Assembly (NCBI RefSeq): GCF_963666255.1
Contig: NZ_OY762656.1
Location: 2,020,695 to 2,084,694 of the forward strand
Length of the DNA stretch: 64,000 nucleotides
Source: an uncultured Propionivibrio sp.
GTDB lineage: Bacteria > Pseudomonadota > Gammaproteobacteria > Burkholderiales > Rhodocyclaceae
Direction of reading: 5' to 3'
Shown here piece by piece: positions 1 to 64,000 of this stretch. The stretch's first letter is position 1, and each line of letters opens with the position of its first letter. The notes under the pieces are model-generated. The model was not told the origin of the DNA. It did not search any database and saw only the letters and a list, made by a program, of their open reading frames with translations. The translations under genes were made by a program, and so were the position numbers.

Positions 1-819
1 AGCGGTATTTCGAGCCGAATCGAGTTCGGAACCCCGTCCCTGTCCGTCATATAGGTTTTGCACCTTCTTCAGCGCTCGCTCATTGACGAGGCCTGCGCTG
101 TCTGAGGCGGAAGAGGCATCGCACAGCACTCGCAGGAAATAATTCATAGCTTCATGAGTCTTGACCTTGCGTTCAGCCAAGGTCCGCATCCGGTACATGA
201 ACCCGTCCCATTGCGACACGGCAATGCCGAGTTGTTGCTTGACCGCTTGGGGATCAAAGCGTGTGCTGTGGGGCACCCTGATGGCCTGGCTGGCGCCGTT
301 CAGAGCGATTGTCAGCGTGTTATGGCAGACCACTCGGATCGTCGTTGGAGTTGCAGTCGTCGCCAGCGTGCCATCGCAGGAGGTGGCCAAGAGCAGGTAG
401 CCATTGACCGTGTCATTGCCCTTAACGGCAGTGGTCTGCCCCGTCTTAGCCAGCGCCCAGAACTTTTTGCCGCCTTTCAGCACGCCGGCCGTTTCCAGTT
501 CAAAGCCCGAGATCTCGGAAAGATCCCGGTAGAACTCCAGGACCTCACGCGGCTGTACGACCTGGTAGCGTTGGGAGACGACCGAAAGCGCTGTCTTCGT
601 GTCGGACCGATAGAGCACTTTCTGTTCGGGAAACGAGTGGATTGTGCCGAGGGTGCCGATCGTATCGGTCATAAAGCGCACTGGCGTTTCTTCGATCTGC
701 CAATCCATGCCGGCTTCCTTTTGCCAGATTTCGAGCGGTTGTTTGGGCGGTAATTGATGACCGAGACCGTGCCAGGGGACGGCGTCGACATACGCCATTT
801 GTTGAACGAGGTGAGCCAT
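1..819 (-). CDS. DUF932 family (phage/plasmid-like) protein, 3' end cut by the window edge
   Basis: The minus strand is open from an ATG at 819 to the window edge, giving the first 273 residues. It starts MAHLVQQMAYVDAVPWHGLG and later has VVCHNTLTIALNG, the pattern of the DUF932 family found on phages, plasmids and integrative elements. The molecular function of that family is not established; some members are encoded in replication or conjugation regions. A purine-rich ribosome binding site (AAAGGA) sits about 8 bases before the ATG. The C-terminus is outside the window. It lies 143 bases downstream of the zinc-ribbon gene on the same strand, so the two may share a transcript. The family assignment comes from recognising the N-terminal pattern. 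Confidence 0.75.
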   Translation of the reverse strand, partial: MAHLVQQMAYVDAVPWHGLGHQLPPKQPLEIWQKEAGMDWQIEETPVRFMTDTIGTLGTIHSFPEQKVLYRSDTKTALSVVSQRYQVVQPREVLEFYRDLSEISGFELETAGVLKGGKKFWALAKTGQTTAVKGNDTVNGYLLLATSCDGTLATTATPTTIRVVCHNTLTIALNGASQAIRVPHSTRFDPQAVKQQLGIAVSQWDGFMYRMRTLAERKVKTHEAMNYFLRVLCDASSASDSAGLVNERALKKVQNLYDGQGRGSELDSARNTA

Positions 820-962
820 GGAAATTCCTTTCGTGAGAGGGATGACGAAACGCAAGGCGTGACGAGGCAGCCGAGAACCGCCGGCAGGTGCTATGTAAGG
901 GAAGGAAGAAGGAAACCGCGGCGGGAATGCAAAAACTGCGCTAGGTCACGCAGCAATCCGTA

Positions 963-1388
963 TCAGCGCGGGGTTTCGCGTGGTGGCGCCACACCTGGAA
1001 TAACATCGTTTGCAGCCGGGGTGGTTTCCGTCTCTTGCCGATCGAAGGCGAGTGGTGTGCGGAAGTGGTGATCGCAAGCAAGGCAATGGTAATTGTCGAA
1101 CAGTCGTTCATCGATGACATGACCGAGTTGAGCGCCGGTCAATGCGCCGGTGATTCCGCCGACCATGCCGCCGACAAGTGCGCCGATCCACTTGCCAACG
1201 CGGGAACCGGTTGGGCCGGCAATACAGCCGATGGATCCACCGACAATCGAGCCGATTTCAGCGCCGTTTCTCGCGCTGGCGATGCCGCTGGCTGTTCCAC
1301 CAAGAAAACCGACAGTGGCGGCGGCTTTCTTGGCGTAATCCTTGGTTTCAATCTGGGCTGAGAGGCAGTTAGGACAATTCATAGGCAT
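963..1388 (-). CDS. Small zinc-ribbon and glycine-zipper protein
   Basis: This 141-residue protein begins MPMNCPNCLS, a CxxC knuckle, and has a second pair, CLACDHHF, near residue 103, so two CxxC pairs could form one zinc ribbon. Between them is a glycine/alanine-rich stretch (about residues 22-90) with repeated GxxxG spacing, typical of glycine-zipper segments that insert in or pack against membranes. An AAGGAG ribosome binding site lies just before the ATG at 1388. I do not recognise a specific family. Proteins of this build are common on plasmids and integrative elements beside DUF932 genes. A membrane or envelope role is inferred from composition only. Confidence 0.65.
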   Translation of the reverse strand: MPMNCPNCLSAQIETKDYAKKAAATVGFLGGTASGIASARNGAEIGSIVGGSIGCIAGPTGSRVGKWIGALVGGMVGGITGALTGAQLGHVIDERLFDNYHCLACDHHFRTPLAFDRQETETTPAANDVIPGVAPPRETPR

Positions 1389-1440
1389 GACAAACTCCTT
1401 GGCAGTGTGAAAGTGCTAGAGGTCAGTATTGGTCGGGCAT

Positions 1441-1483
1441 AAGAGCAAAAACGCCCACGACCGTCGGAGAAACGGTGTGGGCG
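1441..1483 (-). terminator. Intrinsic terminator of the defence operon (minus strand)
   Basis: Arms at 1452-1464 and 1472-1483 (CGCCCAC pairing with GTGGGCG, then ACCGT with ACGGT, one bulge) form a strong hairpin. On the minus strand it is followed by five T residues (1451-1447). It lies about 240 bases past the stop codon of the last defence gene and just upstream of the zinc-ribbon gene. A second six-pair GC stem sits at 1614-1635. Confidence 0.6.
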
Positions 1484-1726
1484 ATGAGGAGATATTCCGA
1501 AATCAGGAATCGACTTGTTAGAGACAGCTCTCTATGAGAGTCTCAGGTAAAGCGATATGTGATCAAAATAATTTGGAAACGAACTCTTACTTAACCCCCT
1601 CAGCTCTATTACCGGGGGGCCTCAGACGAGCCCCCTCTGGAAAGTCGCCGCAGCCAAAAGCGGCATATCTTGATCCAACGATTCAACAAGACTCGGGCTT
1701 TGAAAACACCTGTTCGGTGCCCCTAT

Positions 1727-4700
1727 TCAGGAGCGCGCGTGGAGCATTTTCCCTATTAGGGTATCCACAAATCCGATTTCAACGAATGGGACTTGGGCAT
1801 AGATCATCTCTCTGTTTCCTTCAAGCTTCGCCAGTAAATGACCTCTGCCAAGGAGACGTTCTGCACCTTTCTCACCAAGAGCGATTTCGGACGTCCCTTC
1901 AGAGTCGACGCGAAGAATCAGTCGATTACCCAAATTCGAGCGCAGCTGCATTGGCATAACGTAAGCATCCGGTCGCTGGGCAGCGAAAATCAGATAGATG
2001 CCCGCAGCTCTAGCCTTCACACCAAGCCGCTGAACTATTGCGGACACCGCCCCCTTGTACTCTTCCGTAAGCATCCATTCGGCAAATTCATCGTGAATGA
2101 GCCAGATGACAGGCAGGCGTTCTCTTAGGGGGGCCTCAGCATTGTAGGCAGCTAGATTAGATACTCGCTTTTCCTTGAAGCGAGCGTAGCGGAGGTCCAT
2201 TTCTGCTACGAGTTCTTCGAGTCTTTGGGTTGCCATGATCTGATCATCGACGATGCCGCCATCAATATGTGGCAGCCGATCGAATGCGAAATAGTCAACG
2301 CCTTGTTTTGGATCGATCAGGACTATCCTCGCCTGTTCTGGCGTGTTGGTCGCGGCAATCCCCAAAATGATATTTTGCATCAGGACGGATTTGCCGCTGC
2401 CGGTGCTGCCTGCGATCAGGGTGTGTGGCGCATGGTCTTTCCCAGGTGAGAGGAATAGAGGAGCCCCCGAGTTTTCTTGTGCCGCAATCAATAGCTCCTG
2501 ATTACCCCAACCACTTGAGGTCGGCGACCAATCGGCCCAGAGGGAGCGAATATCGATAGTCTGGCGTTTGGGGCGCTCCACTGAGATCGTGACGGCACCG
2601 GGTTCTGGGCGGACCGATATAACGTTTAGCCCATAGGTCGTCAAGAGCTCTGACCTTTTCTTCAAGACTTGCTCGACGGTCAGGTTGGCGTTGCCGGCAA
2701 ACTTTAGCAGCGCAGAATTGGGCGTAAGAGCCGAGCCGACCAATTTAGCCTGTAGTTGTAGCTGCTGCAGGGCGCTACGCGTCGAAAAAGCTGTTTGCTG
2801 GAGCCACCCATCTTCTTCGGGCGCAATGGGCGCTGAGTGAAGGGCCGACGCAATCAAATCACCGATCTTAGAATAGGCCCAATGAGCTTGTGTCTGAGCA
2901 CGCGAAGAATCGACTGGCAAAGGCACACTCTCTCCGGAGACCGGCTGAGGGGCCAGATCCTCAATGCTCGGTTCGTTCGGCATCTCTGCGGGCGCGTCCA
3001 GAAGCGGCTCAAGAACTGGCAGTGTGGGCAGGGACGTTGGTCTTTGGACAGGCATGCGATAAGCATTACGGAGAGGTGCGATACCGGAGCCAGGGGTTCT
3101 CCAAATTGGCTCAAAGTCCATATGGAAGAAGTCCATTTCGCGCCGGACGTCGGCGGTGCTCTGATCATGCCAGTATGCCATCAAGAGCTGTTTGAGGGCC
3201 TTGCGACCGATGATTTCCTGATAGGCATAACGAACATCGGCAATTTCAGTAGCGATTGTCGGGTCGTCGGCATCGGAGGAGGTCGGGACAAAAACGTGAG
3301 AGAGGCCTTTGAGGTGGACCTTGCAGCGCCCTTCGCGCATGGCGCGGCGCCATTCTCCAAGATCGATGCCTCTTGCAGCGGGGATGCGAATGCCGTCAAG
3401 CATAAGATCAGCCAGTCGAGCTAGCCAGGATTGGCGGTCGAGCCGCTCCGGGTCGCCGAAAATTGCGTCTTCAAGGCGCTCGAGCGTATCGCGCAGCTGT
3501 TTTTGCGATTCTTTGCGCTTGGCAGCCAGACTCTCGATTTCCACATATTTCGCTTCGCTGACAGCAAGGGTGATCATCAGTGTGCCGTCTTCAGCTACTT
3601 GGGGGCAGATCGCGAGTAAGTCGGCGATCTGTTGTTCGCGCTGGCCAAGCCATGACGCGTAGTCATCAAGAAAGTACCAGCCGATTAGTTGGTCGGTACC
3701 TAGGTCGTCTCGTAACATGCGGCGACTCAGCACGATGCCCATCAATTCGCTTGCGCTCTGGCCACATGTGGCCGCGCGCAGCACGATGTCACCCGATACA
3801 TCATTAGCCTCGTCGATCAGGCGATCGGCCAGTGTTCGTATCTCCGAATCGGTCAGCGGTAGTTGCAGCGCCCTGAGACGGCTCATAATCATCGAGCGCA
3901 AAAGCGTCATCGGTGCGCGTGAAGAGATGATTAGATTACGTCCCTGGGTTGAAATCTGCTTGTAGCGTATGACCCGGACTTGATGATTCATTAGCTGACG
4001 CCGATCGAGAAGCTCGTCGAAATTGACGACCCAATTGCCTAGGTCGTGGGTCTCCTCGAAGATGCGTTTAGTCCGGCCGTCGGCGAAATCGAGTTGGCGT
4101 ACGGGCAAGAGGCGTTTTGATGTCGATTCATCTCGGTCACCTTTGAAAATGCTCGCGACGGCGGAGATATAAGCCCAGCCTTCAGCGCTTTGTACCGGGC
4201 AGCATAGGAAGACCGCTGATTTAAGGTCGTCTCGGGCAGCCGCCCGGCGGCGTGACCAGCGTGATGGCAACAGTTTGCGAATGTCGGCTGGTTCGCCTTG
4301 TTCGAGATACCATTCGAGTTGCGCATGACGCGATATGACATCTTGCGAAAAAACGATGTCGTATGGATGGCCGTCTTTGGGGTTAGGCGGCGGCGCTTGG
4401 TCGGCAATCACCGAAATTCGCAGGCGTGCCATGAAGTCTTGGGAGGCTTCACTTGCGCTATAGGCGTCTGCCGTAGCTTCGGAGCTCAGGATCGAGCAAT
4501 AGATATTACGAAGCTTCTGGCTTTCGATGTGGCGCAGCAGAACTTGGCATCGAACGTCGTCCTCGTCGTCCTGTATGTCGCCGATCTTCGCCACGACCGC
4601 CTGAGGCAGTCGTGCGGAATCGCAATTGAACAGTACGACTGACATGTTTGACCGTTCGTGCGGTTGCAGAGCGATATAGCGCTTGACGAGGTCATGGACG

Positions 4701-6997
4701 CAGGAGCTGCCCTCAGCAGGGCTTTCATTTGTGTCGTTCTCACTTCTGGGGTCTGCGATGGGGGGTTCATGCAGGCTGTAGTCGGCGACCACGTCGCTTG
4801 CTGTGAGAAATTGCGGGCCATCATTCGTCCAGATCGCCACAATCTCAGGGTAAAGCACGTGCTCAAAATCCTGAGCGATATCCCGAAAGAATAGCTTGGG
4901 GTCCCCCTCCGCCTCTATGCTGGCGAGAACCTGACTAACGAGGTCTATTGCGAGCTGATATTTTCGCCATATGGCGGCCAGACGCATCGGATGCCAGGGG
5001 GCGACGACGGCCGCCGGCCTGCCACCGTCGATTGGCGCGACACCAATCATGAGCAGTGGTTTGAGCAGCTTGTTGCGATTGCGATCACCTTTGGCCAGTG
5101 TTAGGACGGTTTCGAGCAGAGCGGCGTAAGCCGTCGTCTGATTGAGTATGGAGTCAGCGCCGCCCCCTTTTTTGGGGAAGTCGACAACTGCGAGCTTGTA
5201 GGCACTTTCAAATGTTGCAAAAGCTTCACCCAACGTCTTAGCATCTTGAGCGGAGAGATAGGCTTGATCAACGCACTCTCTGAGATTCTTGCGCCAAAAT
5301 ACGTCGAGATTCCGGTCAGGTTTAGCTGCAGGGACGAATGAGCCACGATCACGGTCAAAAGCCGGCATGAACGTTTTTACGTTGGCCAAATCGATCGATT
5401 TGTCGGCGGTAAATTCGCGCTGCGTGCGGCAGGCCGGGAAGGGGTTCTGGGTCAATCGACCCCAGTCGTCGACCAGTTGGCTTGCTACGCATGAGGGGTT
5501 ATAGCGCCAGATCAGTTGCGTCGAGTGCTTTTGAATGCTGTCCTCGTCAGTCGTTGTCTCCAATTCGACGACGAATTTGAGTTGCAGTGCCGGCTTGGCA
5601 GTGGATGTGTTGAGCTTATTCTTGGCCCTGTCGCCCTTTTTCCAGTCGGAGACAAGCTGGTCGAATTCGAAAAGATCGCCGACGTCCCAATCGATTTTCC
5701 CGCTGAACAGGCGACGCAGGCCGGCATAGCGGTGCGCGAAATAGAGACCGGCTTCATAGTTGAGAGATCTCAGGTCTCTCTTTGTTGCGGATTCGCATTT
5801 GATTTTTAGCTTGCGCTGATTGCCCGGCGGCATGCGATTATAAAGCGGCTCCATAACCGCGCAAATGCCGGCGATGAAGTCGGTTGTCTCGATAGGGCGG
5901 CCATATACAAAGCGATCCCAAGCAGACTTCAGCTTCTTGTCGTCTTTTATTTCGCTGCGGTGGGCTTCATAAAAATCAGTGTCTTCATCGATTTTTTCTG
6001 ACCGCTTGGACAGAAGCTTGAGATATTCCCGCTCTTCATCCTCAAGTTTATCTTCTTCCAGTTCACTGAAGTATTCAAGGGTGTTCTTGCCGAGGTTGAA
6101 TTTATCGCGCTGCAGGCCATCGAAGATCGGCTTAATTTGCTCCCAATCTTGTTCGGCTAAAGCTTCGGCCTGGGCATTCCAGCCGCTGGGTGCCCTAATA
6201 AAGGCTTCGATCGTGGGGTGGCAGACATTCGGGATCTGATGCGCAACCTTTTCGAACGCGTTGCGCAAGTCTTCTTCGCTGAGTAGGAGCTGGCTTGAGG
6301 TCTGCTTGAGGAGCAGCCCAGATCGTCTCTTGTGAGCATTATTGAATTGCTGCCTCCATGCCGATGCATGACCGCGCTGCCGCTCTTTGAGGCTTCCGAA
6401 GCAGGCTGGGTCGTTTGGCAGGCGTAGTGCTGGCATTGCTGCACCCAGCGCATCGATGATGGGGCGGCCCGTATCCTCGTTTTCTCGGCGGGTGCGCAAG
6501 ATATAGACGGCAAAGCGGTCGATCGAGACGATTCGAAGATCGCGGAGCCCGGTCAGAGCTTTTTCCCACCATCTTTGCTGCTCCTGGGCGATAGGCAGGC
6601 CTGTTGATGCCTCTCGAACCCAAAGGTCAATGCGCTCCAATAGCTCAGGTGGGCCAAGCTTTGCAATTTCACGAATCGAGGCGTCTTCACCATGTTCATG
6701 TTCAGCAAGTAGATAGGCTGCCTTCGGACAATCGGCGTTCCGATAGAAGGTAGCGTTTTCGGTCGTCAGAGTTTCATCAGGTAGACCTTGGTCGCTTACA
6801 AGCGAGATCGGCAGCTTGATGTCGATACGCTCTTTGAGATACGGATCCGCGAGTACGGCGCGTGCGACTGCTGCGACCTGTTCGGCGCTAAGATTGAGCA
6901 CATACCGCGCAGTCGACTGCGCCGCGCCCGTATCGGTCTGAAGTTCTTCGCGGAGATAGGCGGCGGCGACTGCGCCGACGAGCGAGGCCACGTTCAT
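1727..6997 (-). CDS. DptH/SspH-like restriction ATPase with C-terminal FtsK/HerA motor
   Basis: A 1756-residue protein whose last 230 residues form a RecA/FtsK-like motor. It shows a Walker A motif AGSTGSGKS (about 1529-1537), a Walker B-like strand VLIDPKQG, a second acidic strand WLIHDEF, and the sensor-like stretch FAAQRPDA. The first 1500 residues have no motif I can name. Size, C-terminal motor and position as last of three coupled genes match DptH (DndH) of the Dnd restriction complex, and by analogy SspH of SspFGH. In such systems the complex acts on DNA lacking the phosphorothioate mark. The start overlaps the preceding stop in an ATGA, implying translational coupling. The DptH-type assignment is fairly secure; its nuclease partner and specificity are inference. 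Confidence 0.72.
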   Translation of the reverse strand: MNVASLVGAVAAAYLREELQTDTGAAQSTARYVLNLSAEQVAAVARAVLADPYLKERIDIKLPISLVSDQGLPDETLTTENATFYRNADCPKAAYLLAEHEHGEDASIREIAKLGPPELLERIDLWVREASTGLPIAQEQQRWWEKALTGLRDLRIVSIDRFAVYILRTRRENEDTGRPIIDALGAAMPALRLPNDPACFGSLKERQRGHASAWRQQFNNAHKRRSGLLLKQTSSQLLLSEEDLRNAFEKVAHQIPNVCHPTIEAFIRAPSGWNAQAEALAEQDWEQIKPIFDGLQRDKFNLGKNTLEYFSELEEDKLEDEEREYLKLLSKRSEKIDEDTDFYEAHRSEIKDDKKLKSAWDRFVYGRPIETTDFIAGICAVMEPLYNRMPPGNQRKLKIKCESATKRDLRSLNYEAGLYFAHRYAGLRRLFSGKIDWDVGDLFEFDQLVSDWKKGDRAKNKLNTSTAKPALQLKFVVELETTTDEDSIQKHSTQLIWRYNPSCVASQLVDDWGRLTQNPFPACRTQREFTADKSIDLANVKTFMPAFDRDRGSFVPAAKPDRNLDVFWRKNLRECVDQAYLSAQDAKTLGEAFATFESAYKLAVVDFPKKGGGADSILNQTTAYAALLETVLTLAKGDRNRNKLLKPLLMIGVAPIDGGRPAAVVAPWHPMRLAAIWRKYQLAIDLVSQVLASIEAEGDPKLFFRDIAQDFEHVLYPEIVAIWTNDGPQFLTASDVVADYSLHEPPIADPRSENDTNESPAEGSSCVHDLVKRYIALQPHERSNMSVVLFNCDSARLPQAVVAKIGDIQDDEDDVRCQVLLRHIESQKLRNIYCSILSSEATADAYSASEASQDFMARLRISVIADQAPPPNPKDGHPYDIVFSQDVISRHAQLEWYLEQGEPADIRKLLPSRWSRRRAAARDDLKSAVFLCCPVQSAEGWAYISAVASIFKGDRDESTSKRLLPVRQLDFADGRTKRIFEETHDLGNWVVNFDELLDRRQLMNHQVRVIRYKQISTQGRNLIISSRAPMTLLRSMIMSRLRALQLPLTDSEIRTLADRLIDEANDVSGDIVLRAATCGQSASELMGIVLSRRMLRDDLGTDQLIGWYFLDDYASWLGQREQQIADLLAICPQVAEDGTLMITLAVSEAKYVEIESLAAKRKESQKQLRDTLERLEDAIFGDPERLDRQSWLARLADLMLDGIRIPAARGIDLGEWRRAMREGRCKVHLKGLSHVFVPTSSDADDPTIATEIADVRYAYQEIIGRKALKQLLMAYWHDQSTADVRREMDFFHMDFEPIWRTPGSGIAPLRNAYRMPVQRPTSLPTLPVLEPLLDAPAEMPNEPSIEDLAPQPVSGESVPLPVDSSRAQTQAHWAYSKIGDLIASALHSAPIAPEEDGWLQQTAFSTRSALQQLQLQAKLVGSALTPNSALLKFAGNANLTVEQVLKKRSELLTTYGLNVISVRPEPGAVTISVERPKRQTIDIRSLWADWSPTSSGWGNQELLIAAQENSGAPLFLSPGKDHAPHTLIAGSTGSGKSVLMQNIILGIAATNTPEQARIVLIDPKQGVDYFAFDRLPHIDGGIVDDQIMATQRLEELVAEMDLRYARFKEKRVSNLAAYNAEAPLRERLPVIWLIHDEFAEWMLTEEYKGAVSAIVQRLGVKARAAGIYLIFAAQRPDAYVMPMQLRSNLGNRLILRVDSEGTSEIALGEKGAERLLGRGHLLAKLEGNREMIYAQVPFVEIGFVDTLIGKMLHARS

Positions 6998-8520
6998 AGT
7001 GCAGATCTCCGCAAGGGATTTTCGACATAAGCACAGGCATCGGATAGCCGCCGTAGCATGCCGATAGTCTTGAGGCGATTTTCGAGCCGCGAGGCATTGG
7101 CTTGAAACGCTCGCTTGTCGAAATCTTCGGTGGTAATGGTGAGCTGCCCCTCCTGCTCTCCAAAGACGAAGCCGTATCGGTCGTAGAGGCGGCCAAGGAA
7201 TTGGCCGTAGTCCATGCGTACCGGAACGTTGGCTAGGATTAGTGCCTTGAGGAGTTCATCGGTTGGTGCGTAGCGCAGCCGATTGGTGCCGCGACGCGAG
7301 ACCAGTCCTGCGCCTCGTCCAAGGCTGCTGTGGACGTTGGCCGTATGCTGACGATGGCGCCGCTGCGCTGTGTAACGCAAATTTTCGAGGAGAGCGTCAG
7401 GGTCGACTGGACCGGTGTAGTCCTCACCGGGCCAACGTACTTTTTCTCGCATGATTTCACGGCATGCCGTAAATCCGGACTGCTCTGCCGCCGCAGCAAC
7501 CCATTCCGGCGAATTTCCGATACTTTGCACATAGGCATCGACTGCCGAAAGCGACAGTTGGTTGTTCGCGATGTAATTGCCTGCCGAAAGTTCACGAACC
7601 AGTGTTTTCTTGGGCGCGACAACTTCACAAATGAAGTGGGGTTTGGGCTTGTCACAGATGTGGGCGGCGACCTGTAGCTGATAAAGGGTGATATGAAGTG
7701 CTCCAAGGATCGTCAGGTATGGATAGGCGTCGAATCTTGGCAGTTGGAGTTCGAGAACGGCTAGCCAATCTTGGGCCAGCACCTCAAAGGCGGGATGCTT
7801 GGCGTAAGGTAGGTAGCTGCCGCTTCGCGTATGCCGCTCCTCGGAAACTTCCGGCTGAAGGAGTTCAGTAAGGCGATCACAGGGATCATGCCGCTCGAAC
7901 AGATGTGCAAAATTTCGCGCGAGCTCAGGAGCAGCGTTTGATCGCGCGAGCATCTGATAAAGCAGATCGCCGTTGCGCGTGAAATTGATGTATTCGCGGC
8001 TGCCCTCAGTGTTGAGGTCTTCATAAATCGCATGGCGTCCAAACGGAAATACGAAACGAGAGCTCCATCTCTTATTCATGCTGCTTTCGATCGTCGCAGA
8101 GCGTAGCATTTCGATAACTTTGACGAGCTGTTCGAAGTTCTCAAATCTGTTCTTGAGATAAGAAAAATCTCGTTGTGTAACCATCTTGGCGTTGCTCTGC
8201 ATCCACTCAAGCCAATTAGCCCATCCGGTTTCGTTATCGGGATAGAGCTCGGCGAGTTCCAGCAGCTTGTCGTTGTTGAACAAGAGATTGCGCAGATAGG
8301 GCCTTTGTGCCGGCCGGAAGCTGAAAGGGAATTGTGTCGCGTTTGCCGCAAATAACTGCCCGGTTGCATGAGAGGCTTCTGCGACCGAGAGAAATTCTAG
8401 GAATAGGAGCCATGGGTCCTGCTCCCACAGTCTGTGGCCCCAGATTTGTTCGTCAAGCCACAAATCATTGTCATTATGATAGCTCGCCGGCGGAGGTGGA
8501 AGCGGGACCATTTCAGTCAT
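6994..8520 (-). CDS. DptG/SspG-like component of the PT restriction complex
   Basis: This 508-residue protein lacks a P-loop, nuclease motif or membrane segment that I can see. It opens with a proline run (PLPPPP) and is rich in aromatic and acidic residues. It is assigned by position and size: it sits between an F-like ATPase and an H-like motor ATPase, exactly where DptG/SspG lies in PT restriction operons. It overlaps the upstream gene by 8 bases and the downstream gene by 4, so the three are likely made in fixed proportion. DptG-like proteins are thought to act as a structural partner of the two ATPases; that role is inferred here, not seen. Confidence 0.55.
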   Translation of the reverse strand: MTEMVPLPPPPASYHNDNDLWLDEQIWGHRLWEQDPWLLFLEFLSVAEASHATGQLFAANATQFPFSFRPAQRPYLRNLLFNNDKLLELAELYPDNETGWANWLEWMQSNAKMVTQRDFSYLKNRFENFEQLVKVIEMLRSATIESSMNKRWSSRFVFPFGRHAIYEDLNTEGSREYINFTRNGDLLYQMLARSNAAPELARNFAHLFERHDPCDRLTELLQPEVSEERHTRSGSYLPYAKHPAFEVLAQDWLAVLELQLPRFDAYPYLTILGALHITLYQLQVAAHICDKPKPHFICEVVAPKKTLVRELSAGNYIANNQLSLSAVDAYVQSIGNSPEWVAAAAEQSGFTACREIMREKVRWPGEDYTGPVDPDALLENLRYTAQRRHRQHTANVHSSLGRGAGLVSRRGTNRLRYAPTDELLKALILANVPVRMDYGQFLGRLYDRYGFVFGEQEGQLTITTEDFDKRAFQANASRLENRLKTIGMLRRLSDACAYVENPLRRSAL

Positions 8521-10360
8521 TTGAGATCTCTACGATTTGGTCGATGGCATTTCCAGTGCTATCCAGGGCAAGGAGCCGGAATATCAGACCATCGTCGTCA
8601 TCCTGCGTATGACGGTTGATCGCCGCAGCCGATAGAAGAGCGCTCTTGAATGCCAACAGATCCTCATAGCATTCACGGGAAAAATTGCCAGGTAGCGCGC
8701 CATCGCTCACACGCATTAGGAATTCGTAGCGCGTGAGATTGAGGGCCAACGATCTCATTTGTCCGTTGGGCAGCGTTACGATGAGATGCGGAAAGTCGCG
8801 GTGCAGGGATATTTCGACTCGCTCCACACGCCCGAGGGAGCTGATGGCGACTTTGTCTTCGAGCAGTTGACTGATCTTGGCGCCGGAGTGCGACAGACTG
8901 GTCGCTAGCAGCAGCTCGCTTTTTGTCGTGGTAAGGAGTCCAGTGAAGATTCGGTTGAGCCCATTTACGAGCTTGCTGACTGTTTGACGCGACACACGCC
9001 TACCGTCGTTTAATGGTTGTACGATATCGCGCAGATATTCGCCTGCACTATTAAATACCGTCAAGCACCAAAGTTTCAGTTCCTCTGCGTAGGCATCTGG
9101 AATCTTGAAAAATAACCCGCGCCTTTGGTCAACAAGCATGTCAAGGAAGGGGTGCCGATCATCGTTCTGCGCCTCTGGCATCTCGATATAACTGCGTTGC
9201 TCGCCGCGATATCGTTCGGTTGCTCCGTAGAAGTCATCAGCTTCGACCAAGTCATGGAAATACTGGCTGACGCTCTCGTCTTCCGCACCGAAAATTAGGA
9301 TGTTGTCGATTCGGTTCGTGGTCTCGAAGCCAATGCCGAATCGACAGAGATAGTCGAAGATCTCCTGCGCATCGCGTTTTGCGCTCTTCAGATTGGTTCC
9401 AAAGAGATTGGCGAAGAGACTCGCCTTATGGGTTTCTCCAGCAGCAATGATCTTGGCCGCGTCAGATGCAGACATGAGACCGTCTTTGGCTGAGGGATGA
9501 CCAAGGATGGCGTTGGCAAGCAGTAGAAGGACGCGCCGGATCGGCGAGTGGAGCTCGTTGAAGTCCAGAAGTTGGAATAACGCTACTAGCCGGGTACGCA
9601 CAAGCGGGTCGCGCAAAAGCTCAAAATTGCGCCGGATCGGGCATCTTGGACCGAAGAATCCGTTCGGTTGTGCGGCGGCATAGCAACTCTGCCAACCCTC
9701 GTGGTCAAGGAGTGCGTCTAGGCAGAGTGCCAATACCGTCGCACTGGAGACGGCGCTGAGATTAAAGAAATGCAAGCGGTCGGTCGGCTCTGGGTCTTCG
9801 TCATTCATGAGCCGAGCTTCGAATAGCGCCAAGGCACGGTGCGCGGCGCCATGTGGGCCGAGCTTCCGCCAGTTTTCGACGAGAGGCCCGTCATTGGCAG
9901 CAACTAGGAATAGATTGGACGAGGGCTCGAATAATGCGGAGCTTAGTTCTTGCAGAAGCTCGGCTTTTGAACCGTCCGGATCGTTCTTGCAGAACGGTGT
10001 TAAGTCGCGAATGAGATGGAGCGTGTAAGTGTGACCATTGATGGTCACAGGCAGCTTGAAATAGGATGTATTGTCGGCCCACGCGTCTGGTGAGCCTCCC
10101 AACGCCTCCCACACTTGGTAGCAGAGGTGGCTTTTGCCGTCACCGGCTGTACCAGTGAGTATGACCACGCCACCGTGGCCTTCTTTGCGGTCAGTGAAGG
10201 AGGCGAGTACGTCATGGCTAAGCGGATGCTCGAAGGCGATGGGGGCGACATTGAGCCTCTTCGACCATCGTCGAATCTCTTCGTCATACATGTTCGCGTT
10301 GCGCGCGAGAGGACCATATTGCCTGACGAAGCTGATCCATTTTTCGGCGTCGACTGTCAT
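8513..10360 (-). CDS. DptF/SspF-like P-loop ATPase of the PT restriction complex
   Basis: A 615-residue protein with Walker A GTAGDGKS at residues 70-77, embedded in VVILTGTAGDGKSHL. The start at 10360 is preferred over a longer reading frame (to 10504) because GGAG lies 9 bases upstream and the extra residues look non-coding. The DG in the P-loop and the position as first of the FGH-like trio fit DptF, the smaller ATPase of the Dnd restriction complex, or SspF. It lies 155 bases downstream of the receiver-domain gene, the widest gap in the operon, so an internal promoter is possible. Its likely role is ATP-dependent assembly or recognition within the restriction complex (inference). Confidence 0.62.
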   Translation of the reverse strand: MTVDAEKWISFVRQYGPLARNANMYDEEIRRWSKRLNVAPIAFEHPLSHDVLASFTDRKEGHGGVVILTGTAGDGKSHLCYQVWEALGGSPDAWADNTSYFKLPVTINGHTYTLHLIRDLTPFCKNDPDGSKAELLQELSSALFEPSSNLFLVAANDGPLVENWRKLGPHGAAHRALALFEARLMNDEDPEPTDRLHFFNLSAVSSATVLALCLDALLDHEGWQSCYAAAQPNGFFGPRCPIRRNFELLRDPLVRTRLVALFQLLDFNELHSPIRRVLLLLANAILGHPSAKDGLMSASDAAKIIAAGETHKASLFANLFGTNLKSAKRDAQEIFDYLCRFGIGFETTNRIDNILIFGAEDESVSQYFHDLVEADDFYGATERYRGEQRSYIEMPEAQNDDRHPFLDMLVDQRRGLFFKIPDAYAEELKLWCLTVFNSAGEYLRDIVQPLNDGRRVSRQTVSKLVNGLNRIFTGLLTTTKSELLLATSLSHSGAKISQLLEDKVAISSLGRVERVEISLHRDFPHLIVTLPNGQMRSLALNLTRYEFLMRVSDGALPGNFSRECYEDLLAFKSALLSAAAINRHTQDDDDGLIFRLLALDSTGNAIDQIVEISND

Positions 10361-10515
10361 TACCGCTTCTCCAACGGCATTAAAGTAGATATTCGGAGAT
10401 GCTTGCACTCCTGCTTGAACTCCGCGAGCGCCGAAAACGACGCATTTCTGATACGTGGGGCAGTGTTGAGCTAGAAACCGGAAATGGCGTCTTGTGTGCC
10501 CCAATAAGGTTTCTA

Positions 10516-12480
10516 CTACAGCTGTTCATATGGTGTTAACAGAAGTACGATCATGGCGTCCGTCAGATCCTTCGGTATGGTCTTGTCGAAGACGCAATGA
10601 ATGGCGGCTGACGGCTTTTTTAGGCTTGCCTTTTTCCATGGCTGCCCTAGACTAGCGGCCTTATTCTGACCGACCTCAAAACCCACGCGTTGCATTGTCC
10701 CAGCCGCCAAATGCTGCTTCAGTAAATTGGCTTGGCTAGAAGCTTGGCTGTCGGGCACATGCAGCTTGTCCAGTTTGCCCGCGAGCCATTCACTGAAGTC
10801 CGATGTAAGGTTCAAGGTCGTCGTCGTTGGAGGTTTCTTCTTGGATGGAGCGCTGCCATCGGTTGCGTCTGGCTTAGGCATATGGCGTCCCTGCACAAGA
10901 ATCACAGACGCCCATGGCTCCTTTGTGGCATCCAATTCTTTCTGGAAGCTATCTTTGCCGATCAGAATAAGCTTTGCTCGATAAGCAGTAACAGACGGTG
11001 GTGCAACGGGCTGACCAATTCGCCCTACGCGTTGAGTTAAATCCTCTTGACGTGCAAGAGCCGCAACGGGCTTTAATCTAGCCAGTCGTTTGACGCCACC
11101 TCTGCGCTGTGACAGTTCCGCCAAATCCGGTGTCGTAGGGTTTACGAAATCCCAACTCGCAAGGTAGTACCTTTTCTCCTCGCCAAAGGTCATTCCGACC
11201 AAGTCAATCGACCCATACGCCGTTCGATAGAACGCAAGCGCGACATCGCTGATCTCTTGCGGAATACAACGTAAGCATAACACCGCAGTCTTCTGACTGG
11301 AGTTGGGTCTTGCAAGGTCACAGCTTTGATCGACTACAAGAAGGAACTCTCTCGGTGTTCCGTCACCATTCAATCTCGCAAAGAGATCTCCTAGCTGGAC
11401 TGGCGAACTCTTTGTTTCTGGAAGGCCATCGGTAATGTCCATGCGCATCACCGAGCGCACATGCATCTCGGCCAGCCTGCTGCTAGGGGGGACTGCCCCT
11501 GGAAATGCTCTATGGCCGATCAAGTTCGGAAGCCGCGCGCCTAAAGCGCGTACCCCAGCGTCCTCGAGCAATCCACTCGCTAGCGACTCAGAGACTAACC
11601 ATGACAGGTAATCAGGAAGCCGAGCTTCCTCTACGGCAAGCTCTGCTTCATGAAGCAGAGCGATTTCGGAAGGCTCAATCTTCGACAGGTTTTGCCGCAG
11701 GGTTGTCGCCGCGCGAATCGCACCAAGCCAGAACTCGTCGAGCATATGCGCCCAGGACTGCTTGCCATGGTAACCCTCAAGCATGCGCTCTAACTTTGGT
11801 GCTATCTGAGGGATGATTTGGCTCTTCTCGACGAAACAAAAGAAGTCCGCTCGAAGACCGGTGCGCTCCTTAAACGCAACTTGTTGATCTACTGCCCCCG
11901 GCCTCGACGACATCAGAACAACCAGTGGGTACTGTTTGAGGGAACCTTTCTGTCTCGCGCCAATGATCAGATGAGCAAGCTCTGCCGCGCGCTCAAGGGA
12001 CCGGTCAGAGTTCATTTCACCTTTTAGATAGAAGTCTAGGAAAATGAGCTGGCACCCGGTGACATCCAGTGTTGTAGGGTCAAATTTCGGTGCTCGGATA
12101 ACGCGCCATTTCTGCGAGACCAAGAAGTCCTCAAGCCCTGCGAGATCCTCTCGCTTCTTGTTTATGTCTTCGGCATATTCCCGAAAAAGAGTGTCGACTA
12201 ACCAGGACCAAGCCTGTCTCTCTCGTAAAGCCCACAGCCGGCTTACAATGGTTTCGTCTTGGAGAAGTTCATCAAGGTGCTGTGGAATCGAAGGGTCAAG
12301 CACATCGCGGCGAAACTCTTTCTTCACTTGCAACAGCCGCTTCGGGAAATCAAGCAGAATGTCGCGAAAGCGAGATACTGCGTCCCCATCAATATCTGCA
12401 GGATCAGCGGCGGCATATGCATCGTCGATCACTACCACCCGTTTTAACGGTTTGGTCAGCGTTGCTTCAAGAGCCTCCAT
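10516..12480 (-). CDS. Receiver-domain protein with large insertion, partner of the adjacent kinase
   Basis: A 654-residue protein starting with a receiver fold. It has the acidic pair VVVIDDAY (Asp19-Asp20), a candidate phospho-acceptor Asp149 in LIFLDFYL, the Ser191/192 switch in VLMSSRPG and the conserved Lys219 in FVEKS. About 130 residues are inserted between the acidic pair and the acceptor strand, far more than in ordinary response regulators. The remaining 430 residues show no DNA-binding helix-turn-helix and no enzyme motif I can name. The start overlaps the kinase stop by 14 bases. The layout recalls divergent receiver proteins paired with Hsp90-like kinases in prokaryotic conflict systems; that match is from memory. 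It probably relays a signal from the kinase to the restriction proteins encoded next. Confidence 0.65.
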   Translation of the reverse strand: MEALEATLTKPLKRVVVIDDAYAAADPADIDGDAVSRFRDILLDFPKRLLQVKKEFRRDVLDPSIPQHLDELLQDETIVSRLWALRERQAWSWLVDTLFREYAEDINKKREDLAGLEDFLVSQKWRVIRAPKFDPTTLDVTGCQLIFLDFYLKGEMNSDRSLERAAELAHLIIGARQKGSLKQYPLVVLMSSRPGAVDQQVAFKERTGLRADFFCFVEKSQIIPQIAPKLERMLEGYHGKQSWAHMLDEFWLGAIRAATTLRQNLSKIEPSEIALLHEAELAVEEARLPDYLSWLVSESLASGLLEDAGVRALGARLPNLIGHRAFPGAVPPSSRLAEMHVRSVMRMDITDGLPETKSSPVQLGDLFARLNGDGTPREFLLVVDQSCDLARPNSSQKTAVLCLRCIPQEISDVALAFYRTAYGSIDLVGMTFGEEKRYYLASWDFVNPTTPDLAELSQRRGGVKRLARLKPVAALARQEDLTQRVGRIGQPVAPPSVTAYRAKLILIGKDSFQKELDATKEPWASVILVQGRHMPKPDATDGSAPSKKKPPTTTTLNLTSDFSEWLAGKLDKLHVPDSQASSQANLLKQHLAAGTMQRVGFEVGQNKAASLGQPWKKASLKKPSAAIHCVFDKTIPKDLTDAMIVLLLTPYEQL

Positions 12481-14851
12481 CCCGTGCTCCTCCGTATGTC
12501 ATGACGAATCCATGGTGGACCCGGTCTTCATCGGCTTCCGCGAGTGAGATTTCCATTGCATTACCTTCTGCAAGCTTCTTCGCGATATACAAACCCATCC
12601 CGCGACCCTCGCCAGAAGGCTTGGTCGTGAAGAATGCATTGAATACTTCGTCGCCACGATCTTCCGGAATGCCAGGGCCGTTGTCCAGAACTGTAAGTAT
12701 GTTGCCGGCCCTGTCGATGCTGAAACTGATGACTGGATCGAATTTCGTTGTTGCCGCAAGCAACTTGAGCCAATAAACTGAGTTGGAAATGAAATTTTCT
12801 ACGATCTGCAGAAACTGCCCGCGGACGGCTTTGATCAACACGGGGGCCTTGCCTAGACCGGTTAGGTCGACTCGGATTTCATGACGCCCAAATTGGGGGG
12901 CGTGCATTTCCACGACTTCCTGCAGCGTCTGAACTAAGTCAAACGATTCTTTTCTTTGACGTCCCGGCGTTGACAACGGATCCAGGATACGGATTCGCCT
13001 CTCGAGAGTGCTCAGTTGATCTCGTAAATTCCGAAGCTGTCGATTCTCGGTGGCGTTGCTCGATTTGTAGGTCTGAAGCAACTTCAACGCGTTTGCGGAT
13101 AGGCGAGCTAGTTCATGGAAGATAAATTCTGTCATTAAGCCGACGCCTGCAAGATGGACGTATTTGTCGATGTCCTCTTCATAGGCTCGCACGGCGATCT
13201 TAGAGCGTTCCCAGGCTTCGGACATGTCTGTCATACGAGCGAGCAGTGTATTGATCGCCGCAATATCCTCAGGAGCTTTGACTTTGGTCCTCAAGTGCTG
13301 AACCTGCTTCAGCGCCTGCTTTTGGGCCTCCTCCAGGCGCTTCTCCAGCTTTGGAAACTCTTTGGCCGCTGATTCGTCCTGGGCCCCCTCGACAGCGTTC
13401 AGGTAGCTCTTGAACTCGACCACTAAGATGTGGCGCAATAACGCTATAAGCGCAGCTTTCTCTTCGGTGTCACGCAAACCTTCCCGGTTGGTCTGATCCT
13501 GCAAATGTGGATTGCCACGGCTAGAAATGCGAACTGCTCCGACCAATTGCTTCCGATTCATTTTGTAGCCCTGTGTGGCCAACGCAATGCCGTCTAGATC
13601 GAGCCAGTCGTCGCGTGGTTCCGCGTACGGATATACGCGGTAATGATCACGATAAAGTAGTAACCCTCCGCCCCAATGCGTTAACCACTGCAGAGCTGCT
13701 TCGTAGCCATCAGGTTTATCTAGGCGAAGCTTCTGCCGGTTAAACCAATGTGCTTCCATCTCAAATGGACCAAGACTTACAAGACCCTGGATCAGAGTGC
13801 CTGGTGGTCGGAAGACCTCGCCCGTCTTTGGACGCTTACCCTTCAAAGTAAGCGCGCTGAGGAGATGTATCCCCTCAAGGCTGAAGTTCTTGCTCTGCCC
13901 ATAGGACTTATACGTCACGTCGCCCGATAGCACTGGTTGGCCGTCAGCGTCGAGCGAAAAACTTGCGGAGCATCGGGCATGTGCATATGCGAGTTGACGT
14001 GTCTGAAACGATGGGATGTCGACTGACTGCCCATTAAAGTAAAGTCGTACATTTGGGCGGCTGAATGTCGTAAGGAGTGGATCCACCAACTTTGCAAAAT
14101 CAGTCTTTGCAAGAGATTCCATCTTTTCGATTGACCACTCGCTCGTCAAGTTAGACATGCGGATGATCGTGCCGTGGTCCGACGCTTTATTTTTCTTCGG
14201 CCCCACATTGGGAGCAGCAGGGAACTCGTCGAGGTTTAGATGCGGATTACGCTTAATCGCAGACCAGTCGATCTTAAGTTCAGACTGCGCTTTATCGCCA
14301 TTTTTGGAGGTTAAGACGTGAAGCTGATCTCCGAGGCGTACAGCAGAGAGTCGGCCGATACCTTTTTCTCCGAGCACATTATCGGCGCTACCGCGCAGTC
14401 GGTCGTCCAAGCGGTGGGTGGTCCCGATCGTGAGATAGACGCCACCGAGGTCCTCGAACGACATGCCGCCACCGTCGTCAACGATTTCGATCCAATTCGA
14501 TCGAATGTAGGCAGCATCTAGTGCCTGAACGTAGCTGGTATCCGATGGTGACAATGCAATTTCGAGGAAGGAGTCACGGTCAACTTGAGCAGCTGTGGGC
14601 TCCATGCCGGCTTCAAGCATTTGCCGAACCGTGTCTCGGGAGAGTCGCTCCTTCTTCTGGGCTGATCGCTCAAGTCTTTGGCGAATACTGAAGTATTCAC
14701 TTCGCGGTAGTGTGACGTGAACGTGTACCTCGATGCGGGAGGCCCGAGCATCTAGCGAGTTCTTTACCAACTCATAGATCGCGATCTGGTCAGAGCTGAT
14801 CAACTCCGCCCCGAGTTCAAGAAGGACGCGTGCTTTGACTGTTATTCCCAT
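12467..14851 (-). CDS. Two-headed GHKL protein: N-terminal Hsp90/MutL-like ATPase plus C-terminal histidine-kinase core
   Basis: This 794-residue protein contains two ATP-binding GHKL domains. The first has the N-box YELVKNSLDA (about 26-35), G1 VDDGGGM (124-130) and G2 GEKGIGR (161-167). The second has an H-box-like helix FIFHELARL with a candidate phospho-His near 579, an N-box NFISNS near 684, G1 DNGPGIP near 722 and G2 GEGRGMGLY near 746. A coiled-coil stretch precedes the H-box. No membrane segment is visible, so it should sense something in the cytoplasm. I chose the ATG at 14851 because MGITVKARVLLELGAELISS is the expected N-terminus of this fold; an upstream ATG at 14887 is less likely. 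It overlaps the receiver gene by 14 bases. The DNA-damage or phage signal it might sense is unknown. Confidence 0.75.
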   Translation of the reverse strand: MGITVKARVLLELGAELISSDQIAIYELVKNSLDARASRIEVHVHVTLPRSEYFSIRQRLERSAQKKERLSRDTVRQMLEAGMEPTAAQVDRDSFLEIALSPSDTSYVQALDAAYIRSNWIEIVDDGGGMSFEDLGGVYLTIGTTHRLDDRLRGSADNVLGEKGIGRLSAVRLGDQLHVLTSKNGDKAQSELKIDWSAIKRNPHLNLDEFPAAPNVGPKKNKASDHGTIIRMSNLTSEWSIEKMESLAKTDFAKLVDPLLTTFSRPNVRLYFNGQSVDIPSFQTRQLAYAHARCSASFSLDADGQPVLSGDVTYKSYGQSKNFSLEGIHLLSALTLKGKRPKTGEVFRPPGTLIQGLVSLGPFEMEAHWFNRQKLRLDKPDGYEAALQWLTHWGGGLLLYRDHYRVYPYAEPRDDWLDLDGIALATQGYKMNRKQLVGAVRISSRGNPHLQDQTNREGLRDTEEKAALIALLRHILVVEFKSYLNAVEGAQDESAAKEFPKLEKRLEEAQKQALKQVQHLRTKVKAPEDIAAINTLLARMTDMSEAWERSKIAVRAYEEDIDKYVHLAGVGLMTEFIFHELARLSANALKLLQTYKSSNATENRQLRNLRDQLSTLERRIRILDPLSTPGRQRKESFDLVQTLQEVVEMHAPQFGRHEIRVDLTGLGKAPVLIKAVRGQFLQIVENFISNSVYWLKLLAATTKFDPVISFSIDRAGNILTVLDNGPGIPEDRGDEVFNAFFTTKPSGEGRGMGLYIAKKLAEGNAMEISLAEADEDRVHHGFVMTYGGARDGGS

Positions 14852-14963
14852 AGGCAGCAACCTATTGGCACAAAAATTGGACAGCAAGACAGCAAGACAG
14901 TAAAAAACGCGGAGATCGGGGGCCCTTCGGAGTAGGGCACGGCAACCCTATGCCAAGCTGCAG

Positions 14964-15791
14964 TCACAGCTGACATACGAGGCATCCTTGATCGTCATCG
15001 TCCTCCGGTATCTCAGCAGAACCTGCCTGCGCGAACACCTCCATTAGCGTCACGTTCTCACGCCGCAATGCCTTGCGCTCAATGCGGATCACGTGTTCAC
15101 GCTTGATCTCCTCCATGCGTTCAGGCCGTTCCAGTTCTGCCAGACTTTCTCCTTGGCTCCACGTAAAGAAGTTGCCGGTTTTCTCATATGGTTTCTCGTA
15201 AGCCTTAGCTTTTTCGTAAAGATCCGGATGCGTTTCCTTAAGGCGAACCCACTCGATTTTCTGTTGGTAGAAGCAGAAGTAGCAGCCCGATCGGGTACGA
15301 CCCCAACGCGTATACGGTGGCATGCCTACGCCGGAGGTTCGCAGGATCTCTTCAATGTCGCGAAGAACCAAACCGTCCTCGCGAAACGGATATACCGCTT
15401 TGATATTTGGTTTGTGGCTGATATAGCCGCTGCGGTCTTCGTCGGCACGTAGCCCCACATAATTCACGACCTCGTCGTTGCCGCAGTGTTGTTCAAAAGG
15501 CTTGAGCTTCAAGGCTCGCGTACACCAACGGCGGTGGTTGGACGGAATCATGCCACCATACATCTCATACCAATGGTCGAACCCGACATCCGCATTGAGA
15601 TGCGTTACTTCTTTGCCGAGGTAGTTTGAGATGCGCTGTAGATACTCATAGGTTTCAGGGAGCTCCTTGCGTGTATCGCTGAAGATGTATTCCATCTCCG
15701 GAACACGATCGCGCAAGTATATGGCCAGCGCAGCACTGTCCTTTCCGCCGGACAAGCTGAGAATATGCCTAACTCGCTTCTCGCTTGCCAT
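14964..15791 (-). CDS. sspD: SspD-like PAPS-reductase family PP-loop ATP pyrophosphatase
   Basis: A 275-residue protein with the PP-loop motif SGGKDS at residues 14-19. Cysteines follow in WCTRALKLKPFEQHC and in SGCYFC, and the C-terminus ends CLVCQL. This is the DndC/SspD arrangement: an ATP pyrophosphatase that activates the DNA backbone for sulfur transfer, usually carrying an iron-sulfur cluster. It is shorter than DndC (about 500 residues) and matches SspD in size. Its start lies inside the end of the ATPase gene (23-base overlap) with a GAGGAG ribosome binding site. No cysteine desulfurase is encoded nearby, so sulfur probably comes from a housekeeping IscS. The family is certain; the SspD name rests on the neighbours. 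Confidence 0.8.
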   Translation of the reverse strand: MASEKRVRHILSLSGGKDSAALAIYLRDRVPEMEYIFSDTRKELPETYEYLQRISNYLGKEVTHLNADVGFDHWYEMYGGMIPSNHRRWCTRALKLKPFEQHCGNDEVVNYVGLRADEDRSGYISHKPNIKAVYPFREDGLVLRDIEEILRTSGVGMPPYTRWGRTRSGCYFCFYQQKIEWVRLKETHPDLYEKAKAYEKPYEKTGNFFTWSQGESLAELERPERMEEIKREHVIRIERKALRRENVTLMEVFAQAGSAEIPEDDDDQGCLVCQL

Positions 15792-18700
15792 GGTGCTTCT
15801 CCTCTGTGGAAATCGTAGGTGCGTGCATTACCTGAAGATCCTGCAGCGCTTGAGCTAGGGCTGCAGCGGCGACTTGCGGGTCGGCGTCGGACTCTCGTGT
15901 GAGCAGATCCAATACACTGCGTGCAAGGCTGGAGGACTGTTCAGTCGTGGCGACCAGCAGCGTGGCCTCCTGTCCGCCAGCGCTGGTGAGAGTCAAACTC
16001 AAGAAGCGCTCGGCCGTACGTGGCGCGTCCTTACGCTGCATCACTAGACGCAGCCAGCGACGATAATGACCAGAAATTTCCGTCACTGCCTGTGCAAAGC
16101 GGTCGATAGTCTCGTCCGTCCAGGCGTCCAGAGGGCGCTGAACGAGTAGGCTTGCTACGGAATCGAGCCACTTCTCATCCGTCAGCGTTAAGTCCGTGCA
16201 ACGAAGGATAAAGCTCTTGAGTCGGGCGTCTGCTAATCCAGCAGCTGCGCTCGAACATTCGGCCTGCAATTGGCTTCGAATCTTGCTAAGTGATCCAGAC
16301 ATTTCGAATGCCTGCCCCAACTCAGCAATGACGGTGTCTTGTAGCTTGCGTTGGCTCATTCCTAGATCCGTCAGCGCTGCGCCCAACCATTCCTGGAAAA
16401 GGGGAGTCCCCTTGCTCTGTGTGTGCGCTTTCGGTAGTGTTGAAGTGAGCAACAGGATCGGGTCCTGCGCCTTGCGCAAGGCCGAGCGAACCAGTGCAGC
16501 ATCCTTGCTGACTCGTCTTGTCTGCTGCGTAAAGTCCGACAGTCTTGCGAACCAGTGGTATAGCGCACGGGCCAGTTCCAGATAGGTTTTGTCACCGCTG
16601 GGCGCCGCCCCGAGGGAGGCTAGCACAGCGCCGAGGTCGCGCATCAAATTGCGGCCTCGCTGCACCTGCGGAACTTCGTGCAAAGTGAATGTATGCGGAT
16701 TCCGATGCATGCGTTGAAGGTGCTCGCTGGATAGTTCCAGCACCAGTGTGCCGCGCTCGAAAACTGCGCAGCGACTGCGATGGATCATCAGATAAAGCGT
16801 GACCCATACACTGGCCGGACCATTGCGCACTCCAAACGGAGGAGCGGCCAGAGCCTGAAGAACTTGCTCGAATGTGGGGGCATTTTCTCTTGCCAGAACG
16901 AGCGAAATTTCCGCCCAGAGTGCGGAGATATCGACATGGGCCTCTGGTTTGGGTGCGACTAGTTTCCAGCCGTCGCTGCTAGCTTGCCATATGCCGGTGT
17001 CGCGTAATAGAGTGGCATGGATTAGTCGTTCGGGCGGGTACTCGTTATCGCCAAAGAGAGGAGCTTCACCTGCACATGCCAACAGAGCGTCAAATAGCCG
17101 CTGACGTGCCAGAACGATAGCGGAAGCGGGGCGATTCTTGTTGATCAGTTCATTGATGATACGCGGCGCACGATGGAAGACCTTCTCGAACATCCAAGAA
17201 GCCACCTGACCAACGTTCATCGATTTGCTGTTCGGAATGATCTTCCCTTGGTACCAATACTCTGGACCAGTCTGTCCCGGGCTAGATGCTAATGCGGAGA
17301 GCACAAGCGCATCGACATCCTCTTTAGCTTGGAGGAGGCGGCTCTCAACGTACTGACTGGTCCAGGGGTCGAGTCGCTTGGAAGCCACTTCGCGTTGTAC
17401 CGTCAGCCAAATTGCCAACTCTGCGAGCGCCGCCCTTCCTTGGGCAGACAACGACAGGCAGCAATACACACTGCGCAGATCGTCCGCGTTGCGTACGCGG
17501 TCCAACGTCAGTAGTTCTTCCCGGGAATTCGTCGTTGTTAGAATCAGTCGAAGCCAGCCGTCGGGTTGCCCATCCGAATCATTCTGGTTGGTGCCTGCAT
17601 GGGGCCAAGCTGTGATCGTTCCAACATCAATAGCCAATGTACGGATCGTTCCTCGGCGGTCATAGTGCTTGTTGGCCACAACCAATCGATTTCCAAGTGC
17701 GTGCGAGGCCCCTCGCACAATAAGCTCGTCATCGCTGGTCTGCGCTGCATGCTCATAGAGCGCTTCGATGTTAACGGCGTCTGATACGGCGAAACCGTAT
17801 TCGGAGTGGTTGTGCCGACAAATCAACAGGCCTTGGCCTACAAGGCGGTCCAGTAGCTCCTGTGTCTCGGTGACTCTGAGGTTGCCTAGCGCAAATGCGA
17901 CCAGCTCCGGAGTAATGCGTAGAGTGAGAGGCGCCTGTACTAACTCCAGCACGGCAATGGTCTTGAGTGCCAACAAGGCATCTGCGTCTTTCGCTTGCCT
18001 TTCAATGTTCACCAGCGCAAATGCCCAACGACGTTCTGCAGCGAGATCGCGAAAGCGTAGTCCATTTCCCGATGCTAGATAGTCGAACATCTGGGGAAGG
18101 CGATACCAGGGATATCCCTCTACGGAGGTGACCTGCGCGAAATCCCGAAGCCCCGCCGGCTCGTTGCTGTTGAGGAAAGCATGGAATGAGCGCTCGCTTT
18201 GACCATAGCGCTTGGAGATAATGGCCAGAGAAGCTAACGCCAGGGGGTGGAGGGGGTAGAGTTTTTCGGGATGTTGAAACAGCCGGCGGTCAGCAGGCGT
18301 TGGCGCTCGAAGGATAGATTGCTCCAGTGCTGTTTGGAATACAGACCGTGCGGCTTCCAGAAGTTCGGGAGCTCGGTGTAGCAGCGGCTTGGCGCCCAGT
18401 GCATGAGTAGCGAAGTGCACGTAACGCTCGACGGGCTCGTCGAACGGGATCTCTTCGAAGCGAGACGCGACCTTGTGCCACTCTTCTCCAAGAGTGCGAC
18501 CAATGCCCGCGGCGTAACTCGCGAAGTGCTGATGCTGAAGGACGACCATTACGAGAGAGTCATCTCCTTGCCGACATGCTTCTTCAGCCAGTTGCTGAAG
18601 TGCGATCAGGTCCCCCGCTTCAGGGTGCATTGCGGCGTGCTCGACGAATTTCCCCACTTCATCAACCAGGAGCAACGTGCCAGAGAATCCTTGGGTACGA

Positions 18701-19227
18701 GCGACTAGCGCGAAATCGTGCATCAATTCCCCGGCAACCGCGTTGATGGGGCGCCCCTTGTAGAAGCCTGGCTCACTTAGATGACGTTGCAAGGTGCTGA
18801 CTCCCTTGCATTGGCGCCAGCCTTCCAGAGCGCGATGGATTTCCGCTTCCAGTGCTAAGCCGATGGACAGCCGTGCCCCCACGATTGCGAGCGTGAAACG
18901 TCTGGAGCTCGTGAATAGCTCAGCGACAGCCGCAGAGGCCTTTCGCAGCATTTCCGAGGTCGCAGGATGCGCGTCATTACCGGCGAGCAACTGGGCAAGC
19001 ACAATGCCCAGCGCAGACTTGCCGCTTCCATAAGGGCCAACCAATTTCCAGGCACGCTGCGACCGACATTCCGTAAGCGCCGTACCAATCTGCTTGAGTG
19101 CATGGACAGCATTAGGCGTCGGTAGGTAGCTGGCGAGTGCCGTATCGTCATGGAGATCACGGCTTAGAGAGATGGAGCGGGTGTGGCGTCCGTTCAGCTC
19201 TAGTCCATCGATGATTCGTTTAAGCAT
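15769..19227 (-). CDS. sspC: SspC-like large P-loop ATPase
   Basis: A 1152-residue protein with Walker A GPYGSGKS at residues 64-71 and a Walker B strand LLLVDEVGKF about 120 residues later. The rest is long, helical and without nuclease motifs I can see. An ATPase of this size directly between a DUF4007 gene and a PAPS-reductase-like gene is the sspBCD layout, in which SspC supplies ATPase activity for single-strand phosphorothioation. I take the ATG at 19227, which has AGGAGG about 10 bases upstream, rather than an in-frame ATG at 19320. It overlaps sspB by 8 bases. An unrelated ATPase of other defence operons cannot be excluded from sequence reading alone. Confidence 0.72.
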   Translation of the reverse strand: MLKRIIDGLELNGRHTRSISLSRDLHDDTALASYLPTPNAVHALKQIGTALTECRSQRAWKLVGPYGSGKSALGIVLAQLLAGNDAHPATSEMLRKASAAVAELFTSSRRFTLAIVGARLSIGLALEAEIHRALEGWRQCKGVSTLQRHLSEPGFYKGRPINAVAGELMHDFALVARTQGFSGTLLLVDEVGKFVEHAAMHPEAGDLIALQQLAEEACRQGDDSLVMVVLQHQHFASYAAGIGRTLGEEWHKVASRFEEIPFDEPVERYVHFATHALGAKPLLHRAPELLEAARSVFQTALEQSILRAPTPADRRLFQHPEKLYPLHPLALASLAIISKRYGQSERSFHAFLNSNEPAGLRDFAQVTSVEGYPWYRLPQMFDYLASGNGLRFRDLAAERRWAFALVNIERQAKDADALLALKTIAVLELVQAPLTLRITPELVAFALGNLRVTETQELLDRLVGQGLLICRHNHSEYGFAVSDAVNIEALYEHAAQTSDDELIVRGASHALGNRLVVANKHYDRRGTIRTLAIDVGTITAWPHAGTNQNDSDGQPDGWLRLILTTTNSREELLTLDRVRNADDLRSVYCCLSLSAQGRAALAELAIWLTVQREVASKRLDPWTSQYVESRLLQAKEDVDALVLSALASSPGQTGPEYWYQGKIIPNSKSMNVGQVASWMFEKVFHRAPRIINELINKNRPASAIVLARQRLFDALLACAGEAPLFGDNEYPPERLIHATLLRDTGIWQASSDGWKLVAPKPEAHVDISALWAEISLVLARENAPTFEQVLQALAAPPFGVRNGPASVWVTLYLMIHRSRCAVFERGTLVLELSSEHLQRMHRNPHTFTLHEVPQVQRGRNLMRDLGAVLASLGAAPSGDKTYLELARALYHWFARLSDFTQQTRRVSKDAALVRSALRKAQDPILLLTSTLPKAHTQSKGTPLFQEWLGAALTDLGMSQRKLQDTVIAELGQAFEMSGSLSKIRSQLQAECSSAAAGLADARLKSFILRCTDLTLTDEKWLDSVASLLVQRPLDAWTDETIDRFAQAVTEISGHYRRWLRLVMQRKDAPRTAERFLSLTLTSAGGQEATLLVATTEQSSSLARSVLDLLTRESDADPQVAAAALAQALQDLQVMHAPTISTEEKHHGKREAS

Positions 19228-20125
19228 GGATGGGAGCCTCCTCTTGTGTCTCCAGTAGGTAGTACGGATCGATGCGGTTGCGCTGGAGTACAACGCTTTG
19301 TGTGTCGGAGGTGTCAACAAAACGTAGGGCGTCGCGTAAGGGGCCTTGCGCCAAATTCTCTACGAAAGCGCGCAACTGAAATTCATCCAGCCGGAAGACG
19401 GCTCCGGGGCTTCCCGCCCCCTTGAGCAAACGATGAAAATCAACAGATGACAAGCCTTTCTCGCACGAAGCCACGAACTCTATCAACGCGATAGCAAACA
19501 CGCGTTGGCTCAAACCGATCGGCGTGCGAAGACCGGTGTTAAAGACGATACGTCCATCCTCTTCCTTGGCTGCGCGTAGCAATGCAAGGTCCTGCAGCGG
19601 GCACCAGGAAGTATCGTCGCCGTTGCGCTCGGCTTGGTAGTAGCTTTGGAGAAAAATGGCGGCGTGCTGCTCCAGCGTGCTAGTGGCAAGCGGCCTAGCC
19701 GAAACCGCTGCACGTTGAGCCAGTGCGGTGATTAGCCGCTGGCGGTCGAAGCGTACAAGTCGCCCCTCACCGAAGACCTCCGACCAGGCTGCCAGTGCTG
19801 CACGTGTGCAGAGGCGCCAATGCAACAACCATAATGACTCTAGAGACTCTAGATGCTGGTCCCATCCGCGCTTGGGGTCGAGCAGCTTGCGGCCGACGGG
19901 GCCTGGTTGGTGACCATGCCCAGTCGTGGGCACAAGAACACCCGTAGCTTCGCACCAGAATTGCAGTGACTTCAGCATGTTGCGGCCGATACCTAGCGTG
20001 TGCATCGCCCGCTCTTCATCCTTCAAGAGATCAGGGGTTACGGAAACAGCTTGGTAGGCCTTTGGCAGCCAGCCGTATCGGCATACGAAGGACTCATGTC
20101 CGGAAAAACGATCAGCGATTGTCAT
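19220..20125 (-). CDS. sspB: SspB-like DUF4007 protein, putative DNA-nicking subunit of PT modification
   Basis: A 301-residue protein beginning MTIADRFSGHESF, followed by CRYGWLPKAYQ. The FSGHExF...RYGWL pattern is the hallmark of DUF4007, and the length falls in the family's usual range of about 280-300. In described single-strand PT systems SspB nicks DNA ahead of sulfur insertion by SspC and SspD. The ATG at 20125 is chosen because it starts right at the conserved domain; it has a weak ribosome binding site, and in-frame ATGs at 20191 and 20251 are alternatives. This is the first gene of the operon, and no further minus-strand gene is seen upstream. A 13-base inverted repeat (CCAGT/ACTGG) lies 43 bases upstream. 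Confidence 0.78.
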   Translation of the reverse strand: MTIADRFSGHESFVCRYGWLPKAYQAVSVTPDLLKDEERAMHTLGIGRNMLKSLQFWCEATGVLVPTTGHGHQPGPVGRKLLDPKRGWDQHLESLESLWLLHWRLCTRAALAAWSEVFGEGRLVRFDRQRLITALAQRAAVSARPLATSTLEQHAAIFLQSYYQAERNGDDTSWCPLQDLALLRAAKEEDGRIVFNTGLRTPIGLSQRVFAIALIEFVASCEKGLSSVDFHRLLKGAGSPGAVFRLDEFQLRAFVENLAQGPLRDALRFVDTSDTQSVVLQRNRIDPYYLLETQEEAPIHA

Positions 20126-20167
20126 TAAATATTGTTCTAATTCGTTGTTGCGGGAAGTTTCAGTGTT

Positions 20168-20180
20168 CCAGTTTGACTGG
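20168..20180. promoter_or_regulatory. Short inverted repeat ahead of the sspB operon
   Basis: Arms CCAGT (20168-20172) and ACTGG (20176-20180) around TTG lie 43 bases upstream of the chosen sspB start. The site could bind a repressor. It is too short to be significant alone, and no clear -35/-10 pair was found beside it. Confidence 0.2.
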
Positions 20181-20628
20181 TATATGGCCATGGCAATGGC
20201 TTGGCAACAACGCGGCGATGCGAATCTACCAAATGACCATGCGGAATCCATGGATTGCGAACTAAGGCTTCGGCAAGGGCAACTTTCCCCATTGTCCGTA
20301 CTAATTTTTCAAGAATGAACTTCATAAAGGGCACACAGCAGTAAGACGCGTGTTGAACAGGATCAATAGTACCCTAAGTGTGTCTTTATCCGACACCCTC
20401 ACCATCCAGTCCAGACCGTTTTCAGGTGCCCCCAGGTTACGTGAAATCATGCCACTCAAAGAAGCGCAGCGAGCACCCCATTTAGGAATGACTTCCCAAT
20501 CGTGGAATTTCTTACCCATTGCTGCCCGCACTCAGATCGAGACTCTCGTCGATGTCATGTCGGGTTAGATGGGTGTGGCTATCATCAATACTTGGTCGGG
20601 TAATCCGTCTGGTTTCATCCAAGGTGAA

Positions 20629-20648
20629 TAAATTCAATTCTGAATTTA
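20629..20648. repeat. Perfect 8-bp-arm palindrome in an AT-rich intergenic region, possible oriT or operator
   Basis: TAAATTCA (20629-20636) and TGAATTTA (20641-20648) flank ATTC. It lies 276 bases before the relaxase gene in a markedly AT-rich stretch (about 20620-20920). Mobilization origins often carry an inverted repeat upstream of the relaxase gene, so this is an oriT candidate; an operator is the alternative. Confidence 0.3.
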
Positions 20649-20798
20649 ATTGGATTTTGTCTAGATAAGATGATTGGGAAGTCGGCGGGTATGTTTCTAG
20701 AGAATGTAAATAATACAAATAAAAAAATACTTCTATCTTATTGTATGGAAGAGGGTGGTGATATCAGATGTTTGAAATGTTTCTATTAACGGAGAGAA

Positions 20799-20818
20799 TA
20801 AAGTACGCGCGCACTTTA
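20799..20818. promoter_or_regulatory. 20-bp near-palindrome upstream of the relaxase gene
   Basis: TAAAGT and ACTTTA flank a CGCGCG core with one mismatched pair (20799-20818). Position about 105 bases before the relaxase start suggests an operator for the mobilization gene or a relaxase/accessory protein binding site. Confidence 0.3.
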
Positions 20819-20923
20819 CCTTTCTCGTTTAATTAATTTTAATCGACTGTTTCTACTCTCTTTTTATTTGTGTATTGAATAAATTGTTCCTGATGGTTAA
20901 TCATTAAAAGAGAGATGGCTAAA

Positions 20924-21664
20924 ATGGCAAGTTTTCATTTGAGCGTTAAAAACGGTAGAAAGGGAACTGCAGCAAATCATGCGGCGTACATTGCCAGACA
21001 AGGCAAGCATGGCACTGCAGACAAGAAGGCCGACTTACGACTGGTCAGTCATGGAAATCTTCCAGAGTGGGCAGAAGGAGATCCCTTTGTTCTCTGGAGA
21101 GCCGCAGACAAGTACGAGCGCGCCAATGGCGCTGCGTATCGTGAATATGAGCTTGCGCTGCCAGGCGAATTGAGTCTGGAGAAAAATACAGAACTTGCTC
21201 GTGCATTCATTGAAAAACATGTGGGAAATAAGCCGTACCAATTGGCAATTCATGCCCCCATAGCGGCCTTCGGGAAAATTCCTCAACCACATATGCACCT
21301 GATGATCTGTGACAGAAAACCAGACGGCATTTTTAGGCTACCAGAGCAATTTTTCAGTCGCCACAATCCCAATCATCCGGAAATTGGTGGCTGCAAAAAA
21401 GATAGCGGAGGGAAAAGCAAGCAAGAAATGCGGGAGCAGTTGGCATTTGTCCGTGAGGATTGGGCTCGGATGCAAAATTCTGTTTTGGCACAGAACGGAC
21501 ACTCAGCACGAGTCGATCATCGGAGTCACCGAGACAGAGGAATTGACCACCCCCCTGAAATCCACTTGGGACGTTTTGCTATCAATAAAATGACCGATGA
21601 AGAGAAGATGCAATTTCAAGAAAGACGAAATGGCAAAGCAGCGCACCAAGTAAATGAAACTTGA
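20924..21664 (+). CDS. Short MobA/MobL-type relaxase
   Basis: A 246-residue protein starting MASFHLSVKNGRKGTAANHA, followed by AYIARQGK, which resembles the catalytic N-terminus of MobA/MobL relaxases with an early tyrosine. The metal-binding motif appears as PQPHMHLMICDR around residues 121-132. Relaxases nick the transfer origin and pilot the strand into a recipient through a helper conjugation apparatus. The protein ends soon after the catalytic domain, with no helicase or primase region, so it is a minimal or truncated relaxase. I prefer the ATG at 20924 over 20915 because AGAGAG is better spaced. No coupling protein or type IV secretion gene is in the window, so the element would be mobilizable, not self-transmissible. 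Confidence 0.75.
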   Translation: MASFHLSVKNGRKGTAANHAAYIARQGKHGTADKKADLRLVSHGNLPEWAEGDPFVLWRAADKYERANGAAYREYELALPGELSLEKNTELARAFIEKHVGNKPYQLAIHAPIAAFGKIPQPHMHLMICDRKPDGIFRLPEQFFSRHNPNHPEIGGCKKDSGGKSKQEMREQLAFVREDWARMQNSVLAQNGHSARVDHRSHRDRGIDHPPEIHLGRFAINKMTDEEKMQFQERRNGKAAHQVNET

Positions 21665-22250
21665 CGTTCGACATCACTCAGCTGGGCTTCCATGTGGCAG
21701 TTGAAAGGTCAGGTAGGCAAACCCGCGATCACATCACATGCTCCTCGCTTGGAGGAAAACAGCGCACAGGGAAGCTCGGACTGGTAGGTTGCTGACGTTC
21801 ATTGCTACTTGGATGTTGGATATCGATAGAAGATTCTCAAGTCAATCAACTCACTCACCGATTTCCGAATAGCGTGAAGGGAAAGCTTTTGGCCCCCTGC
21901 CGTTAAGTAGTAAAAAACTTGCTCGAGTTGGATCAGTCGGCGACGATTTTGATGGCTACCATGCTGTTATTAATACATATTGTCCTTATCGCGTCGTGCC
22001 GTTTGGTTGGTAGCGCTGATTGATCTGATCCCTTCTTGGTGTCGCGTTGATATGTCTTGGCGAGTGCAGCCGGATCGCTTAGCACACGTCAAGCGCATTC
22101 GCGCCACCGGCAGGGGATTCCGCGCAAAACAGTTGTCACGCCGGCGATTGAGCGCCAAGCCGGCGCCAAGAAAACAGTAGGTCGAGAATCGGTTACGGTG
22201 CTTTCTGAGACCGCTGCACTCGCATGTGGCTCGAACATAAGGAAGTAGAA
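21665..22250. other. 586-bp gap with no convincing gene
   Basis: Short open frames occur on both strands (for example 21980-22180 on plus), but none has a good ribosome binding site or recognisable product. The stretch may hold the leader or replication control region of the RepA-like gene that follows. Confidence 0.5.
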
Positions 22251-23360
22251 ATGAACCCCCAATCGATTTACGAACCGCGACGCCATGTGGTAATTGAATG
22301 CGCCGACCAAACTCAAATGCGACCACTGGATGTGGTGTTGCCGAATTTTCTTTTTCGTCGCAAGGTGACTGTATTGGGCGGGCCCCCGGCAAGCGGAAAA
22401 GGTGCCATCGAAGCTGCAATCGCGGCTCGGACTTCCCGAGGTGGAAGTCACCCTTCCTGGCCAGATCCAACGCCATCATCTCAAGGCAAGGTGCTCTTCT
22501 TTAGCGGTAACGAGGACGATCCTGAAGATACCTTGAAACCACGTCTGATGGCTCAAGGCGCCGATATGCGGAATATCTATTTTTTTAAGGGAATGAGGCA
22601 GTATGGCAATCGTGTCGATGCCCATTTTTGTGAGCGGGATGTCGAAGCCCTCGAGTCATGGATGGGTAAGGTGGGTAGCGGCTTCGATTTATTTGTGGTT
22701 GATCCGATTGTTCAGGCCGTTGATGGCGACTCGACCAGTCAAGCAAAGGTTTTGCGAGCACTGGATAATCTGGCAGAGGTTTCCGCGAGACTTAATGTAG
22801 CCATCTTGGGCGGGCATCATGTCGTCAAATCAGCTAAGGGGCGCGATCCCCTCGGTCGTGTCGCCGGACCGCTTGCCTATGGAGGGAAGCCTCGTGCCGT
22901 TTGGGTAACAGCCCATAATACCAATAGGCGCACCGGTGAAGATGACTTTGTCCTGGTAAATGCAAAAGCCAGTCTAACTGCTAACGCGGGGGGGTGGAGT
23001 TACCGGATCGATAGTGCCACTGTTGCAGATGAGTACGGACCGTTGGCAACATCGGTTGTTCGCTGGGGGCAACGTTACGAAGGACGAGCGTCTGATATCT
23101 TGCAACAAATCGAGCGTGCGCCAAAAAAAGAAGCTGACGCGCTCGAAAAGGCCATACGCTTCCTTGAAAAGTTGTTGCAAGACGGCCCAGTTGCATATCC
23201 AGAGATTCAACGATCAGCTATGGAGAGTGGCATATCTGGAGGGACGCTCGTGCGAGCAAAGAAGGAGCGCGGGATTACGCATAAGAAGCAGTCAGGGAGC
23301 AAACACGGTGCGTATTATTGGTCCCTGCCTGAGCATTGTGATCGCCAACTGGCGGCATAG
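22251..23360 (+). CDS. RepA-like AAA ATPase (plasmid/element replication helicase type)
   Basis: A 369-residue RecA-fold ATPase. It has the Walker A variant GGPPASGKG near residues 45-53, Walker B LFVVDPI near 148, and a GGHHVVKSAKG stretch typical of RepA/AAA_25 helicases of broad-host-range plasmids and integrative elements. The last 90 residues look like a winged-helix DNA-binding tail. The likely role is unwinding at an element-borne origin, or primase-linked replication after excision. The ATG at 22251 has AAGGAAG just upstream and is preferred over 22224. It lies on the same strand as the relaxase and ends at a symmetric hairpin shared with the convergent gene. Family membership is fairly clear; a replication role in this integrated element is inferred. 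Confidence 0.7.
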   Translation: MNPQSIYEPRRHVVIECADQTQMRPLDVVLPNFLFRRKVTVLGGPPASGKGAIEAAIAARTSRGGSHPSWPDPTPSSQGKVLFFSGNEDDPEDTLKPRLMAQGADMRNIYFFKGMRQYGNRVDAHFCERDVEALESWMGKVGSGFDLFVVDPIVQAVDGDSTSQAKVLRALDNLAEVSARLNVAILGGHHVVKSAKGRDPLGRVAGPLAYGGKPRAVWVTAHNTNRRTGEDDFVLVNAKASLTANAGGWSYRIDSATVADEYGPLATSVVRWGQRYEGRASDILQQIERAPKKEADALEKAIRFLEKLLQDGPVAYPEIQRSAMESGISGGTLVRAKKERGITHKKQSGSKHGAYYWSLPEHCDRQLAA

Positions 23361-23394
23361 CTTGACGTGATTTATGCGGCTTCAACTGGAAAAT

Positions 23395-23418
23395 GGTGAG
23401 GCGGAATTTCGCCTCACC
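23395..23418. terminator. Bidirectional hairpin between convergent genes
   Basis: Nine perfect pairs, GGTGAGGCG with CGCCTCACC, around GAATTT. It lies between the convergent RepA-like and cysteine-rich genes. No long T-run follows on either strand, so it may stall rather than fully terminate. Confidence 0.5.
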
Positions 23419-23441
23419 TCCTCGTCATTCAACGACGTGCT

Positions 23442-24386
23442 TTAGTTCGATGTGTTGAACGTGCCGGCGCCATGCGTTGAACGCCATCGTCTCACACGAT
23501 CATTCAGCATGTTTTGATCGAGCGGGATCTTATTCCCGCGCGCGTCTTCCCATCGAATGCTGTCCCCATCATTGACAACAACGCACGAATTCTGGGTCCC
23601 CGCGCGACCAATTAGAATAGCCATTACTTGAGTCGGCGTAAGTGCGGGAGATTCGGTAAGAATTTCGTGAATTTCCGCACCGACCTTGTCGAAACGCCGC
23701 TTCACTTCGATAGCCGGGGGCCTCGTTGAAGCATCAAGGTCAGGACTGATTATCGAGTGCTGCTTACTGCCCATGCATGGCGTTTCGCATTTTTCCTGAA
23801 ACGACTCAGTGGAAGAGTCAGACTTGTCGGGTTCGTTAGCTTTCAGCACCCAAGATTGTTTTGCATTCTGAGTGCCACTGGTATCGCTAGCGCTCGACTT
23901 GGTGACTATTGCGTCATCTGTCCCCGGATTGGAGTAATCGATGATGCACAGCTTGATTTTTTCAAAGGCGCAAAAGCTGGCAAGATCATCGGGAAACAGG
24001 TATGACAATTTTGTCCACCACTTCCACTTACGGAAATCAGGGACTTCGAGTGCTCTGATCTCGGGCGGATCTAGTACCTCCGAACGGTCTTTTCTCCATG
24101 CCTGAAGTTGCAAACCCGCTATCTGCTTTGAAAGCTGTCTGCATAGGTTTGCCATGCAACATTCGCGACGAAGGACTATCTCCTCACACTTCGGCGTCAC
24201 CGGATCAAACCTTCTCCTGTAAGCGTTGTAGGTGTCGCATCGACCACAATAATCGTTGCGCTCGCAAGGGTGTTGGGCAACTGCAATCAAGTTAACAATG
24301 CCATCAACACTATACATTTCGAGTTCAGGTACGCTGATTGCTAATCGATAAGACGGCCGAAGTATCTGGGGTGTGGGGGAGCTCAT
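23442..24386 (-). CDS. Cysteine-rich protein of unknown function coupled to the AlpA-type gene
   Basis: A 314-residue protein I do not recognise. Residues about 40-80 hold a cluster of cysteines (HPCERNDYCGRC, then single C, RECC and C), suggesting a zinc- or iron-sulfur-binding module. The middle is low-complexity and serine-rich. The last 90 residues appear folded (EIHEILTESPALTPTQVMAIL), possibly a small helical DNA-binding unit. Its ATG overlaps the stop of the AlpA-type gene as ATGA, with AGGAGG upstream, so the two are co-translated and probably act together in control of the element. It could be an accessory regulator or a replication partner of the convergent RepA-like gene. Confidence 0.5.
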   Translation of the reverse strand: MSSPTPQILRPSYRLAISVPELEMYSVDGIVNLIAVAQHPCERNDYCGRCDTYNAYRRRFDPVTPKCEEIVLRRECCMANLCRQLSKQIAGLQLQAWRKDRSEVLDPPEIRALEVPDFRKWKWWTKLSYLFPDDLASFCAFEKIKLCIIDYSNPGTDDAIVTKSSASDTSGTQNAKQSWVLKANEPDKSDSSTESFQEKCETPCMGSKQHSIISPDLDASTRPPAIEVKRRFDKVGAEIHEILTESPALTPTQVMAILIGRAGTQNSCVVVNDGDSIRWEDARGNKIPLDQNMLNDRVRRWRSTHGAGTFNTSN

Positions 24387-24955
24387 TTTGAACCTCCTGT
24401 AACCTCTGCGGACGTCGATGTTCCCGGCGTGGATTTTTCGCTTATCGCTGTTAAGGGCTCGGCTTTTCGGCGTCGCCGCGTGTTGTGAGTATCCTTTGAG
24501 CAGTTGCCCTCTACGCTAGGTCGGACGTTGGCTTGATTGTAAATCCAACGTAGTACTTGCGAGAGCAACCAGCCTACAGCGCCGCGTTTGCCGTTAGCGG
24601 CAAGCGAGAATGGGCGGGGGAAGGTCGGGTCGTAGTATTTGTTGTCATCTGACTCGTTGAGTCGAAGGTAGACAGATGATGAAGACAAGCCCGTGACGTG
24701 TGTTACTTCCGGTAGTCGAATGACGCGATCTACGAAAACGGAGGTGTTTGGTTCGACCGTGTTTGCTTCGGTATGGTATGAATTGCTTTCATGCGCTAGT
24801 AGATTTCCTTTCAAGAGGGTTGGCGAGTTTGGAGGCTGAGAGTCTGCTGGCGCCCTCTTTGACATCATTCCGTTCAGTATTTGTTGTTTGCCCGTCGCTA
24901 TAAGCGATGAGCTCGGGGGCAATGCGGGTGCTGTTGTTTTGGATGCAAATGACAT
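24383..24955 (-). CDS. AlpA-type MerR-like regulator or excisionase with long N-terminal extension
   Basis: A 190-residue protein whose residues 74-140 match the AlpA/excisionase winged helix: VDRVIRLPEVTHVTGLSSSS, then YDPTFPRPFSLAANGKRGAVGW. Such proteins activate the neighbouring integrase or act as a recombination directionality factor. The first 70 residues are proline- and serine-rich and look disordered. A longer frame opens at 25198, but the ATG at 24955 is preceded by GAGG at good spacing and removes residues that look non-coding. It is transcribed with the cysteine-rich gene downstream. The integrase lies about 580 bases upstream on the same strand, with the hairpin array between. 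Confidence 0.7.
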   Translation of the reverse strand: MSFASKTTAPALPPSSSLIATGKQQILNGMMSKRAPADSQPPNSPTLLKGNLLAHESNSYHTEANTVEPNTSVFVDRVIRLPEVTHVTGLSSSSVYLRLNESDDNKYYDPTFPRPFSLAANGKRGAVGWLLSQVLRWIYNQANVRPSVEGNCSKDTHNTRRRRKAEPLTAISEKSTPGTSTSAEVTGGSK

Positions 24956-25208
24956 TTCAATTACCTCAATAGGCAAAGCGAATCGTCCGTCACTGCATAT
25001 GAATATTTGAGGGGGCGTTGTGTAGCAGTGACGGAAACCTCGCAAAGCCCCAAAATTCTGCAAATACTTGGCAAGCGGGGTGTTTAAGACCCGGCCAAGC
25101 AAGATCGTGAGACGCAACAAAACCAGCCGTTGCCTAACGACCCTAATGGGGGGTACATAGCCTCTTTGAGGGTATGTCCCAATAAATGACCAAAGCATTG
25201 CAGACGGA

Positions 25209-25431
25209 TCTGCAAGCAGATGTCACATGCGAGGCGTTGATTCCGCCTCGAGGCCGCTATTTTGGCCTCTAATATGGCACCGCCGGGTGCCTAGCATGCA
25301 TCCGTAACGCGTTGCCGCTACGGATGTCACCAGGTGTTTATCTGCGCCCGCTGCCTTGCGCAGTAACTGCCTGATACGCTCCATTGCCCCGAAGGCAAGT
25401 TTCTTCACCGCATATTTTTTGATGCGGCCAT
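25209..25431. other. Array of eight consecutive hairpins
   Basis: Between the AlpA-type gene and the integrase, almost every 20-30 bases form a separate stem. Arms: ATCTGC/GCAGAT (25209-25222), CGAGGCG/CGCCTCG (25230-25250), GAGGCC/GGCCTC (25250-25269), GGCACC/GGTGCC (25276-25291), CATCCGTA/TACGGATG (25299-25326), CTGCGC/GCGCAG (25342-25363), TTGCC/GGCAA (25384-25398), CCGCAT/ATGCGG (25408-25427). The arms differ from each other, so it is not a simple repeat family. Possible readings are a structured RNA, a single-strand replication or transfer origin, or a protein-binding array for the RepA-like protein. No integron attC pattern or CRISPR spacing is seen. Confidence 0.6.
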
Positions 25432-25533
25432 CACCGCGACTGCAGCGTCGGATGACGAGGAATGAAATTTATTTAAGCAAAAATTTGAGAATTGTGCAAC
25501 CAGTCGTTAAGTAATTTTTTAGGGGGTTTCTGG

Positions 25534-26817
25534 TTATTTTTGGCGTTTGTTTTGAGCCGTTTGAAGGGCGCGTGCTTCTCTCAGAATTGCGTCGACAGCA
25601 GTCTCGCTCTTATAGTTGTTGTCATTGCTCAAGCAGTGTTCTGCCCATTTCTCCATCATCGGCCGGCGCTGTTCAAGCAAATCTGTCCGGTGATAAGCCG
25701 CTTCGACCTTGTTTGCAATGGTGTGTGCCAGAGCGCGTTCTGCTAGGTCTCGCGGGAAACTACTCTCGCTGCACCAGTCGCGGAAAGAGCTGCGGAATCC
25801 ATGAGCGGTTGCAATGCGTTCTGGGGTGTCGCTTGGTGCCTTGATTCGCCGTAGGAATTGCGTGAGTGCCATGTCGGAAAACATGACCTTATCGCGAGGT
25901 GTCGGAAATACAAACTCTTCGTGCAGTCCTGTTTGCTGCTTGATGATCTGGATGGCTCTTTTGGTTAATGGGATGCGATGAGGTTGTTTTGCTTTCATCC
26001 GTTCTCCGGGGATCGTCCAGATGCCGTCATTCAAATTGATTTCCCGCCAGCGCATCCCGCGAATTTCGCCAGAGCGTGCAGCCGTTAGAATCAGCAATTC
26101 CAACATTGGTCGAATTAGATCGCCCTGGGAGTTGTTGTGCAGGTGTTTGACGATGAATTCCGGGATGTCGCGCCATGGCATGGCTGGTTGGTGTTGCTGG
26201 CGTAATGCCTTGCTGGGTTGTTGAGGTAGTAGGTGGTCGACAACATCCACGGGGTTTGAATTGCAATGTCCGTGTGCCCAACCCCAGGCCATGATGGCGT
26301 GAAGGCGCTGTCTTAAGCGGCTTGCTGTCTCGGCTTTGGATATCCAGATTGGGCGTAATACGTCGGCTATATGGCGTGGTTGAATCTGATCTAGAGGAAG
26401 TGAGCCGATGATCGGAATCGCGTATTCGGCAACCGTGTTGATCCACTGCTGAGCGTGCTTCTTGTTTTTCCATCCGGGAGATAGTTCGGTATGAACAACA
26501 TGAGCTGCGGTCTTGAAGTCAGGGAGTGCTGGTGTGTTGGCGGATGCTTTTTTTTCCTCAAGAGGGTCTTTCCCAGTGGCAAGCTGCGTGCGCATGGCAG
26601 TGCCGATTTTTCCGGCTTCGGCAATGCTGATTTCAGGATAGGAGCCTAATCCAGCGTTCCTGCGTTTGCCCGTGACGGGGCTGATGTAGCGCAGGACCCA
26701 CTTGCCATGCCCTTTCGTTTTTGCTGGGATCAGAATCAGACCAACGACGCCTCCGTGGGGGAGTTGTCCGTCGTCTGGCTTGATATTCCGGGCCTTTGTG
26801 TCGGTAAGCACTGCCAT
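25534..26817 (-). CDS. P4-type tyrosine integrase of island 1
   Basis: A 427-residue site-specific recombinase. The N-terminal arm-binding (DUF4102-type) domain includes the GKRRNAGLGSYPEISIAEA stretch. The catalytic domain shows the Arg in TAARSGEIRGMRW, the His-x-x-Arg in HGFRSSFRDW, a second His in ALAHTIANKVEAAY and the nucleophile Tyr in AAYHRTD. All residues needed for recombination are present. It lies 155 bases from the tRNA-Ser-like core at 26973-26987, oriented away from it, as expected for an integrase beside its attachment site. It is clearly related to, but not the same as, the second integrase at 27588-28826. Confidence 0.92.
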   Translation of the reverse strand: MAVLTDTKARNIKPDDGQLPHGGVVGLILIPAKTKGHGKWVLRYISPVTGKRRNAGLGSYPEISIAEAGKIGTAMRTQLATGKDPLEEKKASANTPALPDFKTAAHVVHTELSPGWKNKKHAQQWINTVAEYAIPIIGSLPLDQIQPRHIADVLRPIWISKAETASRLRQRLHAIMAWGWAHGHCNSNPVDVVDHLLPQQPSKALRQQHQPAMPWRDIPEFIVKHLHNNSQGDLIRPMLELLILTAARSGEIRGMRWREINLNDGIWTIPGERMKAKQPHRIPLTKRAIQIIKQQTGLHEEFVFPTPRDKVMFSDMALTQFLRRIKAPSDTPERIATAHGFRSSFRDWCSESSFPRDLAERALAHTIANKVEAAYHRTDLLEQRRPMMEKWAEHCLSNDNNYKSETAVDAILREARALQTAQNKRQK

Positions 26818-26972
26818 GGCATACTCCTATTGGTATGCCATTTAGTATGCCATACATTTCTGGCTGTCGTTGTGCCTCTTTGCACTCTATTGGGGTTATA
26901 GGTGAGTAAAAACAAGGATGTATATTTTTGTTTTGTGAGTGATTGGTGTGCATTGGGTTGTGTTTTGGCAGT

Positions 26973-26987
26973 CGCTCTCTCCGCCAG
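26973..26987 (+). repeat. Attachment core, copy 1: 3' end of a tRNA-Ser
   Basis: CGCTCTCTCCGCCAG recurs exactly at 31275-31289. CTCTCTCCGCCA is the 3' end of a typical bacterial tRNA-Ser. The preceding 90 bases do not fold as a tRNA, so this is an integration scar and not a full gene. It marks the junction of islands 1 and 2. Confidence 0.8.
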
Positions 26988-27000
26988 AACCCTTTGAACG

Positions 27001-27023
27001 ACGGCCCCTTGTGGGCCGTTTTT
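27001..27023 (+). terminator. Hairpin with T-run after attachment core 1
   Basis: ACGGCCC (27001-27007) pairs with GGGCCGT (27013-27019), followed by TTTTT. It is probably the tRNA terminator carried or acquired with the integration junction. Confidence 0.6.
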
Positions 27024-27030
27024 CATTTCC

Positions 27031-27052
27031 ACCCATCAGCTGACCCATCATT
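27031..27052 (+). repeat. Arm-type direct repeats inside island 2, left
   Basis: Two ACCCATCA units separated by GCTG, then TT. The same 22-base layout recurs at 31134-31155 with only two differences. The symmetric placement inside both ends of island 2 suggests arm sites for its integrase. Confidence 0.5.
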
Positions 27053-27072
27053 TTCGATGGGATGTAGTGATA

Positions 27073-27530
27073 TCAGCTGAGATCAGTAATCTTGGTTCTG
27101 GATGCAGTCCAATGGCTGCAGACCTTTTTGATTTCGGCGTTCCAACACTCTCGGGCGTCTGTTACATCTCGCCCAAGTTTGGCTGCTAGCTTAATAAATC
27201 CGCTTGTACTGATCATTCGTCGATCCTTGCGGATTACGACAGCGCTAAGCATGCCGCGCCCCGCCGCATCTTCCTCTTCCGACAGTTCTGTAAGTACTGC
27301 GAACAAAGGCCGGCTGAAAGGCCTACCGACAGGCGATGCCAGACGTAATCGAAGGGCAGATATTTCTGATATTGATGGTTGGGGTCTAGCGGGGCGAATC
27401 TCCAAACTTCGTGAGCCATTTGCTCAAAAACTCCAGCCATGACCCTTGGATTGCGCATTTCATCTGCCGTCGCCGGATTTCCAGTAAGGCAATTAATCAA
27501 AGTGGGTAAATCAGAGTGATGCTTTTTCAT
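27073..27530 (-). pseudogene. Conserved hypothetical gene broken by a frameshift
   Basis: Two overlapping minus-strand frames appear to be halves of one protein. The first (start 27530) reads MKKHHSDLPTLINCLTGNPA and runs plausibly to about 27350. The second (ending 27073) carries SEEEDAAGRGMLSAVVIRK, then GFIKLAAKLGRD and CWNAEIKKV. These match, from memory, a conserved hypothetical family ending in a GFF.LA..LGRD..D...CW motif. A single-base slip near 27330-27350 would restore one protein of about 140 residues. A sequencing error or programmed frameshift is possible. Function unknown. Confidence 0.55.
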
Positions 27531-27587
27531 GTCGATTCCTATCGGTTGGTTGCTGAGTAAAATTTAATCGGTGGTAGTAATAACGGT

Positions 27588-28826
27588 TCAGGCGCGATTG
27601 CCAAATGCATAGCTTTCCCAGTCCTGCATCAGTTGCCGCCGCTTATCAAACAGATCGCCACGGCGATAGGCAGCTTCCACCTTGTTGCTGATCGTGTGGG
27701 CCAATGCCATTTCGGCAACTTCGTTCGAGTAATCGGTTTGCTCCGCACACCAGTCCCGGAATGTGGAGCGGAATCCATGCGGGACAGCCGGAACCTCCAT
27801 GCGGCGGAGAACAGCGGCCAAGGTCATATCGGAGAGAGGCGAGCCTTTGGCACTTCCCGACTTCGGCTGATGTGAACTGGGAAAGACAAACTCGCAGAAG
27901 GCCGTCTTCTCCAAGTCGGTAATGATCTGCAACGCCTTCGGTGAAAGCGGAACCCGGTGTTCCTTCTTGGCTTTCATACGACTGGCGGGCACGGTCCAGA
28001 TACCACTTTCCAGATCGAACTCCTCCCAAGTGGCACCGCGTACCTCGCCTGAGCGGCAGGCAGTCAGGATGGCAAATTCCAACGCCCGGGCACCCATGCC
28101 GTGCTGCTTCGCAAGTTGCAGCATGAATGCCGGCAACTCCGAATACGGCAGTGCGCGATGGTGATCGACCTTGGCGATTTTCCCGGGGGCAGGGAGTATC
28201 TTGTCGAGCAACCCCTTCCAGCGGGCCGGGTTGGATTCGACCCGGTATTCTTTGGCGATCGCCCAATCAATGATCGACTCGATCCGTCCTCTCAGGCGCG
28301 ATGCGGTTTCCGTTTTGGTGTGCCAGATCGGCTCCAGTACGGATAGAACGTCTGCCAAGTTAATATCCTTGACCGGCAGTTGCCCGAGTTTGGGGGCAAC
28401 ATACGTCTCGATGGTGTTTCGCCATTGCTGCGCGTGCTTGTCGTTCTGCCACGTCGATTCTTGGCTATCAATATATCGACGTGCTGCCTCCTTAAATGTG
28501 ACAGCAGCGGCAACTTCGGCAATCAGCTTGCGCCGTTCCACTCGGCGTTCGGCAATCGGGTCGATGCCTTGTGCCAACTTGATTCGAGCAATGCGGGCCA
28601 GTTCCTTGGCTTGGGCCAGCGTAACGTCTGGATACCCGCCAAGCCCCATATCCTTGCGAACTCCCGAAACCCGATACCGCAATATCCAGCTTCTAGAACC
28701 TGTTTGCGTTACGTTCAATCCGAGGCCAGTAACACCGCCGACGAAGTTAATGCCCCTCCGAGTAATCCGAGATACCGCCAGCGCGCCCAGTTCCTTTCTA
28801 TTCGTGCTCCCCATCGCTTTACCCAT
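27588..28826 (-). CDS. P4-type tyrosine integrase of island 2
   Basis: A 412-residue recombinase with the DUF4102-type N-terminal domain (VTGLGLNVTQTGSRSWILRY, then GLGGYPDVTLAQAKELA) and an intact catalytic domain: TACRSGEVRGATW (Arg), HGFRSTFRDW (His, Arg), ALAHTISNKVEAAYRRGD (His, Tyr). I take the ATG at 28826 (MGKAMGSTNRKELGALAVSR); the frame extends to 29051, but the added residues look non-coding. Unlike most P4-type integrases it is not directly beside an attachment core; it sits between the broken gene and the OLD-family cargo. A pair of diverged 57-base repeats lies upstream. Confidence 0.9.
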   Translation of the reverse strand: MGKAMGSTNRKELGALAVSRITRRGINFVGGVTGLGLNVTQTGSRSWILRYRVSGVRKDMGLGGYPDVTLAQAKELARIARIKLAQGIDPIAERRVERRKLIAEVAAAVTFKEAARRYIDSQESTWQNDKHAQQWRNTIETYVAPKLGQLPVKDINLADVLSVLEPIWHTKTETASRLRGRIESIIDWAIAKEYRVESNPARWKGLLDKILPAPGKIAKVDHHRALPYSELPAFMLQLAKQHGMGARALEFAILTACRSGEVRGATWEEFDLESGIWTVPASRMKAKKEHRVPLSPKALQIITDLEKTAFCEFVFPSSHQPKSGSAKGSPLSDMTLAAVLRRMEVPAVPHGFRSTFRDWCAEQTDYSNEVAEMALAHTISNKVEAAYRRGDLFDKRRQLMQDWESYAFGNRA

Positions 28827-28976
28827 CCACGTTGTACGAGATTGAAATTTTTCCGTGGCGAGGGAAAGGCGGGGGCGCTGAGCAAACTCTGAGCACACAG
28901 CCTTCGTCGCGCAAGAAAATTTCGATGGGCTCTTGTCGTTGTTGGCGCTATTTGCTTGCAGCCACTTCCAAGGCCC

Positions 28977-29033
28977 GTGTACTAGTAAACGTGGCAGGAC
29001 CGGTCTACAACGCCCTCGTGGTGAAAATATTTT
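28977..29033 (+). repeat. Diverged 57-base direct repeat, copy A
   Basis: It aligns without gaps to 29111-29167 with 44 of 57 bases the same by eye. It starts GTGTACTAGTAA and ends GTGAAAATATTTT. It lies upstream of the integrase. Translations of the two copies in their own frames are also similar (GPVYNALVVKI versus GAAYRAFEVKI), so these may be remnants of a duplicated coding segment instead of regulatory sites. Confidence 0.5.
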
Positions 29034-29110
29034 TCGGACGGCTCCAATCAACGTTGGGAGTTCCGGCTATAAGGCTCTGTACGGTACCTGGAGCACGAGA
29101 CTATTTGCCT

Positions 29111-29167
29111 GTGTACCAGTAACCGGGCGAGGGGCGGCCTACAGAGCCTTCGAGGTGAAAATACTTT
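29111..29167 (+). repeat. Diverged 57-base direct repeat, copy B
   Basis: Partner of 28977-29033. It starts GTGTACCAGTAA and ends GTGAAAATACTTT. The spacing between copy starts is 134 bases. Confidence 0.5.
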
Positions 29168-29326
29168 AAGGAATAGCTGAGGTGGTAATTTTGCAGCAAC
29201 CCTTGCGGAGCGTTCCCCGACGTTTGGTTATGTCGGTAAGTTGCCGTTTTTCTGGTCGTCTATTCGGCCTGCTTTTGCAAATTTGGAGTTGTAGAAAGGA
29301 TGCATTCGGGCCGACCGGTGTGTTAA

Positions 29327-29348
29327 ATCGCGAATATTTTCTCGCGAT
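29327..29348. promoter_or_regulatory. Inverted repeat upstream of the OLD-family gene
   Basis: ATCGCGA (29327-29333) and TCGCGAT (29342-29348) flank eight AT-rich bases, 54 bases before the start codon. The position suits an operator that keeps a toxic nuclease gene silent. Confidence 0.35.
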
Positions 29349-29401
29349 CTAAATGTTCTTGGAATAATATCCCGTGAGACTATATTTCTTGGCAGAGAGC
29401 G

Positions 29402-31090
29402 ATGTTGAACAGCATAAGTATCCAGAAATTCAAAGGAATTTCGGCTATCGATCTTTCCTTGGGCCGAGTCAATGTGATTATTGGTGGGAATAACGCAGGT
29501 AAGAGCTCAATCTTGCAAGCGATTCAGTTTGCCGTTTCGATAGCTCAGACAACGAGTACTCAAAACACGCGCTGGTCCGGTGATCGTATGCCTTCGTCGT
29601 TAAGCTCGAACGATCTGATTTATGCCCCGATTCAAGATGTCTATGCTCTTGGACACAACGGTAGTCTCCAAGAGGATCCTGGAGAAGCGATTCAAATTTC
29701 ATTCTCTGCAGATCAGAATCAAGCGAAGGTGATCGCCAGAAAAGGGCGGAATAAGAACATTGTTGTTGCAATTGAAGGGAAAGTGTTAGGCGATGAATTA
29801 CGCAGCCTCGAACAACCTTTCTGCATGATCGTTCCCGGATTGTCGGGAATTCCTGCACAGGAGTTTTACAGAACTCCTTCCGTTGTTACGAAGCTAGCAG
29901 CAAGAGGAGACTCAAATTCCGTTTTTCGTAACATTCTCTTACAGCTAAGTCGGCGAGCAGCCGACTGGCATCGATTTATTGAACTGCTTCAGGAAATATG
30001 CCCTGGTGTTGAGATTGAAATTGTATTTGATGAGAACACTGACGAATCAGTCTCTGTTTCCGTTACTGAGGCCGGTCGGACACTTCCTATTGATGCGTCG
30101 GGTACCGGAGTGCTTCAAGCGATACAAATTCTTTCCTACATTTTGCTATTTAAACCGAAGCTACTTATTCTTGATGAACCAGATAGCCATCTGCACCCTA
30201 ATAATCAAAGAAAATTGATAGAGATTCTCTTAAGGGCACAAGCGGAAAATTCCTCTCAAATAATTATTTCAACGCATAGTAAATACATTGTTGATGAATT
30301 ATTAGGAGACGCCACGGTGTTTTGGGTCAACAAAGGTTCGCTTGTTCAGAAAATTGATACTGACGAGGAGGCTTACGTAGTAAGGTCACTAATGGAAATC
30401 GGGGCTCTATCCGAAGGGGAAAACCTTGGAGTTGGGGAAGCCAGAGCTACCGTTATAACGGAAGACAAAGATGGCGCATACATTAATCTGTTGCTCGAGG
30501 CGAATGGGTGGTGCCTCGATGACATCGAGATATGGCCATATCAAGGGTGCTCGAACATATCGGTCGCCAATGCCCTTATAAAATACATCCGACAAAAGCG
30601 TCCTCAGCAACCAATTGTCCTTCATCGGGATAGGGATTTTCTGGAGAATGCTGAACTCGACGAATATATTTCTAAGGTCTGTGATGGCCAGACTAAGATG
30701 TTTATTCCCGACGGAAACGATCTTGAGGCCTATTTCTTAAAGTTGCAGCATTTTTTGACCGTATATCCAGAATTCGATGAAGCCTACTATCACCAACTAA
30801 TTGACGAGGCGATTTCACGACGCGAACAGGAGTTGAAAATAAAGCTCGTTAATACAAGGATTGATTCAATACGTAAGGCAGGCAACAGACCGAATGAGGG
30901 GCAGGTTGCCATCGAATACGCTGATAAATTTGCAAGTGACAAAATTCGTTATTCTCATGGGAAAATTTTGCTACGTGCTGTCAATGAGTTGCTCCGCGAG
31001 CGCACAGGGGTAAATTCGAAGCTCGTTACTGTATCGGACAAACTAGGTATAGATGTTTTTCTCAATTTGAAAGCTGAACTTTGGCCATAG
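29402..31090 (+). CDS. OLD-family ATP-dependent endonuclease (ABC-type ATPase plus TOPRIM), probable anti-phage protein
   Basis: A 562-residue protein. The N-terminal ABC/SMC-like ATPase has Walker A GGNNAGKSS (28-36), Walker B LLILDEPDSHLHP near 254 and the downstream ISTHSKYIVDEL. A TOPRIM-like domain follows, with a candidate acidic residue in VITEDKDG (about 352) and the DxD pair in LHRDRDF (about 407). OLD proteins are DNA nucleases, many of them stand-alone or toxin-like defence factors. The gene is clearly more AT-rich than its surroundings and uses codons unlike the chromosome, indicating recent transfer. No UvrD-like helicase partner (as in Gabija) follows, so it appears to act alone. 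Confidence 0.85.
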   Translation: MLNSISIQKFKGISAIDLSLGRVNVIIGGNNAGKSSILQAIQFAVSIAQTTSTQNTRWSGDRMPSSLSSNDLIYAPIQDVYALGHNGSLQEDPGEAIQISFSADQNQAKVIARKGRNKNIVVAIEGKVLGDELRSLEQPFCMIVPGLSGIPAQEFYRTPSVVTKLAARGDSNSVFRNILLQLSRRAADWHRFIELLQEICPGVEIEIVFDENTDESVSVSVTEAGRTLPIDASGTGVLQAIQILSYILLFKPKLLILDEPDSHLHPNNQRKLIEILLRAQAENSSQIIISTHSKYIVDELLGDATVFWVNKGSLVQKIDTDEEAYVVRSLMEIGALSEGENLGVGEARATVITEDKDGAYINLLLEANGWCLDDIEIWPYQGCSNISVANALIKYIRQKRPQQPIVLHRDRDFLENAELDEYISKVCDGQTKMFIPDGNDLEAYFLKLQHFLTVYPEFDEAYYHQLIDEAISRREQELKIKLVNTRIDSIRKAGNRPNEGQVAIEYADKFASDKIRYSHGKILLRAVNELLRERTGVNSKLVTVSDKLGIDVFLNLKAELWP

Positions 31091-31133
31091 AAATTCCGCG
31101 ATCTTATGACGAATTCTGGTCAATATATTCTCA

Positions 31134-31155
31134 ACCCATCAACAGACCCATCATT
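31134..31155 (+). repeat. Arm-type direct repeats inside island 2, right
   Basis: Two ACCCATCA units separated by ACAG, then TT. This matches 27031-27052 except for two bases in the spacer and lies 119 bases before attachment core 2. Confidence 0.5.
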
Positions 31156-31274
31156 AGAGGCGACACGTTGTGAGATGCTATTTGACTGAGTGATGATTCC
31201 ATCGCTAATGAGCGGCACTTCAGACTGGGGCTGTTGAGGTTGAGAGAGATGTCGTGAGAGGTAGATACAGTGGC

Positions 31275-31289
31275 CGCTCTCTCCGCCAG
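31275..31289 (+). repeat. Attachment core, copy 2: right boundary of the islands with the chromosome
   Basis: An exact second copy of CGCTCTCTCCGCCAG. Chromosomal sequence with high GC content and housekeeping genes begins after it. Confidence 0.8.
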
Positions 31290-31299
31290 TTATCACGGT

Positions 31300-31326
31300 A
31301 AAAAGCGCCTTTCAGGGCGCTTTTTT
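31300..31326 (+). terminator. Intrinsic terminator downstream of attachment core 2
   Basis: GCGCC (31305-31309) pairs with GGCGC (31316-31320), extended by an A-run before and TTTTTT after. It is probably the original terminator of the tRNA-Ser gene, displaced from it by the islands. Confidence 0.75.
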
Positions 31327-31519
31327 GCTATATCCCCCCAGGAAACCAAATAGCGATTGAGGGCGACGTGCCTCACTCTCTCCTGGCAGGTGATGATCAA
31401 GGCGGCGTTCAATGTGCTCAAATTGCAGCGAACTCTGCCTGACAGCGCAAAGGCAACGTTTTACGTTGTCACTCCGGTGCCGGATAATGTCGCGTTGAAC
31501 AACAACCGCAGAGATCTAC

Positions 31520-32164
31520 ATGGCAAAGCGAGCGACCCCACCGATCACCCTTCCCGAATATGAGCGGCTGTTTCGAACGATTCATGCTGTTGTGGCGAAT
31601 GAGAAAGGCGATCCAACCGAAGCTTGCCTGTTCTTTGCCGTGGCCGGAGCCTATCTGCTCAAGCGGCATCACAAGCTCAGCTCGGCCTGTCCGCTTGCTG
31701 GCGTTGCCGGCTATAACCTGAGGACGGAAACAAACTTCGCGCTTGTCTTTGGCAAATCCGAGGGCGATTTGCTCGTTGCCGATGCTGATCACTTCCACTG
31801 TTGGATTGAAGTTGATGGCTGGGTGGTCGACCTGATGGCCCCGCTATTTGACGAAATGGCGCCGGCGGATCGCAAAGGAAGCACGATTCCCCGGTTCATG
31901 TTCCAAAAGCCGGTGATTACGGAGGCGAATGCGGTGAATCTCGACACCCCCGGTGCGTATTTGCATCGTCCGAATGACCGGCTAACGACAGAACTGATGA
32001 AGGGTTTTACCGACAAACCTGGCTATTTCGACCTCGTCCAGATTTGTGACCAGTGGTATGCCCGGCCGCCGAAGAAGATCGCCCAGAGTATCGGTATTGC
32101 CGATCAAACAGGAGAAGCCAAACAGGTGCCTTTGTCGATGATTCGTCTCGAAGGTGCGTGGTAA
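31520..32164 (+). CDS. DUF2026 family protein
   Basis: A 214-residue soluble protein with conserved blocks TEACLFFAVAGAYLL (about 35-49), DHFHCWIEVDGWVVDLMAP (about 92-110) and a C-terminal KPGYFDLVQICDQWY. A Cys in the first block and a His/Cys plus Asp in the second give a papain- or transglutaminase-like spacing, but no activity is assigned. The block pattern is that of DUF2026 as I recall it. It is the first gene on the chromosomal side of the island boundary and stands alone, followed by a metallophosphoesterase gene on the same strand 150 bases later. A protease-like role would be speculation. Confidence 0.55.
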   Translation: MAKRATPPITLPEYERLFRTIHAVVANEKGDPTEACLFFAVAGAYLLKRHHKLSSACPLAGVAGYNLRTETNFALVFGKSEGDLLVADADHFHCWIEVDGWVVDLMAPLFDEMAPADRKGSTIPRFMFQKPVITEANAVNLDTPGAYLHRPNDRLTTELMKGFTDKPGYFDLVQICDQWYARPPKKIAQSIGIADQTGEAKQVPLSMIRLEGAW

Positions 32165-32314
32165 TGGGCCTGAAGTCATAGACGAACAGGTGTATGAAGC
32201 AAGCGGCAATGGGGAGATCGCGGAAGGTCTCTGTTGGGACGGAACTTTCCCTCTGGATCCGTACCGAAACGATTCCTGCCGCAACCGTTCGTACCGAGAC
32301 AAAGTTCTCCCACC

Positions 32315-33487
32315 ATGCCCAACTCAGAAGACAATCGATCCCCGGCGAGCCCCGCCGCGCTGCCGGGACGCTTGCGTCGCGTCCTCTGGCGCTTCGTGCC
32401 ATTCATCGCGATCCTGCATGCCTATATTGGTTGGCGGCTGTTGCCCGACCTCGGTCTCTCCTCGCTCGGCGTGACACTCGCGGTTCTCATGCTGGTGACA
32501 TCGACCTGCCTGGTGCCGCTTGCGTTGCTTGGAAGATTCATCGCTGCCAGCCAGGCCGTGGCCGATCGGCTGAGCTGGCTGGGGGGATTGGCGATGGGGG
32601 CGTTCTCCTCGCTGCTTGTGCTGACCATGCTCCGCGATGTCGTCCGGCTGTTCGCCGATGCGCCGTCATTGGGCGCACCAACCGCCTATGCGGTGGTCGG
32701 GCTGGCCGGCGCCTTTTCGCTGCTTGGCTATGTCAATGCACGGCGGCTGGCGCGCGTGGTCAATGTCGATATCCCGCTGCACAACCTGCCGCAGGCGCTG
32801 GCAGGTTTTACCATCGTTCAGCTGAGTGATATCCACGTCGGACCGACAATAAAGCGCGACTACGTCCAGGCGATCGTCGACCGGGTCAATCAGCTCGACG
32901 CCGATCTCGTGGCCATCACCGGCGATGTGGTCGACGGCAGTGTCGAGCAGTTGCATGCCGATACCGCGCCGCTCGGCAATTTACGCAGTCGGCATGGCAG
33001 CTATGTGGTGACCGGCAACCATGAATACTATTCCGGCGCGGCGGACTGGATCGCCGAGTTCGAGCGCATCGGCCTGTGCGGACTGCATAATCGCCACGTC
33101 GTGATCGAACATGACGGCGCGCGCTTCATCCTGGCCGGGGTGACCGACTATTCGGCCGGCGCGTTCGATCCGGCCCAGGCCAGCAATCCGGGTGCCGCGC
33201 TGGCGGGCTGTCCGCCAGCGCTCCCGCGCATCCTGCTCGCTCACCAGCCACGTTCGGCGATTGCCGCTGCCTCCGCGGGCTTCGACCTGCAACTGTCCGG
33301 CCATACCCACGGCGGCCAGTTCTGGCCCTGGAATTTCTTCGTGCCGCTGCAGCAACCGTTTACCGCAGGCCTGCATCGAATCGGCCGGTTGGCGGTATAT
33401 ACCAGCCGTGGGACAGGGTACTGGGGCCCCCCAAAACGTTTCGGCGCGCCTTCGGAGATTACCGTGCTGCGCCTGGTGCCCGCATGA
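32315..33487 (+). CDS. Membrane-anchored calcineurin-like metallophosphoesterase (YaeI type)
   Basis: A 390-residue protein with about four N-terminal membrane helices (residues about 20-155) followed by a calcineurin-like domain. Metal-binding motifs appear in order: QLSDIHVG, ITGDVVDG, TGNHEYY, LLAHQP and SGHTHGGQFWPW. This architecture is typical of YaeI/YkuE-type enzymes that hydrolyse lipid-linked or other phosphoesters at the membrane; the substrate is not predictable here. The ATG at 32315 (MPNSEDN) gives a sensible N-terminus; a longer frame from 32234 looks non-coding. It faces the convergent fecR-like gene across a 66-base gap. Confidence 0.85.
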   Translation: MPNSEDNRSPASPAALPGRLRRVLWRFVPFIAILHAYIGWRLLPDLGLSSLGVTLAVLMLVTSTCLVPLALLGRFIAASQAVADRLSWLGGLAMGAFSSLLVLTMLRDVVRLFADAPSLGAPTAYAVVGLAGAFSLLGYVNARRLARVVNVDIPLHNLPQALAGFTIVQLSDIHVGPTIKRDYVQAIVDRVNQLDADLVAITGDVVDGSVEQLHADTAPLGNLRSRHGSYVVTGNHEYYSGAADWIAEFERIGLCGLHNRHVVIEHDGARFILAGVTDYSAGAFDPAQASNPGAALAGCPPALPRILLAHQPRSAIAAASAGFDLQLSGHTHGGQFWPWNFFVPLQQPFTAGLHRIGRLAVYTSRGTGYWGPPKRFGAPSEITVLRLVPA

Positions 33488-33553
33488 AAAAGTCACGGTG
33501 CCCGATCGGTCGGGCAGCATGATCCGGCAAGCAGCTTCGGATCGTCGCCAGTC

Positions 33554-34207
33554 TCAATAGGGTTCGCTCTTGAAGGGGGGCGTTCGGCCAACCAGGCTTT
33601 CCAGCAGCGCGAGTTCGGCATCGCTATGGTTGATGACTTCCGCCGGCACCATGGAGGTGGGCATCGCCGGGTTGGCGTTGATGTAGATCGGATGGTCATG
33701 ATGCCGGGTGCGAAGCGTCTCGCGCTCCTGTGGCGCCGCGGTCGGAACGATCTCCGCTTCGCCGTAGCACAGGCAGAAATAGGTGTGACCGGGGGATTCT
33801 TCGATGTAGCAGCCGGTGCCGCGAATGCCGATGATGGCCGTCGATGCCATGATGCTTTTCTGGCCGCGGCCAAATACCGAGAGGATTTTTCCGGTAACGA
33901 TGCGCATGAACGTCGCCGCCGATGCCGCGCCAAAGCGCACGACAGAGGTGTCGCGCAAGAGGAATGCATCCTGCCCCATGACAAAGATCGCTTCCGATCC
34001 GGGGCCGGTGACAATCTCGTCGCCCGCCTGGATCGGTTGTCCTGTGCGTGCCGGCGAGCCGTTGACGCTGACGTCGCCGACCATTCGGCGGATGCCCTGA
34101 ATAACCGGCGTGTCGCTGGCGGCAAATCCTGATGGGATAAACGGGGAAAGTGCGGCAGCTGCGCCGGCGCGTAACCAGATCCGTCGAGGCTTGGCGTGTG
34201 AATCCAT
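33554..34207 (-). CDS. Exported FecR-domain protein
   Basis: A 217-residue protein with an N-terminal RRIWLRAGAAAALSPFIPSG segment that resembles a Tat or Sec signal. A FecR-like beta domain follows: IRRMVGDVSVNG, then AGDEIVTGPGSEAIFVMGQD, and STAIIGIRGTGCY. Stand-alone FecR proteins of this type are periplasmic and differ from anti-sigma FecR, which needs a transmembrane helix and a sigma partner; neither is present. A short HHDHPIY segment may bind metal. Function in this strain is unknown. It lies downstream of minE on the same strand, separated by a strong terminator. Confidence 0.7.
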   Translation of the reverse strand: MDSHAKPRRIWLRAGAAAALSPFIPSGFAASDTPVIQGIRRMVGDVSVNGSPARTGQPIQAGDEIVTGPGSEAIFVMGQDAFLLRDTSVVRFGAASAATFMRIVTGKILSVFGRGQKSIMASTAIIGIRGTGCYIEESPGHTYFCLCYGEAEIVPTAAPQERETLRTRHHDHPIYINANPAMPTSMVPAEVINHSDAELALLESLVGRTPPFKSEPY

Positions 34208-34354
34208 GGCAGAGGGGGCTCCGGTGGATGCTTCGGCGTCTTCAACTGCGCGCCCCGGAGGATCAATTGCCGGGGTGGCGGATTGCCGAATCTCGCTGGG
34301 ATTCTACGTCAGAGCGTCTTCGCGGTCGCGTCCCGCAGCAGGAGTCTGTAAACA

Positions 34355-34381
34355 AAAACAGATGCACATGGCATCTGTTTT
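34355..34381 (-). terminator. Intrinsic terminator of minCDE
   Basis: Eleven pairs, AAAACAGATGC (34355-34365) with GCATCTGTTTT (34371-34381). On the minus strand it runs into TTTTTGTTT. It sits 53 bases past minE. Confidence 0.8.
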
Positions 34382-34433
34382 CCTGTTTCTGCTTGCCGGC
34401 ACCGAAACGTCGGGGCTGATTGCCTGAAGACGC

Positions 34434-34700
34434 TCAGTGCTGGCCACCTGCTTCCGGCAGCACGATATTGACTTCCAGCACTTCATAGTTGCCCTGCTTT
34501 TCCAGCGCGACCTTGATGTCGTCGGGATTGACAGCGACATACTTGGAAATGACGGCGATCAGTTCCTTTTGCAGGTCCGGCAGGAAATCCTGTTGGCTGG
34601 TCTGCCCGTTGCGCTCATGGGCGATGATCAGTTGCAGGCGTTCCTTGGCAACGCTCGCGGTTTTCGGCTTGTTGCCGAAGAGGAGGGAAAGCAATGACAT
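34434..34700 (-). CDS. minE: Cell division topological specificity factor MinE
   Basis: An 88-residue protein with the MinD-binding N-terminal region ([20 protein letters not shown]) and the dimerising domain ([20 protein letters not shown]). MinE stimulates the MinD ATPase at the membrane, producing the pole-to-pole oscillation that keeps division at midcell. The length is normal. It starts two bases after the minD stop and ends the minCDE operon just ahead of a strong terminator. Identification is secure. Confidence 0.97.
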
Positions 34701-34702
34701 GC

Positions 34703-35527
34703 TTATTTCCCTCCAAAAATTCTCTTGAGCAGGCCGGGTTTTTCGTAGTCGACGAAGCGCAAGGGCTTGTCTTCCTTGCCAAGGAAACGGTCGACGATGT
34801 CGAAGTAGGCGTCCGAAACGTCGCTGCCCTTCAGGTGGATCGCCGGTGCCCCCTGGTTCGAGGACTGCAGCACCAGTTCCGATTCGGGCACGACGCCGAT
34901 GATCTTCACCCGCAGGATCTCGTGGATGTCCTTGAATGACAACATTTCGCCGTCCTCGACACGCTTGGGCGAGTAGCGGGTAATCAGCAGGTGTTCCTTG
35001 ACCGGTTCGCCGCCCGCGATGGCGCGCCGCGACTTGGCCTGGATGATGCCGAGGATGCGGTCGGAATCGCGCACCGACGAGACTTCCGGGTTGGTGACGA
35101 TCAGGGCTTCGTCGGCGAAGGTCAGCGCCATGATCGCGCCGTGCTCGATGCCCGCCGGCGAGTCGCAGACGATGTAGTCGAAGCCCATGTGCTCAAGCTC
35201 CTTGAGCACTTTTTCGACGCCTTCTTCGGTCAGCGCATCCTTGTCGCGCGTCTGCGAGGCCGGCAGCACGTACAGATTGTCGTTGCCGCAGTGCTTGTCC
35301 TTGATCAGCGCCTGCGACAGCGTCGCTTCGCCGTTGATCACGTTGATCAGGTCATAGACCACCCGACGCTCGCAGCCCATGATCAGGTCGAGATTACGCA
35401 GGCCGACGTCGAAGTCGATCACGGCAGTCTTGAAGCCGCGCAAGGCGAGGCCGGACGAAAAGCTGGCGCTGGTGGTGGTTTTGCCGACGCCACCCTTGCC
35501 GGAAGTAACAACAACGATGCGAGTCAA
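34703..35527 (-). CDS. minD: Septum site-determining ATPase MinD
   Basis: A 274-residue ParA-type ATPase with the deviant Walker [11 protein letters not shown] (residues 11-20), the switch region [10 protein letters not shown], and a C-terminal amphipathic membrane-targeting helix ([10 protein letters not shown]). MinD binds the membrane when ATP-loaded, recruits MinC to block FtsZ rings at the poles, and is released by MinE. The start codon is TTG at 35527, preceded by GGAGAG at good spacing; no in-frame ATG fits the conserved N-terminus [13 protein letters not shown]. The weak start codon may tune MinD level relative to MinC and MinE. Confidence 0.97.
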
Positions 35528-35606
35528 GGATGTCTCTCCGTTTAAAAGGGCAGGATTTTACCTGTTGCCGGGAATTTCTTCGAATCACCGCCCGGCGGGC
35601 GCGCCG

Positions 35607-36410
35607 TCAATCGGTCGATAGCGCCTCGATGACCAGGCTGGAAGCGCCTTCGGCGCCACCGGCGAGCCGGATCTGCGTCGGCCGTCCGGCGAGTTGTGCG
35701 GGGGCGCCGGCCTCGAAAGTGCGGTAGACGCCGGCGATCGACACCAGTTCGGGTTCAAACCGCGTGGTGAAGATGCGCGCGTCGGTCGCCCCGCTGGCGC
35801 CAGCAAGGGCGCGACCGCGCAGCGGCGCGTAGATGTGGATGCTGCCGTCGGCGATGACCTCGGCGCCGGCATTGACAGCGGCCAGGACCACCAGATCGCC
35901 GCCACGCGCATACACCTGCTGGCCGGAGCGGAGCGGGCGGTCGATGACCAGCGTCGGCACGGACACGGTTTTCACGATCGGGGCGGGCGCTGGCGGCGCC
36001 GGCACGGGTTCGGCTCTGGCGGGTTCAGCCTTGACGGGTTCCGCCTGAACAGGCGCCGCCGGCGCCAGATCTTCGACCGCGCGTGCGGTTCGCTTGAAAG
36101 CGGCGAAACTCGGCAACCCGGCGGCGGCAGCGCTTGCCCGCAGGGCGTCGGGGCCGCCACGTACGCCGATGACGCTGAGTCCATGCGTGCCGAACAGGGC
36201 GCGCAAGGCCGACCAGTCGCCGTCGCCATCCTCGATCGCGTCCAGTTCAAGAACCGCCGCGTCGCCGTCAAAGAAGGCTTCGTCGCCAAACAGCTCGGTG
36301 GCTGCTTTTGCCAGCGACGCCGGCTGCAGCGAGTGCAACGTGACGCTGACGACCGGGAGCGTCGTCCCCTTGAACTCGATCAATGAGCGTTTCTTGTTTG
36401 CGCGTGCCAT
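35607..36410 (-). CDS. minC: Septum site-determining protein MinC
   Basis: A 267-residue FtsZ-ring inhibitor. The N-terminal domain ([20 protein letters not shown]) precedes a long Ala/Pro-rich linker (about residues 125-160) and the C-terminal beta-helix domain, which has [20 protein letters not shown] and a glycine-rich ladder that binds MinD. The linker is longer than in enterobacterial MinC, as in other betaproteobacteria. The ATG at 36410 (MARANKKR) is preferred; the frame extends to 36437. It is the first gene of minCDE, 79 bases before minD. Confidence 0.93.
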
Positions 36411-36579
36411 AAGAGTGCTGCAGAAGCCAAAAGCCAATCCGGAAGGGGGCGAAGTCTAGCGCAGACCGCCGGCCGGCGCAAAAACGCGGTACGCCTGCCG
36501 GCCGCCACGCTGCCGCCTCCGGTCCGCGAAAGGTCAGCAGCGTCGGGCCTTGCCGCTCCGTTGCCCGGCGCCCCGGGGA

Positions 36580-39351
<2,772 letters not shown>

Positions 39352-39448
39352 GACATTGACCAATAAATCCGATTGGAATCCGTGTCCGCCACCAAAGTTC
39401 AACCCCGCGATGATGCGCCCAGATATCGGATCGTGCGCACCGTTTTCA

Positions 39449-39469
39449 TTGATACCTTTTCAGTATCAA
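39449..39469. promoter_or_regulatory. Inverted repeat between ppc and the TRAP gene
   Basis: TTGATAC (39449-39455) and GTATCAA (39463-39469) flank CTTTTCA, close to the second palindrome at 39478. It could serve the ppc promoter or the TRAP promoter. Confidence 0.4.
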
Positions 39470-39477
39470 AAGACCAT

Positions 39478-39491
39478 TCAAATGGTATTTG
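39478..39491. promoter_or_regulatory. Operator-like palindrome shared with the cupin promoter
   Basis: TCAAATGGTATTTG is identical, on the opposite strand, to the core of the perfect 17-bp palindrome at 43651-43667 upstream of the cupin operon. It lies 221 bases before the TRAP solute-binding gene. Finding it at both promoters that bracket the cluster points to one common regulator, most simply the LysR protein encoded between them. Confidence 0.5.
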
Positions 39492-39711
39492 TATTGCCGG
39501 AGTGGGAGGGCAACAATTAAACCCGCTGAGATTTCCGATTGGTTTGCCGGGTACGCTCCACGACCGGCGAGGAGACAGACACGGGGGTTAAGGCTTCTCC
39601 TGATCAGACCGTCTGCGGGGAAGCCATTGACGTACCGGGAACAGGTATCCGTCGTACGCCGGCGCCGTTTTACAGTTAGCAGAATAACCATATCAACGTC
39701 TGGGAGTCGCG

Positions 39712-40686
39712 ATGAAACAACACAGAATTTCATGCATGTCGATGCTGGCCGCACTGCTTTTGAGCAGTACCACGATCATGGCGCGCGACTTTCGCGCCGC
39801 CGACAATCAGCCGCTGGATTATCCAACGGTGCTTGCCGTGAAGTACATCGGTGAGCAGATTTCGACCGCAACCCAGGGCAAGTACAACATCAAGGTCTAT
39901 GGCAACAGTTCGCTCGGATCGGGGAAAGACGCCATCGAGCAAGTCAAGATCGGTGCGATCGACCTGACGCGCGTGTCGACGTCCGAATTCCACGGCATCA
40001 TCCCGGAGTCGCTGGTGCCTTCCTTCCCGTTCCTGTTCCGCGACATCGATCATTTCCGCAAGGTCATGAACGGACCGGTCGGTGACGAGATTCTGGCGTC
40101 GTTCGACAAGGCCGGGTATGTCGCCCTGTGCTTCTACGAGGCCGGCGCCCGCTCGATCTATGCGAAACGGCCGATCCGCACGCTGGCGGATGCCAAAGGC
40201 CTGAAGATTCGTGTACAGCCTTCCGAACTGTGGGTGGCGATCGCTGCGGCGATGGGTGCGACGGCAACGCCGATTCCCTATGCCGAAGTCTATACGGCGC
40301 TCAAGACGGGCCTGGTCGATGCAGCGGAGAATAACTATCCGTCGTATGAGACGTCGAAGCATTACGAGGCCGCGCCGGTGTTCAGCGAAACGCAGCACGT
40401 CATGGCTCCCGACGTGGTGGTGTTCTCGAAGAAGGTGTGGGACACCCTTTCCAAGGACGACCAGGCGATCATCCGCAAGGCGGCGAAAGACTCCGTTCCG
40501 TATTTCACCAAGCTCTGGACCGCAAAGGAACTGGACTCCAAGAACCTCGTCCAGAAGGCGGGAACGCAGTTCATCACCGATGTGAACAAGAAGGAGTTCG
40601 TCGGCGCCATGAAACCCGTTTGGGATAAATTCACCCCGACGCCCGAGTTGAAGGCGCTGGTGCAAAAGATCGTCGACACCAAATAG
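39712..40686 (+). CDS. TRAP transporter solute-binding protein (DctP family)
   Basis: A 324-residue periplasmic protein. It has a signal peptide (residues 1 to about 24, ending SSTTIMA), then the DctP fold with IRVQPSELW (ligand-binding Arg region) and AAENNYPSYETSKHYE. DctP proteins capture organic or sugar acids and hand them to a DctQM membrane unit. No dctQ or dctM gene is in the window, so this is an orphan binding protein unless the partners are elsewhere. GGGAG precedes the ATG. The cluster it heads (LysR, epimerase, IolB-like, cupin) suggests a sugar-acid or inositol-derived ligand, which is inference. Confidence 0.9.
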   Translation: MKQHRISCMSMLAALLLSSTTIMARDFRAADNQPLDYPTVLAVKYIGEQISTATQGKYNIKVYGNSSLGSGKDAIEQVKIGAIDLTRVSTSEFHGIIPESLVPSFPFLFRDIDHFRKVMNGPVGDEILASFDKAGYVALCFYEAGARSIYAKRPIRTLADAKGLKIRVQPSELWVAIAAAMGATATPIPYAEVYTALKTGLVDAAENNYPSYETSKHYEAAPVFSETQHVMAPDVVVFSKKVWDTLSKDDQAIIRKAAKDSVPYFTKLWTAKELDSKNLVQKAGTQFITDVNKKEFVGAMKPVWDKFTPTPELKALVQKIVDTK

Positions 40687-40704
40687 AACGTCGATCCTCC
40701 CGAG

Positions 40705-40739
40705 GCCCGCAGGTGTGATGCCACATCTGTGGGCTTTTT
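40705..40739 (+). terminator. Intrinsic terminator after the TRAP gene
   Basis: A long stem, GCCCGCAGGTGTG against CACATCTGTGGGC with two G-T pairs, around ATGC and followed by TTTTT. It ends the TRAP transcript before the LysR gene. Confidence 0.8.
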
Positions 40740-40826
40740 CTTGAAGAAACCCCTAGACTACGACTTCGGCTGTCGTCAGCGAATCGATGCGGACAGCGTC
40801 ATCCGGAATCCGCGGGGATCGATGTC

Positions 40827-41708
40827 ATGGACATAAGGCAACTGAAGTACTTCATCGCTGTCGCCGAAGAGCAGCATATCGGACGTGCGGCGGACCGCTT
40901 GCATATCTCGCAACCGCCGCTTACCCGTCAGATCCATGCGCTCGAGGCGGAACTCGGCGTCCTGCTGTTCACCCGGACGAAATGGGGGGTGAAACTGACC
41001 CAGGTCGGCGAGTATCTGCTCGACCATGCCCGGGACATCAAGGCGCATGTCGAACTGGTCAAGGAGCATGCCAAGCATGTGAGCAAGGGGCAGGTCGGAC
41101 GAATCGATGCCGGTGTCTATGGGTCGGCCATGCTCAACGTCATCCCGCAGATTCTCGACTCGTTTTCGGCGAACTATCCCGGCGTCAAGGTGGTGCTGCA
41201 CACGCTCAACAAGGGGCGCCAGATCGACGCCCTGCATCGCGGCCAGATCATGATTGCGTTCGAGCGCTACATTCCGAAGTCGAAAGGCCTGAAAGTGGAG
41301 CAGGTCTGCGCGGAACCGCTCTGCGTCGCCCTGAACGAGCGCAATCCCCTGTCGAAGCTCGCGTCCATCCGGATGGATCAGTTGCGCGGCGAGCCGATCA
41401 TCGGCGAGGTCGTGCCGAGCGTTGCCGTCAAGCAGCTATTTGATCGGCATTGTTTCGAGCCGCTCGTGGCGCAAAAGTCCGAAGACATGATTTCCGCCGC
41501 GGTCATGGTGGCCGGCGGATTCGGAACGGCAGTCGTTCCCGCCTCGCTGCAGAATCTGCAATTGCCCAACGTCGTGTTCAGGCCGCTGGAAGAGGGCGCT
41601 GAAACGCTTATCGAACTTCATTGTGCGTATCGCTCCGATGAAAGCTCGCCGCTGTTACACGCCTTGTTGGAAACGGTTCGGCAATACGACCGCATGGCGG
41701 TTGCCTGA
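40827..41708 (+). CDS. LysR-family transcriptional regulator
   Basis: A 293-residue regulator. The N-terminal winged helix (MDIRQLKYFIAVAEEQHIGR, then ADRLHISQPPLTRQIHALEA) is of the LysR type. The C-terminal effector domain has GYGSAML-like and MVAGGFGTAVVPASL patterns. It most resembles LysR proteins that control aromatic or organic acid catabolism. It sits between the TRAP gene and the convergent sugar genes and probably regulates both through the shared ATCAAAT-type palindrome; the inducer is unknown. The ATG at 40827 is followed directly by the canonical DIRQLKYF. Confidence 0.92.
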   Translation: MDIRQLKYFIAVAEEQHIGRAADRLHISQPPLTRQIHALEAELGVLLFTRTKWGVKLTQVGEYLLDHARDIKAHVELVKEHAKHVSKGQVGRIDAGVYGSAMLNVIPQILDSFSANYPGVKVVLHTLNKGRQIDALHRGQIMIAFERYIPKSKGLKVEQVCAEPLCVALNERNPLSKLASIRMDQLRGEPIIGEVVPSVAVKQLFDRHCFEPLVAQKSEDMISAAVMVAGGFGTAVVPASLQNLQLPNVVFRPLEEGAETLIELHCAYRSDESSPLLHALLETVRQYDRMAVA

Positions 41709-41732
41709 AATCTCCGCTGACGCCGACGGAAT

Positions 41733-42428
41733 CTAGTCGAGAACTTCGACCGCACGCGTCAGGGTTTGCTTGAAGCGCACGCAGGCATCGGCAATGCCAT
41801 CCGGCTGGCGAAAAACGGTGAATATCCCCGTCACGTAGATCTCGGCCCCCCGGCGGGCGCACTCAATCGCATTGGGATAATCGACGCCGCCGTCGATCGA
41901 GATCAGGAAATCGACGCCATGGGCTTTGCGCAGGGCGACAAGCGCATCCAGACGCCCCAGGCTGTCTTCCATGAACCGCTGTCCGGCGTAGCCGGGTTCG
42001 ACGGTCATCAGGACGACGTAGTCAAGAAAATGAATGACCGGTTCGATCACCGAGACGGGCTGGCTCGGGTTGATGACGACACCGGCCTTCATCCCCATGT
42101 CGCGGATCGTCGTCAGCGTCCTGCGCGAGAAATGGGTGGCGTCCATGTGAAAACTGACCCAGTCGGCGCCATTGCTTTTCAATAACGGCAGGTAGCTCAT
42201 CGGGTCCGTCACCATGAGATGGACGTCCGCCACCATCTCCGGGTACTTGGTTTTCAACTCGCCGACGATCTTCACCGGGAAGCACAGGTTCGGGACGTAG
42301 TGACCGTCCATGATGTCGATGTGAAACCAGTCTGCCCCGCCCCGGACGAGTTCCTCGACTTGCTGACCGAGTTCCGTGAAGGCGCAGTTCGCCAGCGATG
42401 GCGCGTTGATGATTCGCGTGGAATTCAT
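41733..42428 (-). CDS. Ribulose-phosphate 3-epimerase family protein, probably for a special sugar
   Basis: A 231-residue TIM-barrel enzyme with the family's catalytic blocks: FHIDIMDGHYVPN, DVHLMVTDP, VEPGYAGQRF and SIDGGV. Metal-binding His and Asp residues are present. The sequence is closer in feel to D-allulose-6-phosphate epimerases and other peripheral members than to housekeeping Rpe, and the catabolic context supports a specialised substrate. The start lies 3 bases after the stop of the IolB-like gene, in one minus-strand operon with it and the cupin gene. The gene ends convergent to the LysR gene. Confidence 0.85.
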   Translation of the reverse strand: MNSTRIINAPSLANCAFTELGQQVEELVRGGADWFHIDIMDGHYVPNLCFPVKIVGELKTKYPEMVADVHLMVTDPMSYLPLLKSNGADWVSFHMDATHFSRRTLTTIRDMGMKAGVVINPSQPVSVIEPVIHFLDYVVLMTVEPGYAGQRFMEDSLGRLDALVALRKAHGVDFLISIDGGVDYPNAIECARRGAEIYVTGIFTVFRQPDGIADACVRFKQTLTRAVEVLD

Positions 42429-42431
42429 TGG

Positions 42432-43184
42432 CTATTCCAGTTTGTTTCCATAGATTTCCTGCGTATGCAGGTCCATGAAATTTCGATCCTCTGCCGTCGT
42501 GCTGACCATGCAATAGACGTAACGGATGCCGGTTTTCGGGCAGCCGACGTTCGGGTGGTAACCGGACGGAATGCTTATGACATGGCCGTTCTGCACCAGG
42601 GCGACCTTGGCCTCCTGCATGTCGTCATAGACGCATTGCAATGCGAAGCCGTCATCCATGTTGAAATAGACGTAGACTTCCTCGCGTTTCTCGCCGTGCT
42701 CATGGGGCGGCCATGCCGTCCACCCGCCCGGTGCGCCGAAGCATATTCCCATCAGGAAACGGCTCGAATCGAATTTTTCGTCGATGAAATTCCAGACTTC
42801 GCGGCGGGTACCGAGTTCTGTTTTGCCATAGGTCTTGTGCCGCTCGTCGGCATCGACATCCTTGAACCGGATGTGCGCGAACGCGGTCGGTCGGGCACAG
42901 GGTGCGCCGTAGCGAATGACGACGGCAGGGCCGTTCAGGAGCGCAATCTCGCTATTGATCGGTACATACAGCATGTCGCCGAGTTCTGCCGTCCCCGTGG
43001 CGTCCTGATGGCGATAGGCCAGCTTTCCTTCGATGACGACGAGGCACAGTTCCTCCTCGCGGCTCTTGAGCAGCATTTCGGCGGCGCTGATCTCCAGGCG
43101 TTGAAGGCTGGTGTGGACGAGTCCTATCGCTGCGGGTTTGAGAAGACTGCATGTCTCCTCGGGCTTGAAATGATATTTGGGCAT
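42432..43184 (-). CDS. IolB/KduI-like sugar-acid isomerase
   Basis: A 250-residue double-cupin protein. It has an N-terminal cupin strand set (EEELCLVVIEGKLAYRHQD) and the metal-site region WPPHEHGEKREEVYVYFNMD in the second half, then GHVISIPSGYHPNVGCP. This HEH...E pattern is characteristic of 5-deoxy-glucuronate isomerase (IolB) and the related KduI. The enzyme would isomerise a uronate-like intermediate. The other inositol genes (iolC, D, E, G) are not in the window, so the exact pathway is open. The ATG at 43184 is chosen because upstream residues look non-coding. Confidence 0.75.
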   Translation of the reverse strand: MPKYHFKPEETCSLLKPAAIGLVHTSLQRLEISAAEMLLKSREEELCLVVIEGKLAYRHQDATGTAELGDMLYVPINSEIALLNGPAVVIRYGAPCARPTAFAHIRFKDVDADERHKTYGKTELGTRREVWNFIDEKFDSSRFLMGICFGAPGGWTAWPPHEHGEKREEVYVYFNMDDGFALQCVYDDMQEAKVALVQNGHVISIPSGYHPNVGCPKTGIRYVYCMVSTTAEDRNFMDLHTQEIYGNKLE

Positions 43185-43240
43185 GTTCGGATCGGATTTT
43201 CTGTTCGCTTCTGACGGGGTGTTCGCGTTGTCGTCGGGGG

Positions 43241-43576
43241 TTACTTCGGGAAGTGGTAGATGAACACGCGCAGGTTGTCCTTTCCCACCTTCCGAATGGC
43301 ATGAGGAACACCGGCCGGCGCATACATCGCGCATCCGGGTGCCAGGTCGTATTCGGCATTGTCGATTTTCATTTTCCCGTGGCCGCTGATGACGTAGAAG
43401 CCCTCGTGATCGTCGTGTACGCCGGGTTCGGGATACTGCTCGCCGAAGAAGACGTTGAACATCGCCGAACAGGCCGCGATCGGCGTGTTGAGATCGTCGA
43501 ATATCGGGTAGCTCAAAGCGCCCGGGTACTCCTTCCGGTCACTCTCGTCGGGATGCGCCACATAGGTATCGGTCAT
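43241..43576 (-). CDS. Small cupin-domain protein
   Basis: A 111-residue single cupin with DDHEGFYVISGHGKMKID and APAGVPHAIRKVG, giving the usual two cupin motifs and metal-binding His/Glu/His set. It could be a mutarotase or isomerase of the pathway, or a sensor. The ATG at 43576 has GGA 7 bases upstream; an earlier in-frame ATG at 43594 is possible. It is the first gene of the minus-strand operon with the IolB-like and epimerase genes. A perfect 17-bp palindrome lies 75 bases upstream. Confidence 0.8.
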   Translation of the reverse strand: MTDTYVAHPDESDRKEYPGALSYPIFDDLNTPIAACSAMFNVFFGEQYPEPGVHDDHEGFYVISGHGKMKIDNAEYDLAPGCAMYAPAGVPHAIRKVGKDNLRVFIYHFPK

Positions 43577-43650
43577 TGTTTTTCCAGTATTCATCGCGGT
43601 GAATCGGGCGGGTCGTGTTGAACGCCATTTTTTATTCTCGGGGCAGCCGA

Positions 43651-43667
43651 ATCAAATACCATTTGAT
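43651..43667. promoter_or_regulatory. Perfect 17-bp palindrome upstream of the cupin operon
   Basis: ATCAAAT (43651-43657), ACC, ATTTGAT (43661-43667). Its 14-base core recurs at 39478-39491 before the TRAP gene. It is the likely operator of the cluster regulator. Confidence 0.6.
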
Positions 43668-43996
43668 CGCATCGCTCATACCGCCAAGGTATCAATCCGC
43701 TGCTGCTGCGAATTGCCGAACCGGCCGCGCGTCTTGACGTGTTGCCCCGAACAGGGATGTCTGGAACGAGGCGTCCGGGCAAAAGCATCAGGCGAACGGC
43801 ATGATTTCTGTGACGTACGGGGAGCACCTGGACGGGGGGGCATGCGCGTTCAGTTTTTTTCACCGACGTACCCCGTCCGTACCGTCAAATCCACCGCCTC
43901 GGTTTCACGCACGACGGAAAATTGCTTCCGGACGCGTGGGCCTCATTGCGTCCCCGGTGTTCGCAAGACGGTGCCTTGGTTTTTGGGAAGAAGAAC

Positions 43997-44025
43997 TTGC
44001 ATACAAGTTACTTTTGTATTATAGT
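43997..44025 (+). promoter_or_regulatory. Strong sigma-70-type promoter
   Basis: TTGCAT (43997-44002), 17 bases, TATAGT (44020-44025). Spacing is ideal and both hexamers are close to consensus. Transcription would start near 44032, with an intrinsic terminator only 65 bases on. Confidence 0.6.
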
Positions 44026-44031
44026 AACTAC

Positions 44032-44097
44032 AAATGTTTCAACCTCCTGTGACCCTCGATGTAGTACCTTTAGCCCCATTTTTGGGGCTTTTTCTTT
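44032..44097 (+). ncRNA. Candidate small RNA with an anti-Shine-Dalgarno-like segment
   Basis: Promoter at 43997-44025 and terminator at 44072-44096 define a transcript of about 65 bases with no open frame. Its single-stranded 5' half contains TTTCAACCTCCTGTGACC, whose CCTCCT could pair with ribosome binding sites of target mRNAs. The RNA stops 110 bases before the BioB-like gene, so it could alternatively be a leader with an attenuator for that gene. Confidence 0.5.
44072..44096 (+). terminator. Intrinsic terminator of the candidate small RNA
   Basis: AGCCCCA (44072-44078) pairs with TGGGGCT (44083-44089), followed by a T-rich run. Confidence 0.8.
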
Positions 44098-44205
44098 TTC
44101 GGCTCAAGGGTTTGTCCGCTTTCTTCGAATGCCGGACTGCGTATTGTCACAATTGACCAATCACCGCAGGACGTCTAGCGTTGCGTTTTTTTGCGCGTGA
44201 CGACC

Positions 44206-45168
44206 ATGAGTGCAGAACACATCGAGGCTTTGAAGCAACGGATCATCGGCGGCGGCGAAATCACGCCGGAAGAGGCGCAGGCACTGGCGGCGACGCCCGA
44301 TGTCGAGGCGCTGTATGCGGCGGCCGATCAGATCCGGGTGCATTTCATGGGCAACGCGGTCGATATGTGCTCGATCCTGAACGCCCGTTCCGGCCGCTGC
44401 TCGGAAGATTGCAAATGGTGTTCGCAGTCGCGCCATTTCAAGACCGGGGTGCCCGAGTATCCCCTTGTCGCCGAAGCGGAGGGCGTCGAGGCCGCGCTCG
44501 GCAACCATGCCCACGGCGTCGGCCGTTTTTCGCTGGTGACCAGTGGGCGGACCATGAAGCCGAAACAGGTCGATCAGGCCTGCAACATTTATCGGGCGAT
44601 TCGCGCGAAGTGTTCCATCCGCCTCTGCGCTTCGATGGGGTTGCTCAAGCGTGCGGAGTTGAAAAAGCTCTGGGATGCCGGGGTCGAACGCTATCACTGC
44701 AATATTGAAACGGCGGCTTCGCATTTTTCCAGCCTGTGCTCCACGCATACCTTCGAGGACAAGGTGCGCACGATCCGCGACGCCCAGGCGGTTGGCATGG
44801 CCGTCTGCAGCGGCGGGATCTTCGGCATGGGCGAAAGCATGGCGCAGCGGATCGAGATGGCGTTCTCGCTGCGGGAACTCGGGGTTGACTCGATTCCGAT
44901 CAATATCCTGAATCCGATCGAGGGCACGCCGCTTGAGCATCAGCCGCGTCTTTCCGACGAGGAGATCCTGGTAACCATCGCCGTCTTCCGTTTCGTCAAT
45001 CCGCGCGTGCATCTGCGTTTTGCCGGCGGTCGCAGCCTGATCGCGTCGATTCAGGAAAAAGCCCTGGCGGCGGGCGTGAATGCGGCCATCGTCGGCGATT
45101 ACCTGACGACGCTTGGCGCCGGCGTCGAGCAGGACAAGGCGATGTTCCGGCGTCTCGGGCGCCTGTAA
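44206..45168 (+). CDS. bioB: Biotin synthase-like radical SAM enzyme (BioB family) lacking one auxiliary-cluster cysteine
   Basis: A 320-residue radical SAM enzyme with the CxxxCxxC cluster CSEDCKWC (Cys65, 69, 72). BioB-type blocks follow: RYHCNIETA, VCSGGIFGMGES and FRFVNPRVHLRFAGGR. BioB inserts sulfur into dethiobiotin and holds a second iron-sulfur cluster on three Cys and one Arg. Aligned by eye, Cys141, Cys201 and Arg271 are present, but the first ligand position is Ser109 in GVGRFSLVTSGR. It may therefore bind a different auxiliary cluster or be a BioB-related enzyme with another product. The ATG at 44206 is used; a TTG at 44191 is alternative. No other bio gene is adjacent. Confidence 0.75.
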   Translation: MSAEHIEALKQRIIGGGEITPEEAQALAATPDVEALYAAADQIRVHFMGNAVDMCSILNARSGRCSEDCKWCSQSRHFKTGVPEYPLVAEAEGVEAALGNHAHGVGRFSLVTSGRTMKPKQVDQACNIYRAIRAKCSIRLCASMGLLKRAELKKLWDAGVERYHCNIETAASHFSSLCSTHTFEDKVRTIRDAQAVGMAVCSGGIFGMGESMAQRIEMAFSLRELGVDSIPINILNPIEGTPLEHQPRLSDEEILVTIAVFRFVNPRVHLRFAGGRSLIASIQEKALAAGVNAAIVGDYLTTLGAGVEQDKAMFRRLGRL

Positions 45169-45186
45169 GCCCGACGGCAAGACACA

Positions 45187-45224
45187 CGCCGGCCCGTCGA
45201 ATTATTCGGCGCGCCGGCGGTTTT
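45187..45224 (+). terminator. Intrinsic terminator after the BioB-like gene
   Basis: CGCCGGC (45187-45193) pairs with GCCGGCG (45213-45219), followed by TTTT. Confidence 0.6.
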
Positions 45225-45560
45225 CGGCGGCGATGATGGCAAAGGTTATCAACAGCGTTGTTCCCGTCTCAAAAATGCGCCACGGCTGGAGACTTTTTCC
45301 CCAGATTTTGGCGATCGTCCTGATTTGATTGGGGTTTGTCGTGGACCGGCAGCGTTCTTACTGACGTCTCGGTCAGTCACGGTGTTTTGTGGGAATCCCC
45401 TTGTTTCAAGGCGTTCAGGCAATTTCACCGGCGGCGTCCGGGGATCGGCGGGCGGGACGATTCGGCAAGAACGAAAGCCTTCGGCGCCAGAACTGACGGG
45501 CTGCCTAAAAAATAGGCGAACGACTTCGAGGCATGGCCGCTAGTGCGGTTTGGACGGGTG

Positions 45561-45589
45561 TCCACAGAGTTATCCACAGAAAAAGTGGA
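45561..45589. repeat. DnaA-box-containing motif, copy 1
   Basis: TCCACAGAGTTATCCACA followed by GAAAAAGTGGA, containing the consensus DnaA box TTATCCACA (45570-45578) inside TCCAC/GTGGA inverted arms. Nearly the same 30-base motif occurs at 55109-55138. The rest of the 45225-45648 gap holds no gene I can support. Confidence 0.55.
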
Positions 45590-45648
45590 TGGTCCAAAAG
45601 TCAAGAGGTCTGGCGAAAAAAAACCGGAAGCGGCGGTTTCAGCGGGGG

Positions 45649-46248
45649 TCAGTGCGACACATCGTAGCGCTGTGTGAAGTGCAGCACTTCGCCCGTGGCG
45701 GAGAACAGGCGTACGAGTTCGGCCATTTCCGCCGCTTCGTGCCGTGTCAATTCACCGCCGCCAAGGCGTTCGCCGCGGTAGCCGTTCACAATGATCGTTG
45801 TCCTCGAGCCGAAATCGGCCGTGTCAATCAGGCGGGTAGCGGTGCGGGCCTGGAGGAAGAGCGTGACGTCATTAATAAAGAGGATATCGCGCTCCGGGCG
45901 CAATCGGGCAATCAGCGCGTCGATGACTTCGGCATTGTCGCGGGCTTTGGCGAGCGCTTCGGCGTCCGACGTCGAACTGAGACGCGGTGGCACGAGCAGG
46001 GCGCGCAGGTCGAGCACGCCACACTCCGGCGGCGGCCGGAGTTCGCCGCCGACGCCGCGCATGCCCCGGGCCCTGGCCAGATCCGGCGGAATCGTCGGCG
46101 CCAGGTCGAGCAGGGCGATCCGGTGTCCGAGACCTTGCCGGCAGAGTGCCTCGAGCCAACGCCGGCATTGCGTGGTCTTGCCGGTATTGACGTCACCGGT
46201 GACGAGGATGCGCCGGTCGAGCGGATCGGCTTCCTGCGACACTGTCAT
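45649..46248 (-). CDS. P-loop NTPase of unknown role, coupled to an MFS transporter
   Basis: A 199-residue protein with Walker A GDVNTGKTTQ (about residues 18-27), a following LLDLAPT strand and a Walker B-like DILFINDVTLF. The fold resembles nucleotide kinases of the Clp1/CobW-like P-loop group, but I cannot assign a family. The open frame runs upstream to 47556 across the transporter in another frame; the ATG at 46248 overlapping the transporter stop as ATGA marks the real start. That coupling suggests joint expression. A role in cofactor or metal handling would be speculation. Confidence 0.65.
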   Translation of the reverse strand: MTVSQEADPLDRRILVTGDVNTGKTTQCRRWLEALCRQGLGHRIALLDLAPTIPPDLARARGMRGVGGELRPPPECGVLDLRALLVPPRLSSTSDAEALAKARDNAEVIDALIARLRPERDILFINDVTLFLQARTATRLIDTADFGSRTTIIVNGYRGERLGGGELTRHEAAEMAELVRLFSATGEVLHFTQRYDVSH

Positions 46249-47495
46249 TGCTTTTCCTGGCGCGGAACGGTGCCGGCGAACGTTTCCGGCAACAACAGGA
46301 GCATGACCGTGCCGGCCAGGTAGATGCCGCTCGTTACCAGCAGACCGGTCTGCAATCCGTAAACCTTGCCGATCGTGCCAATGGTGAAGGGGGCCAGGAT
46401 GGCGCCGATACGGCCCATGTTCCAGCAGAAGCCGCCGGCATAGGCGCGCACCTGGTCGGGAAAGAGTTCGGCATAGTAGGCGCCGAGAATGCCGCCCGAA
46501 CCACACAGGCCGAAGCCGACGACGGCGCCCCACCAGAACAGGAAGTTGGGGTTCTCGACAATGATGTAGAGGGTGATTGCGACGGCGCACAGCAGGAATG
46601 CGACCATCATGGCGCGGCGGCGCCCGATCTTGTCGGCGAGCAGGCCGAAGAACTGGAAGCCGAAGAACATGCCGACATACATGACGACGGAAAAGCCCAG
46701 CATGGTGGCGACGTCGAGGCCACGCTCGCGGGTGAGGAAGGTGGGAATCCAGAAGGCGGCGCCCCAGTAGCCGGCGAGGTTGACGATGCTCACCAGCGAA
46801 GCGGGCAGCGTGATGCGTGCCAGGCCCTTGGCGAAGATCGTCGTCAGTCCGACCTTGTCGGCCGGTGATTTTTGTTCCGTGCGCTTCGGTTGGGCGTCGG
46901 CCGGGATCAGTCGGTGCACGATCAGGGCGAGCGGGATCGAAACGGCGCCGAAGGCGAACAACCAGCGCCAGTCGATGGTGATGACAGAGCGGCCGACGGC
47001 CGAGGCGACGACCGCGCCGATGGCGAAGCTGCTGAAGACGAAGGAGGCGGCGCGCGCACGATATTCCGGCGCCCAGTGGTCGGCGATCAGCGCCGAGCAG
47101 GGGCCCCAGACGCCGCCAATGGCGAGTCCGGTGAAGAAGCGCAGGCCCATCCATGACGACCAGGTATCGACGAAATAGACGCCGCCCATGCCGACGCCGA
47201 GCCAGACGAGGGCGAGTACGAGCGAGAAACGGCGTCCGCGGTTCTCGGCGATCAGCCCGAAGACGATGCTGCCGAGCATGGCGCCGAGTGCAGTGGCCGA
47301 GCCGAGCAGTCCGCCGTCCGGCAGCGAGATGGCGAGGACCTTGAGCAGTACCGGCATGGCGATGGCCAGCACCATGAGATCGTAGCTGTCGAAGAGGTAG
47401 GCGATGAAGCCTGCCCAGAGGACCTTCCAGCGGTGGGCGGAGCCTCGGCTGAGGTCGTGGGGCGGCGCGCTGATCGACATGTTGTGCGTAGTCAT
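46245..47495 (-). CDS. MFS transporter, aromatic/organic acid:H+ symporter type
   Basis: A 416-residue membrane protein with 12 predicted helices. The signature loop after helix 2 reads GLIAENRGRRFSLV, and the central loop carries GLLADKIGRRRAMM, as in the AAHS/sugar-porter group. The N-terminal FDSYDLMVLAIAMP resembles the DxxD(L) helix-1 motif of aromatic acid transporters such as PcaK and BenK. The substrate is therefore probably an aromatic or dicarboxylic acid. The ATG at 47495 (MTTHNMSIS) is chosen over 47561. It is translationally coupled to the P-loop gene downstream. Confidence 0.85.
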   Translation of the reverse strand: MTTHNMSISAPPHDLSRGSAHRWKVLWAGFIAYLFDSYDLMVLAIAMPVLLKVLAISLPDGGLLGSATALGAMLGSIVFGLIAENRGRRFSLVLALVWLGVGMGGVYFVDTWSSWMGLRFFTGLAIGGVWGPCSALIADHWAPEYRARAASFVFSSFAIGAVVASAVGRSVITIDWRWLFAFGAVSIPLALIVHRLIPADAQPKRTEQKSPADKVGLTTIFAKGLARITLPASLVSIVNLAGYWGAAFWIPTFLTRERGLDVATMLGFSVVMYVGMFFGFQFFGLLADKIGRRRAMMVAFLLCAVAITLYIIVENPNFLFWWGAVVGFGLCGSGGILGAYYAELFPDQVRAYAGGFCWNMGRIGAILAPFTIGTIGKVYGLQTGLLVTSGIYLAGTVMLLLLPETFAGTVPRQEKQ

Positions 47496-47617
47496 TCTGG
47501 GCAGAGGGGGCGGGTTGTCGGGAGGAGCCGTATTTTTCCACAAAAACCGGCGGCATATCACCCTCGCCGCGTCGAGGTTTTTGTCCGCGGCGGCGCCGGT
47601 TTTGTTAGACTGAAGCC

Positions 47618-48136
47618 ATGAACCGGATCATCTGCGCCATTTCCTTTGCCGCCGAGAAGCATCGCAGCCAGCGGCGCAAGGATATCGAGGCCTCGCCCTA
47701 CATCAACCATCCGATCGCGCTGGCGAACATCCTCGCCAACGAAGCCGGCATCGAGGACGAGAAGGTGCTGGTGGCCGCGATCCTGCACGACACGATCGAG
47801 GACACCGAAACGACTGCCGAAGAACTGGCCGCGCTGTTCGGCGATGAAGTGACGGCGATCGTGCTTGAGGTGAGTGATGACAAATCGCTTCCCAAGGCCG
47901 AGCGCAAGCGGCTGCAGATCGAGCATGCGCCGACGATCAGCCGACGCGCCAAGCTTGTAAAGCTCGCTGACAAGACGGCCAATCTGCGCGATATCACCGC
48001 AAGTCCGCCGGCCGGCTGGTCATTGCAGCGGCAGCGGGAGTATTTCGACTGGGCCAAGGCGGTCGTCGATGGTCTGCGCGGAATTCATCAGACGCTCGAA
48101 CGCCTCTTCGACGAAGCCTGGAAGCACCGGCCCTGA
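47618..48136 (+). CDS. Small SpoT/Mesh1-like HD hydrolase
   Basis: A 172-residue stand-alone HD-domain protein. Motifs follow the RelA/SpoT hydrolase order: [33 protein letters not shown] (the HD pair) and [12 protein letters not shown]. It has no synthetase, TGS or ACT domain, so it corresponds to the Mesh1 or small alarmone hydrolase class, which hydrolyses (p)ppGpp or NADPH in described members. The gene stands alone, divergent from the MFS gene with 122 bases between them. Which nucleotide it uses cannot be told from the sequence. Confidence 0.88.
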
Positions 48137-48194
48137 GTTTCGCGCCGCTTTTCTGCCGGATGTGACGGTGCTTCGCCGAGCGATGCCTTCTGGA

Positions 48195-49088
48195 TTATGA
48201 CGAAGGCTTTGCCGCGGATCGCTCAGGTTCTCCCGCCGGCCGTTTCGAGAAAACGACGAGCAGGCCTCCGGTCGCGACGGTGGCGATGCCGATCAGCGTT
48301 GCCCCGTCGGGAAAGTCGCCGAACATCAGCGCGCCAAGGATCGCCACCCACACCAGCTGGACGTAGGCGAACGGCGCCAGCAGCGACGCCGGGGCATATT
48401 CGAGCGCCTTGATCGTCGAGAAATGACCGAAGCCCGAAACGATGCCGATGATCGTCAACATACCAACGGCATGGATTGATGGTGGCGTCCAGGCGAAGGG
48501 GAGCACGATCGACATGCTCGCGGTGCCGACCGCCAGCACCCAGAAGAGCGAGTTGATCGAGTTTTCCTTGCCGGCGATGATCCGGGTGAATATCTGATAG
48601 GTCGAGAAGGTCAGTGCCAGCCCAAGGGGCAGGAGCGCGGCCGGCCGGAAAAGCCCGCCGCCGGGACGGACGATGATCAGCACACCGGCGAATCCGATGA
48701 CGACGGCAAGCCATCCGCGCGGCGACACCTTCTCACCGAGAAACAGGACCGCGAGAAGCGTCAGCAGGACCGGGTGGATGAAGAAAATCGCCTGCGCCTC
48801 GGCGATCGGCATGACGCGATAGGCCAGCACAATCAGCAGCGTGCCGCCGGTCAGCAGCAGCCCCCGTGCGATCTGGAGCCAGGGGTGGCCGGTGCGCAAC
48901 ATGGCGATGCCTCGCTGCGGCAGGAAAAATGCCAGCAGCAAGACGAGCGGAACGCCGTATCGTGCCCAAACGATCAATTCGACCGGTGATGTCCTCGCCT
49001 GGTATTTCGACAGCGCATCGACGATGGCATAAAAGATCGTGGCCATGACCGCCAGGGTGATTCCGCGTCGCTTGTCGGGAGTGGGCAT
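48195..49088 (-). CDS. EamA-family (DMT) inner-membrane transporter
   Basis: A 297-residue protein with ten predicted helices forming two EamA repeats. Blocks such as RVMPIAEAQAIFFIHPVLLTL in the first half and ALEYAPASLLAPFAYVQLVW in the second are typical. Members export amino acids or metabolites; the substrate is not predictable. It starts MPTPDKRRG at 49088. The gene converges on the HD hydrolase gene and is divergent from the tartrate operon. Confidence 0.88.
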   Translation of the reverse strand: MPTPDKRRGITLAVMATIFYAIVDALSKYQARTSPVELIVWARYGVPLVLLLAFFLPQRGIAMLRTGHPWLQIARGLLLTGGTLLIVLAYRVMPIAEAQAIFFIHPVLLTLLAVLFLGEKVSPRGWLAVVIGFAGVLIIVRPGGGLFRPAALLPLGLALTFSTYQIFTRIIAGKENSINSLFWVLAVGTASMSIVLPFAWTPPSIHAVGMLTIIGIVSGFGHFSTIKALEYAPASLLAPFAYVQLVWVAILGALMFGDFPDGATLIGIATVATGGLLVVFSKRPAGEPERSAAKPSS

Positions 49089-49449
49089 GGCGTCGGGCGT
49101 ACTTGAGGGGGTGAGGTGAAGACGCAGGGTCTGGTCGGTGTGGGCCGGGTCGCCTGCGCGTCGGGGTGAATATGCGAAGGCGATGGTACAGCAGGCGATC
49201 GCTTCGGGGAAGGTCGGGGCGCGGCGCCCTTCGGCATCGGTGGGGCGCGTTCCTGATCAGGCGCCGGGTGCACTTGGTAGAGAGGGTGCCGCAATTGTTT
49301 CCAGCGCGGAAACAAAGGTTTTCCTCGGCGTTGACTGATTCTGAATAGGAAAACATTACAGTGATTGCGGTTTTTCCCGGTGCCGTTGCGCCGGGAAGAG
49401 TCGCGCATATCGCGCTTGACCGAACAGCCAACAATTCAAGGAGGGTCAA
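49089..49449. other. Divergent promoter region with no gene
   Basis: This 361-base gap separates the EamA gene and the tartrate operon. Short open frames are present on both strands but none is convincing. A TTGACT hexamer at 49331 could be a -35 element for the tartrate operon, though the nearest -10-like hexamer (TACAGT) is about 20 bases away. Confidence 0.4.
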
Positions 49450-50760
49450 ATGGAAGAATCGGAAGTCCAGAAGCGTACCTTGCGCCGGATCAGCTGGCGC
49501 ATCATCCCGTTTATCATGCTGTTGTATTTCATCGCCTATATCGACCGGGTCAATATCGGTTTCGCCTCGCTGACGATGAACAAGGATCTCGGCTTTACCG
49601 CTTCGATGCTTGGATTCGGCGCCGGCATCTTCTTCTGGGGCTATTTCCTCTTCGAGGTGCCGTCGAACCTCGTCCTGCACAAGGTCGGGGCGCGGCTCTG
49701 GATTGCCCGGGTCATGGTCACCTGGGGGATCATCTCGGGCGCCATGGCCTTCGTTCAGGGGCCGACGAGTTTCTATGTGCTGCGCTTCCTGCTCGGCGCG
49801 TCCGAAGCCGGGTTCTTCCCCGGCATCATCCTCTATCTCAGCTACTGGTTCCCGGCCCGGCATCGCGCCGGCGTCACCGCCCTGTTCATGGGCGCGGCGC
49901 CGATTTCGACCGCGCTCGGCTCGCCGATTTCGGCGGCCCTGCTCGAGATGAACGGCGTCCTCGGCCTGGCCGGCTGGCAATGGCTGTTCATCATCGAAGC
50001 GATTCCTGCATTGATTCTCGGTGTCGTCGTCTTCTTCTACATGACCGACAAGCCCGAGCAGGCGACCTGGCTCAAGGATGACGAACGCAACTGGCTGGTC
50101 AGCGCGATGAATGCTGAAGTGGCCTCGAAGGCCGCCGAGGCAGAGCACAGCTTTATCCGCGGCATGGCCGACAAGCGCGTGATCGCGCTCGCGCTCATCT
50201 ATTTCGGCACCTCGGCCGGACTCTATACACTTGGCATCTGGGCGCCGCAGATCATCAAGCAGCTCGGCATGTCGTCGATGATGGTGGGATTCCTCAACGC
50301 GATTCCGCCAACGGTTTCGGTCGTTGCCATGTTCTTCTGGTCGCGGCATTCGGATCGAACCGGCGAGCGCACCTGGCACGTCATTCTCGCCTGCCTGCTG
50401 GCCTCGGTAGGGCTGGTCATCGCCGGCAATGCCAGCGGCGTGGTCGGCCTGATCGCGGCGCTGACGCTCGTCAATGTCGGCATCAGTTGCGCCAAGCCGC
50501 CCCTGTGGAGCATGCCGACGATGTTCCTGTCCGGCGCGGCTGCAGCGACCGGGATTGCGACGATCAATTCGATCGGCAACCTCGGCGGTTTTGCCGGGCC
50601 GGCGATGATCGGCTGGATCAAGGACAAGACCGGCAGCTTCGCCGGCGGGCTGTATTTTGTCGCGGCGCTGCTGGTATTTTCGGCGGTGCTGACGCTGCTG
50701 CTGGCGCGCTCGCAGAACCGGAAGGACGCCGTTGTCTGTGCGCAGGCGGCCGGCGATTGA
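49450..50760 (+). CDS. MFS transporter, anion:cation symporter family, probable tartrate importer
   Basis: A 436-residue, 12-helix transporter. The helix-1 stretch FIAYIDRVNIGFASLTMNKD is diagnostic of the ACS family (tartrate transporter TtuB, phthalate and glucarate carriers). Other signatures include FFWGYFLFEVPSNLVLHKVG and RFLLGASEAGFFPGIILYL. It has a perfect AGGAGG ribosome binding site and precedes ttdA by 28 bases, so the operon imports and dehydrates tartrate. Inferred substrate: L-tartrate or a close dicarboxylate. Confidence 0.88.
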   Translation: MEESEVQKRTLRRISWRIIPFIMLLYFIAYIDRVNIGFASLTMNKDLGFTASMLGFGAGIFFWGYFLFEVPSNLVLHKVGARLWIARVMVTWGIISGAMAFVQGPTSFYVLRFLLGASEAGFFPGIILYLSYWFPARHRAGVTALFMGAAPISTALGSPISAALLEMNGVLGLAGWQWLFIIEAIPALILGVVVFFYMTDKPEQATWLKDDERNWLVSAMNAEVASKAAEAEHSFIRGMADKRVIALALIYFGTSAGLYTLGIWAPQIIKQLGMSSMMVGFLNAIPPTVSVVAMFFWSRHSDRTGERTWHVILACLLASVGLVIAGNASGVVGLIAALTLVNVGISCAKPPLWSMPTMFLSGAAAATGIATINSIGNLGGFAGPAMIGWIKDKTGSFAGGLYFVAALLVFSAVLTLLLARSQNRKDAVVCAQAAGD

Positions 50761-50788
50761 GACGTTTTTTACCAAGGAAGACAGCATC

Positions 50789-51688
50789 ATGAACAAGGAA
50801 ACATCCGTTCAGTCACTGACTGAGACGATGGCGAAATTCACGGCCTATATCGGCAAGCACCTGCCGACCGACGTCGAGAAGAAGCTGTCGGAATTGAGGG
50901 CGAGAGAAACCAAGCCGTTGGCGAAGGCGATCTATCTGTCGATGGCGGAGAACCAGGAAGTGGCAGCGAAGCTCGATCGGCCGAGCTGCCAGGACACCGG
51001 GGTGATCCAGTATTTCGTGACGGCCGGGGCGAAGTTCCCGCTGCTCGGCGATCTCGCCGATATTCTGGCCGAGGCGACGCGACGGGCGACGGACGAATCG
51101 CCGCTGCGTCACAACGCGGTCGAGACCTTCGTCGAGAAGAATACCGGTACGAACACCGGCACAAAGGCACCCTGGCTGGACTGGGAAATCGTCGGCGATG
51201 ACGATGGCGTGACGATCGACGTCTATATGGCCGGTGGCGGCTGCACGCTGCCGGGATCGGCGACGGTGCTGATGCCGGGTCAGGGCTATGAAGGCGTGAC
51301 CGATTTCGTCTTCGAGGTGATTTCCTCGCGTGGCGTGAATGCCTGTCCGCCGCTGCTGGTGGGGGTCGGTGTATCGACGGCGGTGGAGACCGCCGCGCGC
51401 CTGTCGAAGAAGGCGCTGATGCGGCCGATCGGCTCGCACCACGAGAACGAGCGGGCGGCGCTGATGGAGAAGCTTCTGGAAGACGGCCTGAACGAGATGG
51501 GGATCGGGCCGCAAGGGCTGACCGGGACAGACAGCGTCATGGGGGTGAACATCGAGTCATCAGCGCGGCATCCCTCGACGATCGGGGTGGCGGTATCGAC
51601 GGGGTGCTGGGCGCACCGTCGCGGCCGCATCCGGATCAACGCGGACCTGAGCTATCAAATCATCTCGCATGAAGGAGCGACGCTGTGA
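50789..51688 (+). CDS. ttdA: L(+)-tartrate dehydratase alpha subunit
   Basis: A 299-residue iron-sulfur subunit of the class I fumarase/tartrate dehydratase family. The three cluster cysteines fit [16 protein letters not shown] and NACPPLLVG; a later conserved stretch is [10 protein letters not shown]-like ([20 protein letters not shown]). The sequence is closely parallel to E. coli TtdA along its whole length. With TtdB it converts L-tartrate to oxaloacetate under anaerobic conditions. The ATG at 50789 has AAGGAAG upstream and overlaps ttdB at ATGA. A two-subunit fumarase with similar folds is the alternative, but the transporter neighbour favours tartrate. Confidence 0.92.
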
Positions 51689-52296
51689 GCAAGAAGATTC
51701 TGAGAACACCGATCAAGGACGAGGACCTCGAAGATTTGCGTGCGGGCGACGTCGTCTATCTGACCGGTCATATCGTCACCTGTCGCGACGTGGCGCATCG
51801 CCGGCTGATCGAACAGAAGCGGGAATTGCCGGTGGATCTGGCGGGCGGGGCGATCTTCCATGCCGGACCGATCGTGCGCAAGCTGGCCGACGGCAAGTAC
51901 GAGATGGTATCGATCGGGCCGACGACGAGCATGCGGATGGAGAAGTTCGAGAAGGAATTCATCGCGCAGACCGGGGTGAAGCTGATTGTCGGCAAGGGCG
52001 GCATGGGGCCACTGACCGAGGCAGGATGCCGGGAGCATAAGGCGGTGCACGCGATCTTTCCCGGCGGCTGCGCGGTGGTGGCGGCGACGCAGGTGGAGGA
52101 GATCGAGCGGGCCGAGTGGCTGGATCTCGGCATGCCCGAGACGTTGTGGGTGAACCGGGTGAAGGAGTTCGGGCCGCTGATCATCTCGATCGATACGCAG
52201 GGCAACAACCTGATCGAAAAGAACAAGGCCGAGTTCAACGCCAAAAAGGCGTCGATCGTCGCCCGGATTCATCAGCAGGTCGGCTTCATCAAGTAG
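51685..52296 (+). CDS. ttdB: L(+)-tartrate dehydratase beta subunit
   Basis: A 203-residue beta subunit with [36 protein letters not shown] and [13 protein letters not shown], closely parallel to E. coli TtdB. It completes the active site of the TtdAB dehydratase. The 4-base overlap with ttdA indicates translational coupling. The operon ends at the hairpin 52333-52361, shared with the convergent porin gene. Confidence 0.93.
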
Positions 52297-52332
52297 GCGC
52301 CGGCAGGCTCTAAGCACGTCGGTCTTGGAAAG

Positions 52333-52361
52333 AGGCGTCCGGCATGCGTTGCCGGGCGCCT
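52333..52361. terminator. Bidirectional hairpin between ttdB and the porin gene
   Basis: AGGCGTCCGGC (52333-52343) pairs with GCCGGGCGCCT (52351-52361), one G-T pair. A modest T-rich tail follows on the plus strand. Confidence 0.6.
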
Positions 52362-52391
52362 CCTTGTTTCGGCTCTGGTCTTGAACCTGGA

Positions 52392-53873
52392 CTAGAATTC
52401 CGCGTGCATACGCACGCCGACGATGTGGATCGGTCCGCGGTCGGCGTTGTAGGCCGGGTTGCGCACGTACTGATAGTCGGCTGTCATCCACAGGTTCTTG
52501 TGTACCTTGGCGCTGTAGTAGCTTTCCATGATCTGCTCCGGCTTGTAGTTGAGCCAGCCGTCGCCGATGAAGTAAGAGATGCCGCCTTTTTCGAGGTACT
52601 CGCGGCGGTCCTTCGAGAGGAAATGCGCCAGGTACGAGAGGCCGAGCGTGTCGTTGGCGCGTCCCCAGGCGGCGCCGTTGATCGAGACACCGGTGGCGAG
52701 CGAGCGATCGACTTCGGCGAAGGCGTAGGTCTCGGTGCGGCCATCAGCCCACATGCCCTTCAGGAAAACGCCGACGTTGTCGGAGATTTCCTGGTCGATG
52801 TTCATGCCGAAACCGTACTTGGTCTTCTCGCCGTTGCGCACATTGAGGATGTATTCCATGCCGTTGGTTGCATCGGGCGACCAGCCGACCGAGTTGCCGT
52901 AGTTGATGGCGTCGCGGAACGAGGCCAGGTTCGCCCGGTTGCGCCAGGCCGTGAGGCGGACGGCGCCGGCGCGTCCGGCGATGTCGTGGTCGTGTTCAAC
53001 TTCGACTTGATCGCCGTAGTGCTTGCCGATCCGGAAGTCCGTCGGCAGTTCGTTCGGGCGCTTGGGGCCGGTCATCCGGCCGAAGCGCAGCACCCAGTCG
53101 CCCTGGTACCACTCGCCGGCGGCACCCCAGCCCCAGCCGCGGGAGTCTGCCGCGTAGTCGAAGGCGACGTTGTTCATGTTGCCCCAGTTCATGAACTGGC
53201 GGCGCGGATCGCCGGCATAGCGGTTCTTGTCGAAGACGTCGAGCACCGAGAAGTTGCCGGCGGTCAGGACGAAGCGGTTCTTGTCGACGTTGCCGGCCAT
53301 CCAGTTGAGATCGGATTCGATGGCTTCGCTGCCGCCGCCCAGGTTCCAGGTCTGGCGCAGGAAGAGGCGCTGGCGGTAGAGCGTCGGACGGGAACCCGCC
53401 GCGCGCGTGATCTCGCCGTTGTAGAAGCCGCCGAGACCGGTGAGCGTGCCGCCGAAGGGGACGCCCTGGGTGACTTCGGGGTTCAGGTAGAGTTCGCCGC
53501 CAGCCCACGGACGAAAGCCGAAATAGCCGGTGAAGGTCGCGGTATAGCTTTTGTCCTGGGTGTTCGACAGGCTGTAGAGCGGATAGGCGCCGCCATAGTT
53601 GGCGCTGTTCACGGTCGACGGCCGGCGATCGGAGAAGGCGCCATGGCGCTGCCAGATATAGGTGGCCTGGAACTTTGCCTGGGTGTCTTCGTAGTCGTCG
53701 TCATGGATGCCGGCGTGTTGCGGCATCGGCGTCAGATTGGCGAGCACCATGCCCGGTGCGGCGTCTTCGCGCATCTGGGCGTGGGCCGTCTTCGGCAGCA
53801 GGCCGCAGAGTGCCATGCCGAGTACGAAGGCGATGAGAAAGCGGAAACGATGAAGATGAAATTTGAACAGCAT
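52392..53873 (-). CDS. Carbohydrate-selective outer-membrane porin (OprB-like)
   Basis: A 493-residue protein with a Sec signal peptide (residues 1 to about 33, FVLGMALCGLLPKTAHA) and alternating beta strands rich in aromatics and glycine. It ends IHIVGVRMHAEF, with the C-terminal Phe typical of outer-membrane barrels. Segments such as TGYFGFRPWAGGELYLNPEV and RQRLFLRQTWNLGG match the OprB/carbohydrate porin group. It probably admits sugars or sugar acids. The ATG at 53873 is preferred; the frame extends to 53999 without coding character. Confidence 0.85.
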   Translation of the reverse strand: MLFKFHLHRFRFLIAFVLGMALCGLLPKTAHAQMREDAAPGMVLANLTPMPQHAGIHDDDYEDTQAKFQATYIWQRHGAFSDRRPSTVNSANYGGAYPLYSLSNTQDKSYTATFTGYFGFRPWAGGELYLNPEVTQGVPFGGTLTGLGGFYNGEITRAAGSRPTLYRQRLFLRQTWNLGGGSEAIESDLNWMAGNVDKNRFVLTAGNFSVLDVFDKNRYAGDPRRQFMNWGNMNNVAFDYAADSRGWGWGAAGEWYQGDWVLRFGRMTGPKRPNELPTDFRIGKHYGDQVEVEHDHDIAGRAGAVRLTAWRNRANLASFRDAINYGNSVGWSPDATNGMEYILNVRNGEKTKYGFGMNIDQEISDNVGVFLKGMWADGRTETYAFAEVDRSLATGVSINGAAWGRANDTLGLSYLAHFLSKDRREYLEKGGISYFIGDGWLNYKPEQIMESYYSAKVHKNLWMTADYQYVRNPAYNADRGPIHIVGVRMHAEF

Positions 53874-54250
53874 GCTTACCCCTTTGGCGCTTGCTTCGGC
53901 AACGCCAAATCGGCCAGAACGGCCTGAGTTATTTTTTAAGGGAAGCGAATCGGTCGCCGGAAACGGCGTCTTGAAACGGCTACCCGCCATGGCTGGCAAG
54001 GTAGCAGGAGCGTATTACGCCCGTATTACCCGCCAGTTATTGATCGGTCATCAACCGACAACTGGGACTGTCCATAGTCTGCGACTCGGCAAAAGAAGGA
54101 GGCGCATTATAACAGCAAACCGCGGGAATGCCAGCAGAAAGGCCGCTTAAGTGGCTGTTATTCATGTTGTTTGTGATGGCGGGGAGCTGTCCCCGCCAGA
54201 CCGGCGGGCGTTTGGCGTTCGGGAGTTGCCCGGAATTGCGCAAGCGAACG
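53874..54250. other. Porin upstream region, no gene seen
   Basis: This 377-base stretch contains the porin promoter region. A short direct repeat CGTATTAC occurs twice near 54011-54029. No supported gene or hairpin terminator was found. Confidence 0.4.
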
Positions 54251-54640
54251 TCAGAGGTGGACGCTGCCGTGACGCAAGTCATGGAACCATCTGCGGGCGT
54301 CCCCGACGTCGGGAACGACGGCGATGGCCATCATCTTCCGTAGCGACAGTGTCGCCTGCGTGATCATCCTCGCCAGACGCCCGGAGGTGACGATGAAGGC
54401 CACCGGGCATTGCGTGTTCGAACGGTGCGCGACATGCTTGAGGCAGGCAATCTCGTCGAGTATCTCGTCGGTAAAATCGTCGCCGGTGATGCCGGTCGCA
54501 TCGACAATGATGTATCGCAATTCATCGAAACGGACATCGCCTTGAACGACATCGACCGAGTGTCCGTATTCCTCGGCCGAAACATAACCCGACAGTTTCT
54601 TGAAGACCCCCCGGGATTCCCAGGTGATTTGATAGGGCAT
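54251..54640 (-). CDS. Small conserved protein, possibly STAS/SpoIIAA-like
   Basis: A 129-residue protein starting MPYQITWESRGVFKKLSGYV. Strand-helix alternation and the central RYIIVDATGITG recall SpoIIAA/STAS-like domains that bind nucleotides or anti-sigma factors, but the phospho-serine motif of true anti-anti-sigma factors is not evident. The ATG at 54640 is taken; a longer frame to 54745 adds arginine-rich residues that look non-coding. It stands alone. Function unknown. Confidence 0.55.
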   Translation of the reverse strand: MPYQITWESRGVFKKLSGYVSAEEYGHSVDVVQGDVRFDELRYIIVDATGITGDDFTDEILDEIACLKHVAHRSNTQCPVAFIVTSGRLARMITQATLSLRKMMAIAVVPDVGDARRWFHDLRHGSVHL

Positions 54641-55108
54641 GGCGTCTCTGGATCGGTGTCCGATCCGGTCTTGAATGTGCTCGCGTTTACGGCGCCTCGC
54701 GCCGGAACTTGAGGGCGATCGGCATGATGAGCCTTGCCCAATCAAGGCCTTGGCTGGGGATTTGTCATGGGATCAGCGCATGCTTACCGATTTTATCAAC
54801 ATGCGGTTTGCGGCTTCCGCGTCGATTCCGGCAGGCCGATTTCTCCGTTGGACCGACGATGATCGCCGGATCCCTGCCGTTACCGTCGCTGTCCTGGCCG
54901 ATGCCAACCGAGTGTCGACGCAGTCATTCACGCTCGCCTTCCGGCGGCTTCAGTTCTGGCTTTCAGACAATCGGAGACGAGCACCTGAGCGTCGCGCACG
55001 TCATTTTCACGGACCTCGTTCACGCGGCGAACGCGGCGTCAGGGGCGTTTGCCTAAAATTTAAGCGTCGCCGACTTCAGGCAAGCCTGGCGGCGAAATCT
55101 TGAGGCCT
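54641..55108. other. 468-bp stretch with no supported gene
   Basis: Overlapping open frames on the plus strand (54675-55103 and 54709-55056) have no ribosome binding site or recognisable product. The stretch leads into the DnaA-box motif. Confidence 0.45.
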
Positions 55109-55138
55109 TCCACAGACTTATCCACAGAAAACGGTGGA
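55109..55138. repeat. DnaA-box-containing motif, copy 2
   Basis: TCCACAGACTTATCCACA followed by GAAAACGGTGGA, with DnaA box TTATCCACA at 55118-55126 and the same TCCAC/GTGGA arms as 45561-45589. Confidence 0.55.
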
Positions 55139-55288
55139 CTTGTAGGACAACGGAAGCCGCGCTGTCCTGCAGCTGCGTTTTGTCGCCCGGCGCGCGCCGG
55201 CGGCGTCCTGTATTTGGTTTCGCTTCGCGCCGAATCATTGCGGAAATCCGATACAGACGCCTGCTCTTGTCTGTCATACACTCCGCCC

Positions 55289-55378
55289 GTTGTTCAGTTC
55301 CCCTACTGACAACGTTTGCTTAACCTTCATCAGAAAGATGAATTTCAACCCGCACCCCCTCCGGTGCGGGTTTTTTTT
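55289..55378 (+). ncRNA. Candidate structured small RNA with C-rich loops
   Basis: Three hairpins in a row end in a strong terminator. Stem 1: GTTGTTCAGT/ACTGACAAC (55289-55313) with loop TCCCCT. Stem 2: TTCATC/GATGAA (55326-55342). Stem 3: AACCCGCACC/GGTGCGGGTT (55347-55372) with loop CCCTCC, then a run of T residues. The C-rich loops resemble those of trans-acting RNAs that mask ribosome binding sites. A weak -10-like TACACT lies at 55277-55282; no good -35 is seen, so the 5' end is uncertain. Confidence 0.5.
55347..55378 (+). terminator. Strong intrinsic terminator
   Basis: Ten perfect pairs with a six-base loop and eight T residues. It ends the candidate small RNA and lies 125 bases before the thioesterase gene. 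Confidence 0.9.
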
Positions 55379-55502
55379 GTGCGTTGGGTCGCCAGTGTCG
55401 CGGGGAGAGCCCCGGACGCTTGATAAAATGGCCGCCATTACGCCTCGGCGCGTGTCGCCGCGATGATTTTGTCGGATGGCGGACACGCTACAGGATGAAG
55501 CG

Positions 55503-55958
55503 ATGCCGGAGCTGAACTGGGATTTTCCCCGTCCCTATACCTTGCCGATCGTTCCCGCGGAAAACGAGATCGACGGTCTGAACCATACCAACAACGCCGT
55601 TTATGTGCAGTGGTGCGAATCGGTCGCCTGGGCGCACTCGCAATCGCTGGGACTCGGCATCGACGACTACCGGCGGCTCGATCGCGGCATGGCGATCCGT
55701 CAGGCCGCCTACGACTATCTGCTCCCGAGCTTCCTTGGCGATCAATTGATGCTCGGCACATGGCTGGTGGCGAGCGACGGCAATCTTCTGCTCGAACGGC
55801 GTTTCCAGCTGTTGCGTGTCGCCGATGCGGCCGTCATTCTGCGCGGTACCTGGAAACTGGTCTGCATCGAGTTGAGCAGCGGCAATGTCCGCCGTATGCC
55901 GGCTGAATTCCGCGATGGCTATCTGTCGGCGCTGGTTGGAGCTGACGTGCCTGCCTGA
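55503..55958 (+). CDS. Acyl-CoA thioesterase of the hotdog fold
   Basis: A 151-residue protein with the 4HBT pattern: IDGLNHTNNAVYVQWCESVAW, where the HxN...Y...E residues match the YbgC/FadM-type active site, then FLGDQLMLGTWLV. Such enzymes hydrolyse acyl-CoA or acyl-ACP thioesters. The ATG at 55503 has AGGA upstream and is preferred over 55476. The gene converges on the diguanylate cyclase gene. Confidence 0.85.
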   Translation: MPELNWDFPRPYTLPIVPAENEIDGLNHTNNAVYVQWCESVAWAHSQSLGLGIDDYRRLDRGMAIRQAAYDYLLPSFLGDQLMLGTWLVASDGNLLLERRFQLLRVADAAVILRGTWKLVCIELSSGNVRRMPAEFRDGYLSALVGADVPA

Positions 55959-55990
55959 AGATGCTGGCTGCGTAACGGTCCGGTGCCGGC

Positions 55991-57478
55991 TCAGGCGCCG
56001 ACGTCGGCGCAGACGCGGTTGCGTCCGTCGGCCTTGGCCCGGTAGAGCGCCCGGTCGGCGCGTGCGATGAGTTCGTTCAGCGTCTCGCCGCCGCTGGAAT
56101 AGGCGGCGATGCCGATCGAGATGGTGATCGCGGCGTCTTGCTCGCCCATGTTGGCAAACCTCGTTTTTTCGATGCGTGCGCGCAGGCGTTCGGCGACCTC
56201 GATGGCTTTGTCCAGTACCGTTTCGGGCAGCAGGATGGCGAATTCCTCGCCGCCGAATCGTGCTTGCAGATCCGTTGTCCGCAGTTCTTCCTGGATTGCT
56301 TGCGTGATGGCCTTCAGTGTCAGATCGCCAGCGTCGTGGCCATGGCTGTCGTTGATGTGCTTGAAGTGGTCCACGTCGTAGATCAGCAGCGAGAGCGGCC
56401 GTTCGTAACGCAGGCTGCGTTCGAGTTCCTGGCTGCCATGCTGCATGAAGAAACGGCGATTGGCGATTTGCGTCAGTTCGTCGATATTCGCCTGTGCCGC
56501 CAGTTCGCGCTGGGTGGTGTCGAGCGAACGCAGCGAGCTTCGCAGGCGCATGAGCAGGGCGATGCCGGCGAGCGTGGCGGCGATGCCGACGGCGATCACG
56601 CCAGCAACCTTCGTTCGCCACTCGCGGAGCGTATCGTCGAGTGCCGAGGTGGCAATCGCGACGATCGGATAATCGGGGACTTTGGCGAAGGCGCCGATGC
56701 GGGCGAGTCCGTCGCTGGTGCCGGAGCTGAGTTCGAAAACGCCGTCGTTTTTCGAACGGTTTTCGTCGGTCCAGAGCCCGCTGCCGAGGAGCGATTTGCC
56801 GATCAGGCCGGCTTCCGGCGAGCGGAACAGGATGCTGCCATCATGGTGTACGAGGACAATGCTCCCGTTGGGCTTGGTGCGTGCCGCCTCGAAGGGTTCG
56901 GAGAACGCGATGTTGTCGATGGCGGCGAAGATTACCGCCATGTCATGCGGCCGCGCTTTGAGCGGATGGGAGACGGGCAGGCCCCAGCGATTGGTGTATC
57001 GGCTCATCACCGGGTGGGCGATGAACAGGCCTTGTGGCGGCGACTGCATCTGGACCCGAAAGTAGTCGCGGTCGTCCACCTGGGCGCGACCTTGCCCGTC
57101 AATGTCGTCGCGGTAATACAGGGTGCCGTCGCTTGAGACGAAGCGGATGTCGACGAAACCCCGCGTGCGCGCCCGGAAATTGTCCACCATCACGCGAAAA
57201 CCCGGGTCGGTGCGGGGGTCGGAACGGGGATGTTGCTGGAAGCGAAGATCCGCGGCGACAAGGAAATAATCGACGAAAGAAATCAGGGCGTAGGTCTGTT
57301 CCTGCACCATGCGGGCCATGCGCCCGAGTACGCGTTGCTCCTCGCTGATCCGGGCCGCTCTGGATTCGGTCGCGAAATAGCCGATTGCCGCCCACATCAT
57401 GCCGAGAAACAGAACGGTGCAGATAATGACAAGGCGGGCGACCTGTCTGGCGTGGTGCTTTGATTCAAGGTTGCGCAT
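55991..57478 (-). CDS. Membrane diguanylate cyclase with periplasmic dCACHE-like sensor
   Basis: A 495-residue protein with an N-terminal membrane helix (about 18-40), a periplasmic sensor of about 270 residues and a second helix (VIAVGIAATLAGIALLM). The C-terminal GGDEF domain has active-site motif GGEEF and, five residues upstream, the RTTD product-inhibition I-site. It should therefore make c-di-GMP with feedback control. The periplasmic part (RDYFRVQMQSPPQGLFIAHP) has CACHE-domain character. The ATG at 57478 gives MRNLESKHHARQ; an earlier frame to 57562 looks non-coding. Confidence 0.92.
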   Translation of the reverse strand: MRNLESKHHARQVARLVIICTVLFLGMMWAAIGYFATESRAARISEEQRVLGRMARMVQEQTYALISFVDYFLVAADLRFQQHPRSDPRTDPGFRVMVDNFRARTRGFVDIRFVSSDGTLYYRDDIDGQGRAQVDDRDYFRVQMQSPPQGLFIAHPVMSRYTNRWGLPVSHPLKARPHDMAVIFAAIDNIAFSEPFEAARTKPNGSIVLVHHDGSILFRSPEAGLIGKSLLGSGLWTDENRSKNDGVFELSSGTSDGLARIGAFAKVPDYPIVAIATSALDDTLREWRTKVAGVIAVGIAATLAGIALLMRLRSSLRSLDTTQRELAAQANIDELTQIANRRFFMQHGSQELERSLRYERPLSLLIYDVDHFKHINDSHGHDAGDLTLKAITQAIQEELRTTDLQARFGGEEFAILLPETVLDKAIEVAERLRARIEKTRFANMGEQDAAITISIGIAAYSSGGETLNELIARADRALYRAKADGRNRVCADVGA

Positions 57479-57564
57479 GCGGATTACTATACGGTTTCCT
57501 GTCCACTTTGTGCCGTCTTTCGGCGGTGCGGTGCCGGGCGATTTCATGGAGAGGCGGCACACTC

Positions 57565-58218
57565 ATGCGCGGTCTTGTGCTTTTTCTGGTGTTCGTCATG
57601 GCGGATGCTGCGGCCGATGCGTGCGATACCCTGCCGCCGCCGTCGGTGACGGTCAAGCAGCTTGCCGCGCCGGTGACCGTCAACCCGGATTACGATTACC
57701 GGGCGATATCCCAGCTGAGTACTCAGGAATACCGGACGAACCAGCGCGTGCTGGGCCTGACCCGGGGGACGGCGCGGATCGTCTTCGAGATTCGCGCGCC
57801 GGCGATCGTGGACCGCTCGCGACAATGGGAGTGCGCCAGTCCGCAAATTACCATGTCCTATGGGTTCAGCCCGATGACGGTGTATGTCGCCCGGGAGTTT
57901 CCCCCGGACGGGTGTGCCTATCGCGAGATCCTTCAACATGAGCAGCGGCATGTCAAAACCTATCTCGACCACGTTGCCACGCTGGCGCCGGATCTGACAG
58001 AAGCGCTCCAGCGCCGGTTTGCCACCGGCGCGCCGTCACGTGCCCCGGTCGGCCAGACGCGCGCCGTGCTCGAGCGCGAACTGCAGGGACGCTGGCTGCC
58101 GTTTGTGCAGCGCGAGATGGAACGCGTGCGTTCGTCTCAGGCGCTGATCGATACGCCAGAGGAATACCGGCGCGTGTCGGAGAGTTGTGGCGGAGAGATT
58201 CAGCGGGTCGTCCGGTGA
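57565..58218 (+). CDS. Exported protein with HExxH motif, possible metallopeptidase
   Basis: A 217-residue protein with a signal peptide (about residues 1-18, MRGLVLFLVFVMADAAADA). A mature domain follows with four cysteines that could form two disulfides and the zinc-protease-like HEQRH (HExxH) motif within REILQHEQRHVKTYLDH near residue 128. A third metal ligand is not obvious. The general layout recalls DUF922-like secreted putative proteases. The gene is divergent from the cyclase gene and monocistronic. Confidence 0.6.
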   Translation: MRGLVLFLVFVMADAAADACDTLPPPSVTVKQLAAPVTVNPDYDYRAISQLSTQEYRTNQRVLGLTRGTARIVFEIRAPAIVDRSRQWECASPQITMSYGFSPMTVYVAREFPPDGCAYREILQHEQRHVKTYLDHVATLAPDLTEALQRRFATGAPSRAPVGQTRAVLERELQGRWLPFVQREMERVRSSQALIDTPEEYRRVSESCGGEIQRVVR

Positions 58219-58306
58219 AAAGGTCGTTCCATGCGGCGCCACCGCAGCATCCGCGCGGCGTCCGGCCTGAGTTGCACGGGGCAGTTCCGGATCGACCGGA
58301 CGCGAC

Positions 58307-58717
58307 TCACGGGTGGGCGTTGCAGCGCCGGACATAGAGGCGCTTTTCCGACGGATGGAAATCGTGGCGCCTGTAGAACGCGTCGGCGGTGTCGGTGTAG
58401 AGGTAGATCGACTTCACTTCGCCGGCCGCCTCGACCAGCATGTCCAGTAGTCTGCCGCCAATGCCCATGTCCTGATGGTCGGGGCTGACCGCCATGTTGT
58501 TGATATAGGCGGTGACCGCGCCGTCGGAGAGGAGGCGGCCGAATCCGACGAGGCGGTCGCCTGCGCGCGCGGTGACATAGGCTGTCGAGCCTTCAATCAG
58601 GCGGGTCAGCATCGCCTCGGTGTAAGTGCTGCCGGCAGCGGCGGCGAGCAGCAGGCCGAGTTCTCCGGGGAGGAGACCGGCGGAAACAAGATAACGGATT
58701 TCCTGCGGGCTGGACAT
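58307..58717 (-). CDS. GNAT-family N-acetyltransferase
   Basis: A 136-residue acetyltransferase. The acetyl-CoA binding motif is NNMAVSPDHQDMGIGGRLLD (Q-x-x-G-I-G type) and the C-terminal strand includes YTDTADAFYRRHDF. The substrate is unknown. The ATG at 58717 (MSSPQEIRYL) is chosen; a longer frame to 58867 appears non-coding. It is convergent with the HExxH protein gene. Confidence 0.85.
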   Translation of the reverse strand: MSSPQEIRYLVSAGLLPGELGLLLAAAAGSTYTEAMLTRLIEGSTAYVTARAGDRLVGFGRLLSDGAVTAYINNMAVSPDHQDMGIGGRLLDMLVEAAGEVKSIYLYTDTADAFYRRHDFHPSEKRLYVRRCNAHP

Positions 58718-59065
58718 GGGATGCCTGTGCGGATGGGTTGTGCTCGGTGTCAATGATAATCGGATGGTGACCGGTCGTCCTGCCCAGATTGAGGCAAACC
58801 GTTCGCCATGCTGCGTGCATCGGCGGAGTTCGGTGTCCTCCAGCGGAATGGGGCCGGGATTCGGCATTCTGGTCGCGCCGTTTTTTTCGTCAAAACAGGG
58901 TGTTACCTGTCATTTCTGACGTGTTTTTTCCGACCCGTCCCGGATATGCTGGGCATGGCGGCGGCGACCCGCTTTGTTCCGTCGCACCGTAACGCTGCGA
59001 CGCAGGTCGCGGCTTGCTGGCGTCATGGGAATTTTCCCGGCAATTCTTCTTTCGGATCGGCTCCT
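58718..59065. other. 348-bp divergent gap with no gene
   Basis: This is the promoter region for the acetyltransferase (minus) and the CheB/CheR-type gene (plus). The open frame running into the latter from 58808 has no conserved residues before 59066. No other element was recognised. Confidence 0.4.
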
Positions 59066-61600
59066 ATGACCATTATTCCCCCAGTCTATCTCGTCGGTAT
59101 CGCGTGTCCGTCGGGTGGGCTCGATGCCCTGCAGTCTTTTCTGGCAGAGGTTTCCCAGGAGGCCGGAATGTCCTTCGTTGTCATCACGGAGGATGCGGCG
59201 GCGACGGCGGACTTGTTCGAGGCGCGCTTCGAGCGCCCGACGTTCCTGCGTGTGATGCTGGTCGAGGATGGTCTGCCGGTCGAAGCCGATCATGTTTATC
59301 TGGTGCCGCCGGGTAAAGAGGTTTCGCTGCGGAAGAACGTGCTGCGCATGGAGAGCCCTCGCGGCGACGGCTTTCTGCGCCTGCCGGTCGATTATCTCTT
59401 TCGTTCGCTGGCAGAATGCTGCGCGCATCTTTCGATTGGTATCGTGCTCGGCGGCGACGGGGGCGCCACCTGCGATGGCGTTTTCGGCTTGCGTGCCATC
59501 AAGGGCAAGGGCGGGCTGACGCTGGTGCAGGATCCCGGATCGGCCAGCGGCGATGGCGTTGTCAGGCAGGCGATCGAGGCCGGCGTCGTCGACATTGTTG
59601 CAGCCCCGGAGGCAATGCCGGCACGCATTGTCGACTATCTGCGGCGCGCCGATGCCGAACTGGAACTGGAGTCGCCGCATCAGGCGTACATGCTCGACGC
59701 GCTCGACCGGATCGTCCAGATGTTGCGTGAGCGCTGCGGCAACGATTTCTCTCTGTACAAGCGCAACAGCCTGTTCCGTCGGGTCGAGCGCCGCCTCGCC
59801 GTCCATCAGCTATCGTCGCTCGACGACTATGTCCGCTATCTGAACGAGAATGCGTCGGAGCTCGATCTCCTGTTCCAGGAATTACTGATCGGCGTGACGC
59901 AGTTTTTCCGGGATCCGGAAGTCTGGGAGGTGCTTCGCATCGAGGCGATTCCGGGTTTGTTCGCCCGTTATCCGCGCGGAAAAAACCTGCGCGCCTGGAT
60001 TGCCGCGTGCTCGACGGGCGAAGAGGCATATTCGTTGGCGATCGCGTTTCGCGAGGCGCTTGCCGACGTCAAGCCGAGCCGGCGCTTCACCTTGCAGATC
60101 TACGCCACCGACGTCGATCCGGCAGCGATCGATTTTGCGCGCAAGGGTTTGTATCCGCCCAGTATCGCGGCGGACGTCTCGAGCGAGCGCCTGGCCCGCT
60201 ATTTCGTCGCCGAGTCCGGCGGCGGCGCCTATCGGGTGTGCAAGGCCGTGCGCGAAATGGTCGTCTTCGCCACGCAGAACGTGGCCGCCGATCCGCCATT
60301 TACCCGACTCGACATGTTGTGTTGCCGTAACCTGATGATCTACTTCGGCGCCGAGGCGCAGAAGGCGATGTTGCCGGTGCTTCACTATGCGCTGAATCCG
60401 GAGGGCTTGCTGTTGCTCGGAAGCGCCGAGACGGTTGATGAAGACAATGCGCTATTTGCCCCGGTGCATTCCGGCGCGCGCCTTTATCGCCGCAGCGGCG
60501 AGCCGGACAAAATCCCTGAAAGGACCGTGACGACGCCGTTCCCGATGCTGCATGCCTTCATGCCCGTGCGTAATGACGGCGTCGATAACATCGGTCAGCT
60601 GACCGACCAGTTGGTGCAGCAGAATTTTGCGCCGGCGGCGGTACTCGTCAATCGTAATGGCGACATCCTGTATGTGAGCGGACGTACCGGCAAGTATCTC
60701 GAACCGCCGGCGGGCAGGACCAACGTCAATCTTCTGGCGATGGCGCGCGACGGTCTGCGCGAGGCGTTGATGGGCGTCACGTATCTGGCGCTGAGGACGC
60801 CGGAACGGGAAGTGGTGCTCAAGGGGGTGCGCGTCCGCAATGAACGGGGCGTGCAGACAGTCGACGTGATCGTGCTCGGGCTGGAGCAGCCCGATGCCTT
60901 GCGCGGACGGGTGCTGGTGGTCTTCCGTGATGTCAGGGCGGTCCCCCTGCGGCGGCGCGAGCAACGGCTGCCACAGTCCGATGCCGATCGCGCCATGTTG
61001 CGGGAAATGCAGCAGATGCGGGAAAGCCTGCAGGCGACGCACGCGGAAATTCAGACGACGGTCGAGGATCTGCGGGCGAGTAACGAGGAGTTGCAATCGA
61101 CCAACGAGGAACTGCAGTCGGCGAATGAAGAGCTGACGATTTCGCGCGAGCAACTGCAGTCGCTCAACGAGGAACTGCAGGTCATCAACGGCGAACTGGA
61201 GTCGCGCATGCGCGATCTCGAGTGGATGCGCAAGGATATGAAGACGGTTCTCAACAGCCTGGAGATCGCGGCGATATTTCTTGATCGCGACATGCGCCTG
61301 CGACGTTTCACCACGCGCGCCACCGATCTGTTCAAGATCATTCCTTCGGATATCGGCCGGCCGCTTGTCCATATCGTCACCGACCTTGATTATCCGCATC
61401 TGGTCGATGAGGCCGCAGAAGTTCTGGAAAAGCTCGCGGCACACGAGACGATGGCGACGACCCACGATGATCGCCGGTATCGCGTGCGAATCCTGCCGTA
61501 TCGCAGTCAGCTCGAAGTCATCGATGGCGTCGTCATCACCTTCATCGATATTCCCGAATCGTTGCAGCGTGCCTCCGGATGCAGCCATGTCACCCTTTGA
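59066..61600 (+). CDS. CheB/CheR-type fusion with coiled coil and PAS-like domain
   Basis: An 844-residue soluble protein. Residues about 1-185 resemble a CheB methylesterase domain, but the usual GASTGG serine motif reads ACPSGG and the VVQH histidine region reads VITEDA, so it is probably inactive. A CheR methyltransferase follows (LIGVTQFFRDPEVW, then AACSTGEEAYSLA, IYATDVD, and CRNLMIYF). Next come a PAS-like segment, a heptad-rich coiled coil (repeated SNEELQS/TNEELQS) and a second PAS-like region. Such proteins use S-adenosylmethionine and feed into two-component signalling. The stop overlaps the start of the hybrid kinase by 14 bases. Confidence 0.82.
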   Translation: MTIIPPVYLVGIACPSGGLDALQSFLAEVSQEAGMSFVVITEDAAATADLFEARFERPTFLRVMLVEDGLPVEADHVYLVPPGKEVSLRKNVLRMESPRGDGFLRLPVDYLFRSLAECCAHLSIGIVLGGDGGATCDGVFGLRAIKGKGGLTLVQDPGSASGDGVVRQAIEAGVVDIVAAPEAMPARIVDYLRRADAELELESPHQAYMLDALDRIVQMLRERCGNDFSLYKRNSLFRRVERRLAVHQLSSLDDYVRYLNENASELDLLFQELLIGVTQFFRDPEVWEVLRIEAIPGLFARYPRGKNLRAWIAACSTGEEAYSLAIAFREALADVKPSRRFTLQIYATDVDPAAIDFARKGLYPPSIAADVSSERLARYFVAESGGGAYRVCKAVREMVVFATQNVAADPPFTRLDMLCCRNLMIYFGAEAQKAMLPVLHYALNPEGLLLLGSAETVDEDNALFAPVHSGARLYRRSGEPDKIPERTVTTPFPMLHAFMPVRNDGVDNIGQLTDQLVQQNFAPAAVLVNRNGDILYVSGRTGKYLEPPAGRTNVNLLAMARDGLREALMGVTYLALRTPEREVVLKGVRVRNERGVQTVDVIVLGLEQPDALRGRVLVVFRDVRAVPLRRREQRLPQSDADRAMLREMQQMRESLQATHAEIQTTVEDLRASNEELQSTNEELQSANEELTISREQLQSLNEELQVINGELESRMRDLEWMRKDMKTVLNSLEIAAIFLDRDMRLRRFTTRATDLFKIIPSDIGRPLVHIVTDLDYPHLVDEAAEVLEKLAAHETMATTHDDRRYRVRILPYRSQLEVIDGVVITFIDIPESLQRASGCSHVTL

Positions 61601-63428
61601 TCGTTCCGCCGACCGATTCGTTGTTCCCTCGTTCGAAAGTCTGTGGCGCGACGCCGAGACTGTTCTTGCGGCGGGGCCGACACGGCACGTGGCGGGCGAA
61701 GACGATGCCATGCGCGTGTTGCACAAGCTTCAGGTGCATCAGGTCGAGCTCGAAATGGTCAATGACGTCATGCGCGATCTGCAGGCCAGGGGGGAAGTGG
61801 TGCTGCGTCGCCTGTCGATGGCTTTGCGGGCGGCCCGCGCCGGCTGCTGGGATTGGGATATCGCGAGTGACCGTTGGACTTGGTCGCCGGAGCTGTTCCA
61901 CGTCTATGGTCTTGATGGGGCGTCGGTCGAGGCCTGCGCCGATGCCTGGCGCTCGGTGCTGCATCCTGAAGATCGCGATCTGGCAGTCTCGGGCTTCGCC
62001 GAGGCAGTGGCCGAGCGTCGGCCCCTGTCGATCGAATACCGCATCGTCACGGCGTCCGGCGACGTGCGCTGGATACTGGAGCGCGGCGATATCTGCGGCG
62101 ATCGCGGCGGAGATTCCGATGTCATGACTGGCGTGACGATCGACATTACCGAACAGAAGGAAAATGCCATCGAGCTTGACCGGTACCGCTTCCGTCTCGA
62201 AGAACTGGTTGGCGAACGCACCGCCGAACTGGCGGCTGCCAAGGCGGCGGCAGAAACGGCGAGCATCGCCAAGAGCGCCTTTCTCGCCAATATGTCGCAC
62301 GAGATCCGGACGCCGCTCAATGCCATCTCCGGGACGATCTACATGATCCGTCGGGACGGATTGACGCCTGCCCAGGCCGAACGTTTCGATACGCTCGAGG
62401 CGGCAAGCGAGCATCTGCTCGGACTCATCGACGCGATTCTCGATTTGTCGAAAATCGAGGCGGGAAAATTCGATCTCGAGGAGATCCCGTTTCGCGTCGA
62501 TACGCTTGTCGGCAATGTCGCGTCGCTGATCGAGGCGAAGGCGCGCGCCAAGAATCTGCGGGTGCTGATCGATGTCAAAGGCGTGACCTCGTCATTCCTT
62601 GGCGATGCGATGAGGATTCAGCAGGCGCTGCTCAATTATGCCGCCAACGCCGTCAAGTTCACCGAGTCCGGTTCGATTGCCGTGCGCGCCCGCCTCGTTC
62701 GTCAGCGGGGCCGGAGAAGCCTGCTCCGCTTCGAGGTCGAGGACAGCGGCATCGGTGTCGATCCGGCCTCGCTGTCGCGTCTGTTCCAGCCATTTGAACA
62801 GGCCGACGCGTCGATGACACGGAGATATGGCGGGTCGGGGCTCGGCCTGGCCATCGCGCGCAAGATCGCCCACCTGATGGACGGCGAAGCCGGCGGCGAC
62901 AGCACGCCCGGCGTCGGCAGCCGGTTCTGGTTCACCGTCTGGCTCGCGCATGCCGAGCCGGGTGCCGTGCTGACGTACCGGAAATTCGGCGTCGCCGGCG
63001 AAATCCTGCGCGGCTGTCATGCGGGAACCCGGGTCCTGCTCGTCGAGGACGAGCCGACCAATCGTAACGTCCTGGCGAGCATGCTGGCGGATGTCGATTT
63101 GTGCGTCGATCTTGCCTGCGACGGGGGCGAGGCGGTCGCGCGTGCCGCCGAGAACGATTACGGCCTCATCCTGATGGATGTCCAGATGCCGACCATGGAT
63201 GGCATCGAAGCGACGCGGCGTATCCGCCGTCAGGCGCGGGGGGGAAATGTTCCCATCATTGCCGTGACCGCGACCGCCTTCGAACAAGATCGCGTGCAAT
63301 GCAGTCGCGCTGGCATGGATGACTTCGTCGCCAAGCCGGTTCGTGCCGAGGATATTTACCAGGTGCTTGTGCGTTGGCTGAGAGACGTTGCCAGCGATCC
63401 GTGGCGTAACCAGCACCTGATTGATTGA
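61587..63428 (+). CDS. Cytosolic hybrid histidine kinase (PAS, HisKA, HATPase, receiver)
   Basis: A 613-residue protein without membrane segments. In order: a coiled start, a PAS/PAC domain (WSPELFHVYGLDG, then SIEYRIVTASGDVRWILERG), HisKA with FLANMSHEIRTPLNAISG (phospho-His), HATPase with NYAANAVKF, DSGIGVDP and GSGLGLAIARK. A C-terminal receiver follows with LLVEDEPTNRN, ILMDVQMPTMDG (phospho-Asp) and FVAKPV. It is translationally coupled to the CheB/CheR-type protein, which likely modulates it. Output regulator unknown. Confidence 0.93.
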   Translation: MSPFDRSADRFVVPSFESLWRDAETVLAAGPTRHVAGEDDAMRVLHKLQVHQVELEMVNDVMRDLQARGEVVLRRLSMALRAARAGCWDWDIASDRWTWSPELFHVYGLDGASVEACADAWRSVLHPEDRDLAVSGFAEAVAERRPLSIEYRIVTASGDVRWILERGDICGDRGGDSDVMTGVTIDITEQKENAIELDRYRFRLEELVGERTAELAAAKAAAETASIAKSAFLANMSHEIRTPLNAISGTIYMIRRDGLTPAQAERFDTLEAASEHLLGLIDAILDLSKIEAGKFDLEEIPFRVDTLVGNVASLIEAKARAKNLRVLIDVKGVTSSFLGDAMRIQQALLNYAANAVKFTESGSIAVRARLVRQRGRRSLLRFEVEDSGIGVDPASLSRLFQPFEQADASMTRRYGGSGLGLAIARKIAHLMDGEAGGDSTPGVGSRFWFTVWLAHAEPGAVLTYRKFGVAGEILRGCHAGTRVLLVEDEPTNRNVLASMLADVDLCVDLACDGGEAVARAAENDYGLILMDVQMPTMDGIEATRRIRRQARGGNVPIIAVTATAFEQDRVQCSRAGMDDFVAKPVRAEDIYQVLVRWLRDVASDPWRNQHLID

Positions 63429-63522
63429 CTCCCTGACGCAGGTTCCGCCGTGTTTTCCGGCGGCATCGCCGGCTTTTCGCCGTGGGACAAACGGGGGCGT
63501 TCCTGCATGCCTCCGTCACTTG

Positions 63523-63559
63523 CCATATTGAACCGGAAAATATTTCCGGTTCAATATGG
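63523..63559. promoter_or_regulatory. Perfect 37-bp palindrome, probable operator of the IclR gene
   Basis: Arms of 17 bases, CCATATTGAACCGGAAA (63523-63539) and its exact reverse complement (63543-63559), around ATA. The inner part is GGAAA-ATA-TTTCC. A second GGAAA-ATG-TTTCC follows directly at 63558-63570, centred 23 bases on. The IclR gene starts 131 bases later. Confidence 0.65.
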
Positions 63560-63570
63560 AAAATGTTTCC
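63558..63570. promoter_or_regulatory. Second GGAAA/TTTCC operator half-turn
   Basis: A 13-bp palindrome sharing its arms with the centre of the 37-bp palindrome. The two centres are 23 bases apart, about two helical turns, so two dimers could bind one DNA face. Confidence 0.5.
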
Positions 63571-63690
63571 GAGTAGGATTAGACTGCGCTCACGCATCGG
63601 GGCGCAGGAGCTTGCGTCGATTGCGCCGGATTCAAAAACGAGCGCCCCTGTTCTCATCGGGCGCATGGCGTAAGGGATGGATGGACAACG

Positions 63691-64000
63691 ATGGCGAACT
63701 TGAGCGTTTCTTCGGTCGAACGTGGTCTGGCGATTCTTGAGTTGCTGGTCGATCATGCCGATGGTTTGCAGATCAGCGCGATCGCGCAGCATCTGTCGCT
63801 GCCGCTCAGCGCCACGCACCGTTTGTTGCAGGCGCTGGCCAACCGTCATTACGTGCGCCAGGATCGTTTCAGCGATCGCTATGTGTTGACGCTCAAGCTC
63901 GGGTCGATCGGCCTGCGCCAGTTGGCCGGGATGAACGTGACCGAGGCGGCGCAACCGATTCTCGACGATCTGGCGCGCCAGACCGGCGAACTTGTCCGTC
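63691..64000 (+). CDS. IclR-family transcriptional regulator, 3' end cut by window edge
   Basis: The first 103 residues are visible, from MANLSVSSVERGLAILELLV, including the winged helix (ISAIAQHLSLPLSATHRLLQ) and the wing (YVRQDRFSDRYVLTLKLG). This is the IclR DNA-binding domain; the effector domain begins at LRQLAGMNVTEAAQPILDDL and runs off the window. IclR proteins control catabolic operons and often their own gene, fitting the large palindrome upstream. The ATG at 63691 is the first in frame; ATGs at 63677 and 63681 are out of frame. Target genes are presumably to the right. Confidence 0.9.
   Translation, partial: MANLSVSSVERGLAILELLVDHADGLQISAIAQHLSLPLSATHRLLQALANRHYVRQDRFSDRYVLTLKLGSIGLRQLAGMNVTEAAQPILDDLARQTGELVR

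Follow-up and report, generated by a model that had tools for sequence, protein, structure and literature searches.

The window analysed here, a 64,000-nucleotide stretch of Propionivibrio DNA, carries an eight-gene operon in which a kinase-like protein (K) and a receiver protein (R) stand between the two parts of a phosphorothioate (PT) defence system. As judged by profile matching, the operon backbone is the published SspBCD–SspFGH PT system, and we propose that the K-R pair forms a third coupled module with a response independent of FGH, a reading to which we give an even chance of being right. The SspBCD–SspFGH backbone and the presence of kinases near ssp genes are known; what looks to be new, from sequence comparison, is K-R as a recurring PT-linked module. 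Operons of this kind are a known form of anti-phage defence in which bacteria tag their own DNA with sulfur. Distant bacteria also have the pair beside the genes for this tagging, and at loci where no known weapon is present it may supply the partner that is lacking. The operon is laid out as follows.

19220–20125, minus strand: sspB, DUF4007 protein (PADLOC SspB, E 4.8e-111; Pfam DUF4007, E 6e-59)
15769–19227, minus strand: sspC, 1152-residue BrxC-like ATPase (PADLOC SspC, E 0, 1604 bits; best BrxC model, 267 bits)
14964–15791, minus strand: sspD, PAPS-reductase-like protein (PADLOC SspD, E 2.1e-118; DndC, 0.0019)
14852–14963: D-K gap, 112 bases, separating BCD from the K-R block
12467–14851, minus strand: K, dual-GHKL histidine-kinase-like protein (HATPase_c_3, H box, HATPase_c)
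10516–12480, minus strand: R, receiver with a helical insert and an undescribed C-terminal half
10361–10515: R-F gap, 155 bases, separating K-R from the FGH block
8513–10360, minus strand: sspF, P-loop ATPase (PADLOC SspF, E 1.3e-204; DndF, 3.5e-5)
6994–8520, minus strand: sspG (PADLOC SspG, E 1.5e-190)
1727–6997, minus strand: sspH, 1756-residue FtsK/HerA-type ATPase (PADLOC SspH, E 0, 2190 bits; Pfam FtsK_SpoIIIE, 2.5e-31)

As the earlier note had described, all eight open reading frames lie on the minus strand, from 20125 to 1727, and mostly overlap; none is interrupted, and start codons were assigned from family alignments. Overlaps occur at five of the seven junctions (8, 23, 14, 8 and 4 bases), the remaining two being the D-K and R-F gaps, which is why we describe the anatomy as three coupled blocks, BCD, K-R and FGH. 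No terminator-like site was found on the minus strand in either gap, promoter and terminator scans returned fewer sites than in shuffled sequence, and we infer a single transcript across all eight genes. An Rfam scan of the window gave zero matches. The eight-gene order, whose recurrence the earlier note had left to a survey, is found again in Aromatoleum and in two Zoogloea records, the latter near-identical to each other, and this recurrence together with the PADLOC E-values excludes chance.

Six of the eight proteins are SspB, SspC, SspD, SspF, SspG and SspH by PADLOC (E 1e-111 to 0), and the identity of the backbone rests on this assignment. The profile searches thus bear out the sspBCD and FGH-like modules read from the DNA beforehand; two genes listed then as a P-loop ATPase and an unassigned protein are present and can now be named SspF and SspG, and a check on whether the FGH-like genes belong to a non-PT family matched them to SspF, SspG and SspH instead. 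Identity with DndFGH was rejected on the SspF and DndF E-values given above and on a DptF model match (0.0038) under its cut-off. Identity with BREX was likewise rejected: type-4 BREX has SspB-, SspC- and SspD-like proteins (PMC12839542, in the part available), but neither PglZ nor BrxL has a match among the eight proteins in Pfam, NCBIfam or PADLOC. DNA methylase families also have no match among the eight, and SspBCD are the modification enzymes beside K-R. In the SspABCD–SspFGH system of Vibrio anguillarum FF-93, IscS supplies the sulfur (PMC8092258, available text). Pfam finds no cysteine desulfurase among the eight operon proteins; IscS is encoded elsewhere in the same genome (749 bits, above cut-off). 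The FF-93 system has the same six genes, BCD and FGH, whereas the window adds the K-R block between them; the terms ‘histidine kinase’ and ‘regulator’ have 0 occurrences in the main text of PMC8092258.

The kinase/receiver pair recognized earlier in the middle genes is confirmed by GHKL domains and an H box in K and by a receiver site in R. K matches Pfam HATPase_c_3 (9.8e-18) and HATPase_c (2.5e-17), which occur together in 14 of 14 K members, as well as HEF_HK (PF19191; 0.02), for which the window protein scores 15.8 bits against a cut-off of 24.1. At E up to 0.1, HEF_HK is matched by nine of the 14 members, the best at 7.1e-5, and the NCBIfam BbrUII restriction enzyme model matches the N-terminal ATPase at 4e-20, far under the model cut-off. 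Residues H577, E578, R581, N684, N688, D721, G723 and G749 (numbered on window 12467–14845) and the N-terminal GHKL motifs are invariant in 14 K sequences. Six of these come from loci without FGH and keep both sets of ATPase motifs and the H box. The K of Acinetobacter baumannii is 29–30% identical to that of the window. In Zoogloea oleivorans (L006), a transposase-like reading frame splits K while BCD and FGH are intact; a group II intron was rejected there, with no Rfam match and a 487-residue reading frame on the opposite strand, which we take to be an IS5-like transposase.

R carries a complete canonical phosphorylation site (D19, D20, D149, S191 and K219), with D20, D149 and K219 invariant and D19 and S191 nearly so in 14 sequences. 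An AlphaFold model gives residues 13–232 a receiver fold (pLDDT about 60–93); the model of the C-terminal half is poor and not reliable, and modelling R from seven close relatives gave no usable model (pLDDT 39.9). With E-values up to 1 admitted, none of the 14 R’s matches Response_reg (PF00072) or Response_reg_2 (PF19192). Foldseek returned 279 PDB matches at E up to 10 and none at 0.001; among the best 50 of the 279, the highest probability (0.66) belongs to 6zxm, a receiver-type diguanylate cyclase, and the best hit of a PDB sequence search is CtrA (E 0.047). In the C-terminal half, which has no Pfam or NCBIfam family bar isolated weak matches in single members, G364, C387, D388 and R487 are invariant in 14 sequences. 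In 20 R sequences, 13 of them chosen stand-alone R’s, G364 and C387 likewise never vary and D388 almost never does; sequence conservation thus indicates that this half of the protein is ancient and shared. The A. baumannii R is 13% identical to that of the window (alignment A2), and a viral scan with R alignment A1 found no relative.

Among 93 K’s, the 18 of the ssp-linked set form one clade with support 1.0 (the K of L050, too short, was omitted), and ssp genes adjoin all of them except L004, which is labelled ssp-linked though without BCD. The clade is nested in a broad family of dual-GHKL kinase/receiver pairs whose other members, by Pfam tallies, stand beside DNA methylases. In the loci of these relatives, a methylase pattern was found in 39 of 51 adjacent upstream genes versus 3 of 428 distant genes, and an HNH gene follows 13 of 17 R’s of up to 235 residues and none of 54 longer ones, the counts including near-identical loci such as L070/L071/L074; the methylase, HNH and GD-CD tests used custom patterns, that for GD-CD having been drawn up after viewing the sequences. 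For 31 of the 54 longer R’s, the next gene lies on the same strand. That HNH genes follow most short R’s and none of the long ones hints at an output part built into the long form of R. Within a methylase-linked two-component family, K-R thus looks like the branch that goes with PT; since stand-alone pairs mostly adjoin methylases, partnership with a modification enzyme looks to be the rule for such pairs.

Linkage to BCD was assessed in plasmids by tblastn (thresholds 1e-20 for K, 1e-40 for D and 1e-10 for G; best 60 of 61 sspD records). Among the sspD matches listed, sspD is present in 16 of 17 plasmid records with K. Of these 16, eight have sspG; four of the eight without it are A. baumannii. 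Loci in these counts are not independent: the 16 include four A. baumannii records and two equally long plasmids from A. tumefaciens. The idea that K-R belongs invariably to BCD-FGH was therefore rejected. In genomes, K stands beside BCD in six of eight loci; on viral contigs, BCD-K occurs in 2 of 79, one including R and the other stopping after K. Arrangement varies: K-R is on the strand opposite BCD in six of the plasmid loci compared, between C and D in Chlorohelix, and together with BCD, adjoining transposition genes, in A. baumannii. In a whole search of eight genomes or records, SspH matches were confined to the FtsK-like end, and SspE had no match with the model used, one of several in PADLOC. 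Neither K nor R was found within about 10 kb of ten other sspD loci of the phylum sample, in a survey whose R profile was built from the same R’s it then found, and no K match occurs in 25 of the 33 plasmid records with sspG; K-R is therefore dispensable for BCD or FGH.

In the mechanism that we envisage, SspBCD, with host IscS as sulfur donor, would place PT in host DNA, the expected site being 5'-CCA, and SspFGH would damage DNA without PT, both by analogy with the FF-93 system. The N-terminal MORC-like ATPase of K would most likely monitor DNA or the modification complex, the trigger perhaps being failed modification or incoming foreign DNA. The C-terminal kinase would then autophosphorylate the H-box histidine and pass the phosphate to Asp149 of R, whose C-terminal half could act as, or switch on, the FGH-independent response. 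Detocs, a defensive two-component system of the proteins DtcA, DtcB and DtcC, has the same kinase-to-receiver-effector outline; to our knowledge, its kinase has another architecture than K and it has no link to DNA modification.

The earlier note had read the pair as a built-in regulator of BCD-FGH, which the sspG counts and varying placement of K-R argue against. A conventional regulator, with infection or PT level as the input to K and altered ssp transcription as the output of R, would suit the histidine-kinase and receiver features and the location within the operon, and PMC7464106 speculates, in its available text, that a kinase beside the ssp genes of 211 Acinetobacter strains regulates SspE. 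We nevertheless consider this unlikely: R matched no DNA-binding family in Pfam, NCBIfam or PADLOC, the conservation of its C-terminal half points to an ancient, shared part, and the HNH genes behind most short R’s fit a non-transcriptional output. With no DNA-binding match and the C-terminal half unassigned, ‘regulated’ is one of several readings.

Phosphorylated R might instead gate SspFGH, restraining or releasing the nuclease and so sparing host DNA. The window, L003, L006 and L007 all have K-R placed between BCD and FGH, and FGH without PT harms cells (PMC8092258, available text). Distances of K correlate with those of R at r 0.90 and with D at 0.68 (15 loci), C at 0.65 and B at 0.71, all with p at the floor of 0.0005; they also correlate with G (0.72, seven loci), F (0.69, seven) and H (0.53, eight), and D correlates with H at 0.77, so distance correlation does not single out BCD. 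That K follows F and G about as it does D led us to weigh the gate slightly higher, but it remains decidedly unlikely given the absence of sspG from half of the K-plus-sspD plasmid records, the many sspG records without K, and the catalytic residues of K kept in FGH-free loci. Also quite unlikely is that K-R constitutes a defence system in its own right, carried as cargo on islands where ssp genes happen to lie as well. BCD-free pairs are abundant (77 of 79 viral contigs, seven phylum-sample genomes, and L004, with no BCD in its 22 kb), but stand-alone pairs mostly adjoin methylases and, save for L004, every K of the ssp-linked clade adjoins ssp genes.

More broadly, the third-module reading bears on a question posed by PMC8092258, whose available text reports that 2,211 of 2,678 sspBCD loci lack both FGH and SspE and leaves open restriction partners yet to be found. 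K-R is a concrete candidate for such a third partner of SspBCD and could explain some ‘orphan’ sspBCD loci: among the plasmid records with sspD, at least 28 have no sspG match, and K is present in 8 of these, four of them from A. baumannii. More tentatively, SspBCD-K-R may constitute a third PT defence class beside SspE and SspFGH, in which a DNA-clamp kinase would sense PT state and a phosphorylated receiver-effector would respond; its methylation counterparts would be methylase-K-R-HNH and methylase-K-R, and it would cover part of the orphan sspBCD loci, including A. baumannii global clone 2. If true, phospho-signalling would be part of the discrimination between self and non-self DNA.

Parts of both themes have been reported. 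A histidine kinase near ssp genes in Acinetobacter was noted in 2020 and 2025 (PMC7464106, PMC12421847); by the available text of these papers, the A. baumannii global clone 2 locus resembles ours in having sspBCD and a nearby histidine kinase. In our comparison, FGH is absent from the stretch on record and R is strongly diverged. The available texts make no link from that kinase to other phyla, to R conservation or to the methylase-linked family. Two-component-like HEF_HK/Response_reg_2 pairs were linked to restriction–modification systems in 2021 (PMC8011034, available portion). They share with K-R the N-terminal HATPase_c_3, H box and C-terminal HATPase_c, an adjacent receiver and a position by DNA-modification genes, but their partner is methylation rather than phosphorothioation, and R here has no Response_reg_2 match. 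Six PT/Ssp terms have 0 occurrences in the main text of PMC8011034, the main text of Rakesh 2024 (PMC10853773) contains none of six kinase, receiver, SspF and SspH terms, and the available parts of PMC3710099, PMC7824862 and PMC12137116 do not describe the pair. To the extent of these texts, K-R connects two literatures hitherto unconnected, PT defence and restriction–modification-associated two-component pairs.

Mobile-element genes identified by Pfam matches stand beside the operon, at 20915–29051.

20915–21664, plus strand: MobA/MobL relaxase
22224–23360, plus strand: AAA_25 ATPase, presumably RepA-like
24383–25198, minus strand: AlpA
25534–26817, minus strand: tyrosine integrase
27588–29051, minus strand: tyrosine integrase

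The operon is probably carried on an integrative mobilizable element.

The earlier note's reading of these eight minus-strand open reading frames as a phosphorothioate (PT) modification module, sspBCD, joined to a restriction module, sspFGH, is borne out. All eight frames are present and intact in the window, and PADLOC models name SspB, SspC, SspD, SspF, SspG and SspH unambiguously (E 4.8e-111 to 0), with Dnd and BREX models scoring far lower on the operon proteins. When gene starts are those indicated by family alignments, the genes form three coupled blocks: sspB-sspC-sspD, with overlaps of 8 and 23 bases; the K-R pair, with an overlap of 14 bases; and sspF-sspG-sspH, with overlaps of 8 and 4 bases. 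Gaps of 112 and 155 bases separate K-R from sspBCD and from sspFGH, respectively. The members of the pair are:

12467-14851, minus strand: K, a dual-GHKL histidine-kinase-like protein
10516-12480, minus strand: R, a receiver protein

A terminator scan found no terminator-like site on the minus strand in either gap, and one transcript across all eight genes, as the earlier note supposed, is plausible from the sequence. A Pfam search found no cysteine desulfurase among the eight operon proteins; IscS is encoded elsewhere in the source genome, scoring above the model cut-off. Because a MobA/MobL relaxase, AlpA and two tyrosine integrases (Pfam) adjoin the operon, the cassette is probably carried on an integrative mobilizable element. 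Beyond the integrases (29402-32164) lie an AAA/OLD-like ATPase (AAA_15/AAA_21) and a DUF2026 protein. SspG and SspH (1727-8520) resemble MADS proteins, SspG matching the MAD7 model at E 1.7e-10, far below cut-off, and SspH the mad8 model at E 3.1e-21.

The sspBCD-sspFGH backbone is already known. A histidine kinase adjoining ssp genes in Acinetobacter appears in the available parts of PMC7464106 and PMC12421847, where a new Ssp variant is suggested, and kinase/receiver pairs near R-M genes were described in 2021 (PMC8011034, available part). In the literature searched, we found no paper joining the two. New here are the findings that the ssp-linked pair is one clade spanning phyla, that it accompanies sspBCD both with and without sspFGH, that its catalytic residues are kept in both settings, and that, within a methylase-linked family, it appears to represent the PT branch.

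In a FastTree phylogeny of 93 K proteins, all 18 members of the ssp-linked set group in a single clade (support 1.0), and ssp genes lie beside 17 of them. The exception, a betaproteobacterial MAG (L004:1058-11968), has K-R adjoining genes that by eye look Tn7-like; neither sspBCD nor sspFGH occurs in its 22 kb. Named hosts of the pair span Alpha-, Beta- and Gammaproteobacteria and Chloroflexota. K distances track those of R closely (r 0.90, 15 loci) and also those of SspD, SspC and SspB (r 0.68, 0.65 and 0.71) and of SspG, SspF and SspH (r 0.72, 0.69 and 0.53; 7-8 loci). K thus correlates with FGH as well as BCD, and co-inheritance alone therefore cannot separate the two.

A single scan of genome contigs yielded eight loci, L004 among them, six of which (L003, L005, L006, L007, L009 and L010) hold sspB, sspC, sspD, K and R together, the K of L006 being split; L008 is a remnant in which an SspC fragment runs into R. 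The L003 locus (Aromatoleum tolulyticum) is identical to that of Zoogloea dura (L007) over 21,959 bases, reflecting either recent transfer or a mislabelled assembly. L006, from Zoogloea oleivorans, is 99.98% identical to L003 outside an insertion that splits K (L006:8242-9827), carries a transposase-like ORF of 487 aa and leaves BCD and FGH intact. In Candidatus Chlorohelix (Chloroflexota; L013:6594-26523) the pair sits between sspC and sspD, in the order A-B-C-K-R-D-F-G-H.

Plasmids show that K-R is not required by FGH, nor FGH by K-R. K matched 17 of 72,556 plasmid records, and sspD, found in 61 records overall, is present in 16 of these 17; in the sole exception, from Allorhizobium, a methyltransferase gene overlaps K by 4 bases. 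An R-like gene lies immediately downstream of K in all ten plasmid K regions examined, although in Allorhizobium the match is weak (E 2e-8, with a profile built from the R proteins of the nine other regions and five more). sspG occurs in 33 of the 61 sspD records, all within the 60 listed. Mutual dispensability follows from the sspD record counts: eight with both K and sspG, eight with K only (four from A. baumannii), 25 with sspG only and 20 with neither. In A. baumannii, K-R is followed by D-C-B on the opposite strand and then by transposition genes; in L047:1852-20577 this whole array lies between 19-31-base repeats, related by eye, and looks like a Tn7-like element.

In a phylum sample, sspD occurs in 11 of 398 genomes. 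Leaving the window aside, FGH is present in three of the other ten, and no K or R lies within about 10 kb in any of them. Both K and R are absent from the stretches examined in two close FGH relatives, those of Hymenobacter and Sphingomonas. In eight genomes or records behind K-R loci, searched in full, SspH matches span the FtsK-like end only and the single SspE model used has no match. A Methylibium plasmid (L156:9717-26284) carries BCD, FGH and a DUF262 protein, which we take to be SspE-like by its domain, without K-R.

The wider family emerged when viral contigs were scanned with a K alignment. The best 80 of 108 relatives gave 79 loci. In two of these K adjoins sspBCD; among the remaining 77, 71 have an R-type ORF after K. 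Of 51 genes directly upstream, 39 encode a methylase motif, versus 3 of 428 at distances above 5 kb; Pfam matches on 49 such upstream proteins, some overlapping, include N6_Mtase (17), Eco57I (15), C5 methylase (8), N6_N4 (7) and D12 (2). These pairs share architecture and an R-M setting with those in the available part of PMC8011034, but mostly fall outside the two Pfam models given there: at E <= 0.01, the 86 proteins of 43 viral pairs matched HATPase_c (43), HATPase_c_3 (43) and Response_reg (9), but Response_reg_2 just twice and HEF_HK just once. K-like genes, all of them next to an R-type gene, occur in seven further phylum-sample genomes; six of these have a methylase-motif gene within three genes, and none has sspBCD nearby.

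K itself has HATPase_c_3 at its N-terminus and HATPase_c at its C-terminus (Pfam), the former resembling the ATPase of BbrUII-type restriction enzymes (4e-20; 71.9 bits versus a cut-off of 550). Both sets of ATPase-site motifs and H-box residues H577, E578 and R581 (numbered on window 12467-14845) are invariant in 14 sequences. R has no family match in Pfam, NCBIfam or PADLOC, and its 13 relatives gave only isolated weak matches in the first two. Nevertheless, D20, D149 and K219 are invariant and D19 and S191 nearly so in 14 sequences, residues that by sequence constitute a full receiver site. In a model built from 20 sequences, residues 13-232 (pLDDT about 60-93) have the strand order of a receiver, with a long helical insert following strand 1. 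The C-terminal half is modelled as beta-rich with low confidence; all 14 sequences share its G364, C387, D388 and R487. No Foldseek match reached significance; the higher-probability rows listed include receiver-type proteins.

In the published system, SspBCD and IscS produce PT and SspFGH damage DNA lacking it (PMC8092258, available part). We propose that K could act as a clamp, sensing DNA or a complex via its MORC-like N-terminal ATPase, and phosphorylate R, whose C-terminal half would provide the output. The main hint that a long R may carry its own output part comes from the viral loci: an HNH gene is next in 13 of 17 when R is at most 235 aa, and in 0 of 54 when it is longer, 31 of the 54 having a same-strand next gene. 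A GD...CD motif like that in the window's R is present in 22 of the 54 longer R proteins but in none of the 17 shorter, and 3 of 570 other ORFs also have it. Alternatively, the role of K-R may be purely regulatory; the C-terminal half of R is unlike any known nuclease in the searches made and an insertion has split K in one strain, both of which count against the clamp and output mechanism.

Several FGH-less K-R loci carry additional genes. Alphaproteobacterial ones have in common a small protein containing a hydrophobic segment (33-50% identity), at:

L014:21147-22675
L016:25268-26706
L012:3382-5131
L015:5477-6229

A class I methyltransferase adjoins it in three of the four, and together they are a possible further Ssp accessory module. 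In Rhizobium (L012:16597-20429), a TCAD9/APH-like protein with a receiver-like beginning adjoins BCD-K-R, its gene overlapping that of a protein of 747 aa with no clear family. Finally, two FGH-less loci (L014:18612-21032 and L016:11276-13693) have, adjoining K-R, a protein of 805-806 aa that matches GHKL weakly and is 69% identical between Devosia and Ensifer.
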